Assembly: GCF_006540305.1 (NCBI RefSeq)
Contig: NZ_BJOR01000001.1
Span: 6,572,001-6,636,000 of the forward strand
Length of the DNA stretch: 64,000 nt
Origin: Streptomyces sp. 6-11-2
GTDB taxonomy: Bacteria > Actinomycetota > Actinomycetes > Streptomycetales > Streptomycetaceae
Direction of reading: 5' to 3'
Positions within the stretch are counted from its first letter, which is position 1. The number at the start of each line of letters is the position of its first letter. The notes under the pieces are model-generated. The model saw nothing but the letters and a program-made list of their open reading frames with translations. It was not told the DNA's origin and did not search any database. The position numbers were made by a program, and so were the translations under genes. Shown one piece after another: positions 1 to 64,000 of this stretch.

Positions 1-1
1 T

Positions 2-796
2 GAGCTGGGAGCGTCGCCGCTGTGGGGGCGTGCCACGGTCCTGGGTATCGGCAGCGCGGGCCCGGTGGACGCCTCCGCGGGCACGGTCAGTCCGGTCAAC
101 GTGCCCGGCTGGCGGGGCTATCCGCTGGTCGAGCGGGCCCGTGCCGCGGCCGGCGGCCTGCCCGTGGAGCTGATCGGCGACGGTGTGGCGATCGCGGCGG
201 CCGAGCACTGGCAGGGTGCCGCCCGCGGACACGACAACGCGCTGTGCATGGTCGTCTCCACCGGCGTCGGCGGCGGCCTGGTCCTCGACGGGCGGCTGCA
301 CCCCGGCCCGACCGGCAACTCCGGACACATCGGCCACATCAGCGTCGACCTCGACGGCGACCCGTGCCCGTGCGGTTCGCGGGGCTGCGTGGAGCGCATC
401 GCGAGCGGCCCGAACATCGCTCGCCGGGCCCTGGACCACGGCTGGCGCCCGGGTCCCGACGGCGACACCTCGGCCGCCGCGGTGGCCGCCGCAGCCCGCG
501 CCGGGGACCCGGTCGCCATGGCTTCCTTCGCCCGCGCCGCCCGCGCCCTGGCCGCGGGCATCGCCGCCACCGCGACCCTGGTCGAGATCGACATCGCGGT
601 GATCGGCGGGGGAGTGGCCAAGGCGGGGGAGGTGCTCCTCGCCCCGCTGCGCCGGGCCCTGGCCGACTACGCCACCCTCTCCTTCGTACGGCGTCTGACG
701 GTCGCCCCGGCCCAGATGGGCACGGACGCCGGCCTGGTGGGAGCGGCGGCGGCAGCGCTCGCGGCGCGAACGGGCGTGACGGCGGCCGGGGTCTGA
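2..796 (+). CDS. ROK-family protein (sugar kinase or regulator), 5' end outside window
   Basis: The frame is open from the window edge, so the N-terminus is missing. Visible ROK features are GIGSAGPVD near the start, the phosphate-binding STGVGGGLVLDG, the GHIGH segment and the zinc motif CPCGSRGC, followed by the usual C-terminal AVIGGGVAKAGE. ROK proteins are cytoplasmic sugar kinases (glucokinase-like) or, with an N-terminal winged helix, sugar-responsive repressors. Without the N-terminus the two cannot be separated. The neighbouring alpha-galactosidase and sugar importer make a sugar role likely. Stop is TGA at 794-796. Confidence 0.88.
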   Translation, partial: ELGASPLWGRATVLGIGSAGPVDASAGTVSPVNVPGWRGYPLVERARAAAGGLPVELIGDGVAIAAAEHWQGAARGHDNALCMVVSTGVGGGLVLDGRLHPGPTGNSGHIGHISVDLDGDPCPCGSRGCVERIASGPNIARRALDHGWRPGPDGDTSAAAVAAAARAGDPVAMASFARAARALAAGIAATATLVEIDIAVIGGGVAKAGEVLLAPLRRALADYATLSFVRRLTVAPAQMGTDAGLVGAAAAALAARTGVTAAGV

Positions 797-853
797 AACG
801 GCGGCCGCGGTCCATGATGTGAGCCGTGCACGTCGGAAGCCGGAGGGGGACTG

Positions 854-1444
854 GTGGTGGCGCAGCAGAGTACGGCCGGGGGCGGAAACGCCCTGGCGCT
901 CTTCCTGCTGGTGTGGGGAGTCGTGGCCGTCGTGTTCGGCGGCGGACTGGCCTTCGACCATCGCGGGGCGACACGGCAGAGGTTCCGGCTGAACGGCCGG
1001 CCGTGGCGGCCGAAAACGTCACGAGACATCAAGCTCGTCCGGACGTTCGGTGGAGCCTTCGCCCTGATCGGCGCCGGGGCGCTCGTGCAGGGCGCGCTGT
1101 TGCTCGAACCGAGTTCCGGGGTGGAATGGCAGAAACTCCCGCACATCGGCCTGCCGACCTGCGTCGTGACGACATCCCTGGTCGTGATCGGCATGGTCCT
1201 GCGGTGGCGGACCGACCCGGGCCCGCTGCGGTCGGCCTGGTCGGCCGGGGTCACCCAGCGCATCGCGTTGGTGGCGGTCGCCTTCTCGCCGCCGCTGTTC
1301 GTCGTGTGCTGGTGGGCGCTGGGGCCGGGCCCCCTCAGCGTGGTGCCGGGGCTGGTGGCCGTCGCCGCCTCGCTGGTGCTCTTCCTGGGGCGGCAGCGGC
1401 CGGACCCCTACGAGGACCCGCTGGGCGACCTCGGCCCCCTCTGA
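854..1444 (+). CDS. Putative integral membrane protein
   Basis: A 196-residue protein of no family I recognise. It starts with GTG six bases after a strong GGAGGGGG Shine-Dalgarno. There are about four hydrophobic segments, roughly residues 13-33, 63-84, 100-120 and 137-178, joined by short Arg-rich loops. The C-terminal tail is polar and acidic (RPDPYEDPLGDL). It follows the ROK gene on the same strand with a 57-base gap and is convergent with the alpha-galactosidase gene. No enzymatic motif is visible, so the function is unknown. Confidence 0.7.
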   Translation: MVAQQSTAGGGNALALFLLVWGVVAVVFGGGLAFDHRGATRQRFRLNGRPWRPKTSRDIKLVRTFGGAFALIGAGALVQGALLLEPSSGVEWQKLPHIGLPTCVVTTSLVVIGMVLRWRTDPGPLRSAWSAGVTQRIALVAVAFSPPLFVVCWWALGPGPLSVVPGLVAVAASLVLFLGRQRPDPYEDPLGDLGPL

Positions 1445-1454
1445 GAGCCGGACG

Positions 1455-1508
1455 CGTGCGAGGAGGCGCTCCCGGCGCGTGAGTCGCCGAGCAACGCCTC
1501 CTCGCACG
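1455..1508. terminator. Bidirectional hairpin terminator
   Basis: A perfect 14-bp stem (1455-1468 with 1495-1508) encloses a second small stem (CGGCG at 1473-1477 with CGCCG at 1485-1489). It lies exactly between the ends of two convergent genes, as expected for a shared terminator. Confidence 0.75.
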
Positions 1509-1510
1509 GC

Positions 1511-3559
1511 TCAGCACACCAGGCGGGCGTCCGCCCAGTCCGCGTGGTCCGAGTCGATCCCGTCGCCGCCGTCCGTGACGACGAGGCGGACCACCTGCGC
1601 GCCGGTCACGTCGGCCGACAGCGGCCGCGCGCCGGTCGCGTTGGTGAGGACCCCGGTGGCGGCGGCCTTCCTGCCGTCCGCCCAGATCTCGAACGCGACC
1701 GTGCCCTTGCCGTTCTTCTCGTCGTCGACGCCGACGTCGGCGGTGACCGTCCGGCAGGTCCCGCCGGTGTAGTACTCGACGGCGCTCTCCGCGTGGACGC
1801 CGAGCCCCTTGGCGTACACGACCCCGCCGAGGGTGATCGGGTGACCGTCACCGGCGGCGCTCTCGCCGTTGCTGGTGTCGCGTTCCACCGGGCCGTAGCC
1901 GTTGGTGGCCGAGAGCCAGGGAAGGTCACTGAGGTACGACGTCCCGGCGGGCGGCCGCACCACCACGCCGGCGGAGAAGGCCAGGGCGCTGTCGGCGCGG
2001 GCGCCACCGGGGGAGCGGTGACGCGCCTGAAGCGTCAGGTCGTACGACCCCGTCGGCGTTCCGGCCGGTGCGGTGACCGTCCAGAGGGTGCGCAGCGCCT
2101 TGCCCGTCGGTACCGACTCGGCGCGGGTCGCGGACTCGGGCCGTACCGTCCAGCCCTCGGGGCCGGTCAGGGCCACGGAGACCTGCGTGGCCGGCGTACG
2201 GCCCAGGTCGGTGACGGTCGTGGTCAGCGTCGCCGGCTTGCCCGCCTCCAGCAACGGAGCGCCGTCCAGGCCGAGTTCGACGACGGGCGGGTTCGCGGCC
2301 CAGCGGCGGTCGGGGAAGACCCGGACCAGGACGGTGCCGTGGGACGGAACGGTCGCCGAGATCGTGCCCGCGGTGTTGTAGGAGCGGTGCCGCCACAGAT
2401 CGCGCAGGGTGTAGGCGGCGGCGTCGGGCAGGCCCACGGCCCGCGCGGAGGTGGCGACGCGCTGCGGGCTGCCGGTCTCGTTGAACAGGGCGACGGCGCG
2501 GCTGCCGTCCTTCATCTCCTTGGCCACGACCCAGCGCCCGCCCTCGGAGGAGACGACGGCGCCCTGCTTGCCCAGCGGGTCCTGGTCGACGGCGATGACC
2601 TCCTTGTTGGCCAGGATGTCGAAGGTCGCCTCGGAGGCCTTGCGCAGGTCCGATCCGATGAGGAGGGGCGCGGCCATCACGGACCACATCGAGAAGTGGG
2701 TGCGGTACTCGGCGTCCGTCATGCCGCCGTTGCCGACCTCCAGCATGTCGGGGTCGTTCCAGTGGCCCGGACCGGCGTACGGGGCGAGCGGCAGGTTCTG
2801 CTTCAGGATCGACAGCATCGAGCCCCAGCTGTCGCTGATGTCACCGGTCGTGCGCCACAGGTGCCCGACGTCGGAGGCCCATTCCCAGGGCTTGTTCTCG
2901 CCCCATTCGCAGAGGCTGTAAACGATGGGCCGGCCGGTCGCCCTCAGCGCGTCCCGCATGGTGGTGTACCGCAGCTCGGCGTCCACGCCCTGGTTGTTGC
3001 AGTTGTCGTACTTGAGGTAGTCCACACCCCAGTCGGCGAACTGCTGGGCGTCGCTGTACTCGTGGCCGAGCGCGCCGGGGAATCCGGCGCTGTTGCACGT
3101 CTTGGTGCCGGCGCTGGTGTAGATGCCCAGCTTGAGTCCCTTGGAGTGCACGTAGTCCGCGACGGCCTCGATGCCGTTCGGGAACCGGACCGGGTCGGGC
3201 ACGAGCTTGCCGTTCGCGTCGCGGGCGGGCAGGGCCCAGCAGTCGTCGAGATTGACGTACTGGTACCCGGCGTCCTTCAGCCCTTTGGCGACGAAGAGGT
3301 CGGCGATGCCCTTGACCATGGACTCGTCGAACTCGGCCCGGCAGTGCGTGGAGTTCCAGTTGTTGAAGCCCATCGGAGGGGTGAGGGCGAGCCCGTCGGC
3401 CCGCGTGGGCGTGACGGAGTCCCGCGCGGCGGTCGCGGCGGTGGGTGCCCCGGCGGGTGCGGCGACGGCCGGGGCGGCAAGTCCCGTGGTGCACAGCAGT
3501 CCTGCGGTCAGAGCCCCGACCACTGTGCGGCGGGCGGTGCGCGTGTGCGGGTGACGCAT
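1511..3559 (-). CDS. Secreted alpha-galactosidase, GH27 with NEW3 and NPCBM domains
   Basis: Predicted exported enzyme removing terminal alpha-galactosyl residues from oligosaccharides such as melibiose or raffinose-type sugars. The start ATG at 3559 is chosen because GGAGGA lies just upstream and it opens an Arg-rich signal peptide (RTARR, then a hydrophobic stretch to AVAA). An in-frame ATG 14 codons earlier has no such support. GH27 marks are GFNNWNSTHC, the nucleophile Asp about residue 185 in YLKYDNCN, and the acid/base Asp about residue 240 in WRTTGDISDSW. A NEW3 domain follows, then a C-terminal NPCBM (CBM51-type) module ending in Cys. It is divergent from the ABC importer, which probably takes up the released sugar. 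Confidence 0.93.
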   Translation of the reverse strand: MRHPHTRTARRTVVGALTAGLLCTTGLAAPAVAAPAGAPTAATAARDSVTPTRADGLALTPPMGFNNWNSTHCRAEFDESMVKGIADLFVAKGLKDAGYQYVNLDDCWALPARDANGKLVPDPVRFPNGIEAVADYVHSKGLKLGIYTSAGTKTCNSAGFPGALGHEYSDAQQFADWGVDYLKYDNCNNQGVDAELRYTTMRDALRATGRPIVYSLCEWGENKPWEWASDVGHLWRTTGDISDSWGSMLSILKQNLPLAPYAGPGHWNDPDMLEVGNGGMTDAEYRTHFSMWSVMAAPLLIGSDLRKASEATFDILANKEVIAVDQDPLGKQGAVVSSEGGRWVVAKEMKDGSRAVALFNETGSPQRVATSARAVGLPDAAAYTLRDLWRHRSYNTAGTISATVPSHGTVLVRVFPDRRWAANPPVVELGLDGAPLLEAGKPATLTTTVTDLGRTPATQVSVALTGPEGWTVRPESATRAESVPTGKALRTLWTVTAPAGTPTGSYDLTLQARHRSPGGARADSALAFSAGVVVRPPAGTSYLSDLPWLSATNGYGPVERDTSNGESAAGDGHPITLGGVVYAKGLGVHAESAVEYYTGGTCRTVTADVGVDDEKNGKGTVAFEIWADGRKAAATGVLTNATGARPLSADVTGAQVVRLVVTDGGDGIDSDHADWADARLVC

Positions 3560-3768
3560 GAGAACGCTCCTCCGAACTCGCGAAAGATGGGATGACATCA
3601 TGTCCGCGTCATCGGTGCGCGGTTATGGTAGGAGCTGTCGGACTCTGTTGGAAGAGAAGCGGTAACGGTTGTTCGATATCCCGTCAGAACCCTTGACTCC
3701 AAGGCAAGTTGGCGGTGAGATCCAACCCTCTCGTTCGGTTGTGTTGGGTGCACCCCGAGGAGGGGGAT

Positions 3769-5094
3769 ATGGCGCAGTCATCGTTCAACCGGCTCGTTCC
3801 GCCGACAGATGAAGCAGGACATCCGATCTCCCGGCGCAATGTTCTGCGGGGTGCGGCCCTCGGAGCGGGCATGGTCACACTTCCCGCCCTGCTGTCCGCC
3901 TGCGGTTCCGGGCCCGGTGGCGGCAAGAACGAGGTCAGCGTCGGGTCGAACGCCTCGGACGCGGTACCGAAGAAGGCGTACGCGGCGGCGTTCGACGCCT
4001 ACCGGAAGCAGTCCGGCAAGAAGGCCAAGGTCAACACCAAGGACCACAACGACTTCCAGGAGAACATCAACCGGTATCTCCAGGGCCGGCCCGACGACGT
4101 CTTCATGTGGTTCGCCGGGTACCGCATGCAGTACTTCGCGGAGAAGGGGCTGCTGACCGACATCAGCGACGTGTGGTCGTCCTTCTCCGGGTTCTCCGAC
4201 GCCCTCAAGGCGCAGTCGACGCACGACGGCCGGCAGTTCTTCGTGCCGTACTACTACTATCCGTGGGCCGTCTTCCACCGGACGAGCCTGTTCCAGCAGA
4301 AGGGCTACCAGCAGCCCAAGACCTGGGACCAGTTCATCGCGCTGGCCAAGCGGATGTCCAAGGACGGCACCCCTGTCGCCTTCAGCGACAAGGACGGCTG
4401 GCCCGCCATGGGCACCTTCGACTACATCAACCTGCGCCTGAACGGATACGACTTCCACAAGTCCCTGATGGCGGGCCAGGAGGCGTGGACCGACAATCGG
4501 GTGAAGAAGGTCTTCGACACCTGGCGCGAACTCATGCCGTACTACCAGAAGGGCGCCCTCGGCCGGACCTGGGAGGAGGCCGGGCAGAGCCTTCAGCAGC
4601 GCAGGACGGGCATGGCCGTCTTCGGCATGCCGCACCCCGGCAGCCAGTTCCCGGAGAACGAGCGCGACGACATCGACTTCTTCGCGTTTCCCGAGATCGA
4701 CCCGCAGTACGGCCAGGACGCCGTGGAGGCGCCCATCGACGGCTTCCTGGTGGCGAAGAAGTCCAAGAACGTCGCCGCCGCCAAGGACCTGCTCAAGTGG
4801 CTCGGCACACCGAAGGCCGAGGACATCTACCTCCAGTACGACCCGAACAACGTGGCCGTCAACTCCGGCGCCGACACCTCCAAGTACAGCGCCCTGCAGA
4901 AGAAGTCCGCCGAACTCGTCTCCGGCGCCCGGCAGATCTCGCAGTTCCTGGACCGCGACACCCGCCCCGACTTCGCCTCCACCGTGATGATCCAGGCGAT
5001 CCAGGACTTCATCGGCGACCCGAAGGACGTCGACGGGCTGTGCAACAGCATCGAACGGCAGAAGAAGACCATCTTCTCGCAGCCCGTCGGCTGA
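3769..5094 (+). CDS. Sugar ABC transporter substrate-binding lipoprotein, Tat-type
   Basis: Extracellular solute-binding protein of a carbohydrate ABC importer. The start ATG at 3769 has a GAGGAGGGGG ribosome site. A frame-open extension of 20 codons upstream is not needed. The signal is a twin-arginine lipoprotein leader: RR at residues 22-23 (SRRNVL), a hydrophobic segment, and the lipobox LLSAC with Cys45 as the lipidated residue. The mature part has the mixed, Trp/Tyr-rich composition of family-1 sugar binders. It is followed 19 bases later by two permease genes. No ATPase gene is present, so a shared MsiK-type ATPase is likely, as is common in Streptomyces. The 209-base gap to the divergent alpha-galactosidase gene should hold both promoters. 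TTGACT at 3693 is a possible -35, but no clear -10 follows. Confidence 0.93.
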   Translation: MAQSSFNRLVPPTDEAGHPISRRNVLRGAALGAGMVTLPALLSACGSGPGGGKNEVSVGSNASDAVPKKAYAAAFDAYRKQSGKKAKVNTKDHNDFQENINRYLQGRPDDVFMWFAGYRMQYFAEKGLLTDISDVWSSFSGFSDALKAQSTHDGRQFFVPYYYYPWAVFHRTSLFQQKGYQQPKTWDQFIALAKRMSKDGTPVAFSDKDGWPAMGTFDYINLRLNGYDFHKSLMAGQEAWTDNRVKKVFDTWRELMPYYQKGALGRTWEEAGQSLQQRRTGMAVFGMPHPGSQFPENERDDIDFFAFPEIDPQYGQDAVEAPIDGFLVAKKSKNVAAAKDLLKWLGTPKAEDIYLQYDPNNVAVNSGADTSKYSALQKKSAELVSGARQISQFLDRDTRPDFASTVMIQAIQDFIGDPKDVDGLCNSIERQKKTIFSQPVG

Positions 5095-5113
5095 TCACTG
5101 GAGGACATCTTCC

Positions 5114-6028
5114 GTGGCGCTCACCTCGCCGCGGCGCGCCGGACGGCCACGGCTGCGCCGGTTCACCCGCCGCGACCTCGCCGTCCTCGTCGTGCTGCTC
5201 GGCATACCGGTGCTGCTCGACGTCGCCATCGTCTGGGGTCCGACGCTGGCCTCCATCGGACTGTCCTTCACCTCCTGGGACGGCATCGGGGACATCCACT
5301 GGGCCGGGGGCGAGAACTACCGGAACCTCGCGGAGAACTACCCGCCGTTCTGGCCCGCGGTCCGCCACAACGTTCTCTGGCTGCTCTTCCTCGGACTGAT
5401 CGCGACGCCGTTCGGACTGTTCCTGGCCGTGCTCATCGACCGGGGGGTCCGCTTCAGCCGCTTCTACCAGTCCGTGCTCTACCTGCCGGTGGTGCTCTCC
5501 CTGGCCATCGTCGGCTTCATCGCCCAACTGCTGCTGGGCACCGACCAGGGCGCGGTCAACACCCTCCTCGGCAACCGCGCCGACCCCGTCGACTGGCTCG
5601 GCGACTCCCGCCTCAACATCTGGATGATGATGATCGCGGCGAGCTGGCGGCACGTCGGCTACGTCATGATCCTCTACCTGGCCGGCCTGAAGTCCGTCGA
5701 CCCGGCGCTGAAGGAGGCGGCGGCGATCGACGGGGCGAACGAACGCCAGACGTTCTTCCGCGTGGTCCTGCCGACACTGCGCCCGGTGAACGTCGTGGTC
5801 GGCGTCATCACGGTCATCGAGGCGCTGCGCGCCTTCGACATCGTCTACGCGGTCAACAAGGGCCGCAACGGCCTGGAACTGCTGTCGGTGCTGATCACCG
5901 ACAACATCATCGGCGAGGCCAGCCGCATCGGCTTCGGCTCCGCCATCGCCGTGGTCCTGCTCACCGTGTCCCTGGGGGGCATCGTGACGTTCCTGGTCCA
6001 AGAGCTGCGAGGGGCCCGCGACCGATGA
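5114..6028 (+). CDS. Sugar ABC transporter permease (MalF/UgpA type)
   Basis: Inner-membrane subunit of the importer, 304 residues with GTG start after GGAGGAC. About six transmembrane segments begin near residue 18 (DLAVLVVLLGIPVLLDVAIV). The cytoplasmic EAA loop that contacts the ATPase reads EAAAIDGANERQTFFRVVLP. Its stop overlaps the start of the second permease by four bases (ATGA), so the two are translationally coupled. Confidence 0.93.
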   Translation: MALTSPRRAGRPRLRRFTRRDLAVLVVLLGIPVLLDVAIVWGPTLASIGLSFTSWDGIGDIHWAGGENYRNLAENYPPFWPAVRHNVLWLLFLGLIATPFGLFLAVLIDRGVRFSRFYQSVLYLPVVLSLAIVGFIAQLLLGTDQGAVNTLLGNRADPVDWLGDSRLNIWMMMIAASWRHVGYVMILYLAGLKSVDPALKEAAAIDGANERQTFFRVVLPTLRPVNVVVGVITVIEALRAFDIVYAVNKGRNGLELLSVLITDNIIGEASRIGFGSAIAVVLLTVSLGGIVTFLVQELRGARDR

Positions 6029-6948
6029 CGGCAGACATCCGCACCACCGCGCCCGTGCACCGCCCGGCGCAGGCGCCCGCACGGCCGGCGGGGCCCCGGC
6101 GGCGGGGCCGCTGGGGCGTGCAGATCTTCCTGGCGGCGGTGTCGCTGGCGTTCGTCGCGCCGCTGCTGCTCGCCGTCTACGCCTCCCTGCGCCCCTACCA
6201 GGACACGGCGCAGAACGGCTACTTCTCCTGGCCCAGCCATCTGTCCTTCGCGTACTACCGCCAGGCCTACACCGAGTCCGGCATGGGCGGATACTTCGTC
6301 AACACGCTGATCATCGCGGTGCCCGCGGTGATCGTCACGCTGTTCCTTGCGGCGTTCGTGGCGTTCGCGGTCTCGCGCCTGAGACTGCGCGGCGGCCTCG
6401 TCCTGCTGATGTTCTTCACGGCGGGCAACCTGCTCCCGCAGCAGGTGATCGTCACGCCTCTCTACGTCCTGTTCAACAGGATCCCGTTGCCGTGGTGGAT
6501 GTCCGACTCACTGACGATGTACGACTCCTACTGGGCCGTCATCGTCGTCAACATCGGCTTCCAGCTGGGCTTCTGCGTCTTCGTCCTGGCCAACTTCATG
6601 CGCACGCTGCCCCAGGAGATCCTGGAGGCGGCGATCGTCGACGGCGCGGGCGTGTGGACCCGGTTCTGGCGCATCACGCTGCCGCTGTGCCGACCGGCCC
6701 TCGCGGCCCTGGCCACCCTCGAGTTCACCTGGGTCTACAACGACTTCCTCTGGGCCCTGATCTTCATCTCCGACCCCGGCAAGCTTCCGATCACCTCCTC
6801 CTTGAACAACCTGCGCGGACAGTTTTTTACGGACTACAACCTGCTGGCGGCCGGATCGGTCCTGGTGGCCCTTCCGACGATCGTGGTCTTCCTGCTCCTG
6901 CAACGCCACTTCATCGCGGGACTGACGCTGGGGTCGACGAAGGGGTGA
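6025..6948 (+). CDS. Sugar ABC transporter permease (MalG/UgpE type)
   Basis: Second membrane subunit of the importer, 307 residues. It has a basic Pro/Arg-rich cytoplasmic N-terminus, a first membrane helix at about residues 32-52, and an EAA loop EAAIVDGAGVWTRFWRITLP in the usual place two thirds along. Start ATG overlaps the stop of the preceding permease. It is the last clear gene of the operon. Confidence 0.93.
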   Translation: MTADIRTTAPVHRPAQAPARPAGPRRRGRWGVQIFLAAVSLAFVAPLLLAVYASLRPYQDTAQNGYFSWPSHLSFAYYRQAYTESGMGGYFVNTLIIAVPAVIVTLFLAAFVAFAVSRLRLRGGLVLLMFFTAGNLLPQQVIVTPLYVLFNRIPLPWWMSDSLTMYDSYWAVIVVNIGFQLGFCVFVLANFMRTLPQEILEAAIVDGAGVWTRFWRITLPLCRPALAALATLEFTWVYNDFLWALIFISDPGKLPITSSLNNLRGQFFTDYNLLAAGSVLVALPTIVVFLLLQRHFIAGLTLGSTKG

Positions 6949-7006
6949 GTGCTCCCGTCGGGTGCACGAGCGTGACCCGCGGCCGGTCGGCGCAGTTGAA
7001 CCGAGC

Positions 7007-7204
7007 ATGAAGAAGCGCAGCATGCTCGCCCTCGCGTCCCTGGCCACCGGATTCGTCGTGGCCGCCGTCACGCCGTCGCACGCCGTCGACCACGACGGGC
7101 TCGGTGATCGGAGCGTGAAGGACATCGTGGGCACCGTCGACCAGGTCGTCGGTCAGGAAGGCCACACGACGGACGACGACGCGTCCGGGCGTCACCACGG
7201 CTGA
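7007..7204 (+). CDS. Small secreted protein, unknown function
   Basis: A 65-residue protein: MKKRSM, a hydrophobic signal segment ending in a likely AxA-type cleavage at SHA, then a short acidic and His-rich mature part (VDHDGLGDRSVKD... HTTDDD... RHHG). It starts 58 bases after the permease and lacks a strong ribosome site. No cysteine pair or known domain is seen. It could be a metal-binding exported peptide, but that is only composition-based. Confidence 0.55.
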   Translation: MKKRSMLALASLATGFVVAAVTPSHAVDHDGLGDRSVKDIVGTVDQVVGQEGHTTDDDASGRHHG

Positions 7205-7221
7205 CGCCCGTCGGCCCGGCG

Positions 7222-7258
7222 CGGCGCCGGCGCCCCTGTCGCGGGGGTGCCGGCGCCG
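7222..7258 (+). terminator. Hairpin terminator after small secreted protein
   Basis: CGGCGCCGGCGCCCC at 7222-7236 pairs with 7244-7258 across a short loop, with one G-T pair. It sits just downstream of the stop at 7204 and ends the transporter-side transcription unit before the island boundary. Confidence 0.6.
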
Positions 7259-7344
7259 TCCTGTGGACAGCCCTCAACTGGGGCTGGTTTCCGCGGCAGG
7301 GTGGAGCGGGCAAGCCACAGGGGGCCGACAGCAGAGGGGGACCC

Positions 7345-7419
7345 GTGATCGTCTGGATCAACGGCGCATCCCTCGTTTGGGCAGGTCAACGGCCCACCTG
7401 CGGAAACGTCCTCACTTGA
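7345..7419 (+). pseudogene. Severed 5' end of the P-loop/NUDIX gene
   Basis: GTG at 7345, preceded by GAGGGGGACC, encodes VIVWINGA and then diverges into unrelated codons until TGA at 7417-7419. The same first residues (MIVWINGA) start the intact P-loop/NUDIX gene at 21843. This is the original promoter, ribosome site and start of that gene, cut off by insertion of the island. At most it yields a 24-residue peptide. Confidence 0.75.
7346..7367 (+). repeat. attL core, 22-bp direct repeat
   Basis: Twenty-two bases identical to 21844-21865. The repeat begins TGATCGTCTGG and ends ACGGCGC, and identity stops on both sides. It lies in the first codons of the target gene, the normal layout for a tyrosine-recombinase crossover site. 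Confidence 0.82.
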
Positions 7420-7420
7420 G

Positions 7421-7835
7421 CTGACCCTAGTTGATCGGGGTTGGTTTTGGTTGACCCTGGCTGTCAAGATCTTTCCCCCATCCGTTCCCCATGGGGAATG
7501 GGAGCGGCCCCAGGCGTACGAGTCGCCTGGGGCCGCTCTTCATGACCAGGACGGGAAATCCACCTGGGGAGGCGGACTAACTCCCGCCCTGGTCACGGTG
7601 TTCAACGAATACATCGTGCACACGTCACCGCCTCGATGTCATCAGTACGAGTGGGATTGGTGCTTACTCGGCTGACTCGCGGGGTGCGACCGCCCATCCG
7701 TCGACGAGGGGGTACTCACGACGGATGGGCGGACGAACCAGCACGGGCCTGGCGTTTGTCCGTGCTGGGTCTATGGAGGGGCGACGGGTCTCTTCCCCGT
7801 GTCACCCCTGACTACCCCACCCTGCGGCCGAAAAT
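7421..7835. other. Gene-free, hairpin-rich segment next to attL
   Basis: Between the severed gene start and the first island gene I see no credible coding sequence, but a dense series of inverted repeats. TTCCCCATGGGGAA is at 7485-7498. A perfect 14-bp stem pairs 7503-7516 with 7524-7537. A 14-bp stem with one mismatch pairs 7543-7556 with 7582-7595. A perfect 14-bp stem pairs 7690-7703 with 7719-7732. A 9-bp stem pairs 7738-7746 with 7760-7768. A small stem pairs 7784-7788 with 7796-7800. The 7503-7537 hairpin runs into CTCTT and could be a terminator. The whole could be integrase arm sites, an origin-like region or a structured RNA. Confidence 0.55.
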
Positions 7836-7866
7836 GTTGAACACATTCAGCAGACATGTGATCAAC
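7836..7866. promoter_or_regulatory. Putative operator before XRE gene
   Basis: GTTGAACACAT at 7836-7846 and ATGTGATCAAC at 7856-7866 form an inverted repeat with one mismatch and a 9-base centre, twenty bases upstream of the XRE start. It fits autoregulation by the HTH protein, by analogy with phage-type repressors. Confidence 0.4.
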
Positions 7867-7886
7867 TTCAGCAGAGCGTTTGTCGA

Positions 7887-8120
7887 GTGCGAGACCTGCC
7901 CGACGACGACTCCTGGATCCCCGAGCAACGCCGGGCCATCGGCACCCGCATCCGCGCCGAACGCGAGAGGCAACGCCTCACCCAGGAACAGGTCATCCTC
8001 GCCGCGCGCATCGACCGCGTCACCCTCTGGCGCCTCGAAACCGGCCAAGACACCAAGCTCAGCACCCTTTTACGCATCGCCTTCGTCCTCGACGTCCCCC
8101 TCCGCGACCTCATCGGCTGA
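7887..8120 (+). CDS. XRE-family HTH regulator
   Basis: A 77-residue single-domain DNA-binding protein. The helix-turn-helix spans about residues 18-72 (IGTRIRAERERQRLTQEQVILAA... LWRLETGQ... PLRDLIG), the Cro/C1 arrangement. The GTG start gives a compact domain with a short acidic N-terminus, and an inverted repeat lies directly upstream. As first gene inside the left end of the island it may control island functions or itself. No protease (ImmA-type) partner is adjacent. Confidence 0.82.
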   Translation: MRDLPDDDSWIPEQRRAIGTRIRAERERQRLTQEQVILAARIDRVTLWRLETGQDTKLSTLLRIAFVLDVPLRDLIG

Positions 8121-8135
8121 GGCTGGAGCTCAACC

Positions 8136-8648
8136 TCAGCGCCGACGCACCGCAGCGGCACACCGGGCGTGAACGCGGCCCGCACCCGCCGTCCCACCGG
8201 ACGAGCCGGCATGGTCGTACGGCTGGGACACATCGCCAGCCCTGATCGGCTGGTCGCAAGCGAGGCACATGACGATGCCGGTCAGCGTCTCGTAGTGGTC
8301 GCACAGCGCCATCAGCGACCGGGCCAGCCTCCGGGCATGCGCCTGCGCACCGTACTCACCCTCGCCGGCCTGTGAACTGAGCTTGCGGCGTGCCTCGCCG
8401 AGGCAGGCGAGCGCGCAGTACCGGGGCACGTCGTCGCGGGGGAGCTTCGCAGCAGCCTGCTCGACCTGCGGGACGATCAGCTCCATGTGCCCTCGCAGCA
8501 GACCGGTGAGCTGCTCGAGGGCTTCGCCAGTCGGCGGCTCTTCACCCTCGGGTGGGAGGGCCCGAGCCGCACTGCGGCGCATCGTCGCGGTGTCCGCCGG
8601 CGGCAGGGCGCCGGCTCTCGTGCTCCGGTTCGTGGCCGCCGCGCTCAT
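8136..8648 (-). CDS. DUF6415-like Streptomyces protein
   Basis: A 170-residue soluble protein. The N-terminal 35 residues are disordered, then comes a helical region (GEALEQLTGLLRGHMELIVPQVEQ, DDVPRYCALACLGEARRKL, HARRLARSLMALCDHYETL) and a C-terminal CLAC...HARC cysteine/histidine pair that could bind metal. The pattern resembles the DUF6415 proteins common in Streptomyces islands. Function is unknown. The ATG overlaps the TGA of the upstream gene by four bases (ATGA), so the two are coupled. Confidence 0.65.
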   Translation of the reverse strand: MSAAATNRSTRAGALPPADTATMRRSAARALPPEGEEPPTGEALEQLTGLLRGHMELIVPQVEQAAAKLPRDDVPRYCALACLGEARRKLSSQAGEGEYGAQAHARRLARSLMALCDHYETLTGIVMCLACDQPIRAGDVSQPYDHAGSSGGTAGAGRVHARCAAAVRRR

Positions 8649-8908
8649 GCTGCGCGCTCTCGTGCTGGGGTGCTGGAGACGGCCAGTACGCGCGCGATGC
8701 GTTCTGCGCATGCCCCTTCGCCCCCGTGCTCGCCGATCTCGTAGTCGAACGAAGTGACCCACCGGCCGCCGGAGGCGGCGATATCCTCGGTGAGGCGGCT
8801 GTTGAGCGGGTTGGTGACCGTCAGCCGCATCCCGGCGGCGTCGATGCCGACCTGGAGGCCGTGATTCTCCAGGTGGCGCGCAAGGTTTTGCAGGTCGTTG
8901 GTGTCCAC
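8645..8908 (-). CDS. Small conserved hypothetical protein
   Basis: An 87-residue protein starting with GTG (VDTNDLQNLARHLENHGLQV) and ending four bases into the start of the DUF6415-like gene. It contains an alternating hydrophobic segment (GMRLTVTNPLNSRLTEDIAASGGRW) and FDYEIGEHG, suggesting a small alpha/beta fold. No known domain was recognised. It is first gene of a leftward two-gene unit, divergent from the SLOG gene 58 bases away. Confidence 0.6.
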   Translation of the reverse strand: MDTNDLQNLARHLENHGLQVGIDAAGMRLTVTNPLNSRLTEDIAASGGRWVTSFDYEIGEHGGEGACAERIARVLAVSSTPARERAA

Positions 8909-8965
8909 ACGCAGACGATCCCAACTCCGCCACGGGTGCGGGATCTGACAATCTATGACACGGAG

Positions 8966-9424
8966 ATGATCTTGACGCGCGCGATCACGATCACGGGCAC
9001 CCGCAACACCAGCCACAAACCCCTCGACGAGTACGCCCAGCTCTTCACCGACTTCCTCGGCCCCTTCGCCACCGACGCCCACTTTTACATCGGCGGCGCG
9101 CGCGGCATCGACGCCCTCACCCTGCTCTGGCTCGCCGGCAACACCGACGCCGCACTCACCGTCGTCGTCCCCGGCACCGTCTGCCAGCAGCCCGCCGAAG
9201 CCCGGCAGGCCATCGCGCGCGTCCGGGACCGCATCACTGAGGTCGTCGAACTCGCCGCACCCGAGCTGAACGCGGCTGCCTACCACGCCCGGAACCGGTG
9301 GATGGTCGACCACTCCGCGATGACGATCGGCTTCCCGCTGGCCGGTCAGCTCCACTCCGGCACCTGGCAGACCCTCAACTACACGCGAGATCAGGGCAAA
9401 CCTCACGTAGTCGTCCCCATCTGA
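8966..9424 (+). CDS. SLOG/DprA-like Rossmann-fold protein
   Basis: A 152-residue single-domain protein. Nucleotide-binding marks of the DprA/YpsA-like SLOG fold are visible: the N-terminal ITITGTRN, the loop FYIGGARGIDALTLLW in the centre, the ARNRWMVDHS segment and a C-terminal SGTWQTLNYTRDQGKPHVVV. Related domains bind DNA ends (DprA) or nucleotide second messengers (SLOG proteins of defence systems). Start is uncertain: ATG at 8966 has GGAG abutting it, while TTG at 8972 would have better spacing. It stands alone, without a dprA partner such as recA or comM nearby. Confidence 0.72.
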   Translation: MILTRAITITGTRNTSHKPLDEYAQLFTDFLGPFATDAHFYIGGARGIDALTLLWLAGNTDAALTVVVPGTVCQQPAEARQAIARVRDRITEVVELAAPELNAAAYHARNRWMVDHSAMTIGFPLAGQLHSGTWQTLNYTRDQGKPHVVVPI

Positions 9425-9441
9425 CCACCAACTGCTGCACG

Positions 9442-10785
9442 ATGAGCAGCATGGACGACAGGGCCGCAGGCGCTGCCACACTCAAACGGCTCCGGAGACG
9501 GCGAGGCCTCTCCCTCGCCGGCCTCGCCCGCGCGCTCACCGACACCGCCCGCGCCTTACACCAGCCGCCCCTGCCCGTCGTGGCCAGCGTGCAACGGTCT
9601 GTCGCCCGCTGGGAAGCCGCACGGCCGACGATGCCCGACGAGCGGTACCAGCTCCTCCTCGCCCACCTCTACGCCCACACCCCGAGCGGTGACATCGCCC
9701 TCGGCGTCGGCAGCGACTTCGCCGAATACCTCCAGGCGCTCGGCCTACTCGGGGAGAGCGAGAAACGTACCGCGGAACTCCGCACCCACGTCCTGCGCGC
9801 TGCCACCGACGCCGGCGGCAGCATGCTCGCCCTCCTCGCCCCCGGCCTCCACGCCAACCTCGCCGCCGCCCTGGTCGACCCCGCGCGCACCGACGAGCAG
9901 ACGCTCGCCGGGCTCGCCTCTGTCATCTCCGACGTCAACGCCGAGGTCGGGTCGCTGCCGATGGTGCGCCTCCAGCTGCTCCTCACCCCCGCGGTCGAGG
10001 CCGCGCGTCGTCTCCTCGCCGGGCCGATCCCTCTTGAGGTCGCTGCCCCGCTGCGACAGGTCGCCGTTGCTGGAGATTACCCTCGCCGGCCGCCTCAGCT
10101 TCGAGACCCGCGACGACGCCGCGTCCCGGGCCCTGTACGACGAAGCCACCCGCGAGGCAGGCCTCCTCGAGGAACCGTGGCGGCAGGCCAGCGTCCACAT
10201 GAGCCACGCCCTCGTCACCCTCTACTCGGTGCAGGGCCCCGAGCGGGCGCGGCTACTGGTCGACCAGGCTGTCCGTGCCGCGCGCACCGGTGAGTCCACC
10301 TTGATGCGGGCCCGCGCGCACACCCTCCAGGCCGAGCTTGCTGCCCGGGCCGGCTTGGAGCGGCAGGCGCAGACCGCTCTCGGGCTGGCTTGGTACGACA
10401 TGGACGCCGACCATGCCGCCGATCCCGCGCCGACGAGCTTCTCGCCCGGCCACCTGCGCGGCTTCGAGGGCGTCTGCGAGCTGTACATCGGCGACCCGGC
10501 CGCCGCGCACGACCGATTCGCCCGCTCGGCTACCGCACTCACCGCGCCCCGGGAGCAGGTGCAGCGCGCGATCGTCACCACGGACCAGGCACTGGCCCGG
10601 ATCCGGCTCGGCGAGCCGCAGGCTGCGGCCGAGCTGCTGCACGAGTGCGTCGCAGCGGCCTCCAGCACCGGCGGCCGGGTGCCGGCGCTCGGTTGCGGAG
10701 GGCGCGGCAGGAGTTGCGGCCGTGGCGGCGGGAGGATTGGGCGGCGGACCTGGACGATCACCTGATGGATGTGCTCGGGGCCTGA
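9442..10785 (+). pseudogene. XRE regulator with TPR-like C-terminus, two frameshifts
   Basis: An HTH regulator of the large Streptomyces type. The DNA-binding head (LKRLRRRRGLSLAGLARAL... VQRSVARWEAARPTMP) is followed by an all-helical repeat region (RALYDEATREAG, ARLLVDQAVRAARTGESTL, AAELLHECVAAA). Coding continuity passes from frame 1 to frame 2 near 10065 (after LRQVAV, resuming at LLEITLAGRLSFETR). It returns to frame 1 near 10690 (resuming RLRRARQELRPWRREDWAADLDD). The shifts cancel, so the normal C-terminus is still present. It is either a decayed gene or two sequencing errors in GC-rich sequence. Confidence 0.72.
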
Positions 10786-10817
10786 CCGCTGTCAGTGCTG
10801 CCGCGTAGGCTTCTCCC

Positions 10818-11012
10818 ATGTCCTTCGACGTCCACGTCCCTGGTTCCGTGCGGCCGTCCGAGGTCGTGAACCAGGAGATTCGCGCCCTGGTCACAGCATG
10901 CGGTGGCTGGCTGTACGGGGAGACGCGGGACCGGTACGAGCGGCTCGTCGCGGAGTGGACTGTCGCCGTCGCGCGCGAGCGGATGCTCGGGGACGTCGTG
11001 AAGGCGGCGTAG
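10818..11012 (+). CDS. Small hypothetical protein
   Basis: A 64-residue soluble, mostly helical protein (SEVVNQEIRALVTACGGWLYGETRDRY, ERLVAEWTVAVARERMLGDVV). It follows the broken XRE/TPR gene and precedes a truncated ORF, in the order often seen in Streptomyces islands. Unknown function. Confidence 0.55.
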   Translation: MSFDVHVPGSVRPSEVVNQEIRALVTACGGWLYGETRDRYERLVAEWTVAVARERMLGDVVKAA

Positions 11013-11017
11013 GATCG

Positions 11018-11098
11018 ATGCCCGTGGCAACCATCGACTTCCCCGCCGACCTAGGGCGACCTAGGGCCGGTTTCAGAAGTGGTCTTCGGTGGCGCTAG
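11018..11098 (+). pseudogene. Truncated 5' end of a hypothetical gene
   Basis: ATG at 11018 encodes MPVATIDFPADLGRP, which resembles the start of a short conserved Streptomyces protein, and then breaks at a perfect 10-bp tandem duplication (CGACCTAGGG at 11047-11056 and 11057-11066). The remaining codons to TAG at 11096-11098 look unrelated. A truncated remnant is the likeliest reading. The family is from recollection, not a search. Confidence 0.4.
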
Positions 11099-11421
11099 TG
11101 AGCGTTGCGCTCTGCGGCGGCATGCCACCAACCAGGTGGAGACGCACCGGTGACGTTGGCGGTGGGTTGGTCAGGGTGAAGCCCGAGCCGTTGAAGCGCG
11201 CTCGCGTGGATGCAGACATCGAACCAGCCGTGCCAGTGGCCGTCAGGACCGATGCCGCAGGCCAAATCCCACCGGATCTCGTTTGGGGCGAGGGGCATCC
11301 AGTCGATGCCGCGGTCTCGCAGTCAAGCGCGGGCAGCTGCCATCGGGTGGAGGCGGCCCGGCAGGTTTTCGTAGACCGCGATGCTGATCCAGCCGGTGGT
11401 CGGTGTGTCCATGACGCCCAT
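11095..11421 (-). pseudogene. Hypothetical protein gene with internal stop
   Basis: One frame reads MGVMDTPTTGWISIAVYENL...HPMAAARA, then TGA at 11323-11325, then continues without shift as LRDRGIDWMPLAPNEIRW, GPDGHWHGWFDVCIHAS and AAERNAH. The continuous composition on both sides of the stop indicates one gene of about 108 codons interrupted by a nonsense change. Function unknown, though the Trp-rich core suggests a small globular domain. It lies between the truncated ORF and the FUSC gene on the opposite strand to the former. Confidence 0.6.
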
Positions 11422-11585
11422 GATGCCGGGCGGCCGGGCAGGTTTCCGCACTGTCTCACGGCGCCGCCGTGCAGCAGCCGTCAGCCCGCCCCCGTCCGCA
11501 TACCTCACACAGCATGGGATACAGCCACCGCTCCAGCTTCGCGAAGATTCACCCTGACGAGCCGAAGTCAGTAACCGACCTTGTG

Positions 11586-13940
11586 CTACCGCCACCAGGG
11601 GCGGCGGCGGACCTCCGCCATGTGCTGCGCGGGCTCGCTCACCGACTGGGCGTCTTTGCTCAGGTGATGCAGGTGCTCTTGCACCCAGAACAGGTGCGGG
11701 TGCGGCAGTTCAGGCTCCGGCGACGCTTCGACTGGTGCGTTCGCGTCGGCCGTTGACGCCTGCCTTGGCATGGCTGGCGCCATCAACAGCGGCGGCGAAA
11801 CCGTCGTCGGTCCGAGTGATGGCCGGCTCACCTCCTGGGCGATCGTTCCGTAGAACCCGGCCAGGTCCGCCGCCTCGATCCGGAGCCCGGTGCAGGCCGA
11901 CGCGCCCGCGTACCCGTCCGACCCCGCCAGCGGCATGCAGGCGCTCCCGGGGTCGGCCGACGCGACCGGCGTGGCCGGCCGCAGCGCGGCCAGGGTATGC
12001 GCGGTCAGCCGCAGCCGGGTCGCGGCGTTGACCAGCGTCCACAGGTCTTCCTTGCCCAGCTTCTTGCTTCCCTGCTCGGTGAGGAAGCAGCGCATCGCGT
12101 CGTCGAGCCTGATGCCCGCGCTCACCGCGGCGATCGAGGCGGCCGGCGGCACCATCAGCTCGCTGAGCGCCCAGTCCACCGCCTGGGTCAGGAACGCCGC
12201 GCCGGAGCGGAAGGCGTCGGCGAGATCGTCGCCGACCACCGACGACACCCCGCGTGGCCACAGCAGCACGCCGACCGCCAGGCTGACACCGCAGCCGATC
12301 GCCACGTCCTCGATCCGCAGCAGCCCGATCGTCCAGCCGACCGGGGCGAGCAGGTTGAACACCACCACGACCGTCACCGTGAAGGCGGCCTGCCCGACCA
12401 GGAACGACGTGGTTCCCGGCGCGTACGCGGCGACGAGCACCGCCACCGGGAATACCGCCCACAGCGCGCCGGGATGGGTCCCGATCCCGATGAGCAGCGC
12501 CGCCCCCACCACGAAACCGACGACGGTGCCGCCCAGCGCGCGCAACGCCGTCGATCCGGTCGCCGCTGCGCTGGTGCGCAGCACCGACAGCGTGCCAAGC
12601 ACCACCCAGAACGCGTCCTGCACCCCGGACGCGTCCGCGACGGCGACGGCAGCGGCGAGCGCCACCGCCGCGCGCAGCGAGTTGAGGAACCAGACCGAGC
12701 GGACGGACGCGTGCCGCCGCACCAGGGTGACCGCACCGATCAGGCCCTGCATCCGGGGTGAGTTGGTCGCTATCCGGGGTGAGTTGGTCGCTGCGGCCAG
12801 CGCGGCGGCGGCAGGCGTGGCGTTTGCAGGCACGATGGCGGCCGGGGCCGCCGCGGCGGTGGCAGCGTCGGTGGAGAAGCCGTACCAGTCACGGCGCTCC
12901 GCCTCGACCGCCTTGGCGGAGGCACGGTGGCTGACGATCAGCGCGTCTGCGGCGGCGCCGCGGGCGACGACCGCGATCGACTGCGCGTGCACCGCCTGCG
13001 CCGCCGCGACCCGTGCGTCCGGCTCGCCGGCGCGGCCGGACAGGTCACGCAGACGCTCCGCCGACCGCCTCCGCGCCCTCTCCAAAGCGGCGAAATCGGG
13101 GTTGGCCGCCTGGCCGGCGAGCAGCGCCTGCGTATCGGCGAACAGGCCTGCGGCGGCGCGCAGCAGCGCGCGGTCTTGCGGGCAGGAACGGGCCAGGTCG
13201 ATGTGCCCGTCGAACGCGTCGCCAACCTGCGACGCGCCCCACTCCAGCAGCTGCACCAGGCTGCCCAGCGCTTGGTCGGCGGTGCCAAGCATGGTCGGGC
13301 GATACGGCGCGGCGTCGAACGCGGCGCGCAGTCGCTCCTTGGCCGCGCGCATCGCCGCGGGCGTCGTCGTCTGGCCGTCGGCGGCGGCGCGCAGACGGCC
13401 GGCCAGCTCGCCCGCCAGCTCGGCGGTGGCGGCGCGCAGCCGGTGCCCCGGCGCGGGCGGCGAGAGCAGCAGCACCGCGATGGTTCCGGCGACGGACGCC
13501 ATCCACCAGCCCTCAAGCCGGCTCGGAATCGTGGCGGCGCCGCCCGCGGAGACAACCGGCAGCACGTAGGCGAACATGGCCGCGATGGCGCCGGTCGCCG
13601 CGTTCGGGCCGACAATCCCGCCGAAGAAGATCGCGAACGTGACGGGGACCGTGACCAGGGCGGCGAGCCAGGTTGTCCCGCTCACCAGCGTGCCGATGAT
13701 CAGCGCGAGGCTGCCAACGACGGCGAATTGCGTGTGCGCGGACAGCTTGTTGGTCCTGGTACCGCCGAATCCGGCGATGACCAGCGTGGCGATCCCGCCG
13801 AAGGTGGCGTACAGCGCGGTCTGCGGGCTGCCGATCACCTTGTAGGCGATCGCGAACAGCGACGGAACAACGATGGCCGCCCGCACAGCGCGCATCGCGG
13901 CTGGTACTGACCAGGTCGGTTTCCACCATTCCTGCGGCAC
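11586..13940 (-). CDS. FUSC-family membrane protein (aromatic acid/toxic compound exporter-like)
   Basis: A 784-residue inner-membrane protein with the two-halves layout of FUSC proteins. About six transmembrane helices lie in residues 15-165, followed by a long cytoplasmic helical region rich in Ala/Arg. A second block of about six helices starts around residue 420 (VWFLNSLRAAVALAAAVAVA ... VLLWPRG), and there is a soluble tail. Relatives export aromatic acids or other small toxic compounds, but the substrate here is unknown. GTG start with only a weak ribosome site. It is the largest intact gene in the island. A 21-bp tandem duplication lies in the linker between the halves. Confidence 0.85.
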   Translation of the reverse strand: MPQEWWKPTWSVPAAMRAVRAAIVVPSLFAIAYKVIGSPQTALYATFGGIATLVIAGFGGTRTNKLSAHTQFAVVGSLALIIGTLVSGTTWLAALVTVPVTFAIFFGGIVGPNAATGAIAAMFAYVLPVVSAGGAATIPSRLEGWWMASVAGTIAVLLLSPPAPGHRLRAATAELAGELAGRLRAAADGQTTTPAAMRAAKERLRAAFDAAPYRPTMLGTADQALGSLVQLLEWGASQVGDAFDGHIDLARSCPQDRALLRAAAGLFADTQALLAGQAANPDFAALERARRRSAERLRDLSGRAGEPDARVAAAQAVHAQSIAVVARGAAADALIVSHRASAKAVEAERRDWYGFSTDAATAAAAPAAIVPANATPAAAALAAATNSPRIATNSPRMQGLIGAVTLVRRHASVRSVWFLNSLRAAVALAAAVAVADASGVQDAFWVVLGTLSVLRTSAAATGSTALRALGGTVVGFVVGAALLIGIGTHPGALWAVFPVAVLVAAYAPGTTSFLVGQAAFTVTVVVVFNLLAPVGWTIGLLRIEDVAIGCGVSLAVGVLLWPRGVSSVVGDDLADAFRSGAAFLTQAVDWALSELMVPPAASIAAVSAGIRLDDAMRCFLTEQGSKKLGKEDLWTLVNAATRLRLTAHTLAALRPATPVASADPGSACMPLAGSDGYAGASACTGLRIEAADLAGFYGTIAQEVSRPSLGPTTVSPPLLMAPAMPRQASTADANAPVEASPEPELPHPHLFWVQEHLHHLSKDAQSVSEPAQHMAEVRRRPWWR
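12751..12792. repeat. 21-bp perfect tandem duplication inside FUSC gene
   Basis: The 21 bases at 12751-12771 are repeated exactly at 12772-12792. In the protein this duplicates seven residues (NSPRIAT / NSPRM) in the cytoplasmic linker. Frame is preserved. Confidence 0.9.
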
Positions 13941-14084
13941 CCACTCAACCCTACCTACGGAACTCGTGCCGGGTGACGCTGGGGCTCGGTGGGGAGCGTT
14001 CTGCTCATCCTGTTCGCCATCATGATGTGGATCGCGGGCCGCGCCGTGGCTTGCGCGCCGTGCTGGCGCGGTGATGCTGGCTGC

Positions 14085-14480
14085 TCAGCTCGTGGGCGGC
14101 TTCGCCGCGATGACTTCGAGCTCGACCTTGAAGCTCGGCCATATGAACCTGTCCACCACCGCCATCATCGACGCGATCTCGTGCTTGATCACCTCGCGCC
14201 GGACGACCCAGTACGCGTCGACGTCATTTTCGTCGACCAGCCACTGGCGCACGCTCACGATGTCCATCAGGCTCGCTCCGGCCTTCGCGAGGATGCCCTC
14301 GATGTTGCGTCATGCTTGTCTCGCCTGATCGGTGATGTTGTCCGCCAACGCGCCGTTCTCGTCCAGCCCAGGCGTTCCCAACACGAGGATCAGCTCGTAG
14401 CCGGGCGGAACGCGAACCGCATCCGCATAGTGGCCGATCCGCTCCGACACGGGGAAGCAGATGACTTCGGGCTTGCTCAT
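14085..14480 (-). pseudogene. RidA/YjgF-family gene with premature stop
   Basis: ATG at 14480 follows an excellent AAGGAGGT site. The frame encodes MSKPEVICFPVSERI, GYELILVLGTPGLDENG and NITDQARQA, then TGA at 14310-14312, and continues unshifted as RNIEGILAKAGASLMDIVSV and PSFKVELEVIA. That is the standard RidA order (the QAxxxxxNIxxILxxAG helix, then VxxxxVFL-type strand). A single C-to-A change would convert TGC (Cys) to the TGA. RidA proteins deaminate reactive enamine/imine intermediates. Unless the stop is read through, the product is about 56 residues and inactive. Confidence 0.82.
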
Positions 14481-14661
14481 TCCAGTACCTCCTTCGAACC
14501 AGTCACCGCGGGACTCTGGCATCCTGCCTGGCGGGCAGGGCTCCTGCGGTCCGCCCGAGCCCGGTCGCCGCTGCTCCCCCGTGAGCCACCCGCCAGCCGT
14601 CCGCCACGACACGCCCTCAGCCGCCGGTGCTATGTAGACCTACCCCTCAAGATCACCGGCA

Positions 14662-15025
14662 ATGCGTACGCTTCGCCCGTGCGGAGAGTGCCGCCACCGC
14701 GACTACACACACGGCCTTCAAAAACGCCTGGCCGCGAGAGAGCGGCGACGAGGGACCGCCGAGCGCACGGCGATCAAGGGCACCCGGCGCCGGCACCTTC
14801 ACGACCTGGAATGGAACACACTGCCGAACGGGGCCTTCGTCCCGCACGACGGGACACCGGCACTGGTGCTGGACTCGGAGCTAATCGAGTGGACCGAACG
14901 CGGCTACCAGAACCGCAGGCCCCGCCCCGCGCGGGCAGGCCGAGGTCATCACCCCGCCCTCGATCCTCGCGATCCTGCGCGCGGGCTACCGTGCCCAGAT
15001 CGACGAGGCAGCCGTCTCCCGCTAA
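14662..15025 (+). pseudogene. Hypothetical Streptomyces protein, frameshifted
   Basis: The frame from ATG 14662 gives MRTLRPCGECRHRDYTHGLQ, DLEWNTLPNGAFV, and ELIEWTERGYQNRRPRPA. Near 14930 the sensible sequence moves to another frame: GQAEVITPPSILAILRAGYR, ending with TAA at 15023-15025. The join restores a protein of about 120 residues with a CxxC near its N-terminus. Unknown function. Without the join the frame runs on into low-complexity codons. Confidence 0.6.
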
Positions 15026-15207
15026 AGGACCACCGCTGTGCTCCAGGCCCGGCACGGCGCAGGACCGCTACTACCAAGCCTTTCACCTGCACCGTCACAG
15101 TCGGCGCATGCGCTTGACACTCCTCAGCGCCCTCCCAATTCTTTGAGTTTGACAGCCCAAAAAAGTGCATAAAGTGGGTTTCGCTACCCAATGGAGGAGA
15201 GCGTCTC

Positions 15208-15339
15208 ATGACGGTGCAGAACGAGTCCGGCGCACGTGATGAAACGCTCATGCAGGCACCAGGCACCGGCGCCCCCGCGCCCTGGCCGGTGCCGAACGCG
15301 ATCCGACGACAGACGAACACGAGGAGAGCGCAGAGATGA
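15208..15339 (+). CDS. Short coupled ORF upstream of NTF2-like gene
   Basis: ATG at 15208 with GGAGGAG nine bases upstream encodes 43 residues ([20 protein letters not shown] ... RRAQR) and its TGA overlaps the ATG of the NTF2-like gene (ATGA at 15336-15339). It may be a leader peptide that couples translation, or the stub of a longer gene. TTGACA at 15149-15154 with AT-rich sequence downstream is a plausible promoter. TGGGT/ACCCA at about 15175-15190 forms a small inverted repeat before the ribosome site. Confidence 0.45.
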
Positions 15340-15776
15340 CGCCGAACAACACCGACGAGCAAATCCGCCACATCTTCGACGAGTGGCACCGGGCCGTCAA
15401 GGACCAGGACGCCGAGGGCATGGCCGCCCTCTACGCGCACGACGGGGTGCTCGAGACCCCGGCCGTGCTGGCCCTGTGGCCCGAGCGCGAGGACGCCGTC
15501 GTGCACGGCAGAGACGCCATCGCGCAGTTCTTCGCGCAAAGCTTCCAAGCCCGCAGCGGCGAAGGGGTCTTCGAGGACTGGTTCCGCAGCGGGCAATACT
15601 TCTCCGACGGGCGGTTGCTGATCTGGGAGTACCCACGCAAAACCCCGAAGGGCGACCAGACGGACGTCATCGAGTCCATGGATCTCGAGAACGGGCTGAT
15701 CGCCCACCACCGCGTCTACTGGGGATGGGTGGGGTTCAACAAGCTCCACAAAGCCATCAACAAGGCCCGACAGTAG
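15336..15776 (+). CDS. NTF2-like/SnoaL-fold protein
   Basis: A 146-residue single-domain protein. Typical SnoaL/NTF2 features are the N-terminal helix [20 protein letters not shown] followed by [10 protein letters not shown], then [15 protein letters not shown], and C-terminal strands with [20 protein letters not shown]. Members are small-molecule isomerases, cyclases or ligand binders, and no specific catalytic set can be assigned. Translation is coupled to the preceding 43-codon ORF. It is one of the intact island genes. Confidence 0.82.
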
Positions 15777-15958
15777 GCAGCACCGGTTGCCTGCAGGTTC
15801 ACGGCCGGGGCGCCCGCTGCTGCAGCTGTCGGGCGCCCTGCCAAAATCCCGAAGGAGCGGCCCGGCGCGTTCACGTCCCAGGAAGGAATTGCCCCCTCCG
15901 CATACTGCTTGTCGGGAACTGTGCACCCCATGGAGTAATAGTCAAGATCTGTGGATCG

Positions 15959-16276
15959 TTGAAGTTATCGTCTGATGCTCCGTTGCCATCGGATCTCACC
16001 TTCGTGCCGTTCGTCGGTGGGTGTGAGCCCTGCGGCAGTGGCGACGGCAGCGGATTCATCGAGCCGGTCGTGGCTTTCAGCCTCGCCAATCGAAGCGAGG
16101 GCGAGACCGCGGTGATTCGCGTTCATCTGTCCTTGGAGGCGGCACCCCCGTGGCAACAGGGTGACGACGGGGCTGACATCTACCAGTACGTAGTGGAGGT
16201 CAGGATGGACGCCGCGGAGCTGTTTCGCGCGGCTGACCAGTGGGACCTCTCTCTGGCTTCCCTCCCGCCCCGCTGA
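15959..16276 (+). CDS. Hypothetical protein, start uncertain
   Basis: The coherent part of this frame runs [40 protein letters not shown], then [20 protein letters not shown] and [10 protein letters not shown] to the stop. The frame is open far upstream, but no ATG or GTG with a ribosome site fits. TTG at 15959 is the nearest usable codon, and the 5' end may have been lost. An all-beta small protein of unknown function. Confidence 0.4.
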
Positions 16277-16326
16277 TCCTGACCCGCTGCGATGCGCCCT
16301 GCCCGGTGCGGCGGCAGGATGGTGGC

Positions 16327-16545
16327 ATGGCTGGTCGCGTGGTTGTTCACCCGCTCGGGGAGGTCGGTGGTCGGCGGGTCACTGTCGACGGGATCGCCAT
16401 CGGTACGGCGTACAGCATCCAGGACCTGGTCGTGTTCCTTGAGCATGCCGGTCTGGAGGGCTGGGACGAGTTGGATGTAGCCGGGTCGGACATGATCGAG
16501 TGGCGCGGCGGCGGGCCGGACGTCTGGCGGCACCCGTCATCCTGA
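16327..16545 (+). CDS. Small hypothetical protein
   Basis: A 72-residue protein (MAGRVVVHPLGEVGGRRVTV ... SIQDLVVFLEHAGLEGWDEL ... DMIEWRGG). ATG at 16327 preceded by AGGATGGTGGC. It has an alternating strand pattern then one helix. No recognised domain. It sits in a run of three small same-strand genes before the convergent ku gene. Confidence 0.5.
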   Translation: MAGRVVVHPLGEVGGRRVTVDGIAIGTAYSIQDLVVFLEHAGLEGWDELDVAGSDMIEWRGGGPDVWRHPSS

Positions 16546-16612
16546 CCGCCGCGTCGGTCCAGTCATGAGGGTGGCGCGGGCGCCGGATTCTGATGACCCT
16601 ACCCTCACCCCC

Positions 16613-16969
16613 ATGACCGACAATGAGCGCCCGATCACCCGAGACGACTACGAGCGCGTCTGCATCCTGCTTCACGCGTACCGCATCCGGGACCTCGACG
16701 ACAGCGAACTTCTCTGGGAACTCCTTCACCGCATGCACGAGGATCGAAACCGCCGGCTGGTGGACCTGGACAATCTCGTCGGCGACGAGGGCGTAGCGCG
16801 GGAGACGCACCATGCGGTTCTTGTAATGGAAGCCCTGGCCAGGGGTAAGTCGACGATTCCCGCCCTTGAGCGCGCGCCGCTCATCGTCTGTGGTACTCCG
16901 GGATGTCCCGAGTACACGTACGGCGCTCTGTGTCCGGCCTGCGAGCTGAAGCTGATGGGCTCGGACTAG
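16613..16969 (+). CDS. Small protein with C-terminal zinc-ribbon-like motif
   Basis: A 118-residue protein with a helical N-terminal part (YERVCILLHAYRIRDLDDSE, ELLHRMHEDRNRRLVDLDNL) and a C-terminal CGTPGCPEYTYGALCPAC, four cysteines spaced like a zinc ribbon. This suggests nucleic-acid or protein binding. Its stop overlaps the 3' end of the convergent ku gene by four bases. Confidence 0.58.
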   Translation: MTDNERPITRDDYERVCILLHAYRIRDLDDSELLWELLHRMHEDRNRRLVDLDNLVGDEGVARETHHAVLVMEALARGKSTIPALERAPLIVCGTPGCPEYTYGALCPACELKLMGSD

Positions 16970-17880
16970 GCGCTGCGCGGCCGTCGCGCGGACTTCTTCA
17001 CCGTCTTCTGTGCGGTGGCCTCCTTGGCCGGCTGCTGCTTTGCGGCGGTCTTCTTCTTCGGTACCGGCATCTCGTGCACGTCGGCCTCCGCCTCGCCGCG
17101 CGCGGCCTTCGCTTTCTCCACGGACGCGTTCAGCGCCGCCATCAGGTCCAGCACCTGCCCCGGCTCGGCCTCCGGCTCCGGCACCGCGGGCGGCTCCCGG
17201 TGCTCGCGCTTGGCCTCGATGATCCGCTCCAGAGCCTCCGTGTACTGGTCGACGAAGTCCGGCCCAGTCAGGTCGTCGCGCGCCATCGTCTCCATCAGTG
17301 CGAGCGCGCCGTCGATCTCGCCCTCGTCGATGTCCACAGTCGGCGGGTACAACTCCTCCGGGGAACGGATCTCGTCCGGCCAGCGCATGGAATGCAGCAC
17401 CAGCACGTCATCCCGCACCCGCAGCAGACCCAGGCGCTCCCTCCCGCTCCACGCGTACTTCGCGACGGCCACCTTCGACGAGCGGCCCAGCGCCTGCACC
17501 AGCAGCTTGTACGGCTTCGCGGCGACGGCACCGTCCGGGGCGAGGTAGTAGCCCTCACCGATCCGGATCGGGTCCACCGAGTCCAGCGGCACGAAACTGT
17601 CGATCTCGATCGCCTTGGCGGTGGGCAGTGGCAGGTTGCTCAGCTCGGCGTCGGTGATGGGGATGACCTGGTCCTTCGTCCACTCGTAGCCCTTGCCGAT
17701 CTCGGACTGCTGGACCTCGCGCCCCTCGATCTCGCACACCTTCCGCACGCGGACCCTGCCCATGTCGGCAAGGTGGTACTGGTGGAGGCGCACGCTGTGG
17801 TCTTCGGTGCCGCTGACCACGCGGATCGGCACCGTGACTAGGCCGAAGCTGATCGCGCCAGACCAGATGGTTCGGGGCAT
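16966..17880 (-). CDS. ku: Ku-family DNA end-binding protein
   Basis: Bacterial Ku homodimers encircle broken DNA ends and recruit LigD for non-homologous end joining. The 304-residue product starts MPRTIWSGAISFGLVTVPIR, the signature opening of the family, and has the core segments KYAWSGRERLGLLRVRDDVL and LHSMRWPDEIR. The C-terminal tail is Lys/Ala-rich (KKKTAAKQQPAKEA, KTVKKSARRPRSA), as in extended actinobacterial Ku proteins that bind DNA more strongly. ATG 17880 has GGAGGTCTTCCC upstream. No ligD lies in the window. Streptomyces often carry several ku genes, and this one is inside the island. Confidence 0.93.
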   Translation of the reverse strand: MPRTIWSGAISFGLVTVPIRVVSGTEDHSVRLHQYHLADMGRVRVRKVCEIEGREVQQSEIGKGYEWTKDQVIPITDAELSNLPLPTAKAIEIDSFVPLDSVDPIRIGEGYYLAPDGAVAAKPYKLLVQALGRSSKVAVAKYAWSGRERLGLLRVRDDVLVLHSMRWPDEIRSPEELYPPTVDIDEGEIDGALALMETMARDDLTGPDFVDQYTEALERIIEAKREHREPPAVPEPEAEPGQVLDLMAALNASVEKAKAARGEAEADVHEMPVPKKKTAAKQQPAKEATAQKTVKKSARRPRSA

Positions 17881-17949
17881 GGGAAGACCTCCACTGCAGG
17901 CCCCGAGCAGGATCAGGCTACGCCGCGGCGCACCCGGGCCACCAAGCAT

Positions 17950-17978
17950 GAGCGCCCGACCGTGGTGGTCGGGCGCTC
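17950..17978. terminator. Strong hairpin upstream of ku
   Basis: A perfect 12-bp stem (GAGCGCCCGACC, 17950-17961, with 17967-17978) and a 5-base loop. It lies between two divergent genes, not after one. It may be the orphaned terminator of a deleted gene. The rest of 17881-18200 shows no convincing gene. Confidence 0.45.
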
Positions 17979-18200
17979 GGGTTACGCGGAGTCTGTGACC
18001 CTTGGCCTTGCGGCTCGGGCGTCGCGCACCGCCTCCGGTTATCCCTGTTGCCAGCGACTTCCTACACGGGCCCTGAGGGCCTTCCCCGCGCGCGTCAGGT
18101 CGGCGTTCGCGTCATGCCGTGCGCCCAGAATGCCAGAACAGCCTCATCCCCGCTCGGCTCCCGCTAGGTTGGCGCCTCACCGCACACCCTGGGGGACGAT

Positions 18201-18458
18201 ATGAAAGCCGTCTGGACACTCCTCACCTTCCTCTTCGGCCTGTTCACGCTCGGAGCCGTCGGCAGCACCATCCAGGCAGTACAGAACAGCCCGTCCGGAG
18301 CCCACAACAGCTACAGCATCGGCAGCGGCATCATCGACGGTCTTCTCCGCGTCCTCTTCATCGCGGCCCTCGCGCTCGCCACCAGGGCCTGCTACCAGCG
18401 AGCCTCCCGTACCAGCCAGTCTGCGCCCGGCCCTGACAAGCGGCCCTGGCAGCGGTGA
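18201..18458 (+). CDS. Small membrane protein
   Basis: An 85-residue protein with two transmembrane segments (residues 4-24, VWTLLTFLFGLFTLGAVG; about residues 46-64, LLRVLFIAALALATRA) separated by a Ser/Asn/Gly-rich loop, and a polar C-terminus. ATG after GGGGGACG. Followed at once by a terminator hairpin. Function unknown. A phage or island accessory protein is plausible. Confidence 0.58.
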   Translation: MKAVWTLLTFLFGLFTLGAVGSTIQAVQNSPSGAHNSYSIGSGIIDGLLRVLFIAALALATRACYQRASRTSQSAPGPDKRPWQR

Positions 18459-18467
18459 CACGACAGC

Positions 18468-18498
18468 GCCCACCTCGACGGGGGATGCGAGGTGGGCG
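18468..18498 (+). terminator. Terminator after small membrane protein
   Basis: CGCCCACCTCG at 18468-18478 pairs perfectly with CGAGGTGGGCG at 18488-18498 over a 9-base loop, ten bases after the stop at 18458. Confidence 0.72.
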
Positions 18499-18577
18499 TA
18501 GGGCCAGTGTGGCACAGGGCTGGGCAGGACGGCCGTGTCCCACGTAGCGTGTCCGCACCCAAGCCGAGGGAGAGACC

Positions 18578-18798
18578 ATGAACGACGACACCACCTGGGG
18601 CTAGGAGGGGGTCGGCGGGGATCGGCTCATTCACTGTGTCAACTACGGCATCCGCCTGGTGGGCGGAGCGTTGGGGACCTGCCTCGGCATCCGGAAGGCG
18701 CTGTTAATCGCGGGCGCCAGCGGCAAGCTGTCGTTACTGTGGCTGCTGCCCTCGCCAACATCCGCAGTCCGCTATCTCGCGAGGTGAAGGAGGAGTGA
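18578..18798 (+). pseudogene. Small gene with nonsense codon and frameshift
   Basis: ATG 18578 with GAGGGAGAG upstream encodes MNDDTTWG, then TAG at 18602-18604. The same frame goes on sensibly (DRLIHCVNYGIRLVGGALGT, IRKALL). Near 18735 the sensible sequence shifts frame to VTVAAALANIRSPLSREVKE and ends at TGA 18796-18798, which overlaps the ATG of the DinB-like gene. The reconstructed protein would be about 72 residues. The join is an inference from coding character, not from a search. Confidence 0.5.
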
Positions 18799-19427
18799 TG
18801 AGCCGTCAGGTCGCCACGCCAGCGCGCCTGGTGACACTGCTGGACCAGTTCGACTTCGGCTGCGAGCGCCTGCTCGGCCGGATCAACGGGCCGGTGGTGG
18901 ACAGTGGCAACGGAGTCGAGGTCGAAGCCACCCCGATGACCGACGGGGAATACCTCTGGGAGCCGGTGCCCGACTGCTGGTCGGTCCGCCGCCACGTGGA
19001 CGGGCCGGGAGCACGCGCCACCCTGCTGGTGGGGGCGGGCGACTGGGGCCGGGACTCGGCGGCCTCGCCGCACCCCGTGCCGCCGCCCTTCACCACTATC
19101 GCCTGGCGGCTGACCCACCTCGGCGAGATGCTGGCCGTCCGCGCCGACCACGCCAACGGCACCCACACCCTCACGAAGGACGACTTCCGGGTCAGCCCTG
19201 ACGCCGCCGGGGCGATCGCGAGCTTCTCGGCCGCCGCCGCAGCCTGGCGCGAGGCGCTGCTCGCCGCCGACAACGCCGTGCTCGACAAGATCGGCCACTG
19301 CACGTACCCGCACGGCAGCGACCCGGAGGAACCATTCATCGACGTCATCTGGTGGGTGAACCAGGAACTCCTGCACCACGGAGCCGAGATCGCCCTGCTG
19401 CGCGACCTCTACCGGTACCAGGCGTAG
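18798..19427 (+). CDS. DinB-like (YfiT/mycothiol-S-transferase fold) protein
   Basis: A 209-residue DinB-superfamily protein. It opens with the helix RLVTLLDQFDFGCERLLGRI, has a middle stretch YLWEPVPDCWSVR typical of DinB proteins, then TTIAWRLTHLGEMLAVRADH, whose His lies in the conserved metal-site helix. It ends with INQELLHH-like WWVNQELLHHGAEIALLRDL. Such proteins are metal-dependent thiol transferases or of unknown role. ATG 18798 with AAGGAGGA. Translation is probably coupled to the broken small gene just upstream. Confidence 0.83.
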   Translation: MSRQVATPARLVTLLDQFDFGCERLLGRINGPVVDSGNGVEVEATPMTDGEYLWEPVPDCWSVRRHVDGPGARATLLVGAGDWGRDSAASPHPVPPPFTTIAWRLTHLGEMLAVRADHANGTHTLTKDDFRVSPDAAGAIASFSAAAAAWREALLAADNAVLDKIGHCTYPHGSDPEEPFIDVIWWVNQELLHHGAEIALLRDLYRYQA

Positions 19428-19543
19428 GAGCGCTTCCCAGTTACCGGCAACCCGCCTGCGTTTCGTGATCATTCCTGCCGGATGATATCGGTATGCGTAG
19501 CGGGATGAGCTGTTCGAGGTCGAGTCGGCGCCCCACGAAAGAA

Positions 19544-19583
19544 CGCCCCCGCCTCCACGCCCGCAGGCAGAGAAACGGGGGCG
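19544..19583 (-). terminator. Terminator of the leftward prophage remnant
   Basis: CGCCCCCG at 19544-19551 pairs with CGGGGGCG at 19576-19583. Read on the minus strand the stem is followed by TTCTTT, giving a rho-independent layout just after the last minus-strand phage gene. Confidence 0.6.
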
Positions 19584-19592
19584 CAACGAGTC

Positions 19593-19745
19593 TCACTCAG
19601 GCTCGTCGTCCGGCGGCCAGTCCGGCTCCCGGAACAGGCCCTCCCACTGCGGCCGCTCCAGAGACGGCCGAGCGGACCTACCAGCAGCAGCCGTCGCCTC
19701 CTTCACGGTCCTCGCTGGCCGCGGAGGCCGCTCAACTGCACGCAT
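19593..19745 (-). CDS. Small phage-type protein, 50 residues
   Basis: ATG at 19745 with AAGGGAG eight bases upstream. The product is basic at the N-terminus (MRAVERPPRPARTVKEATAA) and ends acidic with Trp/Pro (PQWEGLFREPDWPPDDEPE). It is the final gene of a tightly spaced minus-strand unit that reads like the late end of a Streptomyces phage. Unknown function. Confidence 0.5.
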   Translation of the reverse strand: MRAVERPPRPARTVKEATAAAGRSARPSLERPQWEGLFREPDWPPDDEPE

Positions 19746-19772
19746 CCGAACTCCCTTCACACGGGCAGGCGC

Positions 19773-20111
19773 CTACTCGGCATCCTCCGGCGGTGGCGGC
19801 GGAGCGATCGGCCGCTGCGCCCGGCGCACCGTCCGCGTCGCCAACACCAGCAGACCGCTGATCACCAGCAACAGGATCACCCGCGCCACACGCAGGAACG
19901 GAGCGGCAGGCGAGTGGATCCCCACCAGAGTGATCGTCACCGTGTACGCGCCCAGACCGAGGATCGTGGCCACGAAACAGATCAGATACCAGCCCATCGC
20001 AGTCGTCCGCCACGGGCGGATCCGTGCGTACGTCACCAGGAAAACACCCGCGACGACCACGATCAGCCCCGACGCCCCCGCATTCACGATCATCGACCAC
20101 GTCAGCGTCAC
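19773..20111 (-). CDS. Phage-type small membrane protein
   Basis: A 112-residue protein with three hydrophobic segments (about residues 6-28, 40-62 and 73-93) and a Pro-rich tail (PIAPPPPPEDAE). It starts with an ATGA overlap on the preceding gene. Position among lysis genes suggests a holin or tail-region membrane protein, but the family is not certain. Confidence 0.62.
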   Translation of the reverse strand: MTLTWSMIVNAGASGLIVVVAGVFLVTYARIRPWRTTAMGWYLICFVATILGLGAYTVTITLVGIHSPAAPFLRVARVILLLVISGLLVLATRTVRRAQRPIAPPPPPEDAE

Positions 20112-20338
20112 AACGGGCGCCTCCCCTCATACGTCGCGCGGATCAACTCCCCGAGGTGATTGCGCTGCTGCACCCCCCGCAGGAGATCTGCCGCCGCCTG
20201 CACGGCCGGCCCCCGCGCCTCCCCCCACAGCCGATCGTGCTGCGCCCGCTCCAGAGCCGACGCCGCGGCCTGCTGCCCGCGGGTCGGCTTCCGCTTACGA
20301 GACACCGCCTGGCGTAGACGCCCCATCCACCTCCGCAC
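20108..20338 (-). CDS. Small basic phage-type protein
   Basis: A 76-residue, strongly basic, helical protein (MRRWMGRLRQAVSRKRKPTR ... ALERAQHDRLWGEARGPAVQ ... NHLGELIRATYEGRRPL). Overlaps the gene before it by 44 bases and the one after it by four, typical of compact phage operons. Function unknown. Confidence 0.58.
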   Translation of the reverse strand: MRRWMGRLRQAVSRKRKPTRGQQAAASALERAQHDRLWGEARGPAVQAAADLLRGVQQRNHLGELIRATYEGRRPL

Positions 20339-20612
20339 CCGAGCTCACCCCCTGACCGTCCGGCCGGGGAAGTGACGTCAGGATGTGGCCCGCAGTGCGT
20401 GAGAGCTCCAGCAGCTCACCAACCTGCTGCTGGGCCACCTGCCGGGCCTTCTCGGATTCCGTGTGAGCCTGGCGCCAGGTGTCACGCTCCTGCCTCATGT
20501 CGAGGTAGAGCCGCCGCGGGACGAGCTTGCCCGTGAGCACGAGCAGGACGGCCAGCCCGAGGAGGCCGGTGGTGCCCACCGTTGCCCAACCGGCCCCGAT
20601 CAGAGCGCTCAC
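20295..20612 (-). CDS. Phage-type single-pass protein with coiled coil
   Basis: A 105-residue product from GTG 20612 (GGAAGG upstream). One N-terminal membrane helix (LIGAGWATVGTTGLLGLAVL ... ) is followed by a charged helix with heptad character (LYLDMRQERDTWRQAHTESE, KARQVAQQQVGELLELSRTA) and a Gly/Ser tail. The layout resembles a spanin or inner-membrane lysis accessory, though that assignment rests only on topology and position. Confidence 0.58.
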   Translation of the reverse strand: MSALIGAGWATVGTTGLLGLAVLLVLTGKLVPRRLYLDMRQERDTWRQAHTESEKARQVAQQQVGELLELSRTAGHILTSLPRPDGQGVSSGAEVDGASTPGGVS

Positions 20613-20637
20613 ACCGGCCTTCCTCTCCACTGATGGA

Positions 20638-20975
20638 TCACGTGCCCGGCTCGACCGCCGCGTGCTTGCCGCCTCCGGTGGAGGTGGCAAGCTCGATCCC
20701 CGTCGCGATCCCGGACGGCCGCCACACGGTGTGGTAGGCGGCGCCGATCACGATGACGGCGATGAGCATGCAGGTGATGGCGCGCTTGCCCGTGAACTCG
20801 TCGTTGAAGTAGGCGGTCCCGAGGCCGTCGCCGGCCGCGACGAGGAGCATGAAGAGGCCCTTGACGGCGCCGGACCAGCGGGGCTGGTTGACGATCGCGA
20901 TGACGGGCGGCAGGAGGAAGGCGAGGGCGGCCGCCCACAGTTGCGCATCGGTCGGTTGCCCTCCACTGCGGCGTC
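20638..20975 (-). pseudogene. Phage membrane protein lacking its start
   Basis: The frame reads TDAQLWAAALAFLLPPVIAI, PRWSGAVKGLFMLLVAAGDG, ITCMLIAVIVIGAAYHTVWR and ends EPGT. It has three membrane segments, as in actinophage holin-region proteins. No start codon precedes TDAQ. The upstream bases belong in another frame to the lysin remnant, so the 5' end has been deleted. Junction about 20965-20975. Confidence 0.6.
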
Positions 20976-21182
20976 CTGGTTCGGCCACGCGAAGTGGTAC
21001 GCGCCGGGCACGAGCCCGGCCGCCTGGATGCCCTTGATGTGGGTCGCGAACCGGCTGTCGTGCGTCTTCTGACCCTCGGACGCCTTGGCGAACGCGAAGA
21101 CCACGCCGTCGCGCGCGTGGGCGGCCCAGTCCTGTCCGGCCTGGTAGGCGGAGACGTCGACGCCTCGGCAAGTGCTGGTCAT
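20965..21182 (-). pseudogene. N-terminal fragment of GH25-type phage lysin
   Basis: ATG 21182 with GGAGG upstream encodes MTSTCRGVDVSAYQAGQDWA, VVFAFAKASEGQKTHDSRF and LVPGAYHFAWPNQDAAVEGN: the first third of a glycoside hydrolase family 25 lysozyme, including the GVDVSxYQ catalytic-Asp strand, KASEG and GAYHF strands. The rest of the barrel is missing. After VEGN the sequence switches to a membrane-protein gene in another frame. Cannot be an active muramidase. Confidence 0.75.
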
Positions 21183-21253
21183 GAGGTGCCTCCAGGGCAT
21201 AGAGAAAGCCCCTCGGAGGCGAGGGGCTTGGGAGACGGCAGGGAGAGTAATGA

Positions 21254-21457
21254 TCAGCGGCCGATCCACAGGACACCCATGGCAGCGCAGAAGACGCCAG
21301 GGCCAGCGTTGGTTGGCAGTGAGTTGCCGCCGGGGCCAGTTGTGGAGGAGTGGGCGGCGAAGACCTCGACGTAATCCGTCGTCCCGTTCAGTGTGCAGAT
21401 CGCGCTTGTCTGCATGCCGCTCAGTACAGCCTGTGACGGGTCAAAAGATGCACCCGA
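21254..21457 (-). pseudogene. C-terminal fragment of a phage tail/fibre protein
   Basis: About 67 residues (SGASFDPSQAVLSGMQTSAI, NGTTDYVEVFAAHSSTTGPG, VFCAAMGVLWIGR) look like the C1q-like end of an actinophage tail protein: a DYVEV strand followed by a hydrophobic last strand ending in WIG. Upstream of about 21457 the frame loses this character, exactly where the integrase remnant begins on the other strand. A deletion junction is inferred. Confidence 0.5.
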
Positions 21458-21840
21458 TCCGGCAACGGCGCGAAGGAGCGGCCGGTCCGTCCGCGGTACG
21501 AGCGGTGGGCGCGGCCGGAGATCCCTGCGGTGGAGGAGATGGCGGGTGAGGACATCTACCGGCTGCGGCACTGGCACAAGGCCCTGTTGGACGAGCCGGG
21601 CGCGGATGTGGCGCGGGTGGCGATCGAGGGACGGATGGGCCAGAACTGCCGGGTGTGGAGGGGGTGTACAGCGAGGTGACGGTCGGGATGGAGGAGCGGA
21701 TTGTGGAGTATCTGCAGGGCGTCTGGGAGAAGGAGGTAGTGGGGGCTGGAATGTGGGAGGCACCGTTTCCCATGCCTCTCCCAGATGATCTGTTGGATGA
21801 GGCCCCGCCGCTGTTCAGCGGCCTACCGGTGTTGGAGTAG
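21458..21840 (+). pseudogene. Tyrosine integrase, C-terminal remnant with frameshift
   Basis: First frame: RPVRPRYERWARPEIPAVEE, then YRLRHWHKALLDEPGADVAR and AIEGRMG. The LRHxH block is the box II Arg-His motif of tyrosine recombinases. At 21641-21643 one base appears lost. In the next frame follow ELPGVEGVYSEVT, with the likely catalytic Tyr, then MEERIVEYLQGVWEKEV and a tail ending at TAG 21838-21840. The N-terminal and box I parts are absent. It stops three bases before the ATG that overlaps attR, the usual int-att arrangement, so this was the island's own integrase. Confidence 0.75.
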
Positions 21841-21842
21841 GG

Positions 21843-22883
21843 ATGATCGTCTGGATCAACGGCGCTTTCGGTGCGGGGAAGACGACCACCGCACGGGAAC
21901 TGATCGAACTGATCCCGAACAGTACGCTCTTCGACCCCGAGGTCATCGGCGGTGCGCTGACGTATCTGCTGCCGCCCAAACATCTCGCCGAGGTCGGCGA
22001 CTACCAGGATCTGCCGATCTGGCGGCGCATGGTGATCGACACGGCGGCCGCGATGCTCGCCGAGCTGGGCGGAACCCTCGTGGTGCCCATGACCCTGCTG
22101 CGCCAGGAGCACCGCGACGAGATCTTCGGCGGGCTCGCCGCCCGCCGCATCGCCGTGCGGCATGTACTCCTCGCCCCGGCCGAAACGATCCTGCGGGAGC
22201 GGATAGCCCACCGGGAGGTCCCGCCCGACCTGCCCGACGGCGAGATGCGCGTCCGCCAGTGGGCCTACGACCACATCGAGCCCTACCGGACCGCGCTGGC
22301 CTCCTGGCTCACCGCCGACGCCCACCCCGTCGACACCAGCGCCCTCACCCCGCACGAGACGGCGGTCCGCGTCGTCGAGGCCGTCAGCAGCGGTGCCGTG
22401 CCCGTCTGCGACATCGTGCAGACCCCGGAGCCCACGGCCGAGACCGTCGCCTCCGGGGTGCTCCTGTTCGACGAACGGGACCGCGTACTGCTCGTCGACC
22501 CCACCTACAAGCCCGGCTGGGAGTTCCCCGGCGGTGTCGTCGAACCCGGCGAGGCACCGGCCCGTGCGGGAATGCGCGAGGTCGCCGAGGAGACGGGGGT
22601 GCGGCTGGACGACGTGCCCCGGCTGCTCGTCGTCGACTGGGAGCCGCCCGCGCCCCCCGCCTTCGGCGGTCTGCGCTTCCTCTTCGACGGCGGCCGGCTG
22701 AACTCCGCGGCGGCCCAGCGACTGCTGCTGCCCGGACCCGAGCTGCGCGCCTGCCGCTTCGTCACCGAGCGGGAGGCCGCCGACCTGCTCCCGCCCGTCC
22801 GCTACGCCCGGCTGCGCTGGGCACTGCGGGCCCGCGAGCGCGGCGCGGCGGCGTACCTGGAGGCGGGCGTCCCGGTCGGCTGA
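21843..22883 (+). CDS. P-loop kinase/ATPase-NUDIX hydrolase fusion (island target gene)
   Basis: A 346-residue two-domain protein. N-terminal P-loop GAFGAGKT (residues 7-14) in an AAA/shikimate-kinase-like fold, followed from about residue 200 by a NUDIX domain with a complete box: GGVVEPGE (230-237) ... REVAEETGV (245-253). It may phosphorylate or hydrolyse a small substrate and remove a nucleoside-diphosphate-linked one, but substrates are unknown. The island entered its first codons. The present ATG 21843 replaces the ancestral GTG still visible at 7345. GGAG from the integrase 3' end lies five bases upstream, so translation is probably retained. It ends nine bases from the convergent kinase-like gene. 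Confidence 0.88.
21844..21865 (+). repeat. attR core, 22-bp direct repeat
   Basis: Exact copy of 7346-7367. It begins at the second base of the start codon of the NUDIX fusion gene and covers codons 1-7, just before the P-loop. The bases after it (TTTCGGTGCGGGG) complete the P-loop, unlike those after attL, so this is the original target side. Confidence 0.82.
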
Positions 22884-22892
22884 CGCCCGCGC

Positions 22893-23963
22893 CTAAGCGG
22901 AATGCATGGAATGCGCCGAATGTGTGAGGCTGTCGCCGACGCTTCGCAGTTCCTCGTACGGATAGGGGGTCAGCCTGCTCTCCTTGCGCAGGCGGTCGTG
23001 GAAGGCGTTCAGGCGCGCGGCGATCGGCGCGTGACGGGTCAGAAGCGCCGCGGCCGCCGCCGGGACGCCCTCGGGCCGCGCGCCTTCGGCGCAGGCGCGG
23101 ACGAAGGCCCGGCGTTCCTCCAGGTCGTCTGCATACAGGGCGTTGACCAGCCAGTTCACCAGGTGCGTGACGGTGTAGGCGCGGTCGTAGCCGCGGTGCC
23201 GGCCGAAGAACTCGCGCTCCCGCTCGGTGAGCCGGAACCGGTCGCTCAGCGCGAGACCGAAGTCGGAGAGGTACAGCCGGGTGCCGTCGGTGAGGATGTT
23301 GTGGAAATGCGCGTCCAGGTGCAGCAGCCGGTGCTCGTGCAGGAAGCCGGTGAGGGCCTCAAGGCCGGCTTCGACGAACTCGCACGCGCTGTCCGCCGCG
23401 TCGCCGCGCAGCCGGGCGGCGAGCCAGTCGTCCGCGGTGTACGGCACGTACTCGAGGAACAGGACCAGGCTCGCGGTGGCCGTGCGCAGGGCCTCGATGC
23501 GGTGCTCCACCTGCGGGGCGCCGCCCCAGTAGGCGACGGTCCGCTCCACGTCGGCCAGCAGCTCCGGCAGCGGTCCGGGCGTGTCGGGCAGCGCCCGCCA
23601 GTGGTGCAGCAGGGGGAAGCCGGAGAAGCGGCCGGAGAGCACCCAGTTCGTCGTCATGTGGTGCGCGGCTAGCTCCCGCCACGCCCCGAGTCCGGGGCTG
23701 CCGATGCCGTAGTGGAAGTAGGGCGGCAGGTCGAAGAGGTTCGCGGTCGACCGCAGGTGGTCGGTGAGCCGTTCGACGTCGGTCAGGCGCACGTACTTGA
23801 CGAAGACCTGGTGGCCGTCCACGTCGACGATCGCGGAACGGCCGCCGATCCCGGTGCCGAACGGCTTGCCGCCCGCGAGGAGTTGAGCGAGTTCGCTGTC
23901 GCTGAGGAGCGAGAGGGCGGTGGCGATGTCGGTGTGTGCCGCGATGCGGGTGGAGAGGGTCAT
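22893..23963 (-). CDS. Protein-kinase-fold phosphotransferase-like protein
   Basis: A 356-residue protein with the kinase/aminoglycoside-phosphotransferase fold. Seen are the nucleotide-site strands GGRSAIVDVDGHQVFVKYVR (Lys in VFVKYV), LVLFLEYVPY as hinge, the catalytic loop LLHLDAHFHNIL (HxDxxxxN) and the metal motif LSDFGLAL (DFG). All catalytic residues are present, so it is probably an active kinase of a protein or small molecule. The start ATG 23963 has GAGGATGGG upstream. A much longer open frame upstream is compositional. It lies convergent with the NUDIX fusion gene. Confidence 0.78.
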   Translation of the reverse strand: MTLSTRIAAHTDIATALSLLSDSELAQLLAGGKPFGTGIGGRSAIVDVDGHQVFVKYVRLTDVERLTDHLRSTANLFDLPPYFHYGIGSPGLGAWRELAAHHMTTNWVLSGRFSGFPLLHHWRALPDTPGPLPELLADVERTVAYWGGAPQVEHRIEALRTATASLVLFLEYVPYTADDWLAARLRGDAADSACEFVEAGLEALTGFLHEHRLLHLDAHFHNILTDGTRLYLSDFGLALSDRFRLTEREREFFGRHRGYDRAYTVTHLVNWLVNALYADDLEERRAFVRACAEGARPEGVPAAAAALLTRHAPIAARLNAFHDRLRKESRLTPYPYEELRSVGDSLTHSAHSMHSA

Positions 23964-24063
23964 GATCCCATCCTCATCCGGACGCCGGGCGCTCGTCGGC
24001 CCCTTTTGCCTCGGGAACGGCACGCCTTGGCACAGGAGTTGAACGTCGAGGCCGTCGTGAGTG

Positions 24064-24115
24064 CGTCCGCGGCCCGGGTCCTCCGTCGTACGGCGGAGGA
24101 CCCGGGCCGCGGACG
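24064..24115 (-). terminator. 22-bp perfect hairpin terminator
   Basis: Bases 24064-24085 are the exact inverse complement of 24094-24115, with an 8-base loop. It starts directly after the stop of the M20 peptidase (minus strand) and is one of the longest perfect stems in the window. Confidence 0.8.
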
Positions 24116-24124
24116 GAGCGAGGG

Positions 24125-25480
24125 TCAGCTCGCCGCGTAGTTGCGCAGGAACAGGGCCTCCGCCACCGACAGGCGCTCCAGCTCCTCGGGGGAGACGCTC
24201 TCGTTCAGCGCGTGGATCTGCGCCTCCGGCTCGCTCAGGCCGATCAGCAGGATCTCGGCCTGCGGGTAGAGCGCGGCGAGGGTGTTGCACAGCGGGATGG
24301 AGCCGCCCTGACCGGCGTACTGCATGTCCTGACCGGGGTAGGCGACCGCCATCGCGTCGGCCATCGCCCGGTAGGCCGGGCTGGTGGTGTCGGCGCGGAA
24401 GGCCTGGCCCTGGCCGATCTGCTCGGTGCGCACCCGGGCGCCCCACGGCGTGTGGGCCTCCAGGTGGGCCTGGAGCAGCTTGGTCGCCTCGCCCGCGTCG
24501 ACGCCCGGCGGCACCCGCAGGCTGACCAGGGCGCGGGCGCCGGCCTGCACGGACGGGGTGGCGCCGACGACCGGCGGGCAGTCGATGCCGAGCACGGTGA
24601 CGGCCGGGCGGGCCCAGATGCGGTCGGCGACCGTGCCGGAGCCGATCAGCTCCACGCCGTCCAGCACCTTGGCGTCCTTGCGGAACTGCTCCTCCTCGTA
24701 GGCCAGGCCGTCCCAGACGGAGTCGCCGGACAGGCCGTCGACAGTCGTCGAGCCGTCCTCGGCGCGCAGCGAGTCCAGCACACGGATCAGCGCCGCGAGC
24801 GCGTCCGGGGCGGCACCGCCGAACTGGCCGGAGTGCAGGTTGCCTTCGAGGGTGTCGACCTGGATCCGGACCAGGGTCATGCCGCGCAGGGTGCTGGTGA
24901 CGGTGGGCAGACCGACGCGGAAGTTGCCGGTGTCGCCGATCACGATGGTGTCGGCCGTCAGGAGTTCGGGGTGCTCCTCGGCGTAGCGCTCCAGGCCGCC
25001 GGTGCCCTGCTCCTCGGAGCCTTCAGCTATCACCTTGACGTTGACCGGGACGCCGCCGTCGGCCTTCAGGGCGCGCAGGGCGAGCAGGTGCATGATGAGG
25101 CCGCCCTTGCAGTCGGCGGCGCCGCGCCCGTACCAGCGGCCGTCACGCTCGGTCAGCTCGAAGGGCGGGCTGGTCCAGCCGGCCTCGTCCAGCGGCGGCT
25201 GCACGTCGTAGTGGGCGTAGAGCAGGACCGTCTTCGCGCCCTCCGGGCCGGGCAGGTAGCCGTACACCGACTGGGTGCCGTCCGGGGTGTCGAGCAGGGC
25301 CACGTCGGTGAAGCCCTCGGCGCGCAGCGCGTCGGCGATCCAGTTCGCGGCGCCCTCGCTCTCGCTCTTCGGGTACTGGTCGAAGTCCGCCACCGACTGG
25401 AAGGCAACCAGCTCGGCGAGTTCCGCCCGTGCCCTGGGCATGAGGGAGGCGACGGTCTCGGCGACCGGATTCGACGACAT
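24125..25480 (-). CDS. M20-family dipeptidase/carboxypeptidase
   Basis: A cytoplasmic zinc metallopeptidase of 451 residues. Metal-site motifs in order: LLYAHYDVQPP (His-x-Asp), the bridging GRGAADCKGG, the EGSEEQGTGG catalytic/metal Glu pair, and VIGDTGNF. The dimerisation lid contains the LHSGQFGG motif (His) and the last metal ligand is near LIGLSEPEAQIHALNESV. Typical substrates are dipeptides. ATG 25480 begins MSSNPVAETV. It is transcribed alone and ended by the 22-bp hairpin. The 217 bases upstream show no other gene. Confidence 0.92.
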   Translation of the reverse strand: MSSNPVAETVASLMPRARAELAELVAFQSVADFDQYPKSESEGAANWIADALRAEGFTDVALLDTPDGTQSVYGYLPGPEGAKTVLLYAHYDVQPPLDEAGWTSPPFELTERDGRWYGRGAADCKGGLIMHLLALRALKADGGVPVNVKVIAEGSEEQGTGGLERYAEEHPELLTADTIVIGDTGNFRVGLPTVTSTLRGMTLVRIQVDTLEGNLHSGQFGGAAPDALAALIRVLDSLRAEDGSTTVDGLSGDSVWDGLAYEEEQFRKDAKVLDGVELIGSGTVADRIWARPAVTVLGIDCPPVVGATPSVQAGARALVSLRVPPGVDAGEATKLLQAHLEAHTPWGARVRTEQIGQGQAFRADTTSPAYRAMADAMAVAYPGQDMQYAGQGGSIPLCNTLAALYPQAEILLIGLSEPEAQIHALNESVSPEELERLSVAEALFLRNYAAS

Positions 25481-25697
25481 GGGCACGCTCCTTGTAGGTG
25501 CGAAGGCGCACTCGTGAGTACCCAGAGTGATACTTGCGAGCACTTCTGTATTCCGGATGATCGTGTCAGCGTAGGCGCGACCCGGTGTACGGGGCACGTA
25601 CGCTGCTGATCCTCCCACAGCGGCCCACTGCCGGTGCCGCCGTAGGATGCGGGAGACAGCAGCGGCAGGCGGCTTGGATCGGGAGCGGTAGACCATC

Positions 25698-26942
25698 GTG
25701 AGCAGCGAGAACTCTTCGGCGGACGACGTGCAGCAGGTGTGGGACGTCGTCGTGGTGGGCGCGGGACCCGCGGGGGCCTCGGCCGCCTACGCGGCGGCGG
25801 TCGCGGGGCGGCGCGTGCTGTTGCTGGAGAAGGCGGAGCTGCCCCGGTACAAGACGTGCGGCGGCGGGATCATCGGCCCCTCGCGCGACTCGCTGCCGCC
25901 CGGCTTCGAGCTCCCGCTCAAGGACCGCGTGCACGCGGTGACCTTCTCCCACAACGGCCGCTTCACCCGCACCCGCCGGTCCAAGCAGATGCTGTTCGGG
26001 CTGATCAACCGGCCCGAGTTCGACCAGCAGTTGGTCGAGCACGCGCAGAAGGCGGGCGCCGAGCTGCGGACCGGCGTCGCGGTCTCCCGGGTCGAGCAGC
26101 ACGGTTCGGCGGTGCCGGACCGGCGCACGGTCGCCGTGGTGCTCCAGGGCGGTGAGACGGTGCTCGCGCGCTCGGTGGTCGGCGCCGACGGCAGCGCCGG
26201 CCGGATAGGAGCGCATGTCGGGGTGAAGGTGGACCAGGTGGACCTCGGCCTGGAGGCGGAGATCCCGGTGCCCGAGACCGTCGCCGAGGACTGGCGCGGG
26301 CGGGTGCTCATCGACTGGGGCCCGATGCCCGGCAGTTACGGCTGGGTCTTCCCCAAGGCGGACACGCTGACCGTCGGGGTGATCTCGGCGCGCGGCGAAG
26401 GCGCCGCCACCAAGCGGTACTTGGAGGACTTCATCGCCCGGCTGGGCCTGGCGGGGTTCGAACCGAGCATCTCCTCGGGCCATCTGACCCGCTGTCGCGC
26501 CGAGGACTCGCCGCTCTCGCGCGGGCGGGTGCTGGTGTGCGGGGACGCGGCCGGACTCCTCGAGCCGTGGACGCGCGAGGGTATCTCCTTCGCGCTCAGG
26601 TCCGGGCGGCTCGCGGGGGAGTGGGCGGTGCGCGTCGCCGAGGCGCACGACGCGGTGGACACGCGCCGGCAGGCCCTGAACTACGCGTTCGCGATCAAGG
26701 CGGGACTGGGCGTGGAGATGGCCGTCGGCAAGCGGATGCTCGCCGTGTTCGAGCGCCGGCCGGGCATCTTCCACGCCGTCCTGACCGGCTTCCGGCCCGC
26801 CTGGAAGGCGTTCAAGGACATCACGCGGGGCTCCACCTCGCTCGGCGAGATCGTCCGCACCCATCCCATGGCCCACCGCGCCCTGACCGCGCTGGACCGG
26901 CGGCAGGCCCCGCCCGCGGCCGAGGAGACGGTCAGTTCCTGA
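25698..26942 (+). CDS. Geranylgeranyl reductase-family FAD oxidoreductase
   Basis: A 414-residue flavoprotein. The dinucleotide site DVVVVGAGPAGASAAYAAA is at residues 17-35, then ELPRYKTCGGGI (the CGGG motif of the family), VVGADGSAGRIG and the FAD-binding VLVCGDAAGLLEPWTREGIS. Members reduce isoprenoid chains of menaquinone or archaeal-type lipids, and the substrate here is unassigned. GTG start after GGGAGCGG. Overlaps the convergent nitroreductase-like gene by 11 bases. Confidence 0.9.
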   Translation: MSSENSSADDVQQVWDVVVVGAGPAGASAAYAAAVAGRRVLLLEKAELPRYKTCGGGIIGPSRDSLPPGFELPLKDRVHAVTFSHNGRFTRTRRSKQMLFGLINRPEFDQQLVEHAQKAGAELRTGVAVSRVEQHGSAVPDRRTVAVVLQGGETVLARSVVGADGSAGRIGAHVGVKVDQVDLGLEAEIPVPETVAEDWRGRVLIDWGPMPGSYGWVFPKADTLTVGVISARGEGAATKRYLEDFIARLGLAGFEPSISSGHLTRCRAEDSPLSRGRVLVCGDAAGLLEPWTREGISFALRSGRLAGEWAVRVAEAHDAVDTRRQALNYAFAIKAGLGVEMAVGKRMLAVFERRPGIFHAVLTGFRPAWKAFKDITRGSTSLGEIVRTHPMAHRALTALDRRQAPPAAEETVSS

Positions 26943-27420
26943 CCGTGATACGGAAGACCGGGTGGTCGGGGGCGGACGCGGTGATCTCCTCGTCGGGGGA
27001 CTTCGCCGTCACGCCCTTGAAGTACCCGTCGACCTGCCAGCCCCACCTCTCCAGATAGGTCCGCAGGATCGGGAGCTTCTCCGCGTCGGGCAGCTCCACC
27101 GCGGTGAACTCGCGGACCGTGCGCCCGACGCGCAGTTCCCCGCCGCCCGCCGCGCGCATGTTGCGCACCCACTGGGAGTGGCCGCGCGCCGAGACGAGGT
27201 ACTGCCCGCCCTCGTACGTGTGCGGGTTGACCGGAATGCGCTGCGGCTCGCCGCTCTTGCGACCGCGGACCGACAGCTCGGCCGAGCCGGCGAGGCTCAG
27301 CCCGCGGCGGGCCAGCCAGCCGATGACGCCGTTGAGGCGGACGGCCATCGGGCTGCCCTTGAGGTAGTACGGCGACGAGGACGACGAAGAGGAGGAAGAA
27401 GACGACACGATGACCCCCAC
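26932..27420 (-). CDS. F420/Ddn-type nitroreductase-family protein
   Basis: A 162-residue split-barrel protein of the deazaflavin-dependent nitroreductase family: ELSVRGRKSGEPQRIPVNPH, YLVSARGHSQWVRNMRAAGG and LRVGRTVREFTAVEL are the characteristic strands. The family uses F420H2 to reduce quinones or nitro compounds. The N-terminus holds twelve consecutive serines encoded by mixed codons. GTG starts at 27420 and 27408 and ATG at about 27348 are all possible, and only the last gives a compact domain. Divergent from the TetR gene and flanked by its operators. Confidence 0.85.
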   Translation of the reverse strand: MGVIVSSSSSSSSSSSPYYLKGSPMAVRLNGVIGWLARRGLSLAGSAELSVRGRKSGEPQRIPVNPHTYEGGQYLVSARGHSQWVRNMRAAGGGELRVGRTVREFTAVELPDAEKLPILRTYLERWGWQVDGYFKGVTAKSPDEEITASAPDHPVFRITVRN

Positions 27421-27429
27421 GGGTTCGGG

Positions 27430-27515
27430 AGAGCAGTGCTCTCGCTCGATGAACAGTGTGGGGTGGATCGGTGATCCAAAGCAAGAGCACTGCTCTTTTT
27501 TGTGTGCAGTGCTCT
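27430..27515. promoter_or_regulatory. Three TetR operator-like palindromes
   Basis: AGAGCAGTGCTCT occurs at 27430-27442, its complement form AGAGCACTGCTCT at 27484-27496, and an 11/13 match TGTGCAGTGCTCT at 27503-27515. They lie between the divergent nitroreductase and TetR starts, where binding would block both promoters. Confidence 0.7.
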
Positions 27516-27538
27516 GAGTTCATGGAACACTGGTCCGT

Positions 27539-28228
27539 ATGAGCACCGCACAGGGAGCCCGCGCCCGGGCCAGGACGGAGATCACCGCGGCGATCAAGGA
27601 TGAGGCCCGCAGACAGCTCGCGGCCGAGGGCGCCGCGAAACTCTCGCTGCGTGCCGTGGCCCGCGCACTCGGTATGGTCTCCTCCGCGCTGTACCGCTAC
27701 TTCCCGAGCCGTGACGACCTGCTGACCGCGCTCATCATCGACGCCTACGACTCCGTGGGCGAGGCCGCGGAGGCCGCGAACGCGGACGCGTCCGGCGCCG
27801 AGCCCCTGGCGCGCTGGACCGCCGTGTGCGAGGCGGTGCGCGGCTGGGCGCTCGCCCACCCGCACGAGTACGCCCTCATCTACGGTTCCCCCGTGCCCGG
27901 CTACACCGCCCCGATGACCACCGTCCCGGCCGCGGCCCGTGTCGGTCTGGTCCTCATCGGCATCGTGCGCGAGGCCCACGAGCGGCACGGGTTGACCGTG
28001 CCGCCGCTCCCCGCCGAGCTGCGGGGCGAGGCCGAGCGGATGACCGAGGACCTCGCGCCCGGTCTGCCGCCCGAGGTGGGGGCCGCCCTCGTCGCCGCCT
28101 GGGCGCAGCTCTTCGGGCTGGTCGGGTTCGAGCTGTTCGGACAGTTCAACCGGGTGGTGGAGGACCGCGAGCCGTTCTTCCGGCACGCGATGGTCCGGCT
28201 CGCGCACGGGATCGGCCTGGGAACCTGA
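27539..28228 (+). CDS. TetR/AcrR regulator with WHG-type C-terminal domain
   Basis: A 229-residue repressor. The N-terminal HTH is clear (ITAAIKDEARRQLAAEGAAK LSLRAVARALGMVSSALYRY FPSRDDLLTALI), followed by a ligand domain with the WTAVCEAVRGWALAHPHEYA LIYGSPVPGY segment of WHG-domain TetR proteins. It probably represses itself and the divergent nitroreductase-like gene through the three palindromes upstream. The inducer is unknown. Confidence 0.9.
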   Translation: MSTAQGARARARTEITAAIKDEARRQLAAEGAAKLSLRAVARALGMVSSALYRYFPSRDDLLTALIIDAYDSVGEAAEAANADASGAEPLARWTAVCEAVRGWALAHPHEYALIYGSPVPGYTAPMTTVPAAARVGLVLIGIVREAHERHGLTVPPLPAELRGEAERMTEDLAPGLPPEVGAALVAAWAQLFGLVGFELFGQFNRVVEDREPFFRHAMVRLAHGIGLGT

Positions 28229-28244
28229 CCACCGCCGCCACCGG

Positions 28245-28316
28245 CCGCGCACCCGCGAGGGCGCGCACTTCCGGCGTCCGCCAGGGCGCGTGCTTCCGCG
28301 CACCCGCGAGGGCGCG
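28245..28316. repeat. 21-bp direct repeat in intergenic region
   Basis: Bases 28245-28265 and 28296-28316 are identical (CCGCGCACCCGCGAGGGCGC plus G), 51 bases apart, with a partial third copy (GGGCGCGTGCTTCC) between. The region separates tetR and the histidine kinase gene. Confidence 0.7.
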
Positions 28317-28392
28317 TACTCCCCGGGAAGTACGTGTGATCACCTCGCTCGGCTGACGCCCCCGGTGGCGTCGGCCGTCTAGCGTGGCGGTC

Positions 28393-29628
28393 ATGACGGA
28401 GCAGCGCGTACGCCGGGGCGGCCCGCCGCAGTGGTGGCGGCACGGCCCCTCGTGGTGGCACCGCGCCGACGAGGAGGAGGCGTCCGGCCGCCGTCACTGG
28501 CCCTGGCTCTCCACCGCGCTGTTCACCGCCTTCGTGCTCGTCGGCACGCACTTCTCGGCCCGCAACCAGCACGGCCACCGGGAGCCCCTGGACGCCTTCG
28601 GGTTCGCGCTGCTGCTCGTGACCCTGGGACTGCTGCTGTGGCGCAAGCGGTATCCGGCGTTCGTGGCGTTCGGCACGGCGGCGACCACCCTCGCCTACTA
28701 CGCCGCCGGATACCCGTACGGCCCCGTCTTCCTGGCCGTCGCCGTCAGCTGCTTCAGCGCCGTCGTCACCGGGCACCGCAGGGCCGCGTGGGCGTCGGTG
28801 GGCATGCTGTGGGCCGGGCACGCGCTGATCGCGCTCTGGCTGTACCGCCGGCTGCCGCCGACCGGCGACACCGCCGCCTCCTGGGGGCAGGAACTGGCCG
28901 TCGCCACCTGGGTGGTGGCCCTCGTCGCGGTCTCGGAACTGGCCCGTGTCCGCCGCGAGCAGTGGGCCAAGGAACGCGCCGAGCGCGCCCAGGCCGCCCG
29001 GCGGCGGGCCGACGAGGAACGGCTGCGGATCGCCCGGGAACTGCACGACGTCCTCGCGCACAGCATCTCCGTCATCAACGTCCAGGCGGGCGTCGGCCTC
29101 GCCCTGCTCGACACCGACCCGGAGCAGGCGCGCACGGCGCTGACCACCATCAAGGCCGCCAGCAAGGAGGCGCTGGGGGAGGTGCGTCAGGTGCTGGACA
29201 CTCTGCGTACTCCTGGCGACGCCCCGCGCGCCCCGGCGCCCGGCCTCGGCCGGCTGCCCGAGTTGGTGGACCAGGCGGCGACGGCCGGCCTCACCGTCGA
29301 GGTCCAGGGGGCGCCGCCCCGGCTGCCGCCCGGCACGGACCTCGCCGCCTTCCGCATCGTCCAGGAGGCGCTCACCAACGTCGTACGCCACTCGGGGTCG
29401 CGGCACGCACGCGTCCGTCTCGACCACGACCGCCGCGCGCTGCGGCTGCGCATCGACGACGACGGGCCCGCGACCGGGGCGGACGCCGGCGGCAGCGGCA
29501 ACGGCCTGGCCGGGATGCGTGAGCGGGCCGCCGCCCTCGGTGGCACCATCGACGCGGGAGCGCGCCCCGACGGCGGCTGGCGGGTGCTCGCCGTACTGCC
29601 CCTGACGACCGAGGAGGAGAACCGGTGA
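28393..29628 (+). CDS. NarL-type sensor histidine kinase
   Basis: A 411-residue membrane kinase. After a Trp/Arg-rich cytoplasmic start, about five to six transmembrane segments span roughly residues 40-180. A dimerisation helix carries the phospho-accepting His at about 218 in RIARELHDVLAHSISVINVQ (HisKA_3), and a HATPase domain has FRIVQEALTNVVRHS (N box) and DDDGPATG...GNGLAGMRER (G boxes). No periplasmic sensor domain of size is seen, so it may sense the membrane. ATG 28393 is preferred over GTG 28384. Its stop overlaps the regulator start (GTGA). Confidence 0.92.
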   Translation: MTEQRVRRGGPPQWWRHGPSWWHRADEEEASGRRHWPWLSTALFTAFVLVGTHFSARNQHGHREPLDAFGFALLLVTLGLLLWRKRYPAFVAFGTAATTLAYYAAGYPYGPVFLAVAVSCFSAVVTGHRRAAWASVGMLWAGHALIALWLYRRLPPTGDTAASWGQELAVATWVVALVAVSELARVRREQWAKERAERAQAARRRADEERLRIARELHDVLAHSISVINVQAGVGLALLDTDPEQARTALTTIKAASKEALGEVRQVLDTLRTPGDAPRAPAPGLGRLPELVDQAATAGLTVEVQGAPPRLPPGTDLAAFRIVQEALTNVVRHSGSRHARVRLDHDRRALRLRIDDDGPATGADAGGSGNGLAGMRERAAALGGTIDAGARPDGGWRVLAVLPLTTEEENR

Positions 29629-30290
29629 TCCGGGTACTGCTGGCCGACGACCAGTCGCTGGTGCGGGCCGGCTTCAAGGCGCTGCTCGACGCCCAGCCGG
29701 ACATCGAGGTCGCCGGGGAGGCCGCGGACGGGGAGGAGGCCCTGCGCAAGGTGCGCGACCTGAGCCCCGACGTGGTGCTCATGGACATCCGCATGCCGCT
29801 GCTCGACGGACTGGCCGCGACCCGCCGCATCACCGGCGAGCCGCGGCTGAAGGACGTCAAGGTGGTCATGCTCACCACCTTCGAACTCGACGAGTACGTC
29901 TTCGAGGCGATCCGCTCGGGCGCCTCCGGCTTCCTGGTCAAGGACACCGAACCCGACGAACTCCTGCGCGCGGTACGGGCGGTGGTCGGCGGCGACGCCC
30001 TGCTGTCCCCCGGAGTGACGCGCCGCCTGATCGCCGAGTTCGCCGCCCGCTCCAAGGAACCGGCGGCCGCCGACGCCCTCGCGCAGCTCACTGAACGCGA
30101 ACGCGAGGTGATGGCCCTGGTCGGCATCGGCCTGTCCAACGAGGAGATCGCCCGCCGGCTGGTCGTCAGCCCCCTCACCGCCAAGACCCACGTCAGCCGC
30201 ACCATGGTGAAGCTCGGCGCCCGCGACCGCGCCCAACTGGTCGTCCTGGCCTACGAGTCGGGCCTGGTGCGACCGGGCTGGCTGGGCTGA
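29625..30290 (+). CDS. NarL/LuxR-type response regulator
   Basis: Cognate regulator of the preceding kinase, 221 residues. Receiver domain with acidic pocket DDQ near residue 6, phospho-acceptor Asp54 in DVVLMDIRMP, Thr/Lys in VMLTTF and FLVKDTEP. C-terminal LuxR helix-turn-helix from about 150 (LTEREREVMALVGIGLSNEE IARRLVVSPLTAKTHVSRTM). GTG start overlaps the kinase stop. Its last 40 bases overlap the convergent DUF6332 gene. Confidence 0.94.
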   Translation: MIRVLLADDQSLVRAGFKALLDAQPDIEVAGEAADGEEALRKVRDLSPDVVLMDIRMPLLDGLAATRRITGEPRLKDVKVVMLTTFELDEYVFEAIRSGASGFLVKDTEPDELLRAVRAVVGGDALLSPGVTRRLIAEFAARSKEPAAADALAQLTEREREVMALVGIGLSNEEIARRLVVSPLTAKTHVSRTMVKLGARDRAQLVVLAYESGLVRPGWLG

Positions 30291-30535
30291 GACGCCTGCC
30301 GGAAACGCACCAGCGTGCTGACGACCCGGACCGTGAAGACGACCGGCGCGAGCACCAGGCCCGCCCCGAGGAGCACCGTGGAGACGCCCCGCGGCAGGTC
30401 GAACAGCAGCACCGGGCCGGCCACGGCCCCGAACACCACCGCCGCCGCGAACGCCGCGCTGCACAGCGCGTACCCGATCTCGATGGTCATCGCGTCCCGC
30501 TCGGCCTGACTCCGCCGTCCCCCGTGAGCCTTCAT
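30251..30535 (-). CDS. DUF6332-like small membrane protein
   Basis: A 94-residue protein: RRSQAERDAMTIEIGYALCS then two transmembrane segments (SAAFAAAVVFGAVAGPVLLF; VSTVLLGAGLVLAPVVFTVR) and a polar tail. The order RxQAERDAxTVEIGYAxxSA fits the DUF6332 family of Streptomyces. Function unknown. Its 3' end runs 40 bases into the convergent response-regulator gene. Confidence 0.72.
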   Translation of the reverse strand: MKAHGGRRSQAERDAMTIEIGYALCSAAFAAAVVFGAVAGPVLLFDLPRGVSTVLLGAGLVLAPVVFTVRVVSTLVRFRQASQPSQPGRTRPDS

Positions 30536-30588
30536 GGCGGGAGTCAAACAGCCGTGTACCCGGCGGGCAAGAGCGGCGCGGCGAGGCA

Positions 30589-31326
30589 TCAGACGATTCC
30601 CGACGTCTCCCGCCACAGCGTGGCGAGGGACTGGTCTCCCGTCACGTTCGGCATCGGGACGCGGTTCCACAGGGCGAGGTACAACTGGTCGGCGGGGCCC
30701 GAGAGTTCGGTGTCGCAGGCGGTGGACGCGGTCCGGGTGGTGACTGGTGGCCCGCCGGACAGCCGCACGGTCCACACCGCGTCCGCGTCCGTGGCGCGCA
30801 CCCGCAGGACCCGCGGTTCGCGGCTGCGGACCCGGCTGCGGGTGCGGGCGTGGAAGCCGCCCAGCAGCTCGTCGATGCCGTCCACGGCGAAGGCCGTGCC
30901 GAGCGGGTCCGGGGTGCCGCCGCGCGCGGCCTCGGCATCGTGGCGGTGGACCGCCGTCTCGTGTGCTTGCCGCCGGGTCCAGAAAGCCAGCGGGGACGGG
31001 GACGGCGCCGGGTGGAACGTCCAGCACTCCACGTCGGCGGGCGCCGTGGTCAGCGTCTCGACGAGCAGGCGGTGACCGGCCCGGTACCAGGCCACCAGCG
31101 CGGCGCCGTCCAGGTCCGGCGGATCGCCCATCGGGCGCGGTGACGTGCGGGCGTCGGCGACGATGCCGGCGGCCCACCGGTGCACCACGCCCGTGTGCCG
31201 CAGCAGGTCCCGTACCCGCCACCCCGGGCAGGCCGGCACCGCGACGTCGGGCCCCGCCTGCTCGGCGGCGGCCGCCAGCAGAGTGCCGTGGCGGTCCAGT
31301 GCGTGAAGGTGCGCGGCGGTCTCCAT
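30589..31326 (-). CDS. Maleylpyruvate isomerase-family, mycothiol-dependent-type protein
   Basis: A 245-residue DinB-superfamily protein of the mycothiol-dependent maleylpyruvate isomerase type: HLHALDRHGTLLAAAAEQAG, VPACPGWRVRDLLRHTGVVH RWAAGIV (metal-binding His in the second helix), and RRQAHETAVHRHDAEAA supplying the HxxxxHxxD-type ligands. A C-terminal SCP2-like domain follows (DADAVWTVRLSGGPP, ELSGPADQLYLALWNR). Actinomycete members use mycothiol. Substrate not predictable. ATG 31326. Confidence 0.87.
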   Translation of the reverse strand: METAAHLHALDRHGTLLAAAAEQAGPDVAVPACPGWRVRDLLRHTGVVHRWAAGIVADARTSPRPMGDPPDLDGAALVAWYRAGHRLLVETLTTAPADVECWTFHPAPSPSPLAFWTRRQAHETAVHRHDAEAARGGTPDPLGTAFAVDGIDELLGGFHARTRSRVRSREPRVLRVRATDADAVWTVRLSGGPPVTTRTASTACDTELSGPADQLYLALWNRVPMPNVTGDQSLATLWRETSGIV

Positions 31327-31336
31327 GCCGGGAGTC

Positions 31337-31396
31337 TGCCGGATGCGGCCCGGTTCCGGGGAGAGCTGCCGGACGCGGCCCGGCTCGGGGGAGAGC
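31337..31396. repeat. Imperfect 30-bp tandem duplication
   Basis: Bases 31337-31366 and 31367-31396 (TGCCGGATGCGGCCCGG.../TGCCGGACGCGGCCCGG...) differ at a few positions only. They lie in the 167-base divergent spacer between the isomerase-like gene and the Clp gene. Confidence 0.7.
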
Positions 31397-31493
31397 CGCC
31401 TGCGGCACCGGACCGGCGTAGGCCGCGTTGCGGTACTCCATTCGGCGGGTTGGGCTGGAAGGTGACTCATTGCCCACGTTCCGGACGGCGATC

Positions 31494-34004
<2,511 letters not shown>

Positions 34005-34042
34005 TGAGGCAGGCTGCCGTGGGGCGGGGCCGCCTGTGTCCG

Positions 34043-35329
34043 TCAGGCGAGGGTCACCTCCACCGGCAGCCTCTTGATGCCGTTGACGAAGTTGGAGCGG
34101 ACCCGGGGCACGTCCCCGGCCAGACGGATGCCGGCCAGGCGCGGGACGAGCTCCTCGAACATGATCCGGATCTCGGTGCGGGCCAGGAGGTTGCCCAGGC
34201 ACAGGTGCGGGCTGCCCTTGCCGAAGGTGACGTGGTCGTTGTTCCGCCGGGTGACGTCGAAGTCGTACGGGTTGCCGAAGACCTCCTCGTCACGGTTGCC
34301 GGAGGCGAACCACATGACCACCTTGTCGCCCTCCTTGATCCGCTTGCCGCCGAGTTCGGTGTCGCGGGTGGCGGTGCGGCGGAAGTGGTACACGGGCGAG
34401 GCCCAGCGCAGGAATTCCTCGACCGCGGTGGGGATCAGCGAGGGGTCCTCCTGGAGGCGGGCCAGCTGCTCGGGGTGCTGGAGCAGGGCCAGCATGGAGT
34501 GGCTGATGGTGTGGCGGGTCGTCTCGTTGCCCGCCACCACCAGCAGCAGGAAGTAGTTGTCGAAGTCCTGCGCCGAGAGCGGGACCCCGTCCCGGGGGGT
34601 GCCGTTGACCAGCCGGGAGACCAGGTCGGTGCCGTCGCCACCGCGCCGCTGCCGGGCCAGCTCCCGGCCGTAGGCGAAGACCTCCAGGGAGGCGGGGGAG
34701 CGGAAGGGCAGGTCGCGGTACTTCTCGCTCTCCTCGCTGTGCAGGAGCACGTCGGCGTAGTCCGGGTCGGTGTTGCCGATGATGCGGTTGCCCCAGTCGA
34801 TGAGCTGCTGGTTGTCCTCCGGGGGCACGTCGAGCAGCCGGGCCAGCACGTTGATGGGGAAGTCTGCGGAGACGTCCTTGACGAAGTCGAAGGTGCCCTT
34901 GGCCAGGGCCGCGTCCAGGGTGGTCGCGGTCAGGCCGCGTAGGAAGTCGCCGTAGCTGTTGATCACGTTCGCGCCGAACTGGCGCTGGATCAGGCTGCGC
35001 AGCGCGCGGTGGCGGACCCCGTCGAGTTCGAGGATGGAGGCGCGCTTCTTGATCTGGTCGTCGTCGACCTCCTCCAGGTTGACGAACCGGGTGGAGGTGA
35101 AGGTGTCGGCGTCGCGGTCGACGCGGGCGATGTCCGCGTGCCGGGTCACGCTCCAGAAGCCGGAGTTGGGCGCCTCCTCGGGCTGCCAGTGCACCGGGTC
35201 CTCGTGGCGCAGGGTGTGGAACATGCGCCAGGGGGTGACTCCGTCGGTGAAGTTGTCCAGGTCGGCGAGGTTCACGTCGGCCAGCGGCAGAGGCTCGCGG
35301 ACGGCGTCGGACGGGGTCGGGGTGGTCAT
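34043..35329 (-). CDS. Cytochrome P450
   Basis: A 428-residue soluble haem monooxygenase. I-helix VVAGNETTRHTISHSMLALL with the oxygen-activating A/G-x-x-T pattern, K-helix EEFLRW (ExxR), and haem loop FGKGSPHLCLGNLLAR with the Cys ligand near residue 375. Overall sequence style resembles bacterial terpenoid/alkyl hydroxylases (CYP111/CYP124-like), but substrate cannot be read. Second gene of a leftward unit after the glutamine-synthetase-like ligase. Electron partners (ferredoxin and reductase) are the first genes of the divergent operon. Confidence 0.93.
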   Translation of the reverse strand: MTTPTPSDAVREPLPLADVNLADLDNFTDGVTPWRMFHTLRHEDPVHWQPEEAPNSGFWSVTRHADIARVDRDADTFTSTRFVNLEEVDDDQIKKRASILELDGVRHRALRSLIQRQFGANVINSYGDFLRGLTATTLDAALAKGTFDFVKDVSADFPINVLARLLDVPPEDNQQLIDWGNRIIGNTDPDYADVLLHSEESEKYRDLPFRSPASLEVFAYGRELARQRRGGDGTDLVSRLVNGTPRDGVPLSAQDFDNYFLLLVVAGNETTRHTISHSMLALLQHPEQLARLQEDPSLIPTAVEEFLRWASPVYHFRRTATRDTELGGKRIKEGDKVVMWFASGNRDEEVFGNPYDFDVTRRNNDHVTFGKGSPHLCLGNLLARTEIRIMFEELVPRLAGIRLAGDVPRVRSNFVNGIKRLPVEVTLA

Positions 35330-35421
35330 GGGCGGTGTCTCCTCGGCGTCACGGGGCTCGGTGCCGGCGGGATCCGGCGTCAGGGGGCGGGGGCCCGGTG
35401 CCACGGGCGGGGCGGGCTCGG

Positions 35422-36777
35422 TCAGAGGTGGTAGGCGTACTCGGTGAACTCCCAGTCGGTGACGTGCCGTCCGAAGCGTTCGACCTCGTCGCGCTTGTAG
35501 GTGAGGTAGGAGGCGGTGAAGTCCTTGCCGAGGACGTCGGTCAGCGCGGTGTCCGCCTCCAGGGCGTCCAGCGCGGCGGACAGGGTGGCCGGGAGCATGG
35601 CGGACCGGTCGGTGTCGTAGCCGTATCCGTCCAGCGGGGCGGGCGGTTCCTCGCCGGCCAGAACGCCGAGCAGGGCGGCGGCCACGGTCCCGGCGATGAG
35701 CAGGTAGGGGTTGGCGCCGGCGTCGCCCAGGCGCAGTTCGAGCCGGGAGCCGGCGCCCCGCTCGGGCGGGATGCGGACCATGGCGCTGCGGTTGTCGAGG
35801 CCCCAGTCGATCAGCCAGGGGGCGAGGGTGTCCGGGCCGAAACGCTTGTAGGAGTTGACCGTCGGATTGGCCAGCGCGGCGAGCGCGGGCGCGTGGGCGA
35901 GGATGCCGGCGACGGCGTGCCGGGCGCTCGCGGACAGGCCGTACGGCGCCGCCGGGTCGTCGAAGACGTTGCCGCCGTCGTCGTCCTCGCAGGACAGGTG
36001 CAGATGGAAGCCGGAGCCTCCCGCGTCGTTGAACGGCTTGGCCATGAAGGTGGCCAGGCGTCCCTCCTTGCGGGCCAGCTCCTTGACCGCCGACTTGAAG
36101 CGGAAGGCCCGGTCGGCGGCCGACAGCGCCTCCGAGTGGGTGAGGTTGATCTCGAACTGGCCCCCGTCGAACTCGTGGTTCCCGCTGCTCACGCCGAGGT
36201 CGGCGGCGCGCAGCAGGCGCAGGGTACGCAGCAGGTGGTTGTCGTCGTCGGCGCGCAGGCCCGCGGTGTAGACGACGCCCCGGGCCTCGCTGTAGCGGCG
36301 CCAGCCGCGCGGGGAGCCGGGCGCGGGCTCGCACAGGAAGTACTCCAGCTCGGGGCCGATCACCGGGTGCAGTCCGTGCGCGCGGCAGCGGTCGAGGACG
36401 GCGCGGAGCAGGTCGCGGGGTGACTCGGGGGCGGGCAGCCCGGTGGCCGGGTCGGTGACGTCGCCCAGACAGCTCGCCACGCCGGGTTCCCAGGGCAGGG
36501 ACACGAGGGTGTCGAGATCCGGTCGTACGCAGATGTCGGGCAGCCCCGCGTCCAGCCCGCCGGCGACCGGGACGACGTCGCCCTGCGGGCTGGTGTGGTA
36601 GACGGCGCGGCAGAAGGCCAGTCCGTGGTCGCAGGCCGAGGGCAGGTGCTCCAGCAGGACGTCCCGGGCGCGGTCGGTGCCGATGAGGTCGGGATAGGTC
36701 ACCCGGACCACGTCGACGCCCTCGGCGGCGAGCCGGTCCTGGTGCCGGCGGACGGATGGGGAGTCGGATGCGCTCAC
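35422..36777 (-). CDS. Glutamine-synthetase-like gamma-glutamyl-amine ligase
   Basis: A 451-residue GS-fold enzyme. Motifs: GPELEYFLCE (metal Glu), NHEFDGGQFEIN, GGSGFHLHLS (nucleotide site), NPTVNSYKRFGP and SRLELRLGDAGANPYL (Arg/Glu of the active site). True GlnA residues for ammonia binding are not conserved in context, and the linkage to a P450, amine-type permease, ALDH and gamma-glutamyl hydrolase points to ATP-dependent attachment of glutamate to an amine. This is as known for PuuA, Streptomyces GlnA3 (polyamines) and GlnA4 (ethanolamine), and the aniline-type ligases. GTG start after GAGGAG. First gene of the leftward unit. Confidence 0.85.
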   Translation of the reverse strand: MSASDSPSVRRHQDRLAAEGVDVVRVTYPDLIGTDRARDVLLEHLPSACDHGLAFCRAVYHTSPQGDVVPVAGGLDAGLPDICVRPDLDTLVSLPWEPGVASCLGDVTDPATGLPAPESPRDLLRAVLDRCRAHGLHPVIGPELEYFLCEPAPGSPRGWRRYSEARGVVYTAGLRADDDNHLLRTLRLLRAADLGVSSGNHEFDGGQFEINLTHSEALSAADRAFRFKSAVKELARKEGRLATFMAKPFNDAGGSGFHLHLSCEDDDGGNVFDDPAAPYGLSASARHAVAGILAHAPALAALANPTVNSYKRFGPDTLAPWLIDWGLDNRSAMVRIPPERGAGSRLELRLGDAGANPYLLIAGTVAAALLGVLAGEEPPAPLDGYGYDTDRSAMLPATLSAALDALEADTALTDVLGKDFTASYLTYKRDEVERFGRHVTDWEFTEYAYHL

Positions 36778-36883
36778 CGGAGTCTCCTCTGGGGAATGTG
36801 GGGCGCTTCCCAGGCCGGAGCGGGCGCTGGGAGAGGGGAAGAGGGGCGGCGCCGCACTGCGGGGAGGAGCAGGGGCCGCTCAA

Positions 36884-36899
36884 CGTTTGGTGCCAAACG
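36884..36899. promoter_or_regulatory. Operator A, CGTTTGG-N2-CCAAACG palindrome
   Basis: CGTTTGGTGCCAAACG is a perfect 7+7 inverted repeat. On the minus strand it follows TTGCGG and CATACC elements spaced like a promoter, so a bound repressor would block the ligase/P450 unit. Similar sequences occur at 36992-37007 and 45043-45058. The remaining bases of 36778-37121 hold no gene. Confidence 0.72.
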
Positions 36900-36963
36900 G
36901 TATGGACCCCCGTCACCTCGCCGCAAGAGGCTGGCCGCAAAAATTTATCCATCCGGATAGCTA

Positions 36964-37007
36964 TTGACCAGGGTCCGGCCGCTTCCTATGTTGTTTGAAG
37001 CCAAACG
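36964..37007 (+). promoter_or_regulatory. Promoter with operator B for the ferredoxin operon
   Basis: TTGACC (36964-36969) and TATGTT (36987-36992) are 17 bases apart, a sigma70-like pair. The palindrome TGTTTGAAGCCAAACG (36992-37007) covers the expected transcription start and matches operator A at 13 of 16 positions. TATCC/GGATA at 36946-36959 is a further small inverted repeat just upstream. Confidence 0.65.
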
Positions 37008-37121
37008 AGTTCGGGGTGCGGTGTCACCCACCCCGTTGGCCGGGGCCCGGCCGCATCCGGTCCGGGCCCCATTCCCTCCCAGCTCCCCCGCCCGACGCCC
37101 TCAGCACCAGGAGGACCGGCC

Positions 37122-37310
37122 ATGAAGGTCGTCGTCGACATGAACAAGTGCCAGGACCACGGTCAGTGCGTCTTCGCCGCCCCCGACGTCTTCAGCTTCG
37201 ACGACACCGGCCGTCTGGCCTACGTCGGCGACCCCGACGACGCGCTGCGCGACGAGGTCGAGGAGGCCGCCGACGTCTGCCCGCTCCAGGCCATCCGGAT
37301 CGAGGACTGA
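37122..37310 (+). CDS. [3Fe-4S]-type ferredoxin
   Basis: A 62-residue electron carrier with three cluster cysteines: Cys10 and Cys16 (CQDHGQC) and Cys53 (DVCPLQAI). The residue at the fourth position is His, as in P450-associated [3Fe-4S] ferredoxins. ATG after AGGAGGACC. Three bases before the reductase gene, so reductase, ferredoxin and P450 form a complete class I monooxygenase system. Confidence 0.94.
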   Translation: MKVVVDMNKCQDHGQCVFAAPDVFSFDDTGRLAYVGDPDDALRDEVEEAADVCPLQAIRIED

Positions 37311-37313
37311 GCC

Positions 37314-38522
37314 GTGCGCGCACCCGTCGTCGTGGCCGGCGCCTCCATGGCCGGTCTGCGTGCCGCCGAACAGCTCCGGGCCGCCGGATACTCCGGCCCG
37401 ATCACCCTGGTCGGCGAGGAACCCCACATGCCCTACAACCGGCCGCCGCTGTCCAAGGAGGTCCTGGCCGGCAAGGCGGCCTTCGAGTCGCTGGCCTTCA
37501 GGCCCCGTGCCGCGGTCGCCGACGCCGAATGGCGCCTGGGCACCAGGGTCGTCGCCGCCGACCTCGACCGCCGCCTCGTCGAACTCGACGACGGCGAGAC
37601 CCTCTCCTACTCTGGACTCGTCGTCGCCACCGGGATGCGGCCCCGCCGCCTGCGCTGCCCCGGACCCCTGCGCGGACGGCACACCGTGCGAACGATCGAC
37701 GACGCCCGCGAGCTGCGCGCGGCTCTGATCCGCCCGGGCGCCCGGGTGGTCGTGGTGGGCGCGGGCTTCATCGGCTGCGAGGTCGCCGCCACCGCCGTCG
37801 CCCTCGGCGCCGCCGAGGTGACCGTCGTGGACCCGCTGCCCCTGCCCATGGCCGCACCGCTCGGCGAACTGCTCGCCGGGGCCCTGCTGAAACGGCACGA
37901 GGAACGCGGAGTGCGCTTCGCGCTCGGCACCGGTGTGGCCGGCTTCGAGGGCGCGGACCAGGTCACCGGCGTGCTGCTCGGCGACGGGACCGTGCTCCCC
38001 GCGGACGTCGTGGTGGAGTCGGTCGGATCGGTCGCCAACACCGAATGGCTCGACGGCAACGGCCTCGACCTCACCGACGGGGTGCTCACCGACGAGCACC
38101 TGCGCGTCGGTTCATGCCCCGAGGTGGTGGCGGTCGGCGACGTCGCCCGTTTCCCCAACGCCCGCTACGACGGCGTACCCCGCCGCGTCGAGCACTGGTC
38201 GATCCCCACCGACACCGCCAAGCACGCCGCCCGCGTGCTCGCCGCCCGCCTTGACGGCACCGACGCCCGCCTCGACGCGTTCGCGCCGCTGCCCACCTTC
38301 TGGAGCGACCAGCACGACTTCCGCCTCCAGTCCTTCGGCGCGCCCGGGCTCGGCCTCGGCGACGTACGGATCCTCGACGGCGACCCGGAGGGGGACGTGC
38401 TCGCCGGCTACCACACCGGCGGCCGCCTCGTCGGCGTCGTCGCCCTCGGCGGTCAGGCCGCGGCGGCCGCCGCGGCCCGCCACCGCGCGGAACTGCTCAA
38501 GCTGCCCGCCCTCACCGCGTAA
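37314..38522 (+). CDS. Ferredoxin reductase, FAD/NAD-dependent
   Basis: A 402-residue putidaredoxin-reductase-type flavoprotein that passes electrons from NAD(P)H to the neighbouring ferredoxin. FAD site VVVAGASMAGLRAAEQLRAA at the N-terminus, MPYNRPPLSKE typical of the family, VVATGMRPRRLRC, NAD site RVVVVGAGFIGCEVAATAVA about residue 145, and second FAD motif VVAVGDVARF. GTG start three bases after the ferredoxin stop. Confidence 0.95.
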   Translation: MRAPVVVAGASMAGLRAAEQLRAAGYSGPITLVGEEPHMPYNRPPLSKEVLAGKAAFESLAFRPRAAVADAEWRLGTRVVAADLDRRLVELDDGETLSYSGLVVATGMRPRRLRCPGPLRGRHTVRTIDDARELRAALIRPGARVVVVGAGFIGCEVAATAVALGAAEVTVVDPLPLPMAAPLGELLAGALLKRHEERGVRFALGTGVAGFEGADQVTGVLLGDGTVLPADVVVESVGSVANTEWLDGNGLDLTDGVLTDEHLRVGSCPEVVAVGDVARFPNARYDGVPRRVEHWSIPTDTAKHAARVLAARLDGTDARLDAFAPLPTFWSDQHDFRLQSFGAPGLGLGDVRILDGDPEGDVLAGYHTGGRLVGVVALGGQAAAAAAARHRAELLKLPALTA

Positions 38523-38534
38523 GGAACGCCTGCC

Positions 38535-39341
38535 ATGACCACCGTCCGCGGATTCTTCCACCCCAAGACGGCGACGGGCGCCTCGTCGCTGATCCCCTCC
38601 CCGCCGTGGCACTACTCCGGCGACCTGCTCACTGTCGAGTACCGCACCGACCCGGCACGCGTGCGCGAACTGCTGCCCGAGCCGCTGGAACTCGCCGACG
38701 ACGACCCCGGCGCCGTGGCGCTGATCTGGGCGGACTGGCAGTCCTGCGCCGCTTCCGGCGAAGAGCTGCTCGACCCGGTGCGCGCCCAGTACAAGGAGGC
38801 CTTCGCCGTTGTCCGCTGCACGTATCGCGGGCAGACGTACACGCGGTGCGTCCACATCTGGGTCGACAAGGACTTCGCCATCGCCCGCGGGCTGCACCAG
38901 GGCTACCCGAAGAAGTTCGGCTCCATCCACCAGACCCGCCCGCACCCCTACGGGCCGGCCCCGCGGATCGAGGCGGGCGCCCGCTTCGGCGCGACGCTCG
39001 CCGCCGCCGACCGCCGTATCGCCCAGGCCGTGGTCACCCTGCGCGAGCCGTCCGACACCAACGGCTTCGTCAACGGCCACCCCATGGCCCACCACCGCTG
39101 GCTGCCGTCCGTCGAGAAGGGCAAGGGCCTCGCCCTGGACGAGCTGATCGAGTCCGGCGCCGCCTCCTTCGAGGGCGGGCAGCCGTGGGTCGGCGAAGCC
39201 GATCTGGAGCTGTTCGAGGCGCCCACCGAGGAACTGGCCCGGCTGGAGGTGCGCGAGCCCATCGCCGCGTACTACCGCCAGGTCGGCGTGGTGTGGGACG
39301 GCGGCCGCCTGCTGGAGTCCGGCACGTCCGGAGCCGAGTGA
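38535..39341 (+). CDS. Acetoacetate decarboxylase-family protein
   Basis: A 268-residue protein of the ADC fold. The segment IARGLHQGYPKKFGSIHQTR carries adjacent Lys residues, as at the Schiff-base site of acetoacetate decarboxylase, and EYRTDPARVRELLPEPLEL opens the family's N-terminal strands. ADC-fold enzymes decarboxylate beta-keto acids or do related aldol/dehydration chemistry. Between the P450 redox genes and the ring-cleavage genes it could decarboxylate or isomerise a ring-fission product. Role inferred from position only. Confidence 0.82.
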   Translation: MTTVRGFFHPKTATGASSLIPSPPWHYSGDLLTVEYRTDPARVRELLPEPLELADDDPGAVALIWADWQSCAASGEELLDPVRAQYKEAFAVVRCTYRGQTYTRCVHIWVDKDFAIARGLHQGYPKKFGSIHQTRPHPYGPAPRIEAGARFGATLAAADRRIAQAVVTLREPSDTNGFVNGHPMAHHRWLPSVEKGKGLALDELIESGAASFEGGQPWVGEADLELFEAPTEELARLEVREPIAAYYRQVGVVWDGGRLLESGTSGAE

Positions 39342-39375
39342 CGCACCCGCAGACGAGACACCCTGGAGACCGGAC

Positions 39376-40842
39376 ATGACCGACACCCACACCATCACCG
39401 TCGCCTCAGTCGCCGTCGACACCCGGCACTGGATCGGCGGCGAACGCGTCGCCTCCGCGGGCACCTTCACCGACGTCTCGCCCATCGACGGCGCCGCGCT
39501 CGGCGAGATCTCCCGCGGTACCGCGAGCGAGGCCGCCGCGGCCGTGGCCGCCGCCAAGGCCGCCTTCCCCGCCTGGGCCGCCACCCCGCCCGCCGAACGC
39601 GCCCGCCTCCTGCACGCCATCGCCGACGGCGTGGAGAAGCGGCTCGAAGATCTCGCGATCGTCGAGACCACCGACAACGGCGCCCTGCTGCGCTCCCACC
39701 GCCGCGGTGTCATGCCGCGCGTCGCGCACAACTTCCGCTTCTTCGCCGACTGGCTGCTCCGGCTCGGCCGCGAGGACTTCGAGACTCGCGGCCACACCAA
39801 CCACGTCAGCTGGGACCCGGCCGGCCCCTGCGTGCTGATCACGCCGTGGAACGCGCCGCTGATGCTGGCCACCTGGAAGGTCGCCCCGGCCCTCGCCGCC
39901 GGCAACACGGTGATCCTGAAGCCCGCCGAGTGGTCCCCGCTGACCGCCTCGCTGCTCGCCGACATCGCCGCCGAGGCCGGGCTCCCGGCCGGCGTCCTCA
40001 ACGTCGTCCAGGGCCTCGGCTCGGAGATCGGCGACGCGCTCACCTCGCATCCGGACGTGCGCCGGATCAGCTTCACGGGCTCCGTCCCGACGGCCAGGCG
40101 CATCTCCGCGTCGGCCGCCGCGAACCTCACCCCGCTCAGCCTCGAACTCGGCGGCAAGTCCCCGCTGCTGGTGTTCGCCGACGCCGACCTCGACCTCGCC
40201 GTGGACCTCGCGGTGGAGCAGTACGACAACGCCGGCCAGGTCTGCCTGGCGGGCACCCGGCTGCTGGTGGAGGAGTCGATCGCCGAGGAGTTCACCCGTC
40301 GCTTCAGGGAGAAGGCCTCCCGGCTGGTGCAGGGCGACCCGCGCGACGAGGCCACCGACATCGGCCCCAACATCCACCCCCGCCAGCTGGAGAAGATAGA
40401 CGGCTTCGTGCGGCGGGCGCTCGCGGCCGGGGCCCGGGCCGTCATCGGCGGCCACCGGAAGGACGACCGGTTCTACGCACCGACGCTGCTGACCGACGTC
40501 GCCCAGGACTCGGAGATCGTGCAGGAGGAGGTCTTCGGCCCCGTGCTGACCCTCCAGACCTTCGGCACCGAGGAAGAGGCCGTCCGCCTCGCCAACGACA
40601 CCCGCTTCGGCCTGGCCGCCACCCTCACCACCGGCGACCACGAGCGCGCCGAACGCGTCACCGCGCGGCTCGTCGCCGGCACCGTCTGGGTCAACTGCTT
40701 CTTCGTCCGCGACCTCCAGGCCCCCTTCGGCGGCTCCCGCCACTCCGGCGTCGGCCGGGAGGGCGGCACCTGGAGCTTCGACTTCTACTGCGACCTGAAG
40801 AACACCGTCACCGCCCCGGAGGGATGGAAGGACCATGGGTGA
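39376..40842 (+). CDS. Aldehyde dehydrogenase, CHMS-dehydrogenase-like
   Basis: A 488-residue NAD(P)-dependent dehydrogenase. Cofactor loop TPWNAPLMLATWKVAPALAA with KPAEWSP, FTGS at the nucleotide end, catalytic Glu in LELGGKSP and nucleophile Cys in NAGQVCLAGTRLL. Beside an extradiol dioxygenase and a FAH-family enzyme it most resembles, by context, 5-carboxymethyl-2-hydroxymuconate semialdehyde dehydrogenase (HpaE/HpcC). Its 3' end overlaps the dioxygenase start by eight bases. Confidence 0.92.
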   Translation: MTDTHTITVASVAVDTRHWIGGERVASAGTFTDVSPIDGAALGEISRGTASEAAAAVAAAKAAFPAWAATPPAERARLLHAIADGVEKRLEDLAIVETTDNGALLRSHRRGVMPRVAHNFRFFADWLLRLGREDFETRGHTNHVSWDPAGPCVLITPWNAPLMLATWKVAPALAAGNTVILKPAEWSPLTASLLADIAAEAGLPAGVLNVVQGLGSEIGDALTSHPDVRRISFTGSVPTARRISASAAANLTPLSLELGGKSPLLVFADADLDLAVDLAVEQYDNAGQVCLAGTRLLVEESIAEEFTRRFREKASRLVQGDPRDEATDIGPNIHPRQLEKIDGFVRRALAAGARAVIGGHRKDDRFYAPTLLTDVAQDSEIVQEEVFGPVLTLQTFGTEEEAVRLANDTRFGLAATLTTGDHERAERVTARLVAGTVWVNCFFVRDLQAPFGGSRHSGVGREGGTWSFDFYCDLKNTVTAPEGWKDHG

Positions 40843-41770
40843 GATCGTCGGGGCGGGGCTGCTCGCCCACGTCCCCACCGTCGTACTGCCGAAAGAGACG
40901 CGGCTGGAGCTGAACGAGGGCAAGGAGATCACCCTCGTCACCGGCCTCCAGCAGCTGCGCGAGGACGTCTTCGCACGTGATGACGCCCACGCATACGACA
41001 CTGTGGTGGTCCTGGACTCCCACTGGGCGACCACCGTCGAGTTCGTCGTCACCGCCCAGCACCGGCGCGCGGGCCTGTTCACCTCCGAGGAGCTGCCGCG
41101 CGGCATGTGCCGGATGCCCTTCGACTTCCCCGGCGACCCCGAACTCGCGCGGAACATCGCTTCGTTCGCCGACAAGCACGGCACCTGGATCACGGCGATC
41201 GACGACGAGTACCTGCCGATCTACTACGCCACCATCAACCTGTGGAAGTTCCTCGGCGAGGGACTGCCCGACAAGCGGTGGGTGACCATCGGCGTCTGCC
41301 AGACCGGCGACATGGAGGACCACCTGCGCCTCGGCCGCGCCCTCGCCGACGGCATCGCCGCCACCCCCGGCCGCCGGGTCCTGCTCATCGCCTCCGGTGC
41401 CCTGTCGCACACCTTCTGGCCGCTGCGCGAGCTGCGCGACCACGAAGCCAGCGACCCGGCCCACATCTTCACGCCCGAGGCCCGCGAGGCGGACCACGAG
41501 CGCATCGCCTGGTTCAAGAAGGGCCGCCACGACAGGGTCCTCGACACCATGGACGAGTTCTGGAGGTACAAGCCCGAGGCGAAGTTCTTCCACTACCTGA
41601 TGATGGCCGGCGCGCTCGGCGAGCGGGCCTGCGTCGCCAGGGCCCGCCAGTACGGCGAGTACGAGAACTCCATCGGCACCGGCCAAGTCCACCTGTGGTT
41701 CGACCGCCCGGCCGAGGGCTGGACCGGCAGCGGTCCGCCCACGTCCACCGCCCCGCACCCGACCGCCTAG
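40835..41770 (+). CDS. Class III extradiol ring-cleavage dioxygenase (HpcB/HpaD-like)
   Basis: A 311-residue LigB-superfamily protein. The opening VGAGLLAHVPTVVLPKE contains the first iron His; DTVVVLDSHWATTVEFVVTA holds the second (SHW); LIASGALSHTFWPLRELR gives the SGxLSH catalytic region; and FHYLMMAGALGERA and SIGTGQVHLWF match the end of homoprotocatechuate 2,3-dioxygenases. These enzymes cleave catechols next to the hydroxyls using Fe(II). The exact catechol is unknown. Start ATG overlaps the ALDH gene. Confidence 0.88.
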   Translation: MGEIVGAGLLAHVPTVVLPKETRLELNEGKEITLVTGLQQLREDVFARDDAHAYDTVVVLDSHWATTVEFVVTAQHRRAGLFTSEELPRGMCRMPFDFPGDPELARNIASFADKHGTWITAIDDEYLPIYYATINLWKFLGEGLPDKRWVTIGVCQTGDMEDHLRLGRALADGIAATPGRRVLLIASGALSHTFWPLRELRDHEASDPAHIFTPEAREADHERIAWFKKGRHDRVLDTMDEFWRYKPEAKFFHYLMMAGALGERACVARARQYGEYENSIGTGQVHLWFDRPAEGWTGSGPPTSTAPHPTA

Positions 41771-41781
41771 AAAGGCCCCTC

Positions 41782-42627
41782 ATGCCCGAGTACCGCCGCA
41801 TCCTGCTCGACGGTGCCGCCGTCCAGGTCACCGTCGACGCGGACGAACTGATCGCCGGGGACGGCCGCCGCGTCAAGACCGACGACGCGCAGCACCTGCC
41901 CCCGGTGGTCCCCTCCAAAGTCATCGCCGTCCACCTCAACCACCGCAGCCGGGTGGACGAGTTCCGGATCGGCCTGCCCGACACCCCGACGTACTTCCAC
42001 AAGCCGACCTCCGCCCTCAACTCCCACAAGGGCGCGATCGTGCGCCCCGAGGGCTGCAAGTGGCTCAACTACGAGGGCGAGGTCGCCATCGTCATCGGCA
42101 GGACGGCGCGCAACATCTCGCCGGCCGAGGCGGGGGAGTACATCGCCGGGTACACCGTCGCCAACGACTACGGCCTGCACGACTTCCGCGACACCGACGC
42201 CGGTTCCATGCTGCGCGTCAAGGGCTCCGACACCCTCTGCCCGCTCGGCCCCGGCCTCGTCACCGACTGGGACTTCCACGGCAAGCGGCTGCGGACCTAC
42301 GTCAACGGCGAAGTCGTCCAGGACGGCTCGACCGACGAGATGACCTGGGACATGCACTACCTGGTCGCGGACATCGCCCGCACCATCACCCTCCACCCCG
42401 GTGACGTGCTGCTCTCCGGCACCCCCGCCAACTCGCGTCCCGTCCGGCCGGGCGACGTCGTCGAGGTCGAGGTCGAGGGACTGGGCCGGCTCACCAACCA
42501 CGTCGTCACCGGCCCGACCCCGATCCGGACCGACGTCGGCGCCCAGCCCACCGAGTCCGAGGAGGTGCTGTCCACCGCGCTCGGCGGCGACTGGGAATTC
42601 CGTGGCATCCGCCCACCACGCCGCTGA
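41782..42627 (+). CDS. Fumarylacetoacetate hydrolase-family enzyme (HpaG/HpcE-like)
   Basis: A 281-residue FAH-fold enzyme. Metal-site residues appear in EGEVAIVIGRTARN and the following GYTVANDYGLHDFRDTDAGS MLRVKGSDTLCPLGPG. The C-terminal motif GDVLLSGTPANSRPVRPGDV is diagnostic. In homoprotocatechuate degradation this family does the decarboxylation/isomerisation after semialdehyde oxidation. Last gene of the rightward operon, 11 bases after the dioxygenase. The TnpB insertion begins about 30 bases downstream. Confidence 0.9.
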   Translation: MPEYRRILLDGAAVQVTVDADELIAGDGRRVKTDDAQHLPPVVPSKVIAVHLNHRSRVDEFRIGLPDTPTYFHKPTSALNSHKGAIVRPEGCKWLNYEGEVAIVIGRTARNISPAEAGEYIAGYTVANDYGLHDFRDTDAGSMLRVKGSDTLCPLGPGLVTDWDFHGKRLRTYVNGEVVQDGSTDEMTWDMHYLVADIARTITLHPGDVLLSGTPANSRPVRPGDVVEVEVEGLGRLTNHVVTGPTPIRTDVGAQPTESEEVLSTALGGDWEFRGIRPPRR

Positions 42628-42655
42628 ACGGCCCGTGCTCGATAGGGTCGGTGCC

Positions 42656-44022
42656 TTGACTTCTCCCCCTCCTGAAGGAGGGGGATTCTCACGGCTCGCG
42701 CTGTGAGGTTTTCTGCTTCGTCGCCGACTGCCCGTCCGGAGTTCTCCGTTGAGGTCTTACACCGGCTCCACAGACCGACGCCGCCAGCCCGGCGGCCAGG
42801 AGGTTCTTCGCCGCGTTCGCGTCCCGGTCATGGGTCGTCCCGCAGGCGCACGTCCAGGTACGGACGCTCAGCGGCATGCTCTCGGCGAGAGCGCCGCAGG
42901 CGGAGCACAGCCTGGAGGACGGGAAGAAGCGGTCGACCGCGATCACTTCCCGCCCGTACCAGGCGGCCTTGTACTCCAGAAGGCTCCTGAACTGAGACCA
43001 TGCCGCATCACTGATGGCGCGGGCCAGGCTCCGGTTCTTGACCATGTTGCGCACGGTGAGGTCCTCGATCACGAGCGTTTGGTTTTCACACACGAGTCGA
43101 GTGGTCAGCTTGTGCAGGTGATCACGCCTGCGGTCGGTGATCCGGGCGTGGATCCTCGCGACCTTCAGCCGGGCTTTGCACCGGTTGGCGCCGTCGCCCC
43201 TGGCCTTGCGGGACAGCTCCCGCTGGGCCCTGGCCAGGCGGGCGCGGTCCTTGCGTTCGTGCCTCGGGTTGGCGATCTTCTCACCGGTCGAGAGGGTCAG
43301 CAGGTGGTCCAGTCCCACGTCGATCCCGACCGCCGCGTCCGCAGCCGGCAGCGGGCGCACGCTGGGGTCCTCGCACAGCATCGACACGAACCAGCGCCCC
43401 GCGCTGTCCTGGGAGACGGTCACCGTGGACGGGGATGCGCCCTCAGGCAGGGGCCGGGACCAGACGATGTCCAGCGGCCGGTCCATCTTGGCCAGCGTCA
43501 GCTGCCCGTCCCGGATCCGGAACCCGCTGGTGGTGTACTCCGCGCTCCTGCACGACTTCTTGCGCGACTTGAACCGCGGGTACTTGGCCCGCTTGCCGAA
43601 GAAGCCTGTGAACGCCGCCTGCAAGTGTCGCAGCGCCTGCTGAAGCGGCACCGCGGACACCTCGCCCAAGTAGGCCAGTTCCTCGGTCTTCTTCCATTCA
43701 GTCAGCATCGCCGACGTCTGGTTGTAGTTGACCCGCTCCTGCCGCGCCCACGCCTCGGTACGGGCCGCGAGTGCCATGTTGTAGACCTTGCGCACACAGC
43801 CGAACGTGCGCGACAGCTCGGCTGCCTGCGCATCGGTCGGATAGAAGCGGTACTTGAACGCCCGCTTCACCTGAATGGCCGTCATACCTCACAAACTATC
43901 AAATCAGCCTGTGACGATCTGCTGGTATCCGGCTGGTGGACAACGAATCGCCCAGCGGCGATTCGCCATTCCCTGCCCTGCTCCGCAGGAGTCCGATTCC
44001 TCCCCTGCCTGAAGGCGGGGGT
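42656..44022 (-). mobile_element. IS1341-type (IS200/IS605 group) TnpB element
   Basis: A tnpB gene framed by two hairpins with the same TGAA loop. The right end is TCCCCCTCC/GGAGGGGGA at 42664-42685, followed outward by TTGAC (TCAA on the element strand). The left end is CCCCTGCC/GGCGGGGG at 44002-44021. No tnpA is present, so movement would depend on a partner. The right-end segment and the last part of tnpB are where an omega (reRNA) guide RNA is expected, with the guide read from minus-strand flank starting near 42655. Confidence 0.7.
42689..43885 (-). CDS. tnpB: TnpB RNA-guided nuclease (OrfB)
   Basis: A 398-residue transposon-encoded nuclease, ancestor-type of Cas12. N-terminal AFKYRFYPTDAQAAELSRTF GCVRKVYN is the usual TnpB opening. 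RuvC acidic residues are Asp189 (GIDVGLDH), Glu274 (LVIEDLTV) and Asp355 (THDRDANAAKN), all present. The zinc finger has CSACG (327, 330) and CACG (346, 348). It appears intact. It sits between the FAH-family gene and the tetR gene of the catabolic cluster, on the opposite strand to both. Confidence 0.93.
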   Translation of the reverse strand: MTAIQVKRAFKYRFYPTDAQAAELSRTFGCVRKVYNMALAARTEAWARQERVNYNQTSAMLTEWKKTEELAYLGEVSAVPLQQALRHLQAAFTGFFGKRAKYPRFKSRKKSCRSAEYTTSGFRIRDGQLTLAKMDRPLDIVWSRPLPEGASPSTVTVSQDSAGRWFVSMLCEDPSVRPLPAADAAVGIDVGLDHLLTLSTGEKIANPRHERKDRARLARAQRELSRKARGDGANRCKARLKVARIHARITDRRRDHLHKLTTRLVCENQTLVIEDLTVRNMVKNRSLARAISDAAWSQFRSLLEYKAAWYGREVIAVDRFFPSSRLCSACGALAESMPLSVRTWTCACGTTHDRDANAAKNLLAAGLAASVCGAGVRPQRRTPDGQSATKQKTSQREP

Positions 44023-44040
44023 TTCCTCGGAGGTACCTCG

Positions 44041-44916
44041 ATGACCGAGCCCGGACAGCCAGACGAGGCAGCGGAGTCCGGGGCACCCGCGGAGAGCACG
44101 GACCTCACGGCTCCCGGCAGCCCCGCCGCCCCCGCGCCCACCGCGGGGACGGGGGCGCCCGCCGGGTCTGCGGCTTCCGCTTCCGGGGTGAAGCCCGGTG
44201 AGGCCAACGGGATGGACCAGGCCGAGGAGTCCCATGAGGCCGCCGGGCCCGACCAAGCCGTAGAACCCTGTGAGGCCACCGGGCTTGATGCGGCCGTGGA
44301 GTCCGGCGCGCCCGCCGCAGCCGGTCCTGGCCGGCGGTCGCGTAAGCGGGTGCGGAACTACGGGGCCGGCCGGGACGCGCTGCTCGACGCCGCCGTGCGG
44401 GTGGTGGCCCGCGGGGGGCTGCGCAAGCTGACCTACCGGGCCGTGGCGCAGGAGGCCGGGGTCACGCACGGGCTCGTCGTGCACCACTTCGGCTCGCGCG
44501 ATGCCCTGATCGAGGAGGCACTCGCCCACGCCGTGCGCTCCTCACTGAACAGCAGCGCGCTCGAACCCGGCACGGGCAGGGTCGCGGACTTCTCCGCCGG
44601 GCTGTCGGACATGGTGGAGTCCGGCCCGGACCTCCAGGCCTTCCAGTACGAGCTGCTGCTGGAGGCGCGCCGCCGTCCCGAGCTCATGCCGCACCTGCGC
44701 GCCCTGTACGAGGAGTATTTCGGCGCCACCCGGCGGGAGCTGTCCCAGATGCTCGCCCGGCCGGTCGACCGGGGCCTGTACCGGCTGGTCTTCGCGGCCC
44801 TGGAGGGCCTGGTCCTGCACCAGCTCGTGTTCGGCGAGCGCGAGGTCACCGAAGAGGCCCTCGCCCGGCTGCGCGAACTGCTCGGGCAGCTCGCCGCCGA
44901 CCCTGACGAGGCCTGA
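44041..44916 (+). CDS. TetR-family regulator with long disordered N-terminus
   Basis: A 291-residue protein. Residues 1-98 are low-complexity (Ala, Pro, Glu, Gly), followed by a basic patch GRRSRKRVRNYG. Then the TetR HTH: ALLDAAVRVVARGGLRKLTY RAVAQEAGVTHGLVVHHFGS. The remaining 150 residues form the helical ligand/dimer domain. ATG 44041 has GGAGGT at 44030-44035, only a few bases beyond the end of the TnpB element, so the insertion abuts its translation signal. Probable regulator of the catabolic genes through the CGTTTGG palindromes. Inducer unknown. Confidence 0.85.
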   Translation: MTEPGQPDEAAESGAPAESTDLTAPGSPAAPAPTAGTGAPAGSAASASGVKPGEANGMDQAEESHEAAGPDQAVEPCEATGLDAAVESGAPAAAGPGRRSRKRVRNYGAGRDALLDAAVRVVARGGLRKLTYRAVAQEAGVTHGLVVHHFGSRDALIEEALAHAVRSSLNSSALEPGTGRVADFSAGLSDMVESGPDLQAFQYELLLEARRRPELMPHLRALYEEYFGATRRELSQMLARPVDRGLYRLVFAALEGLVLHQLVFGEREVTEEALARLRELLGQLAADPDEA

Positions 44917-45003
44917 CCCGTACGCCGCACCGGCGCGGCCAGGGCCGTGGGCCACGGTGGCGCGGGAATCGCCGATCCGCACGGATTCCCCGCCCTCACC
45001 CCC

Positions 45004-45058
45004 TTGTCAAACGGATAGTTCCGCCCTCACGATGAGGCAACTCGTTTGGCCTGAAACG
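45004..45058 (+). promoter_or_regulatory. Promoter region with operator C for permease operon
   Basis: CGTTTGGCCTGAAACG at 45043-45058 is a degenerate form of operator A. The flank ACTCGTTTGGC is shared with operator B read on the minus strand. TTGTCA at 45004-45009 with CACGAT at 45028-45033 is a weak promoter match upstream, and CAAACGG at 45008-45014 is an extra half site. Confidence 0.55.
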
Positions 45059-45077
45059 ACCCTCCTTTCTCTGGCAG

Positions 45078-46541
45078 GTGATCCGAGTGGACAGTCAGAC
45101 GGCCTCCGCGGAGCGGACCGTACGGGACACATCCACCGCAGCCACGCTCAAGCCCAATGCGCTGGGCGTTTTGGGCATCCTCTTCTTCGTCCTGTCCGCG
45201 CAGGCCCCCCTCACCGGGATCGCCGGGGCGGCCCCGATCTCCGTGGCCATCGGCAACGGAGCCGGCACACCCGCCGCCTATGTGCTCGCGGGCGCCATGA
45301 TCCTGCTGTTCTCGGTCGGCTTCGTCGCCATGGGACGGCACGTCGTCGACGCCGGCGCCTTCTACACCTACATCGGCACCGGGCTCGGCCGTACCGCCGG
45401 AGCCGGCAGCGCGGGCCTCGCCCTGTTCTCGTACTGCGTCATCCAGGCGGCCATGTACGGGCTGTACGGCTCCATCGTCAGCGGACTGGTCGCCCACCAC
45501 ACCGGCCTGGACCTGCCGTGGTGGGTCTGGGCGCTGGCCACCATGGCCGTGGTGAAGGTGCTCGGGGCCGCCGGTATCGAGATGGGCGCCCGCGTACTGG
45601 CCGTCTTCGTCACCGCCGAGTTCAGCATCCTGCTGGTGTTCGGACTGGTCATGCTGTTCAAGGGCGGCGGGCCCGAGGGGCTCGGCGTGACCGACAGCTT
45701 CTCGCCGTCCGCGGCGCTCCGGGGCGCACCCGGGGTCGCCGTGATGTTCGCCGTCGCCTCCATGTTCGGCTTCGAGGCCACCGCGATCTACGGCGAGGAG
45801 GCGCGCGACCCCAGCAGAACCGTGCCGCGGGCCACCTACCTGTCCGTCCTCGTGGTCACCGGCTTCTTCGCGCTGACCTCCTGGATGCTGATCTCCGCCT
45901 ACGGCGCCTCGAAGGCGTCGGCGGCCGCGGGCGAGGCGCTGGCGAGCGGGGACTCGACCGGCTTCGTCTTCGCGCCGATCGCCGCGGAGTTCGGCGGCTG
46001 GGTGAACCAGGTGCTGCCGATCCTGCTCGCCACCTCCCTGTTCGCGGGCATCCTCACCTTCCACAACTCCGCCAACCGCTACCTGTTCTCGCTCGGCCGC
46101 GACGGGCTGCTGCCGCCGGGCCTGTGCAGGCTCAACTCCCGCCACGCGCCCGCGGCCGCCGGCTGGGTGCAGACCGTGGTCGCCGTGGCCCTGGTCGTCC
46201 CGTTCGCGCTGACCGGCAAGGACCCGGTGCTGACCCTCTTCTCCTGGTTCAGCGGGGTCGCCGTCCTGGCGATGATGCTGCTCTACCTGCTGACCTCGGT
46301 GTCGGTGGTCGTCTTCTTCCGCCGCGAGCGCCTGGACGGCCGGGTGTGGAACACGCTCGTCGCCCCGGTGCTGGGCGTGCTGGGCCTGGCGGGCGCGATC
46401 TGGCTGATCCTCGCCAACTTCACGACCCTGATCGGCGGTTCGACCGGCACGGCCGTGTGCCTCACCCTCCTGGTGCCGGCGGTACTGGCGCTCGGCGCGG
46501 TCAAGGAACGGGTCGGGCGACGGCGCGCGGCGACGCCGTAA
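45078..46541 (+). CDS. APC-family amino acid/amine permease
   Basis: A 487-residue secondary transporter with about twelve membrane helices. Family marks are LGVLGILFFVLSAQAPLTGI AGAAP at helix 1 with its unwound Gly-rich segment, and the FGFEATAIYGEEARDPSRTV PRATY motif after helix 6. With PuuA-, PuuC- and PuuD-like neighbours the likely cargo is an amine. GTG 45078 or GTG 45087 may be the start, and neither has a strong ribosome site. First gene of an operon with the next two. Confidence 0.92.
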   Translation: MIRVDSQTASAERTVRDTSTAATLKPNALGVLGILFFVLSAQAPLTGIAGAAPISVAIGNGAGTPAAYVLAGAMILLFSVGFVAMGRHVVDAGAFYTYIGTGLGRTAGAGSAGLALFSYCVIQAAMYGLYGSIVSGLVAHHTGLDLPWWVWALATMAVVKVLGAAGIEMGARVLAVFVTAEFSILLVFGLVMLFKGGGPEGLGVTDSFSPSAALRGAPGVAVMFAVASMFGFEATAIYGEEARDPSRTVPRATYLSVLVVTGFFALTSWMLISAYGASKASAAAGEALASGDSTGFVFAPIAAEFGGWVNQVLPILLATSLFAGILTFHNSANRYLFSLGRDGLLPPGLCRLNSRHAPAAAGWVQTVVAVALVVPFALTGKDPVLTLFSWFSGVAVLAMMLLYLLTSVSVVVFFRRERLDGRVWNTLVAPVLGVLGLAGAIWLILANFTTLIGGSTGTAVCLTLLVPAVLALGAVKERVGRRRAATP

Positions 46542-46593
46542 CCCCCTCACCCACCCTGAAACGACGCACGATCAACGTGGTCTGGAGGACCGC

Positions 46594-48081
46594 ATGTCCG
46601 CTGTCACCCACGACGAATGGCTCCACCGGGCCAAGGAGTTCCAGCCCCCTCGCGCGCACCACATCGACGGCGCCGAGGAGTCCGGCGACGGCGCCTTCCG
46701 GGTCGTCTCGCCCCGGGACGGCCAGGTGCTGACCGAGGTCGCCGACGCCGGCCCCGCCGAGGTCGACGCCGCTGTGGCCGCCGCTCGCCGTGCCTTCGAC
46801 AGCGGACCGTGGCCGCGGTGGGCGCCCGCCGACCGCGGCCGGGTCCTCCTGCGCATCGCCGATCTCCTCCAGGAGCGGCGTACGGACCTCGCCCTCGCCG
46901 TGAGCCTGGAGATGGGCAAGCCGGTCAGCGACGCCCACGACATCGAACTGCGCGCCGTGATCAACACCTTCCGCTGGTACGGGCAGCTCGCAGACAAGCT
47001 CACGGACGAGTCCCCGCACACGGCCGCGGACGCGCTCGCCCTGGTCACCCGGGAGCCGGCCGGCGTCGTCGGCGCGGTGGTGCCCTGGAACTTCCCCCTC
47101 ACGCTCGCCGGCTGGAAGGTCGCCCCCGCGCTGGCGGCCGGCTGCACCGTCGTGCTGAAGCCCTCGGAGAACGCGCCGCTGTCCGCGCTGCTGCTCGCCC
47201 GGATCGCCACCGAGGCAGGGCTGCCGCCCGGGGTGCTCAACGTGGTGAACGGCGACGGGCCGGTGGCCGGGCGGGCCCTCGGCCTCCACCCGGACGTCGA
47301 CGTGCTGGCGTTCACCGGTTCCACGGCCGTCGGCCGCCACTTCCTGCGCTACTCCGCCGACTCCAACCTCAAGCGGGTCTGGCTGGAGCTCGGCGGCAAG
47401 TCGCCGAACATCGTCCTGCCCGACGCCCCCGACCTGGCGAGGGCCGCCGCCACCGCCGCCTGGGGCATCTTCTTCAACCAGGGCGAGATGTGCACCGCGC
47501 CCTCCCGGCTGCTGGTGCACTCCTCGATCGCCGAGGAGGTCACCGAGGCGGTCGTGGCACGGGCGCGCGAACTGCGGGTGGGCGACCCCCTGGACCCCGC
47601 CACTGAGATGGGCGCCCTGGCCGGCGAGGCCCACCTGGGCCGTGTGCTGGACCATGTCCGGCAGGGCGCCGGCGACGGGGCCCGCCTGCGCACCGGCGGC
47701 CGGCGCATCCTGGCGGAGACCGGCGGCGTCTACGCCGAGCCCACCGTCTTCGACCGCGTCGACCCGCGCAGCCGGCTCGCCCGCGAGGAGATCTTCGGCC
47801 CGGTCCTGTCCGTGCTGACCTTCGACGGGATCGACGAGGCGGTCGCGCTCGCCAACGCCACCGAGTACGGTCTCGCCGCCGGCCTGTGGACCTCCGACCT
47901 GTCCACCGCGCACCGCGTCTCCCGCGCCCTGAGGGCCGGCACCGTCTGGGTCAACTGCTACGAGGAGGGAGACCTCACCGTCCCCTTCGGCGGCATGAAG
48001 CAGTCGGGCAACGGCCGGGACAAGTCCGTCCACGCCCTGGAGAAGTACACCGAACTGAAGACCACCTGGATCCAGCTGTGA
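46594..48081 (+). CDS. Aldehyde dehydrogenase, PuuC-like
   Basis: A 495-residue NAD(P)-dependent aldehyde dehydrogenase. VVPWNFPLTLAGWKVAPALA with KPSENAPLSA binds the cofactor, FTGSTAVGRHFL follows, Glu in LELGGKSPNIV and Cys in FFNQGEMCTAPSRLL are catalytic. The C-terminus has VPFGGMKQSGNGRDKSVHAL EKYTELK as in gamma-glutamyl-aminobutyraldehyde and betaine-type dehydrogenases. It would oxidise the aldehyde formed after amine oxidation. Its stop overlaps the next start (GTGA). Confidence 0.92.
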   Translation: MSAVTHDEWLHRAKEFQPPRAHHIDGAEESGDGAFRVVSPRDGQVLTEVADAGPAEVDAAVAAARRAFDSGPWPRWAPADRGRVLLRIADLLQERRTDLALAVSLEMGKPVSDAHDIELRAVINTFRWYGQLADKLTDESPHTAADALALVTREPAGVVGAVVPWNFPLTLAGWKVAPALAAGCTVVLKPSENAPLSALLLARIATEAGLPPGVLNVVNGDGPVAGRALGLHPDVDVLAFTGSTAVGRHFLRYSADSNLKRVWLELGGKSPNIVLPDAPDLARAAATAAWGIFFNQGEMCTAPSRLLVHSSIAEEVTEAVVARARELRVGDPLDPATEMGALAGEAHLGRVLDHVRQGAGDGARLRTGGRRILAETGGVYAEPTVFDRVDPRSRLAREEIFGPVLSVLTFDGIDEAVALANATEYGLAAGLWTSDLSTAHRVSRALRAGTVWVNCYEEGDLTVPFGGMKQSGNGRDKSVHALEKYTELKTTWIQL

Positions 48082-48794
48082 GCCGAACCCCCGTGCGTCC
48101 CCTGATCGCGATCCCCGCCCGCTTCTGCGCCACCACCTCCGCGCTGCGCTTCGCCGCCGAGGTCAACGCCCGCGCCCTGGTCGAGGCGGTGTGGCGGGCC
48201 GGCGGCGAGCCGGCCACCATCCACCCGGCGGACCCCGCCGGGCACGACGTCGCCGCGCGGCTCGCCCGCTTCGACGGCGTCCTGCTGCCCGGCGGCGGCG
48301 ACCTGGCACCGCACCGGTACGGCGCCGCCGACGCCCACGACAGCGTGTACGACGTCGACGACCTCCAGGACGCCTTCGACCTTGAGGTGGCCCGCCGCGC
48401 CCTGGGGTCCGGACTGCCGCTGCTGGCGATCTGCCGCGGTCTCCAGGTGGTCAACACCGTGCTGGGCGGCACGCTGCACCAGGACATGGGCGGCCCCGGC
48501 CAGGACCACCGGCACGTCCGGCACCCCGTGTCCCTCGCCCCCGGCTCGGCACTGGCCCGGATCACCCGTGCCGACAAGGTGGAGGCCTCCTGCTACCACC
48601 ACCAGCACATCGACCGGCTCGGCGAGGGCCTGACGGTCACCGCCCGGGCCGCCGACGGCACCGTGGAGGGCGTGGAGCGCGCGGACGGCACGGGCTGGTT
48701 CGTGGCCGTGCAGTGGCATCCCGAGGACACCGCGCACGAGGATCCGGCGCAGCAGCGCCTGTTCGACGCGCTGGTGGGAGCGGCCCGTGCCTGA
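48078..48794 (+). CDS. Class-I amidotransferase-like gamma-glutamyl hydrolase (PuuD-like, peptidase C26)
   Basis: A 238-residue hydrolase. RPLIAIPARF opens the domain, DGVLLPGGGDLAPHRYG is the family loop, nucleophile Cys lies in LLAICRGLQVVNTVLGG, and the His-Glu pair in VAVQWHPEDTAHEDP. PuuD-type enzymes cut the gamma-glutamyl amide made by the GS-like ligase, freeing glutamate and the processed amine-derived product. Coupled to the ALDH gene. Together with the ligase at 35422 it closes a gamma-glutamyl cycle. Confidence 0.92.
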   Translation: MSRTPVRPLIAIPARFCATTSALRFAAEVNARALVEAVWRAGGEPATIHPADPAGHDVAARLARFDGVLLPGGGDLAPHRYGAADAHDSVYDVDDLQDAFDLEVARRALGSGLPLLAICRGLQVVNTVLGGTLHQDMGGPGQDHRHVRHPVSLAPGSALARITRADKVEASCYHHQHIDRLGEGLTVTARAADGTVEGVERADGTGWFVAVQWHPEDTAHEDPAQQRLFDALVGAARA

Positions 48795-48833
48795 GTGCCC
48801 CGGCGCACCGGAGGCGGCGCGGAATCCGGCGGG

Positions 48834-49412
48834 TCAGCCCTTGGCGCGGCGCCCGCTGCGGCGCGGCGCCGGGTCCGCGCCGTCCAGCAGCGACCGGCGG
48901 CGCTCCTCGCCGTGCTCCTCGACCTGGAGGACCACACGCCGCAGCATCTCCGCCAGACCCCGGCACTCCTCGCCGCTCAACTGCGAGGTGACGAAGGCCT
49001 CTTCCTCGTTGAACTCCGGAAAGACCCGGCTCATGAACTCCTCGCCCTCGGCGGTCAGCGAGAGCAGGACGAGCCGTCCGTCGGTGGGGTGCCCGGTGCG
49101 GCGCAGCAGCCCGCGCGACTCCAGCGTGCGGGAGACGCCCGTCAGGGTGCCCTTGGAGATGCCGGCCTCCTCGGCCACGTGCCGGGTCTCCGACTCGCCC
49201 CACACCCAGACCACCCACAGCACGACGAACGCGGTCCAGGTCAGGTCCGAGCCGCGCAGCACCGAGTTCTCCAGGTGCTGGCGGACCGCGGAGGCGGCCC
49301 GGTAGATGTTGGCGACCGCCGCCATCTGCTCCCGGCGCACGCGGATGCCACCGAGCTTGGCCTGCGCGAGCTTCTCCGCCTCGGTGATGGAACGGTGGCC
49401 GGGCACGGGCAC
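48834..49412 (-). CDS. MarR-family regulator
   Basis: A 192-residue winged-helix regulator. Dimer helix KLGGIRVRREQMAAVANIYR, recognition region SDLTWTAFVVLWVVWVWGES ETRHVAEEAGISKGTLTGVS RTLESRGLLRRTGHPTDGRL (wing with the conserved Asp-Gly-Arg), then a C-terminal helix. GTG 49412 has GAGGGA upstream, and an earlier open extension is not used. It is convergent with the gamma-glutamyl hydrolase gene. Whether it controls that operon is open. Confidence 0.88.
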   Translation of the reverse strand: MPVPGHRSITEAEKLAQAKLGGIRVRREQMAAVANIYRAASAVRQHLENSVLRGSDLTWTAFVVLWVVWVWGESETRHVAEEAGISKGTLTGVSRTLESRGLLRRTGHPTDGRLVLLSLTAEGEEFMSRVFPEFNEEEAFVTSQLSGEECRGLAEMLRRVVLQVEEHGEERRRSLLDGADPAPRRSGRRAKG

Positions 49413-49531
49413 TCCCTCGCTCTGATCGCCGGGACCGGGCGGGCCGGTGCCGCCCGCCCGGTCATTCGGGCTCAAAGTGTACGGCGATCAGTTCCGGGGA
49501 GAGGCGCCCCTCCCTCGTGCGCGACCCGTCC

Positions 49532-50104
49532 TCAGCCTGTCTTCCAGCCCCAGGGCGTGTCCACGCGCGCCCACTCCTCGTCCCACTGGGCGAAGCGCCG
49601 GCGGTCGAGGCGGGTCCTGGCCAGCTTGGCACCGCCGAAGACGACGCCCACGGCGGTCGAACCCGCCCAGAGTCCGCCCAGGGTCGTCTGGAAGGCGATG
49701 TCGGCCCGTGAGGCGGGCGGCGGGACCAGCGTGCCCTGCCCGTTCGTCCACACCGTGACATGGGCGCCGGGTGTCGCGGAGACCGGGACCCTGGTCCGGC
49801 CCGTGCGCGCCGAGCCGTCGGCGTCCGTCCAGCGGACCGTCCCCCAGCCCAGGGAACTGCTCACCGGGCGGATCCCCCCGCGGGCCGCCTCCTGCGTCAC
49901 CACGGCCGGCACGGGGTGGGTCTCGGCGCGGACCCGGTCCGCGGCCCGCTGCATCGCGCCCGCCGTCAGCACACCCGCGAGGACACCGCCGACCACGGCG
50001 AGGACCCAGGCGACGAGCAGGATCCACGCCTCCACCACGTCGCTGGTCCGCCTGAGCGGATTGCGCCGCCATCGCCACAGCCACACTCCCGTACGACGTG
50101 TCAC
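49532..50104 (-). CDS. Rv1733c-like membrane protein
   Basis: A 190-residue protein: basic start VTRRTGVWLWRWRRNPLRR, one long membrane helix (VVEAWILLVAWVLAVVGGVL AGVLT), an extracytoplasmic loop of about 100 residues with RVRAETHPVPAVV and VPVSATPGAHVTVWTNGQG, and a second helix (FQTTLGGLWAGSTAVGVVFGG) before a charged tail ending in the Trp-rich DTPWGW. This is the topology of Rv1733c-family actinobacterial proteins, function unknown. GTG 50104 has GAGGGGG upstream. Confidence 0.75.
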   Translation of the reverse strand: MTRRTGVWLWRWRRNPLRRTSDVVEAWILLVAWVLAVVGGVLAGVLTAGAMQRAADRVRAETHPVPAVVTQEAARGGIRPVSSSLGWGTVRWTDADGSARTGRTRVPVSATPGAHVTVWTNGQGTLVPPPASRADIAFQTTLGGLWAGSTAVGVVFGGAKLARTRLDRRRFAQWDEEWARVDTPWGWKTG

Positions 50105-50320
50105 CTTCGACACCCCCTCGTGAGCACCGACGGCCCCCACTGACCAGTGTGCCCCCAGGTGCGATCCATGGCTTCCGGGGAGCCCGGCGAGGGGGCCGGG
50201 GCCGGTGGTACGGCTGTCCCCGCGCATGGACCACCGGTCCGCGCCGGACCTTCGGACACGGAACGGTTAAGGCTTTCTCACGGGGCCGTTGCCATACGGT
50301 GAGCGCGCCATGATGGAGCC

Positions 50321-50701
50321 ATGACGCTCGCCGCGCGCGCTCTCGCCCAGCTGGCAACCTGGCCCGATCTCACGGAGGCGGTGCCGAGCTGCGGCAGCGG
50401 GCAGGCGCTCAGCTCGGCGGGCGGGGAGATCGCCCACTTCCACTCCGGCCGGGACGTCGACCTCCACCTGACCGCCCGGGCGATCCGCCGCCTGGAGGGC
50501 GACCTGCGGCGGTTCGCCGCGGTCCGCGTGGTGCCTGGCTCCTCGTGGGTGACCATTCGCCTCGACGCCTCGGCCGACGTGGATCTGCTGATGAGCCTGA
50601 TGAGTGTGGCGCTCAAGGCCCGCCAGGGGCGGCCGGACGACGGCCGGACCACCCCCTGCGGCTGCAACGACGTCCGCGGCGTGGGCTTCGTGCGGATCTG
50701 A
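50321..50701 (+). CDS. Luciferase-family/DUF5519-like protein
   Basis: A 126-residue soluble protein: LAQLATWPDLTEAVPSCGSG, EIAHFHSGRDVDLHLTARAI RRL, VVPGSSWVTIRLDASADVDL LMSLMSVALKA. The EIxHFH...DxHLT arrangement matches the small luciferase-like family of actinobacteria and is not a real luciferase. ATG after GGAGCC. Convergent with the DeoR gene. Confidence 0.72.
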   Translation: MTLAARALAQLATWPDLTEAVPSCGSGQALSSAGGEIAHFHSGRDVDLHLTARAIRRLEGDLRRFAAVRVVPGSSWVTIRLDASADVDLLMSLMSVALKARQGRPDDGRTTPCGCNDVRGVGFVRI

Positions 50702-50723
50702 CGTGGCGGCGGGACGGGCGACG

Positions 50724-51503
50724 TCAGACGGCCAGCACCCGCAGGCCCGCCTCCTCGAACGCGCGGATTGTCTCCGGCCCCGCCGCCGCGTCCGTGACCA
50801 GGGTGTCCACCGACTCGGCCGAGCAGATGCGGGCGAAGGCCCGCCGGCCCAGCTTGCTGGAGTCGGCGGCCACGACGACGCGCTCGGCGCGCTCGCACAG
50901 CAGGCGGTTGACGGCGGCCTCGGCCTCGTCGTGTGCCGCCGCGCCGTGTGCGACGTCGAAGCCGACCACTCCGAGCACCGCCACGTCGAGCGTGACCTGA
51001 CTCAGCACCCCGTCCGCCAGCGGCCCGATGAGCTCGTACGACTGCGGCCGTGCGACCCCTCCGGTCAGCACGATCTTGAACTGGGGCCTGACGGCGAGTT
51101 CGTTGGCGATGTTGAGCGCGTTGGTCACCACGGTCAGCGCGGGGGAGCCGGACGCGAGGTCGGCGCGCACCGCCAGGGCACGGGCCACCTCCGTGGTGGT
51201 GGTGCCGCCCGTCAGGCCCACCGCCTCGCCGGGCGCCAGGAGATCCGCGACGGCCTTGGCGATGCGCTGCTTCTCGGAGGCGTGGCGGGCGGTCTTGTAG
51301 CGCAGCGGCAGCTCGTAGGAGACGCCGTGCACCACGGCGCCGCCCCGGGTGCGGACCAGCATCTGCTGCTCGGCGAGCTGGTCGAAGTCCCGCCGGATCG
51401 TCGCGGCCGACACCCCCAGTCCGGCCGCCGCCTCCTCGACGTCCAGCCGGCCGCGCTCGACGAGCAGCTCCAGCAGCGCCTTCCAGCGGGCGTCGCGTGA
51501 CAT
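50724..51503 (-). CDS. DeoR/GlpR-family sugar regulator
   Basis: A 259-residue repressor. N-terminal HTH: RWKALLELLVERGRLDVEEA AAGLGVSAATIRRDFDQLAE, then VRTRGGAVVHG joins to the sugar-phosphate sensor domain with VGLTGGTTTTEVARAL, VVTNALNIANEL, DVAVLGVVGFDVAHG and VVAADSSKLGRRAFA, all typical of the family. It is divergent from the SIS/aldolase operon and likely controls it, responding to a phosphorylated sugar. Confidence 0.92.
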   Translation of the reverse strand: MSRDARWKALLELLVERGRLDVEEAAAGLGVSAATIRRDFDQLAEQQMLVRTRGGAVVHGVSYELPLRYKTARHASEKQRIAKAVADLLAPGEAVGLTGGTTTTEVARALAVRADLASGSPALTVVTNALNIANELAVRPQFKIVLTGGVARPQSYELIGPLADGVLSQVTLDVAVLGVVGFDVAHGAAAHDEAEAAVNRLLCERAERVVVAADSSKLGRRAFARICSAESVDTLVTDAAAGPETIRAFEEAGLRVLAV

Positions 51504-51564
51504 CCGCCTCCTCCGTTCCCTGGGTTCTCCGTGACCTTAGCGCACTCGGCATTCCTCCGGATGC

Positions 51565-51607
51565 TTGATTTTGCTCGAAACTCGGCGATATCTTGCATAA
51601 ACATGCA
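51565..51607 (+). promoter_or_regulatory. Promoter/operator of the SIS-aldolase operon
   Basis: TTGATT (51565-51570) and TATCTT (51589-51594) are 18 bases apart. Immediately after is TGCATAAACATGCA (51594-51607), a 5+5 inverted repeat in an AT-rich patch. CACGTGCATCC about ten bases on holds another TGCAT half site. Position between divergent DeoR and SIS genes supports an operator. Confidence 0.55.
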
Positions 51608-51646
51608 CCGCACCACGTGCATCCGTGTCGAGCAGGAGGAGGGGCC

Positions 51647-52528
51647 ATGAGCCATGTCGAGGACGAGCTGACCAGTCAGCCCGAGTGCTGGGCCCGCGTC
51701 GCGGCCGACGTCGCCGTCCATGGCCGGGCGCTGCCGGCCCAGGGCGAGCGGGTCGCGATCGTCGGCTGCGGCACGTCGTACTTCATGGCCCAGGCCGCCG
51801 CCGCGCTGCGCGAGGGCTCGGGACAGGGGGAGACGGACGCCTTCGCCGCCTCGGAGTTCCCCCGCGACCGCTCCTACGACCGGGTCCTCGCCCTCACCCG
51901 CTCCGGCACCACCACCGAAGTGCTCGACGTGCTGGGGGAGGTGAAGGGCCGCACCCGCACCACGGCGATCACCGCGGACCCCGAAACCCCCGTGATGGAC
52001 GCGGCCGACGAGGTCGTGGTCCTCGACTTCGCGGACGAACGCTCCGTGGTGCAGACCCGGTTCGCGACCACCGCCCTCACCCTGCTGCGCGCCCACCTCG
52101 GACTGCACACCGACGAGGTCGTCGTCGACGCCCGCACCGCCCTGTCCGCTCCGCTGCCCGAACGGCTCGTCGACTGCACGCAGTTCACCTTCCTGGGCCG
52201 GGGCTGGACCGTCGGACTGGCCAGCGAGGCCGGACTGAAGATGCGCGAGGCCTCGCTGTCCTGGACCGAGGCCTACCCGGCGATGGAGTACCGGCACGGT
52301 CCGATCAGCGTCACCACCGGCGGAACGGCCACCTGGATGCTCGGCCGGGCACCGGAAGGGCTCGCCGAACAGGTCCGTGCCACAGGCGCGTTGTGGATCG
52401 AGGGCGAACTCGACCCGCTCGCCGAGCTGATCCGCGCCCAGCGGCTCGCCGTCGCCGTCGCCGCGGCCCGCGGACTGGACCCGGACCAGCCCCGCCACCT
52501 CACCCGCTCGGTGATCCTGGCCCCCTGA
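51647..52528 (+). CDS. SIS-domain sugar isomerase (AgaS-like)
   Basis: A 293-residue protein with two SIS domains. First: RVAIVGCGTSYFMAQAAAAL and VLALTRSGTTTEVLDVL, the SGxT phosphosugar loop. Second: FLGRGWTVGLASEAGLKMRE ASLSWTEAYPAMEYRHGPIS, as in GlmS-like and AgaS ketose/aldose isomerases. With the aldolase downstream it fits an amino-sugar or tagatose-phosphate route in which it isomerises or deaminates the phosphosugar. ATG 51647 after AGGAGGAGGGG. Confidence 0.9.
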   Translation: MSHVEDELTSQPECWARVAADVAVHGRALPAQGERVAIVGCGTSYFMAQAAAALREGSGQGETDAFAASEFPRDRSYDRVLALTRSGTTTEVLDVLGEVKGRTRTTAITADPETPVMDAADEVVVLDFADERSVVQTRFATTALTLLRAHLGLHTDEVVVDARTALSAPLPERLVDCTQFTFLGRGWTVGLASEAGLKMREASLSWTEAYPAMEYRHGPISVTTGGTATWMLGRAPEGLAEQVRATGALWIEGELDPLAELIRAQRLAVAVAAARGLDPDQPRHLTRSVILAP

Positions 52529-52566
52529 CGCCCCGTCACCCGAACCGGTACCGGAAAGGACAGACC

Positions 52567-53439
52567 GTGCCGCTTGCAGCCACCGGCGAGCTGGTCGCCC
52601 ACGCGGCCGCCGCGCGCTCCGCAGTCGCCGCCTTCAACATCATCACGCTGGAACACGTCGAGGCCGTCGTCGCCGGGGCCGAGGCGGCCGGCGTGCCCGT
52701 GGTCCTCCAGGTCAGCGAGAACGCCGTCATGTTCCGCTACGGACGGCTGCTGCCACTCGCCCGCGCCGCCGCCGCGGCGGCCGAACGCGCCACCGTACCC
52801 GTCGCGTTGCACCTCGACCACGTGCACAGCGACGACCTGCTGCGCCAGGCGGCCGACGCGGGCTTCAGCTCCGTCATGTACGACGCCTCCCGGCTGCCGT
52901 ACGCGCAGAACCTCGCCGCGACCAGCGCCGCCGCGGCCTGGGCACACGCCCAAGGGCTGTGGATCGAGGCCGAGTTGGGTGAGGTCGGCGGCAAGAACGG
53001 CGCGCCGCCGCTGGACGCCCACGCCCCCGGCGCGCGCACCGACCCCGCCGAGGCCCACGCGTTCGTCACCGGCTCCGGGGTGGACGCCCTGGCCGTGGCC
53101 GTCGGCAGCACCCACGCCATGACCGAGCGCGCCGCCGCCCTCGACCACGACCTCATCGAGCGACTCGCCGGAGCGCTGGACGTGCCGCTCGTCCTGCACG
53201 GCTCCTCCGGCGTCCCCGACGGCGAACTGAGCGCCGCCGTCACCGGGGGCATCGCCAAGGTCAACGTCGGCACCGCCCTCAACCTCGCGATGACCGCCGC
53301 GATCCGCGACTTCCTCGCCGCCCACCCGGAGGCGGTCGACTCCCGCAAGTACCTCAGCGTGGGCCGCGAGGCGATGGTGGGGGAGGTGGAGCGGCTCATC
53401 GGCGTGATCGGCTCGCGCCGTACGGCACCTACCTCTTGA
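52567..53439 (+). CDS. Class II fructose/tagatose-bisphosphate aldolase-family protein
   Basis: A 290-residue zinc aldolase. VAAFNIITLEHVEAVVAGAE, VALHLDHVHSDDLLRQAADA (zinc His and Asp), SVMYDASRLPYAQN, IEAELGEVGGKNG, VDALAVAVGSTHA and VPLVLHGSSGVPDGELSAAV give the complete KbaY/GatY set, including the phosphate-binding GSSG and KVNVGTALN. It splits a ketose-1,6-bisphosphate into two triose phosphates. GTG start. Its end overlaps the convergent methyltransferase gene by 11 bases. Confidence 0.93.
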   Translation: MPLAATGELVAHAAAARSAVAAFNIITLEHVEAVVAGAEAAGVPVVLQVSENAVMFRYGRLLPLARAAAAAAERATVPVALHLDHVHSDDLLRQAADAGFSSVMYDASRLPYAQNLAATSAAAAWAHAQGLWIEAELGEVGGKNGAPPLDAHAPGARTDPAEAHAFVTGSGVDALAVAVGSTHAMTERAAALDHDLIERLAGALDVPLVLHGSSGVPDGELSAAVTGGIAKVNVGTALNLAMTAAIRDFLAAHPEAVDSRKYLSVGREAMVGEVERLIGVIGSRRTAPTS

Positions 53440-54571
53440 CGGCCCGCAGTACCACGAACTTCGGGTCGCTCGCGACGAGCCGGCTGTTGCCGAACAGCCG
53501 GCGCAGCTTGACGTGGTAGCCGAGGTGGCGGTTGCCGATCACCCACAGCTCGCCGCCGGGGCGCAGCGCGCGCCGCGCCCCGGTGAACATCCGCCAGGCC
53601 GTCGCGTCCGTGGTCGCCTGGTGCGAGTGGAAGGGCGGGTTGTTCAGCACCAGGTCCACGCTGCCGGCCGGCACCCCGGCCAGCGCGTCGCCGACCCGGA
53701 ACTCGGCCTGCCCCGGCACGCCGCTCGCCTGGTACGTCCCCTCCGCGGAGGCCACGGCCTGGAACGACTCGTCCGTGAACAGCACCTCGGCGCCGGGGTT
53801 CGCCAGCGCCAGCGCCGTACCGACGACGCCGTTGCCGCAGCCCAGGTCCACCACCCGGCGGCCGTCGCCGTCCGGCAGGTGCCGCAGGAAGAACCGGGTG
53901 CCGATGTCGAGCCGGTCGGCGCAGAAGACGCCCGCGTGGTTGACGACGGTCCGCCCGGAGGCGGCACCGATGCCGTCGGGCAGCGTGTAGGTGTGCGGCC
54001 ACGGGTTCGCGGGCCGCTCCGGGGAGGGGTCCGGCGTACAGAGGATCAGGCGGGCCTTGCGCCGCGCGAGCGAGGTCCGGGTGGGTCCGAGGATCCGCTC
54101 GAACAGCGTCAGCGTGGAGGTGTGGATCTCCTTCACCATCCCGGTGCCGACGACGACCGTGCCCTCGTGCACCGCGGGCGCCAGGCGCAGCAACTGGTCC
54201 TCCAGCAGCGCCAGGCTCTTGGGCACCCGCACCAGCAGTACGTCGATCCGGCCGGGCGGGGGATCCTGCGTGGTCAGCAGGCGCACCGCGCCGGGCTCCG
54301 CGCCGCGCCGGGCGAGGTTCGCGCGAGTCGCCTCCTGCGTGAGGAAGGAGTCGGTGATCTGCGCCGGCCGGTGCCCGGCCAGCGCCGTGACCAGGGCGCC
54401 CCAGCGGTCGCCGACGACCACGACGGTCCCGGACAGGTTGGTCCCCTGCTCGTCGAGGTGCCCCAGCAGGTACTCGTCGGCGGTGTCCCAGGCCCGCAGC
54501 CGGTCACGGGGGTCCTGCGGGAACCGGGCGAGCTCCAGCTCGCCCCACGGTGTGGTCATACGGTCGTTCAT
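53429..54571 (-). CDS. RlmG/RsmC-like rRNA methyltransferase
   Basis: A 380-residue SAM-dependent methyltransferase with the doubled-domain form of RlmG/RsmC. A degenerate N-terminal domain (TVVVVGDRWGALVTALAGHR) is followed by an active C-terminal one with VVDLGCGNGVVGTALALANP (SAM site) and the catalytic NPPF in VDLVLNNPPFHSHQATTD. The target is likely guanine N2 of rRNA. Divergent from the alkB gene. Confidence 0.9.
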   Translation of the reverse strand: MNDRMTTPWGELELARFPQDPRDRLRAWDTADEYLLGHLDEQGTNLSGTVVVVGDRWGALVTALAGHRPAQITDSFLTQEATRANLARRGAEPGAVRLLTTQDPPPGRIDVLLVRVPKSLALLEDQLLRLAPAVHEGTVVVGTGMVKEIHTSTLTLFERILGPTRTSLARRKARLILCTPDPSPERPANPWPHTYTLPDGIGAASGRTVVNHAGVFCADRLDIGTRFFLRHLPDGDGRRVVDLGCGNGVVGTALALANPGAEVLFTDESFQAVASAEGTYQASGVPGQAEFRVGDALAGVPAGSVDLVLNNPPFHSHQATTDATAWRMFTGARRALRPGGELWVIGNRHLGYHVKLRRLFGNSRLVASDPKFVVLRAVKR

Positions 54572-54627
54572 GGCTCGTCAAGGCTAGCGGAGCCGCAGCT
54601 CACGCCGTGTCCGGCAGGATGGGAAGC

Positions 54628-55278
54628 ATGGACGCCGAGCTGTTCCCGCGCGACCGCAGGCAGATCGCGCCGGGCGCCGTGCACCTGCCGGACTGGCTGG
54701 ATCCGGCCCGGCAGCGCGCGCTGCTCGCCGCCTGCCGGGAGTGGGCCCGCCCGCCGGCCGGCCTGCGCACGGTGCGCACTCCCGGCGGCGGCACGATGAC
54801 CGCCCGGCAGGTCTGCCTGGGCCGGCACTGGTACCCGTACGGCTACGCCGACACCGCCGTCGACGGCGACGGCGCCCCGGTCAAGCCGTTCCCCGCGTGG
54901 CTGGACGAGCTGGCCCGCGGCGCGGTGACCGACGCGCTGGGCCCCCGCGCGGCCGGCCCGGCGCCGTACGACATCGCCCTGATCAACTTCTACGACGCCG
55001 AGGCGCACATGGGCATGCACCGCGACAGCGACGAGAAGTCCGGAGCGCCGGTGGTGTCGCTGAGCCTCGGCGACACGTGCGTGTTCCGCTTCGGCAACAC
55101 CGGGACCCGCACTCGGCCCTGGACCGACGTCGAACTGCGCAGCGGAGACCTGTTCGTGTTCGGCGGGCCGTCCCGCCTCGCCTACCACGGGGTGCCGCGC
55201 GTCCATCCGGGCACGGCACCAGCCGAGTTGGGGCTGACCGGCCGGCTGAACCTCACCCTCAGGGTGAGCGGCCTCTAG
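54628..55278 (+). CDS. alkB: AlkB-type alpha-ketoglutarate-dependent dioxygenase
   Basis: A 216-residue Fe(II)/2-oxoglutarate enzyme that repairs alkylated bases oxidatively. Iron ligands: His and Asp in MGMHRDSDEKSG, second His in LAYHGVPRV. The 2-oxoglutarate Arg is in GRLNLTLRVSG. YDIALINFYDAEAHMG precedes the first His as in bacterial AlkB. ATG 54628. Confidence 0.93.
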   Translation: MDAELFPRDRRQIAPGAVHLPDWLDPARQRALLAACREWARPPAGLRTVRTPGGGTMTARQVCLGRHWYPYGYADTAVDGDGAPVKPFPAWLDELARGAVTDALGPRAAGPAPYDIALINFYDAEAHMGMHRDSDEKSGAPVVSLSLGDTCVFRFGNTGTRTRPWTDVELRSGDLFVFGGPSRLAYHGVPRVHPGTAPAELGLTGRLNLTLRVSGL

Positions 55279-55338
55279 CCCGGCCCGCCGGACGAGTCGC
55301 TGGTCACCGGATGTACGGATCATGGGAGACTCGCCCCC

Positions 55339-56577
55339 ATGAGCGGCAAGGCGGACCCCCGGACGGCGGGGGAAGGGAGCACCTCCAGGACCCGGCTGGA
55401 CCGGGGGCGCGGCGCGCTCGGGCCCGCGTTGGAACTCGTGCACACCGGGCGCGCCCCGACCCGCGCGGTCCTCACCGCCGAGCTGGGCGTGACCCGGGCG
55501 ACGGCCGGCGCGGTGGCCGCCGAACTGGAGGCGCTGGGTCTGATCCGGGTGGATGCCCGGCCCGGCGCGGCGGCCGGTTCCCAGGGGCGCCCCTCGCACC
55601 GCCTGGCGGTCGCCGAGGACGGGCCCGTCGCCCTCGCCGCGCAGGTGCACGCCGACGGATTCCGCGCCGCCCTGGTCGGCCTCGGCGGCCGGATCGTGGC
55701 GACCGCGCCCGGCCGCGGGACCGTCGACGCCGACCCGGCCGACGTGCTCGGCTCCGTCGTCGAGGCCGGCGCGGAGCTGCTCCGCACGACCGGCCGGCGC
55801 TGCGTCGGCGCCGGACTCGCCGTGCCGTCCGCGGTCGCCGAGCCGGAGGGCCTCGCCCTCAACCCGCTCCATCTGGCCTGGCCGGCCGGAGCACCGGTGC
55901 GGCGCATCTTCGCGCAGTGCGTGCGCGCGGCCGGAATCGCCGGACCGGCCTTCGCCGCCAACGACGTCAACCTCGCCGCGCTCGCCGAGCACCGGCACGG
56001 TGCCGGGCGCGGCGCCCGCGACCTGCTGTGCGTGGCGACCGGGCACCGGGGCGTGGGCGGCGCGCTGGTCCTCGACGGGCGGCTGCACACGGGCAGTTCG
56101 GGCCTGGCGCTGGAAGTCGGCCACCTCACCGTCAACCCCGAGGGCCGTCCCTGCCACTGCGGCAGCCGCGGCTGCCTGGACGTCGAGACGGACCCGCTGG
56201 CGTTCCTCACCACCGCGGGCCGCGAACCGGGCCCCGAGGTGTCCCTGCTGCGACAGGCCGAGGACCTGATCCGCGACCAGTACGACGACCCGGCCGTCCG
56301 CGGGGCCGTCGAAGCCCTCGTCGACCGCCTGGGTCTGGGCCTGGCCGGCCTGGTGAACATCCTCAACCCGGACCGGATCATCCTCGGCGGCCTGCACCGC
56401 ACCCTGCTCGACGCCGCCCCCGACCGTCTGCGCGCCGTCGTCGCCGACCGCAGCCTGTGGGGCCGGAGCGGCGTCGTCCCGATCCTCTCCTGCACCCTCG
56501 ACCACAACAGCCTGGTCGGCGCGGCCGAACTGGCCTGGCAGCCGGTCCTGGACGACCCGCTGGCCGCCCTGACCTGA
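55339..56577 (+). CDS. ROK-family transcriptional regulator
   Basis: A 412-residue regulator. N-terminal winged helix (LVHTGRAPTRAVLTAELGVT RATAGAVAAELEALGLIRVD) then a ROK domain with VGAGLAVPSAVAEPEGLALN, ANDVNLAALAEHRHG, the ATGHRGVGGALVLDG phosphate loop, GLALEVGHLTVNPEGRPCHC and zinc motif CHCGSRGCLD, ending with NPDRIILGG. Probable sugar-responsive repressor, target unknown. It precedes the ABC/FtsX operon by 261 bases. Confidence 0.92.
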   Translation: MSGKADPRTAGEGSTSRTRLDRGRGALGPALELVHTGRAPTRAVLTAELGVTRATAGAVAAELEALGLIRVDARPGAAAGSQGRPSHRLAVAEDGPVALAAQVHADGFRAALVGLGGRIVATAPGRGTVDADPADVLGSVVEAGAELLRTTGRRCVGAGLAVPSAVAEPEGLALNPLHLAWPAGAPVRRIFAQCVRAAGIAGPAFAANDVNLAALAEHRHGAGRGARDLLCVATGHRGVGGALVLDGRLHTGSSGLALEVGHLTVNPEGRPCHCGSRGCLDVETDPLAFLTTAGREPGPEVSLLRQAEDLIRDQYDDPAVRGAVEALVDRLGLGLAGLVNILNPDRIILGGLHRTLLDAAPDRLRAVVADRSLWGRSGVVPILSCTLDHNSLVGAAELAWQPVLDDPLAALT

Positions 56578-56838
56578 CCCGGCCCGGCGCCCCCGTACTT
56601 CCCGCGCGGTAGCCCGCGGCTCCCCGCCCGCCGGACCGCGGGCCCGCGCCGGATCCGTCCCGCACGCCGGGGCGGGCCGCACGGAGCAGCCGCGGCACGC
56701 CCGCGTACTCCCCGGGAGGTAGCCGCACTGCCGCTGGCCGTACGACGACCCGGAGCCCCTCCCCGAGCCACTGTCGACGCAGCACCGGAGAACTTCTCCG
56801 CAGCCTCTCGGCAGACCCCTCGAGGGAGATGAACCTAG

Positions 56839-57051
56839 ATGCAGACCCTGGCGAACTGGGACGGCGGCCCCGGGCCGTGGATCCTCTTCTTCCCGCTGTT
56901 CTGGGCGGCCGTCGTCGTCGGCGCCGTCACCCTGCTGCGCCGTACCGCCCGGCGCGGCCGCGGCGCCCCCTGGCGCGGCATGGACACCGGGCCCTGGCGC
57001 CGGCTGTCGGTGCTGGAGGAGCAGTTCGGCCGCACCGGCGGTGCCCGGTGA
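56839..57051 (+). CDS. Small single-pass membrane protein of the ABC exporter operon
   Basis: A 70-residue protein: one membrane helix (PWILFFPLFWAAVVVGAVTL LR) then a basic and finally polar tail (RRLSVLEEQFGR), similar in form to short SHOCT-like proteins. ATG 56839 after GAGGGAGATG. Its TGA overlaps the GTG of the ATPase gene, so it is coupled to the exporter and may help assemble it. The 261 bases before it hold GC-rich inverted repeats but no gene. Confidence 0.68.
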   Translation: MQTLANWDGGPGPWILFFPLFWAAVVVGAVTLLRRTARRGRGAPWRGMDTGPWRRLSVLEEQFGRTGGAR

Positions 57052-57824
57052 CCACCACGCCCGCCTCCACCGCCTCTTCCACCACATCCGCCACCAGGAC
57101 GGCCGCGCGGGTCGTCGACGCCGTGAAGGTCCACGGCGCCGGTGACACCGCCGTACGGGCCCTGGACGGCGTGAGCGTCGGCTTCCCGGCCGGGCGCTTC
57201 ACCGCGATCATGGGGCCCTCGGGCTCCGGAAAGTCCACCCTGATGCACTGCGCGGCCGGGCTCGACACGCTCACCTCCGGCAGCGCGTTCATCGGCGACA
57301 CCGAACTGGGCGGCCTCGACGACCGCCGGCTGACCCTGCTGCGCCGCGACCGCGTCGGCTTCGTCTTCCAGGCGTTCAACCTGGTGCCGACCCTGACCGT
57401 CGCGGAGAACATCACGCTGCCCCTCGATCTGGCGGGCCGGCGGGGCGATCCCGAGTGGATCGACGCGCTGGTCGAGGTCGTCGGCCTGCGTGACCGCCTG
57501 CACCACCGGCCCGCCGAACTCTCCGGCGGACAGCAGCAACGCGTCGCGGTGGCCCGCGCGTTCGCCGCCCGCCCGGACGTCGTCTTCGCCGACGAGCCCA
57601 CCGGCAACCTCGATTCCCGCTCCGGCCAGGAGGTGCTCGGCCTGCTCGGCCGCGCGGTGCGGCAGACGGACCGCACGGTCGTCATGGTCACCCACGACCC
57701 GGTCGCCGCCGCCCACGCCGACGAGGTGCTCTTCCTCGCCGACGGACGCCTGGTCGACCGTATGGAGTCCCCGACCGCCGACCGGGTCCTGGACCGGATG
57801 AAGGCCTTCGAGGTGCGGACGTGA
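57048..57824 (+). CDS. ABC transporter ATPase (MacB/LolD type)
   Basis: A 258-residue ATPase. After a Thr/Ala-rich start come Walker A GPSGSGKS, Q-loop VFQAFNLVPTLTV, signature LSGGQQQRVAVA, Walker B VVFADEPTGNLDS and the switch His in MVTHDP. The FQxxNLxPxLT pattern is that of LolD/MacB partners of FtsX-type permeases. GTG start. Ends overlapping the permease start. Confidence 0.95.
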   Translation: MTTTPASTASSTTSATRTAARVVDAVKVHGAGDTAVRALDGVSVGFPAGRFTAIMGPSGSGKSTLMHCAAGLDTLTSGSAFIGDTELGGLDDRRLTLLRRDRVGFVFQAFNLVPTLTVAENITLPLDLAGRRGDPEWIDALVEVVGLRDRLHHRPAELSGGQQQRVAVARAFAARPDVVFADEPTGNLDSRSGQEVLGLLGRAVRQTDRTVVMVTHDPVAAAHADEVLFLADGRLVDRMESPTADRVLDRMKAFEVRT

Positions 57825-60382
57825 ACGCCTCCCTCCGCCTGAGCCTCTCCTCCCTGCGGGCCCACCGGCGGCGCTTCGCCGGCACCTTCCTCGCCGTGTT
57901 CCTCGGCGTCGCCTTCCTGGCCGGGACCCTGGTCATGGGCGACACCCTGCGGGCCAGTTTCGACTCCATGTTCGGCAAGGCGACCGACGGCACGGACGCC
58001 GTCGTCCGCAGCGCCGACGTCATCACCGCGGCCGGCGAGGGCCAGGGCGTACGCCGGCCGGTGGACACCGCGCTGGTGAGGACCATCGAGCGGCTGCCCG
58101 GGGTCGCGGCCGCCGCCCCGGACATCCAGGGTGCGGGCCAGCTCCTGGGCCGCGACGGCGAGCCCGTCGGCGGCCAGGGTCCGCCCACCCTCGCCGGCAA
58201 CTGGATCACCGACCCGAAGCTCAATCCGTACCGGCTCGCCGAGGGGCGCGCCCCCGCGAAGTCCGGCGAGGCCGTCGTCAACCGCGGCGCCGCGAAGAAG
58301 GGCGGCCTGCGGATCGGCGACACCACGACGCTGCGCACCCCCGACCCCGTCGAGGTGACGATCGTGGGACTGGCGACCTTCGGCGGCGAGGACGGCATGG
58401 CGCAGGTGACCTTCACCGGACTGACCCGGGCCGACGCCGAGAAGTACCTGACCGCCCGGCCCGGAGGGGCGGCGAGCATCGGGGTCCGGGCCGGACCCGG
58501 GGTGAGCCAGGCCGAGCTGGTGCGGCGGCTGACTCCCGTACTGCCCGAGGGCGTCGAGGCGGTCACCGGCCAGGAGGCCGCGCGGGAGAACACCGACATG
58601 GTCTCCAGCCAGTTCCTGACCGTCTTCACCACGTTCCTGCTGGTGTTCTCGGGCGTGGCGCTGCTGGTGGCGACCTTCTCCATCCACAACACGTTCGCGA
58701 TCGTCGTCGCCCAGCGCACCCGCGAGAACGCGCTGCTGCGGGCGTTGGGCGCCTCCCGCCGGCAGGTCACCGCCGCCACCCTCGTGGAGGCGAGCGCCGT
58801 CGCCCTGACCGCGTCCGCCGCCGGGCTGGCGGGCGGCATCGGGATCGCCGCCGGGCTCCAGGCGCTGTTCCCGGCGATCGGATTCCCCTTCCCGGAGGGC
58901 AGCCTGGTCGTCCGGCCGCTGTCGATGGCACTGCCGCTGGTGGTCGGTGTCGTGGTCTGCCTCGGCTCCGCGCTGACGCCCGCCGTACGGGCCGGCCGCA
59001 CCGCGCCCATGGCCGCGTTGCGCGAGACGGCCGTGGACACCTCCGGCGCCTCCCGCCCGCGCGCCGTGGCGGGAGCGGTCCTCGCCGCGACGGCCGTCGC
59101 CGCGACCCTCGCCGGTGTCCTGGTCTCCCCGTCCGTATGGGCGGCCGGAGTCGGCGCCGTCCTCGCCCTGGCCGCCTTCGTGGTGCTCGGCCCGGTCGCC
59201 TCCGCCACCGCCGTCCGCCTGCTCGGCGGCCCCCTCGGCCGGCTGCGCGGCATCACCGGCCATCTGGCCCGGCGCAACGCGCTGCGCAGCCCGAAGCGCA
59301 CCGCGGCCACCGCGAGCGCGCTGATGATCGGGGTCGCCGTCGTGTCCCTGTTCACGGTCTTCGGAGCCTCGCTCAAGGCCACCATGGACCAGACCGTCTC
59401 CCGGTCCTTCGCCGGCGACCTCGCCGTGAGCACCCCCTCCTTCGGGGCCGGCGGCAGCGGCCTGAGCCCCCGGCTGGCCGGGGCGATCCAGCGGCTGCCC
59501 GAGGTGGACACGGCCGTCGGACTCGGCCGGGGCGTCGCCGAGGTCGACGGCGAGGGGAGGGCCCTGACCGTCACCGACCCGGTCGCGCTCGCCCGGACCT
59601 TCGACCTCGGAACCGTGGACGGCTCCCTGAACGGCCTGGGCACCGACGGCCTCGCCGTCACCCGCGACGAGGCCGACCGGCGGGGCCTGACGACGGGGGA
59701 CCGGGCACGGCTCACCTTCGCCGACGGCACCAGGCGGACCTTCACCGTCCGCGCGGTCTACGGCCGGTCCGAACTCGCCGGCGACTACATCGTCAGCCGC
59801 TCCGCCTGGGCTCCGCACCGCACCCAGGACTCCGACAGGCTCGTCGCCGTCTCCCTCCGGCCCGGCGTGAGCGCGCAGTCGGGCAAGGCAGCCGTCGAGC
59901 GGGTCGCCGCCCGGTACGGCGACCCGCAGGTGCAGACCCGCGACGAGTACGCGCAGTCCTCGGCGGCCGGGATCGACATGATGCTCACCCTGGTCTACGC
60001 GCTGCTCGCCCTCGCGGTGTTCATCGCACTCCTCGGCATCGCCAACACCCTGACCCTGGCGATCCACGAGCGGACCCGCGAACTCGGTCTGCTCAGGGCC
60101 GTCGGCCAGACCCGGTCCCAGCTGCGGGCCATGGTCAGCTGGGAATCGGTCCTGGTCGCCGCGTTCGGCACGGCGGGCGGACTCGCCCTGGGCGCCTTCC
60201 TCGGCTGGGTGCTGGTGAAGGCGTCCGACGGCGAGAGCGGCACCGCGTTCGCCTTCGCGGTACCTCCGGCGCAGCTGCTCGTGGTGGCACTGGTGGGGAT
60301 CGCGGCGGGCGGGCTCGCGGGGTTGCGCCCGGCCCGGCGCGCCGCCCGCCTGGACGTGCTGAGGGCCATCGCCACCGAGTGA
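57821..60382 (+). CDS. FtsX-like ABC permease
   Basis: An 853-residue membrane protein with two FtsX/MacB repeats. Each has an N-terminal helix (FAGTFLAVFLGVAFLAGTLV; residues near 490 TASALMIGVAVVSLFTVFGA), a large extracytoplasmic domain and three C-terminal helices (for example FTTFLLVFSGVALLVATFSI with the following IHNTFAIVVAQRTRENALLR ALGASRRQ coupling helix, repeated as ERTRELGLLRAVGQTR). Exports or extracts an envelope substrate or antimicrobial. Substrate unknown. Confidence 0.94.
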   Translation: MNASLRLSLSSLRAHRRRFAGTFLAVFLGVAFLAGTLVMGDTLRASFDSMFGKATDGTDAVVRSADVITAAGEGQGVRRPVDTALVRTIERLPGVAAAAPDIQGAGQLLGRDGEPVGGQGPPTLAGNWITDPKLNPYRLAEGRAPAKSGEAVVNRGAAKKGGLRIGDTTTLRTPDPVEVTIVGLATFGGEDGMAQVTFTGLTRADAEKYLTARPGGAASIGVRAGPGVSQAELVRRLTPVLPEGVEAVTGQEAARENTDMVSSQFLTVFTTFLLVFSGVALLVATFSIHNTFAIVVAQRTRENALLRALGASRRQVTAATLVEASAVALTASAAGLAGGIGIAAGLQALFPAIGFPFPEGSLVVRPLSMALPLVVGVVVCLGSALTPAVRAGRTAPMAALRETAVDTSGASRPRAVAGAVLAATAVAATLAGVLVSPSVWAAGVGAVLALAAFVVLGPVASATAVRLLGGPLGRLRGITGHLARRNALRSPKRTAATASALMIGVAVVSLFTVFGASLKATMDQTVSRSFAGDLAVSTPSFGAGGSGLSPRLAGAIQRLPEVDTAVGLGRGVAEVDGEGRALTVTDPVALARTFDLGTVDGSLNGLGTDGLAVTRDEADRRGLTTGDRARLTFADGTRRTFTVRAVYGRSELAGDYIVSRSAWAPHRTQDSDRLVAVSLRPGVSAQSGKAAVERVAARYGDPQVQTRDEYAQSSAAGIDMMLTLVYALLALAVFIALLGIANTLTLAIHERTRELGLLRAVGQTRSQLRAMVSWESVLVAAFGTAGGLALGAFLGWVLVKASDGESGTAFAFAVPPAQLLVVALVGIAAGGLAGLRPARRAARLDVLRAIATE

Positions 60383-60401
60383 GCACCGGGGCCGGGTGGG
60401 G

Positions 60402-60605
60402 TACTGCGACTCCGGCTCGGCGGTTACTGCGACTCCGGTCCCGGCGGTTACCGGCCCGGCGGTCACTGCGGGACTCCGGCCCCGGCGGTTACTGCGACTC
60501 CGGTCCCGGCGGTTACCGGCCCGGCGGTCACTGCGGGACTCCGGCCCGGCGGTTACTGCGACTCCGGTCCCGGCGGTCACCGGCCCGGCGGCCACCGCCG
60601 GGCTG
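60402..60605. repeat. 64-65-bp tandem repeat tract
   Basis: Units start at 60421, 60486 and 60550, each beginning CGGTTACTGCGACTCCGGTC, with a partial unit before the first and divergence at the end of the third. Within the unit GGCGGTTAC/GGCGGTCAC motifs recur. No gene is visible in the 441-base gap 60383-60823. Confidence 0.85.
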
Positions 60606-60790
60606 CGGCACACCACCGGGCGGTGGCCGCTGGGGTGCGGCACACCACCGGGCGGTGACCGGACGGCAACCCGGTCACCGCCCAGGACCCGTCACCGCCC
60701 GGGACCCGTCACCGCCCAGGACTCGTCACGGCCTACGGCCCGTCACGGCTTAAGGCCCGTCACCGCCCTCGGCCCGTCACTGCCCCGGCC
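60606..60790. repeat. Short imperfect repeats after the tandem tract
   Basis: GTGCGGCACACCACCGGGCG occurs twice (about 60605 and 60636), followed by six or more versions of CCCGTCACCGCCC at about 18-base intervals to 60785. The tract continues the same CGGTCAC vocabulary in complement and ends just before the ATP-binding protein gene. Confidence 0.6.
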
Positions 60791-60823
60791 GCCGCCCCCG
60801 TCAGCCGACCACGGCGGACGCGG

Positions 60824-61375
60824 TCAACCGACGACGGCGGAGCCAGCCGGAGCGTGGACCGGCCGGACGGGCCGGACGCCGTCGAGCGCGGAGGCGGCCT
60901 CGGCCAAGCGGCGCGCGGACCGCTCCGCGGTCACGAGCGCCGGTGCCCGGGCCGGCACCGCGACCGAGGGGGCGGCGGTCGGCAGGGTGAACCAGACGAC
61001 CTTGCCCTGCTCGCCGTCCGGCCGCGCGCCCCAGCTCTCGCTCATCGCGGCCACCATCGCCAGCCCCCGCCCTTCGGTGGCCAGCGGCGCAATGTCTCCC
61101 ATCTTCTCCACCACGGGGAGCCGAGGGTCGTGGTCGCGCACGGAGACCGTGAGCCGCTCAAGCAGCAGTTCGAGCTCCACGGTGCACAGCTTGTCGGGCC
61201 GGGCGTGCCGGTGGACGTTGGTCAACAGCTCCGTCACACCGAGCGCGGCCCGGTCTATCAGAGGGTCCAGATGCCAGTAGCGCAAGTGCGCCGATACGAT
61301 TCTGCGGACTTGGCCGATCCGCGACGGCAGGGCTTGGAGCTCCACCGTGCAGTGCCTGCTCGGGTGACTGATCAC
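60824..61375 (-). CDS. HATPase-type anti-sigma/SpoIIAB-like ATP-binding protein
   Basis: A 183-residue protein with a histidine-kinase-like ATPase fold. Helix SRIGQVRRIVSAHLRYWHLD, N box ALGVTELLTNVHRHA, G boxes VRDHDPRLP and ATEGRGLAMVAAM. Streptomyces carry many such proteins, which bind and may phosphorylate anti-anti-sigma partners. None is adjacent. GTG 61375 is chosen (ISHPSRHCTVELQALP), and a longer upstream frame lacks family character. Confidence 0.83.
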   Translation of the reverse strand: MISHPSRHCTVELQALPSRIGQVRRIVSAHLRYWHLDPLIDRAALGVTELLTNVHRHARPDKLCTVELELLLERLTVSVRDHDPRLPVVEKMGDIAPLATEGRGLAMVAAMSESWGARPDGEQGKVVWFTLPTAAPSVAVPARAPALVTAERSARRLAEAASALDGVRPVRPVHAPAGSAVVG

Positions 61376-61557
61376 GGCTGCGACTCCCCGACGTTGAGGT
61401 CCGGAAGAACACGACGTTTCGGATGCAGCAGGACGCCTGCGTGACATTGCCGCCTGCTGTCTGGCCGGCGGGCTGGTTCGCAGCGTTATCGCCGGTAAAC
61501 CCTGAGTGACGTGAGACAAGCGTGGCCCACGGTGTGGGGTCACGCAACTCGCCTCGC

Positions 61558-61881
61558 TCAGCCGCCGCGCCGCGCCGCTCGACGGACGGCCTCGACGAAC
61601 CGGCGGGCCGCGGGCGGCCCCGGCTCGCCCGGTGCGGGGTCGTGGTCGCCCAGGGTCAGCAGGTACCGCTGGCCGCCCAGGTCGGCCAGCGCCCGGTCGT
61701 CCGGCGCGTACCAGGGCTGGGACGCGCGCACCGACTGCACCGGAGCGCTGTCGATCTCACTGCCGTAGCTGGTCAGCAGCTCCAGCCTGCCGTCGCGGAT
61801 CCGGACCCGTCCGGCCCGGGTGAGCGAGCGCAGCCGCTTGTCGATGCGTACGCCCGTGGCCGTGAACTCCGGTTCGGCCAT
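61558..61881 (-). CDS. Conserved hypothetical protein, 107 residues
   Basis: Small soluble protein. The N-terminal half is strand-rich and basic ([46 protein letters not shown]), then a Trp/Tyr-containing loop and [13 protein letters not shown], and a basic C-terminal helix. It resembles the PH-like small proteins of Streptomyces, though I cannot name a family. ATG 61881 with GGCGGGGAG upstream. Confidence 0.6.
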
Positions 61882-62248
61882 CTCCCCGCCCTTTCGTGCG
61901 TGTCGCCGGCTCCCGCTCCGCCTGGTCCACGAGCCGGCCCGGCTCGTTCGAGATCCCGTGTGTCACGGCGGGCGCTTCGTCCCGCCGCGGTGCAGTCTGC
62001 ACGCCTTCGGCACGGAGCACCAGTGCGCGGGGAGCGCTCGCGGGTGGCGCCCGGAGCACTCGCGCGAACGCGCCCCCACACGTGCGCCCCCTCGCCGCGG
62101 ATCGGCCCGGGCTCGGTCTGCTCCCAAGCGTCTCCTTGAGCCGCTCAAAGATGCGTTTATGCAGGTGAGAAGCGTGTTGAAGGTGTCTATCATCGAGCGT
62201 GTCCGGCCGCGCGGGACGCTGCCGGCGCACAGCGTAAGGAGCCCCGCC
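61882..62248. other. Intergenic region upstream of PLP enzyme
   Basis: 367 bases with no convincing gene. The last hundred are less GC-rich and contain TTGAGCCGCTCAA (62136-62148), a short palindrome that may be an operator, near the expected promoter of the PLP enzyme gene. Confidence 0.4.
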
Positions 62249-63373
62249 GTGAGCACCACCGAGCAGCGCCGGACCGGCGACACCCTCGACGTCGACCGCA
62301 GCGACAGCGGATACCGGGACTGGCTGAAAGAAGCCGTCCGCAAGGTGCAGGCCGACGCCAACCGCTCGGCCGACACCCATCTGCTGCGCTTCCCGCTGCC
62401 CGAGGAGTGGGGCATCGACCTGTACCTGAAGGACGAGTCGACCCACCCGACCGGAAGCCTCAAGCACCGGCTGGCGCGGTCGCTGTTCCTGTACGGGCTG
62501 TGCAATGGCTGGATCCGCCCGGGCCGCCCGGTCATCGAGGCATCCAGCGGCTCGACGGCCGTCTCGGAGGCGTACTTCGCGAAGCTGATCGGCGTGCCCT
62601 TCATCGCGGTCATGCCGCGCACGACCAGCGCCGAGAAGTGCCGCCTGATCGAGTTCCACGGCGGGCGGTGCCACTTCGTGGACGACCCGCGCACGATGTA
62701 CGAGGCCTCCGTCGCCCTCGCGGCCGAGACCGGGGGCCATTACATGGACCAGTTCACCTACGCCGAGCGGGCCACGGACTGGCGCGGCAACAACAACATC
62801 GCCGAGTCCATCTTCCGGCAGTTGGAGTTGGAGCGCTTCCCGGAGCCGGCGTGGATCGTCGCCACCGCGGGCACCGGCGGCACCTCCGCGACCATCGCGC
62901 GCTACGTCCACTACATGCAGTACGACACCCGCGTCTGCGTCGCCGACCCCGACAACTCGTGCTTCTTCGAGGGCTGGACCACCGGCGATCCGGACGTCAC
63001 CTGCGACTGCGGCTCGCGTATCGAGGGCATCGGGCGGCCGCGCATGGAGCCGAGCTTCGTGCCCGGGGCGATCGACCGCATGATGAAGGTGCCGGACGCC
63101 GCCGCCGTGGCCGCCGTACGCGCCCTGGAGCGGGCCATCGGCCGCAAGGCGGGCGGCTCCACCGGGACGGGACTGTGGAGCGCCCTGAAGATCGTCGCCG
63201 AAATGCTGGCGGAGGGCCGCCAGGGCAGTGTCGTGACCCTGCTGTGCGACCCGGGCGACCGCTACCTCGACAAGTACTACTCCGACGCCTGGCTGACCGC
63301 ACAGGGCCTCGACAGCGCCCCGTACACACAGGTGCTGGAGTCGTTCCTGACGACCGGCGAGTGGCCGAGCTGA
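62249..63373 (+). CDS. PLP-dependent cysteine synthase-family enzyme
   Basis: A 374-residue fold-type II enzyme. PLP Lys72 lies in [19 protein letters not shown], followed by the substrate loop [20 protein letters not shown], and phosphate-binding [18 protein letters not shown] (GTGGT). It carries [15 protein letters not shown] and [14 protein letters not shown] as in the long bacterial cysteine-synthase-like/cystathionine-beta-lyase-type proteins. It probably cleaves or replaces the beta substituent of a serine or cysteine derivative. GTG 62249 with AAGGAG. Confidence 0.9.
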
Positions 63374-63484
63374 GAGGGCCGGTACGGCCGGACGGTCCAG
63401 GTCCTCGGGACCGGCCGGCCCCGGAGTGGCAGCGGAGTGGGCGGGCGGTCGGACGGGGCACGGCGCGCCCTCGCTGACGGCCCC

Positions 63485-64000
63485 TCAGGCGTCCGTCTCG
63501 TCCCCGGGCTCGCCCGCCACGACCAGCCGCAGGTGCTCCGAGATCTCGGCGCGTGCCTCCGCGGGCAGCCCCGCGTCCGTCACCAGCGTGTCGATCCGGT
63601 CCAGCGCGGCGAAGGAACTCAGGCCGACCACACCCCACTTGGTGTGGTCGGCGACCACCACCACCCGGCGCGCCGACTGCACCAGCCGACGGTTGGTCTC
63701 GGCCTCGGCCAGGTTCGGCGTGGACAGGCCCGCCTCGGCCGATATCCCGTGCACACCCAGGAACAGCACGTCGAAGTGGAGCGCGGCGATCGCCTGGTCG
63801 GCCACCGGACCCACCAGCGAGTCGGACGGCGTGCGCACTCCGCCGGTCAGCACGACCGTCGCCGCGCCCTGTCGCCGGCCGGAGGTGCGCTGCGCCGAGT
63901 GGAAGACCTCCGCGACCCGGACCGAGTTGGTGACCACCGTCAGATCGGGCACGTCGAGCAGGTGCTGGGCCAGCGCGTACGTCGTCGTACCGCCCGACAG
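63485..64000 (-). CDS. DeoR/GlpR-family regulator, 5' part outside window
   Basis: The sensor domain of a DeoR-type repressor: LSGGTTTYALAQHLLD at the window edge, LTVVTNSVRVAEVF, VVLTGGVRTPSDSLVGPVAD, VLFLGVHGISAEAGLSTPN, VVVVADHTKWGVVGLSSFA and DTLVTDAG. Its N-terminal HTH lies beyond 64000. Same family as the regulator at 50724 but clearly a different paralogue. Confidence 0.92.
   Translation of the reverse strand: MSGGTTTYALAQHLLDVPDLTVVTNSVRVAEVFHSAQRTSGRRQGAATVVLTGGVRTPSDSLVGPVADQAIAALHFDVLFLGVHGISAEAGLSTPNLAEAETNRRLVQSARRVVVVADHTKWGVVGLSSFAALDRIDTLVTDAGLPAEARAEISEHLRLVVAGEPGDETDA

What the first reader, a model, noticed from the sequence alone, without database searches (positions are those of the whole stretch)
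34043..48794. Possible new pathway: gamma-glutamylation, P450 oxidation and meta-cleavage of an aromatic amine-like compound
A GS-like ligase and P450 share an operon. The divergent operon gives P450 redox partners plus homoprotocatechuate-type ring cleavage enzymes (dioxygenase, ALDH, FAH-family). A third unit has an amine-type permease, a second ALDH and a gamma-glutamyl hydrolase. Known gamma-glutamyl routes (Puu polyamine; aniline with a multicomponent dioxygenase) do not, to my knowledge, combine a P450 with this ring-fission set. The glutamyl group could protect a reactive amine while the ring is hydroxylated.
Basis: inference. Interest (0 to 1): 0.8.

Follow-up and report, generated by a model that had tools for sequence, protein, structure and literature searches.

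The report
Glutamyl-protected catecholamine ring-cleavage gene cluster
A gene cluster shared by many Streptomyces looks like a route that tags an aromatic amine such as tyramine or dopamine with glutamate, breaks open its ring and turns it into pyruvate and GABA; such a route would join two known pathways and can be tested directly.

Summary
The genes are real and form one conserved regulon. Support: of 87 Streptomyces clusters 71 have the P450, 10 instead a tyrosine-decarboxylase-like gene, none both, with at least two independent swaps; a shared operator in 71 of 71 and 68 of 71 loci; 5 of 14 distant clusters add a GABA-transaminase-like gene. Against: 7 of the 10 decarboxylase clusters lack the last two genes nearby, the enzymes are below equivalog cut-offs, no activity is shown. 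P450 beside GS, and glutamylation of aromatic amines, are already known; their union with ring fission was not seen in ten literature searches (hit lists and passages only).

The parts
34043..35329 (-). cytochrome P450 (428 aa); proposed ring hydroxylase of the gamma-glutamyl amine
   Evidence: PF00067 75.6 bits; nearest PDB chains CYP125MRCA 408 bits, CYP124 260 bits; replaced by a decarboxylase in 10 of 87 genus clusters, never both
35422..36777 (-). GS-like gamma-glutamyl-amine ligase (451 aa)
   Evidence: PF00120 320 bits; below all NCBIfam cut-offs; 30-32% identical (BLAST local alignments) to five other GS-family proteins of its genome, 28% to the sixth, L240; where L234, taken as the true GS for its DGSSI motif, has GFEAP, it has DTLAP
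36885..36898 (.). operator-like palindrome GTTTGGTGCCAAAC between GS and ferredoxin genes
   Evidence: at least one such site in this gap in 71 of 71 loci
36993..37006 (.). second operator-like palindrome GTTTGAAGCCAAAC
37122..37310 (+). small ferredoxin, P450 redox partner
   Evidence: PF13370 52 bits
37314..38522 (+). ferredoxin reductase, P450 redox partner
   Evidence: PF07992 208 bits, PF14759 30 bits
38535..39341 (+). ADC/MppR-family protein; proposed hydratase-aldolase releasing pyruvate
   Evidence: PF06314 194 bits; MppR 163 bits, 6eej/4zbo 157 bits, 5upb 103 bits, with GYPKKFG aligned to their G-x-PK motif; own genome has no HpaH match and only a weak HpaI match elsewhere (other hydratase or aldolase families were not searched for)
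39376..40842 (+). ALDH1, HpaE-like semialdehyde dehydrogenase
   Evidence: TIGR02299 528 bits, cut-off 638
40835..41770 (+). LigB-type (class III) extradiol dioxygenase
   Evidence: PF02900 82 bits; TIGR02298 HpaD_Fe 109 bits, cut-off 316; 8iq8 3,4-dihydroxyphenylacetate 2,3-dioxygenase 62 bits with His12, His63 and His192 aligned
41782..42627 (+). FAH-family isomerase/decarboxylase
   Evidence: PF01557 196 bits; HpaG C-terminal (decarboxylase half) 211 bits, cut-off 276; HpcE 228 bits
44041..44916 (+). TetR-family regulator (start uncertain, 43936 or 44041)
   Evidence: PF00440, PF17940; present in 60 of 70 full genus loci, in 0 of 10 decarboxylase-type clusters
45044..45057 (.). operator-like palindrome (1 mismatch) upstream of the permease
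   Evidence: 68 of 71 loci
45078..46541 (+). APC-family permease, proposed amine importer
   Evidence: PF13520 87 bits
46594..48081 (+). ALDH2, PuuC-like; proposed gamma-glutamylaminobutanal dehydrogenase
   Evidence: PRK09847 PuuC best model, 552 bits, cut-off 850
48078..48794 (+). peptidase C26, PuuD-like gamma-glutamyl hydrolase
   Evidence: PF07722 171 bits; PuuD model 69 bits, cut-off 266
48834..49475 (-). MarR-family regulator, possibly the repressor (HpaR relative)
   Evidence: HpaR TIGR02337 47.7 bits, cut-off 121, second to Saro_0803 49.9 bits, cut-off 200; a relative is in 9 of 10 decarboxylase-type clusters, which have the same operator

Best explanation
A catabolic regulon for a phenethylamine-type biogenic amine (tyramine, perhaps phenethylamine or dopamine). 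Inferred steps: permease imports the amine; GS-like ligase makes the gamma-glutamyl amide; P450+Fd+FdR hydroxylates the ring to gamma-glutamyl-dopamine; LigB cleaves the catechol next to the hydroxyls; ALDH1 oxidises the semialdehyde; FAH tautomerises and decarboxylates; the ADC/MppR protein adds water and splits the 2-oxo acid into pyruvate and 4-(gamma-glutamylamino)butanal; ALDH2 oxidises this to gamma-glutamyl-GABA; the C26 hydrolase gives GABA and glutamate. The glutamyl group keeps the amine from cyclising onto the ring-fission aldehyde and marks intermediates for the Puu-type end. Shown: gene content, conservation, shared operator, P450/decarboxylase exclusivity in the genus, carbon balance. 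Inferred: every reaction, and the substrate.
For: Each conserved enzyme gene of the window has a step, and only the muconate isomerase step lacks a gene of its own. Carbon balance: dopamine + O2 + H2O - 2H - CO2 + H2O = pyruvate + 4-aminobutanal exactly, the substrate class of PuuC, the best model for ALDH2. In 10 of 87 genus clusters the P450 is absent and a PLP decarboxylase sits beside FAH; 0 of 87 have both. The L017 copy of it is nearest in PDB to 5hsi (130 bits) and 6ebn (121 bits) and in NCBIfam to tyrosine decarboxylases. P450/decarboxylase changes at least 2 times (starred branches), 3 by parsimony. That fits a ready-made catechol amine (DOPA to dopamine) needing no hydroxylase and, in 10 of 10 stretches, no permease. 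Outside the genus 5 of 14 clusters have a transaminase beside LigB; the L148 copy is nearest in PDB to PuuE and GabT. Five of 14 have a PLP decarboxylase together with the P450. Operator shared by the separate units. HpaH absent, HpaI weak in the own genome; MppR-family proteins were proposed as aldolases in phenol meta-cleavage (PMC7820114, passages).
Against: No activity or expression data. ALDH1, LigB, FAH, ALDH2 and GS are below equivalog cut-offs, so specificity is open. 7 of 10 decarboxylase-type clusters have no ALDH2 or PuuD relative in the first stretch or in a further 14 kb on each side (one side for L224), so in them the last two steps would need genes elsewhere. Outside the genus P450 and decarboxylase occur together in 5 of 14, so exclusivity is not general. 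L231 has neither P450 nor decarboxylase within about 22 kb on either side and L232 neither on its contig. NCBIfam ranks the L148 transaminase first with a general aspartate aminotransferase family (463 of 574 bits), GABA transaminase third (363 of 507), and the distant decarboxylases first with diaminobutyrate decarboxylase (191 and 180 of 900 bits). No separate CHM isomerase (HpaF) gene is seen. The L017 decarboxylase's tyrosine/DOPA specificity rests on weak similarity (128 of 905 bits).
Confidence: 0.57

Rival explanations
1. Ordinary homoprotocatechuate route: the amine is deaminated first, the dioxygenase cleaves free 3,4-dihydroxyphenylacetate, and succinic semialdehyde is the end; GS and the C26 hydrolase only detoxify or regulate the amine pool.
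For: LigB, ALDH1 and FAH are near HpaD_Fe, HpaE and HpaG; ALDH2 also scores 465 bits as phenylacetaldehyde dehydrogenase StyD; MarR resembles HpaR; the decarboxylase-type clusters mostly lack the Puu-type end.
Against: No amine oxidase, amine dehydrogenase or HpaBC among the window's cluster genes; an HpaB/HpaC-like cluster (L157, HpaB 364 of 480 bits) has a 41% LigB and no GS or P450 in its stretch. HpaD_Fe score is a third of its cut-off. In the decarboxylase type no gene was seen that would remove the amine nitrogen before ring cleavage.
Confidence: 0.17
2. Same logic but another side chain: a benzylamine-type amine giving 3-aminopropanal and beta-alanine, or an O-methylated amine that the P450 demethylates.
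For: The carbon balance also closes for a C1 side chain, leaving C3H7NO, 3-aminopropanal; P450 could demethylate; substrate specificity was not tested.
Against: The decarboxylases and the GABA-transaminase-like neighbour point to an amine from an aromatic amino acid and to GABA.
Confidence: 0.1
3. Aromatic amine with nitrogen on the ring (aniline or aminophenol), as in aniline degradation but with a P450 instead of the Rieske dioxygenase; the dioxygenase is a 2-aminophenol type.
For: GS-like + amidotransferase-like + oxygenase + extradiol order recalls the aniline system (PMC11335346, passages); 2-aminophenol 1,6-dioxygenase is the second PDB hit (30 bits).
Against: HPC dioxygenase scores 62 bits, 2-aminophenol 30 bits; no second (alpha) subunit gene in the cluster; ALDH2 and the GABA-transaminase-like genes have no place; amino-acid decarboxylase variant unexplained.
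Confidence: 0.06
4. A biosynthetic cluster: glutamyl-catecholamine ring cleavage makes a pigment or alkaloid.
For: A related LigB (57-60%) sits in other Streptomyces clusters; the one annotated in part (L145) has HpaB, HpaC and AsnB-like genes and looks biosynthetic.
Against: This cluster has two ALDHs, a decarboxylase-type FAH and an aldolase candidate, no export or NRPS/PKS genes among those scanned, and is found at 74% identity or more in 83 of 392 sampled genomes of the genus.
Confidence: 0.05

Closest known systems
Puu putrescine utilisation pathway (PuuA, PuuC, PuuD, PuuE)
   Same: GS-like ligase, PuuC-like ALDH, C26 hydrolase, amine permease; the predicted last intermediates are those of Puu (recalled); PuuE-like transaminase in 5 of 14 distant clusters
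   Different: no PuuB amine oxidase; an aromatic ring is cleaved instead; proteins far below PuuA/PuuC/PuuD cut-offs
4-hydroxyphenylacetate / homoprotocatechuate meta-cleavage pathway (HpaB-I)
   Same: LigB extradiol dioxygenase, HpaE-like ALDH, HpaG-type FAH, HpaR-like MarR
   Different: P450 instead of HpaBC; ADC/MppR protein instead of HpaH+HpaI; amine kept as gamma-glutamyl amide; no HpaF; all below cut-offs
Aniline / 1-naphthylamine systems (AtdA1-5, NpaA1; 'GoaS' ligases)
   Same: GS-like ligase for an aromatic amine feeding an oxygenase and then ring cleavage (PMC11335346, passages)
   Different: Rieske dioxygenase that removes the nitrogen versus P450 that here would leave it on; free catechol versus glutamylated catechol cleaved
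Mycobacterium pip/mor operons (CYP151 P450, ferredoxin, GS)
   Same: P450 + ferredoxin + GS-like gene in one operon (PMC10516948, one passage; in Gulosibacter by neighbouring locus tags, PMC9477822, passages)
   Different: saturated N-heterocycles; a ring-fission dioxygenase set is not mentioned in the passages seen
Streptomyces coelicolor GlnA4 ethanolamine pathway
   Same: GS-like ligase, ALDH and amidohydrolase proposed to convert a monoamine through gamma-glutamyl intermediates (PMC6529630, passages)
   Different: no P450 or dioxygenase in the passages seen; the GS here is only 28-32% identical to the GS-family paralogues of its own genome, none of which I matched to GlnA4 by name

Membership tests
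Puu pathway | gamma-glutamylputrescine synthetase PuuA (NF045547) | tested here: not met
   265 bits, cut-off 650
Puu pathway | PuuB oxidase in the cluster | tested here: not met
   no such gene among those scanned between 34043 and 48794
Puu pathway | PuuC and PuuD equivalogs | tested here: not met
   552 of 850 and 69 of 266 bits; best-scoring family for ALDH2 is PuuC
Homoprotocatechuate meta-cleavage | HpaD_Fe / HpaE / HpaG equivalogs | tested here: not met
   109 of 316, 528 of 638, 211 of 276 bits
Homoprotocatechuate meta-cleavage | HpaH hydratase and HpaI aldolase | tested here: not met
   own genome: no HpaH match at 1e-5; HpaI best 80 of 369 bits, 1.27 Mb away
LigB class III extradiol dioxygenase | LigB domain above gathering score, active-site histidines | tested here: met
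   PF02900 82 bits, cut-off 26; His12, His63, His192 aligned with 8iq8; their roles are recalled
ADC/MppR aldolase-dehydratase group | ADC domain and catalytic-lysine region of MppR | tested here: met
   PF06314 194 bits; GYPKKFG aligned with GMPKQFG of MppR and GYPKKIG of 5upb; that the Lys is catalytic is recalled
ADC/MppR aldolase-dehydratase group | hydratase-aldolase activity on 2-oxo-alkenoates | not testable with these tools
   needs enzyme assay
GS-like amine ligase ('GoaS') | GS domain without the Glu of the GS flap motif | tested here: met
   PF00120 320 bits; VPGFEAP of L234 is GPDTLAP here; that this Glu is the flap residue is recalled; PMC11335346 reports such residues replaced in NpaA1 (passages)
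GS-like amine ligase ('GoaS') | activity on aromatic amines | not testable with these tools
   needs enzyme assay
Class I P450 system | P450, ferredoxin and reductase co-conserved | tested here: met
   P450 68 (69), Fd 67, FdR 67 of 70 full genus loci

The most novel reading that the evidence does not exclude
A complete, apparently undescribed catecholamine pathway in actinobacteria in which the amine is glutamylated before the ring is opened, so that tyramine or dopamine is converted into GABA, glutamate, pyruvate and CO2; an ADC-fold hydratase-aldolase replaces two enzymes of the classical pathway; and hydroxylase and decarboxylase modules are swapped to admit tyramine (P450) or DOPA (decarboxylase).
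Probability: 0.48. Interest if true: 0.8.

Novelty: new variant of a known kind. Interest (0 to 1): 0.7.

Why it matters
It would show how bacteria can open the ring of a catecholamine without the side-chain amine cyclising on the product, would link aromatic and GABA metabolism directly, give a function to a P450/GS/LigB gene set found in about a fifth of sampled Streptomyces (83 of 392 genomes hold the dioxygenase at 74% identity or more) and in distant actinobacteria, and assign an in vivo reaction to ADC-fold aldolase-like proteins. It also offers a GS-like enzyme and a dioxygenase for glutamyl-catecholamines. Each step makes a single testable prediction.

Tried and rejected
Rejected: that P450 plus GS is itself new. 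Rejected: aniline-type chemistry (wrong dioxygenase, no place for ALDH2 and the transaminase). Rejected: IS605-type gene as part of the system (0 of 80 loci at 45% identity or more). Left open: whether TetR or MarR reads the operator; MarR is favoured by the decarboxylase-type clusters, but L122 also has a LysR-like ORF beyond GS (by eye). Considered and not done: structure prediction, because without coordinates of dioxygenase-substrate complexes in the box a model would not settle the substrate.

Led nowhere: literature searches returned no paper; others returned papers but none that, by title, abstract start and the passages read, describes this combination; 33 was about the ADC family. Only openly licensed papers are searched and at most 20 of each list were shown. 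The 120 P450 homologues listed bear no functional name beyond 'cytochrome', 'cytochrome P450' or 'methyl-branched lipid omega-hydroxylase'. A GS-containing set on replicon C2 (L241) and a 78% decarboxylase homologue there (L119) showed no link to this cluster.

Results against: the GS of L017 is only a remnant hit (55% over 181 of 451 residues); L120 has decarboxylase and an FAH piece but no LigB; 7 of 10 decarboxylase-type clusters lack ALDH2 and PuuD nearby.

On re-checking I read further flanks: L139 proved to have P450 and GS, L128 GS and MarR; the absence of ALDH2/PuuD in 7 clusters became firmer, so I lowered the best explanation from 0.60 to 0.57, the novel case from 0.50 to 0.48, and raised the homoprotocatechuate rival from 0.15 to 0.17.

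Full report
What is in the sequence. The window is part of contig C1 of an 8.7-Mb genome; the 80 named homologous loci kept are Streptomyces, with one Kitasatospora. Layout: P450 and GS-like ligase on the minus strand; divergently ferredoxin, reductase, ADC-family, ALDH1, LigB dioxygenase and FAH, with short gaps or overlaps (ALDH1 ends at 40842, LigB begins at 40835); an IS605-type gene; TetR; then permease, ALDH2 and C26 hydrolase; then MarR on the minus strand. The own genome has 32 P450 match places, so a P450 alone would mean little; conservation is what counts.

Conservation. The dioxygenase found 304 relatives in the named species collection, of which 80 were kept; 70 of those 80 carry the P450 within the fetched DNA. 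In a sample of 392 genomes of the genus, 90 have the dioxygenase at E 1e-30 or better. There are 94 places: 87 at 74% identity or more (in 83 genomes), all taken, and 7 at 57-60% that lie in other contexts and were left out of the count. As counted, 70 of the 87 have the P450 and no decarboxylase, 10 the decarboxylase and no P450, 7 neither, 0 both. A wider stretch showed that L139 has P450 and GS after all: 71, 10, 6, 0. Of the 6, four (L165, L186, L226, L136) are cut off by contig ends; L232 has only 1.7 kb left of GS on its contig and lacks ferredoxin and reductase too; L231 has neither P450 nor decarboxylase in about 22 kb on either side, its nearest GS relative (78%) lying about 22 kb off. 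The 70 clusters with more than 8 kb on both sides have ADC, ALDH1, LigB and FAH in 70, P450 68 and GS 68 (69 each with L139 corrected), Fd 67, FdR 67, ALDH2 67, PuuD-like 65, TetR 60, permease 59, MarR 44; that rule excludes all decarboxylase-type stretches.

One regulon. The pattern GTTTG-N4-CAAAC occurs three times in the 64-kb window with one mismatch allowed (0.24 expected), twice between GS and ferredoxin and once before the permease. It was chosen by eye on the window, so the test is the other loci: at least one site in the GS-Fd gap in 71 of 71, and before the permease in 68 of 71, at 5.9 and 2.3 sites per kb against 0.02 per kb elsewhere in the same 80 loci. The loci are related, so this is conservation rather than independent evidence. 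In decarboxylase-type stretches the same palindrome lies before ALDH1 in 12 of 12 scanned (L017, L047, L121-L129, L224) and beside GS in 9 of the 10 that show a GS or its remnant (L127 lacks it). A relative of the MarR protein at 48834-49475 is in 9 of the 10 genus clusters of this type, 66-70% identical, and a TetR relative in none. That MarR resembles HpaR (47.7 bits, cut-off 121).

The variant that points to the substrate. In L017 and L047 a 454-aa PLP decarboxylase sits between FAH and ADC; in the 10 genus clusters of this type it lies beside FAH. The L017 protein's best PDB relatives are 5hsi (130 bits; named only 'putative decarboxylase', a Lactobacillus tyrosine decarboxylase by recall), 6ebn (non-canonical aromatic amino acid decarboxylase) and 7cwx; its best NCBIfam models are the two tyrosine decarboxylase families, far below cut-off (128 of 905 and 117 of 299 bits). 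These clusters show no P450, ferredoxin, reductase or permease relative. On a tree of ALDH1+LigB+FAH (93 rows) the switch between the two types needs three changes, two of them forced by well-supported branches (L139 was unlabelled there). Fisher's test on the counts gives 5e-9, but kinship makes that number too small. The simplest reading is that the P450 makes the catechol where the amine is a phenol (tyramine), and is not needed where L-DOPA is decarboxylated to dopamine inside the cell. Against a tidy picture, 7 of the 10 have no ALDH2 or PuuD relative even with a further 14 kb on each side (one side for L224); six of these have a class III aminotransferase at 31-33% to that of L148 in the stretch.

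Outside the genus. 33 of the 36 genomes with a phylum-wide match are outside the genus; 14 of the 33, picked by hand, were fetched. Of these 14, P450 is near LigB in 11, GS in 10, both in 9, ALDH1 in 11, ADC in 9, FAH in 9 (similarity down to 25% admitted, one FAH at 33%, stretches of at most 20 kb). Five have a class III transaminase beside LigB; the L148 copy has PuuE and GabT as best PDB relatives, while NCBIfam ranks general families first and GABA transaminase third (363 of 507 bits). Five have a PLP decarboxylase together with the P450; the one compared with PDB matches 4obu best and a DOPA decarboxylase second, but NCBIfam ranks diaminobutyrate decarboxylase first for the two scanned, far below cut-off. 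So exclusivity is a feature of the genus only. One of the 14, L157, is a 4-hydroxyphenylacetate-type cluster with HpaB and HpaC relatives (HpaB 364 of 480 bits), LigB at 41%, and no GS or P450; it too has an ADC relative, at 38%. That contrast separates the two pathways and again puts an ADC-family protein where hydratase and aldolase should be.

How it most likely works. Carry a gamma-glutamyl-NH-CH2-CH2- side chain through the homoprotocatechuate reactions: extradiol cleavage, oxidation of the semialdehyde, loss of CO2, hydration and retro-aldol cleavage give pyruvate and 4-(gamma-glutamylamino)butanal; the formula closes exactly. That aldehyde is the substrate of PuuC in the putrescine pathway (recalled), and ALDH2's best family is PuuC (552 bits, cut-off 850); the next gene is a PuuD-like hydrolase. 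Two known pathways thus meet at one compound. HpaH is absent from the genome at 1e-5 and HpaI only weakly represented elsewhere; other hydratase or aldolase families were not searched for. MppR, the best PDB match of the ADC protein, acts as an aldolase on pyruvate and an aldehyde according to PMC7820114, which made the same suggestion for phenol degradation in Saccharolobus (passages). FAH matches the decarboxylase half of HpaG; in Acinetobacter that half works with separate isomerases (PMC12718150, passages), and no such second gene is seen here, a gap. The likely reason for glutamylation is that a free amine would cyclise onto the ring-fission aldehyde, as in betalamic acid formation (recalled).

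Separate routes. The own genome has one HpaD_Fe match, this LigB; two HpaB-family genes and two sub-cut-off VOC-type HpaD matches (200 and 71 of 321 bits) lie elsewhere, one of each side by side at C1:7514740-7516440. A homoprotocatechuate route could therefore exist apart from this cluster.

The ligase. It is 30-32% identical to five of the six other GS-family proteins of its genome and 28% to the sixth. Where L234, taken as the true GS, has GFEAP, it has DTLAP; loss of such residues is in line with what PMC11335346 reports for the amine ligase NpaA1 (passages). Its amine is not predictable from sequence.

Novelty. P450-ferredoxin-GS operons are mentioned for mycobacteria (PMC10516948, one passage; GS and P450 also neighbours by locus tag in Gulosibacter, PMC9477822, passages), aromatic-amine glutamylation is known (PMC11335346; PauA7 is mentioned in PMC6529630), and so is homoprotocatechuate cleavage. 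Ten searches of openly licensed papers, of which I saw hit lists and passages only, did not turn up the combination. I call it a new variant of a known kind: a new joining of two known logics rather than new chemistry.

What is shown and what is not. Shown: genes, families, conservation, operator, exclusivity in the genus, carbon balance. Not shown: any reaction, the substrate, induction, or which regulator binds.

Noticed in passing
L141-L147 (LigB 57-60% group), e.g. L145:8674-15365: A related dioxygenase sits in other contexts; in L145 with HpaB and HpaC relatives and AsnB-like and TauD-like ORFs (by eye), which looks like a biosynthetic cluster using catechol ring cleavage.
   Followed up: partly
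L157:3365-11164: 4-hydroxyphenylacetate-type cluster (HpaB, HpaC, HpaE-like, FAH, LigB relatives) with an ADC-family gene where HpaH/HpaI would be expected.
   Followed up: partly
window 42689-43885: IS605-type OrfB gene inserted between FAH and TetR; found in 0 of the 80 related loci at 45% identity or more.
   Followed up: yes
L053:12646-13842 and 16 other loci: A second, different P450 lies within the cluster in 17 of the 80 named loci, in L053 between TetR and permease; its role is unknown.
   Followed up: no
L010:14336-15457, L024:15830-16969: Histone-deacetylase-domain gene (PF00850) beside the permease; might deacetylate N-acetyl amines.
   Followed up: no
L041:14540-15253 and 12 other loci: Class I glutamine amidotransferase-like gene within the cluster in 13 of 80 loci, also in three decarboxylase-type clusters; recalls the amidotransferase-like hydrolase of the aniline system.
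   Followed up: partly
L119 (G000:C2:42000-61000): The own genome has a 78% homologue of the variant decarboxylase on a 713-kb replicon, next to an ORF that looks like a glutamate-cysteine-ligase-type carboxylate-amine ligase (by eye).
   Followed up: no
L241 (G000:C2:324900-344800): Another gamma-glutamyl-amine type set on the same replicon: GS-like, ALDH, SDR-like (by eye), C26 hydrolase relatives.
   Followed up: partly
G000:C1:7514740-7516440: HpaB-family gene beside a gene with a weak HpaD (VOC-type) match: perhaps a separate phenol or hydroxyphenylacetate route in the own genome.
   Followed up: no
L122-L127: A class III aminotransferase (31-33% to the L148 one) lies in the stretch of six decarboxylase-type clusters that lack ALDH2 and PuuD.
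   Followed up: no
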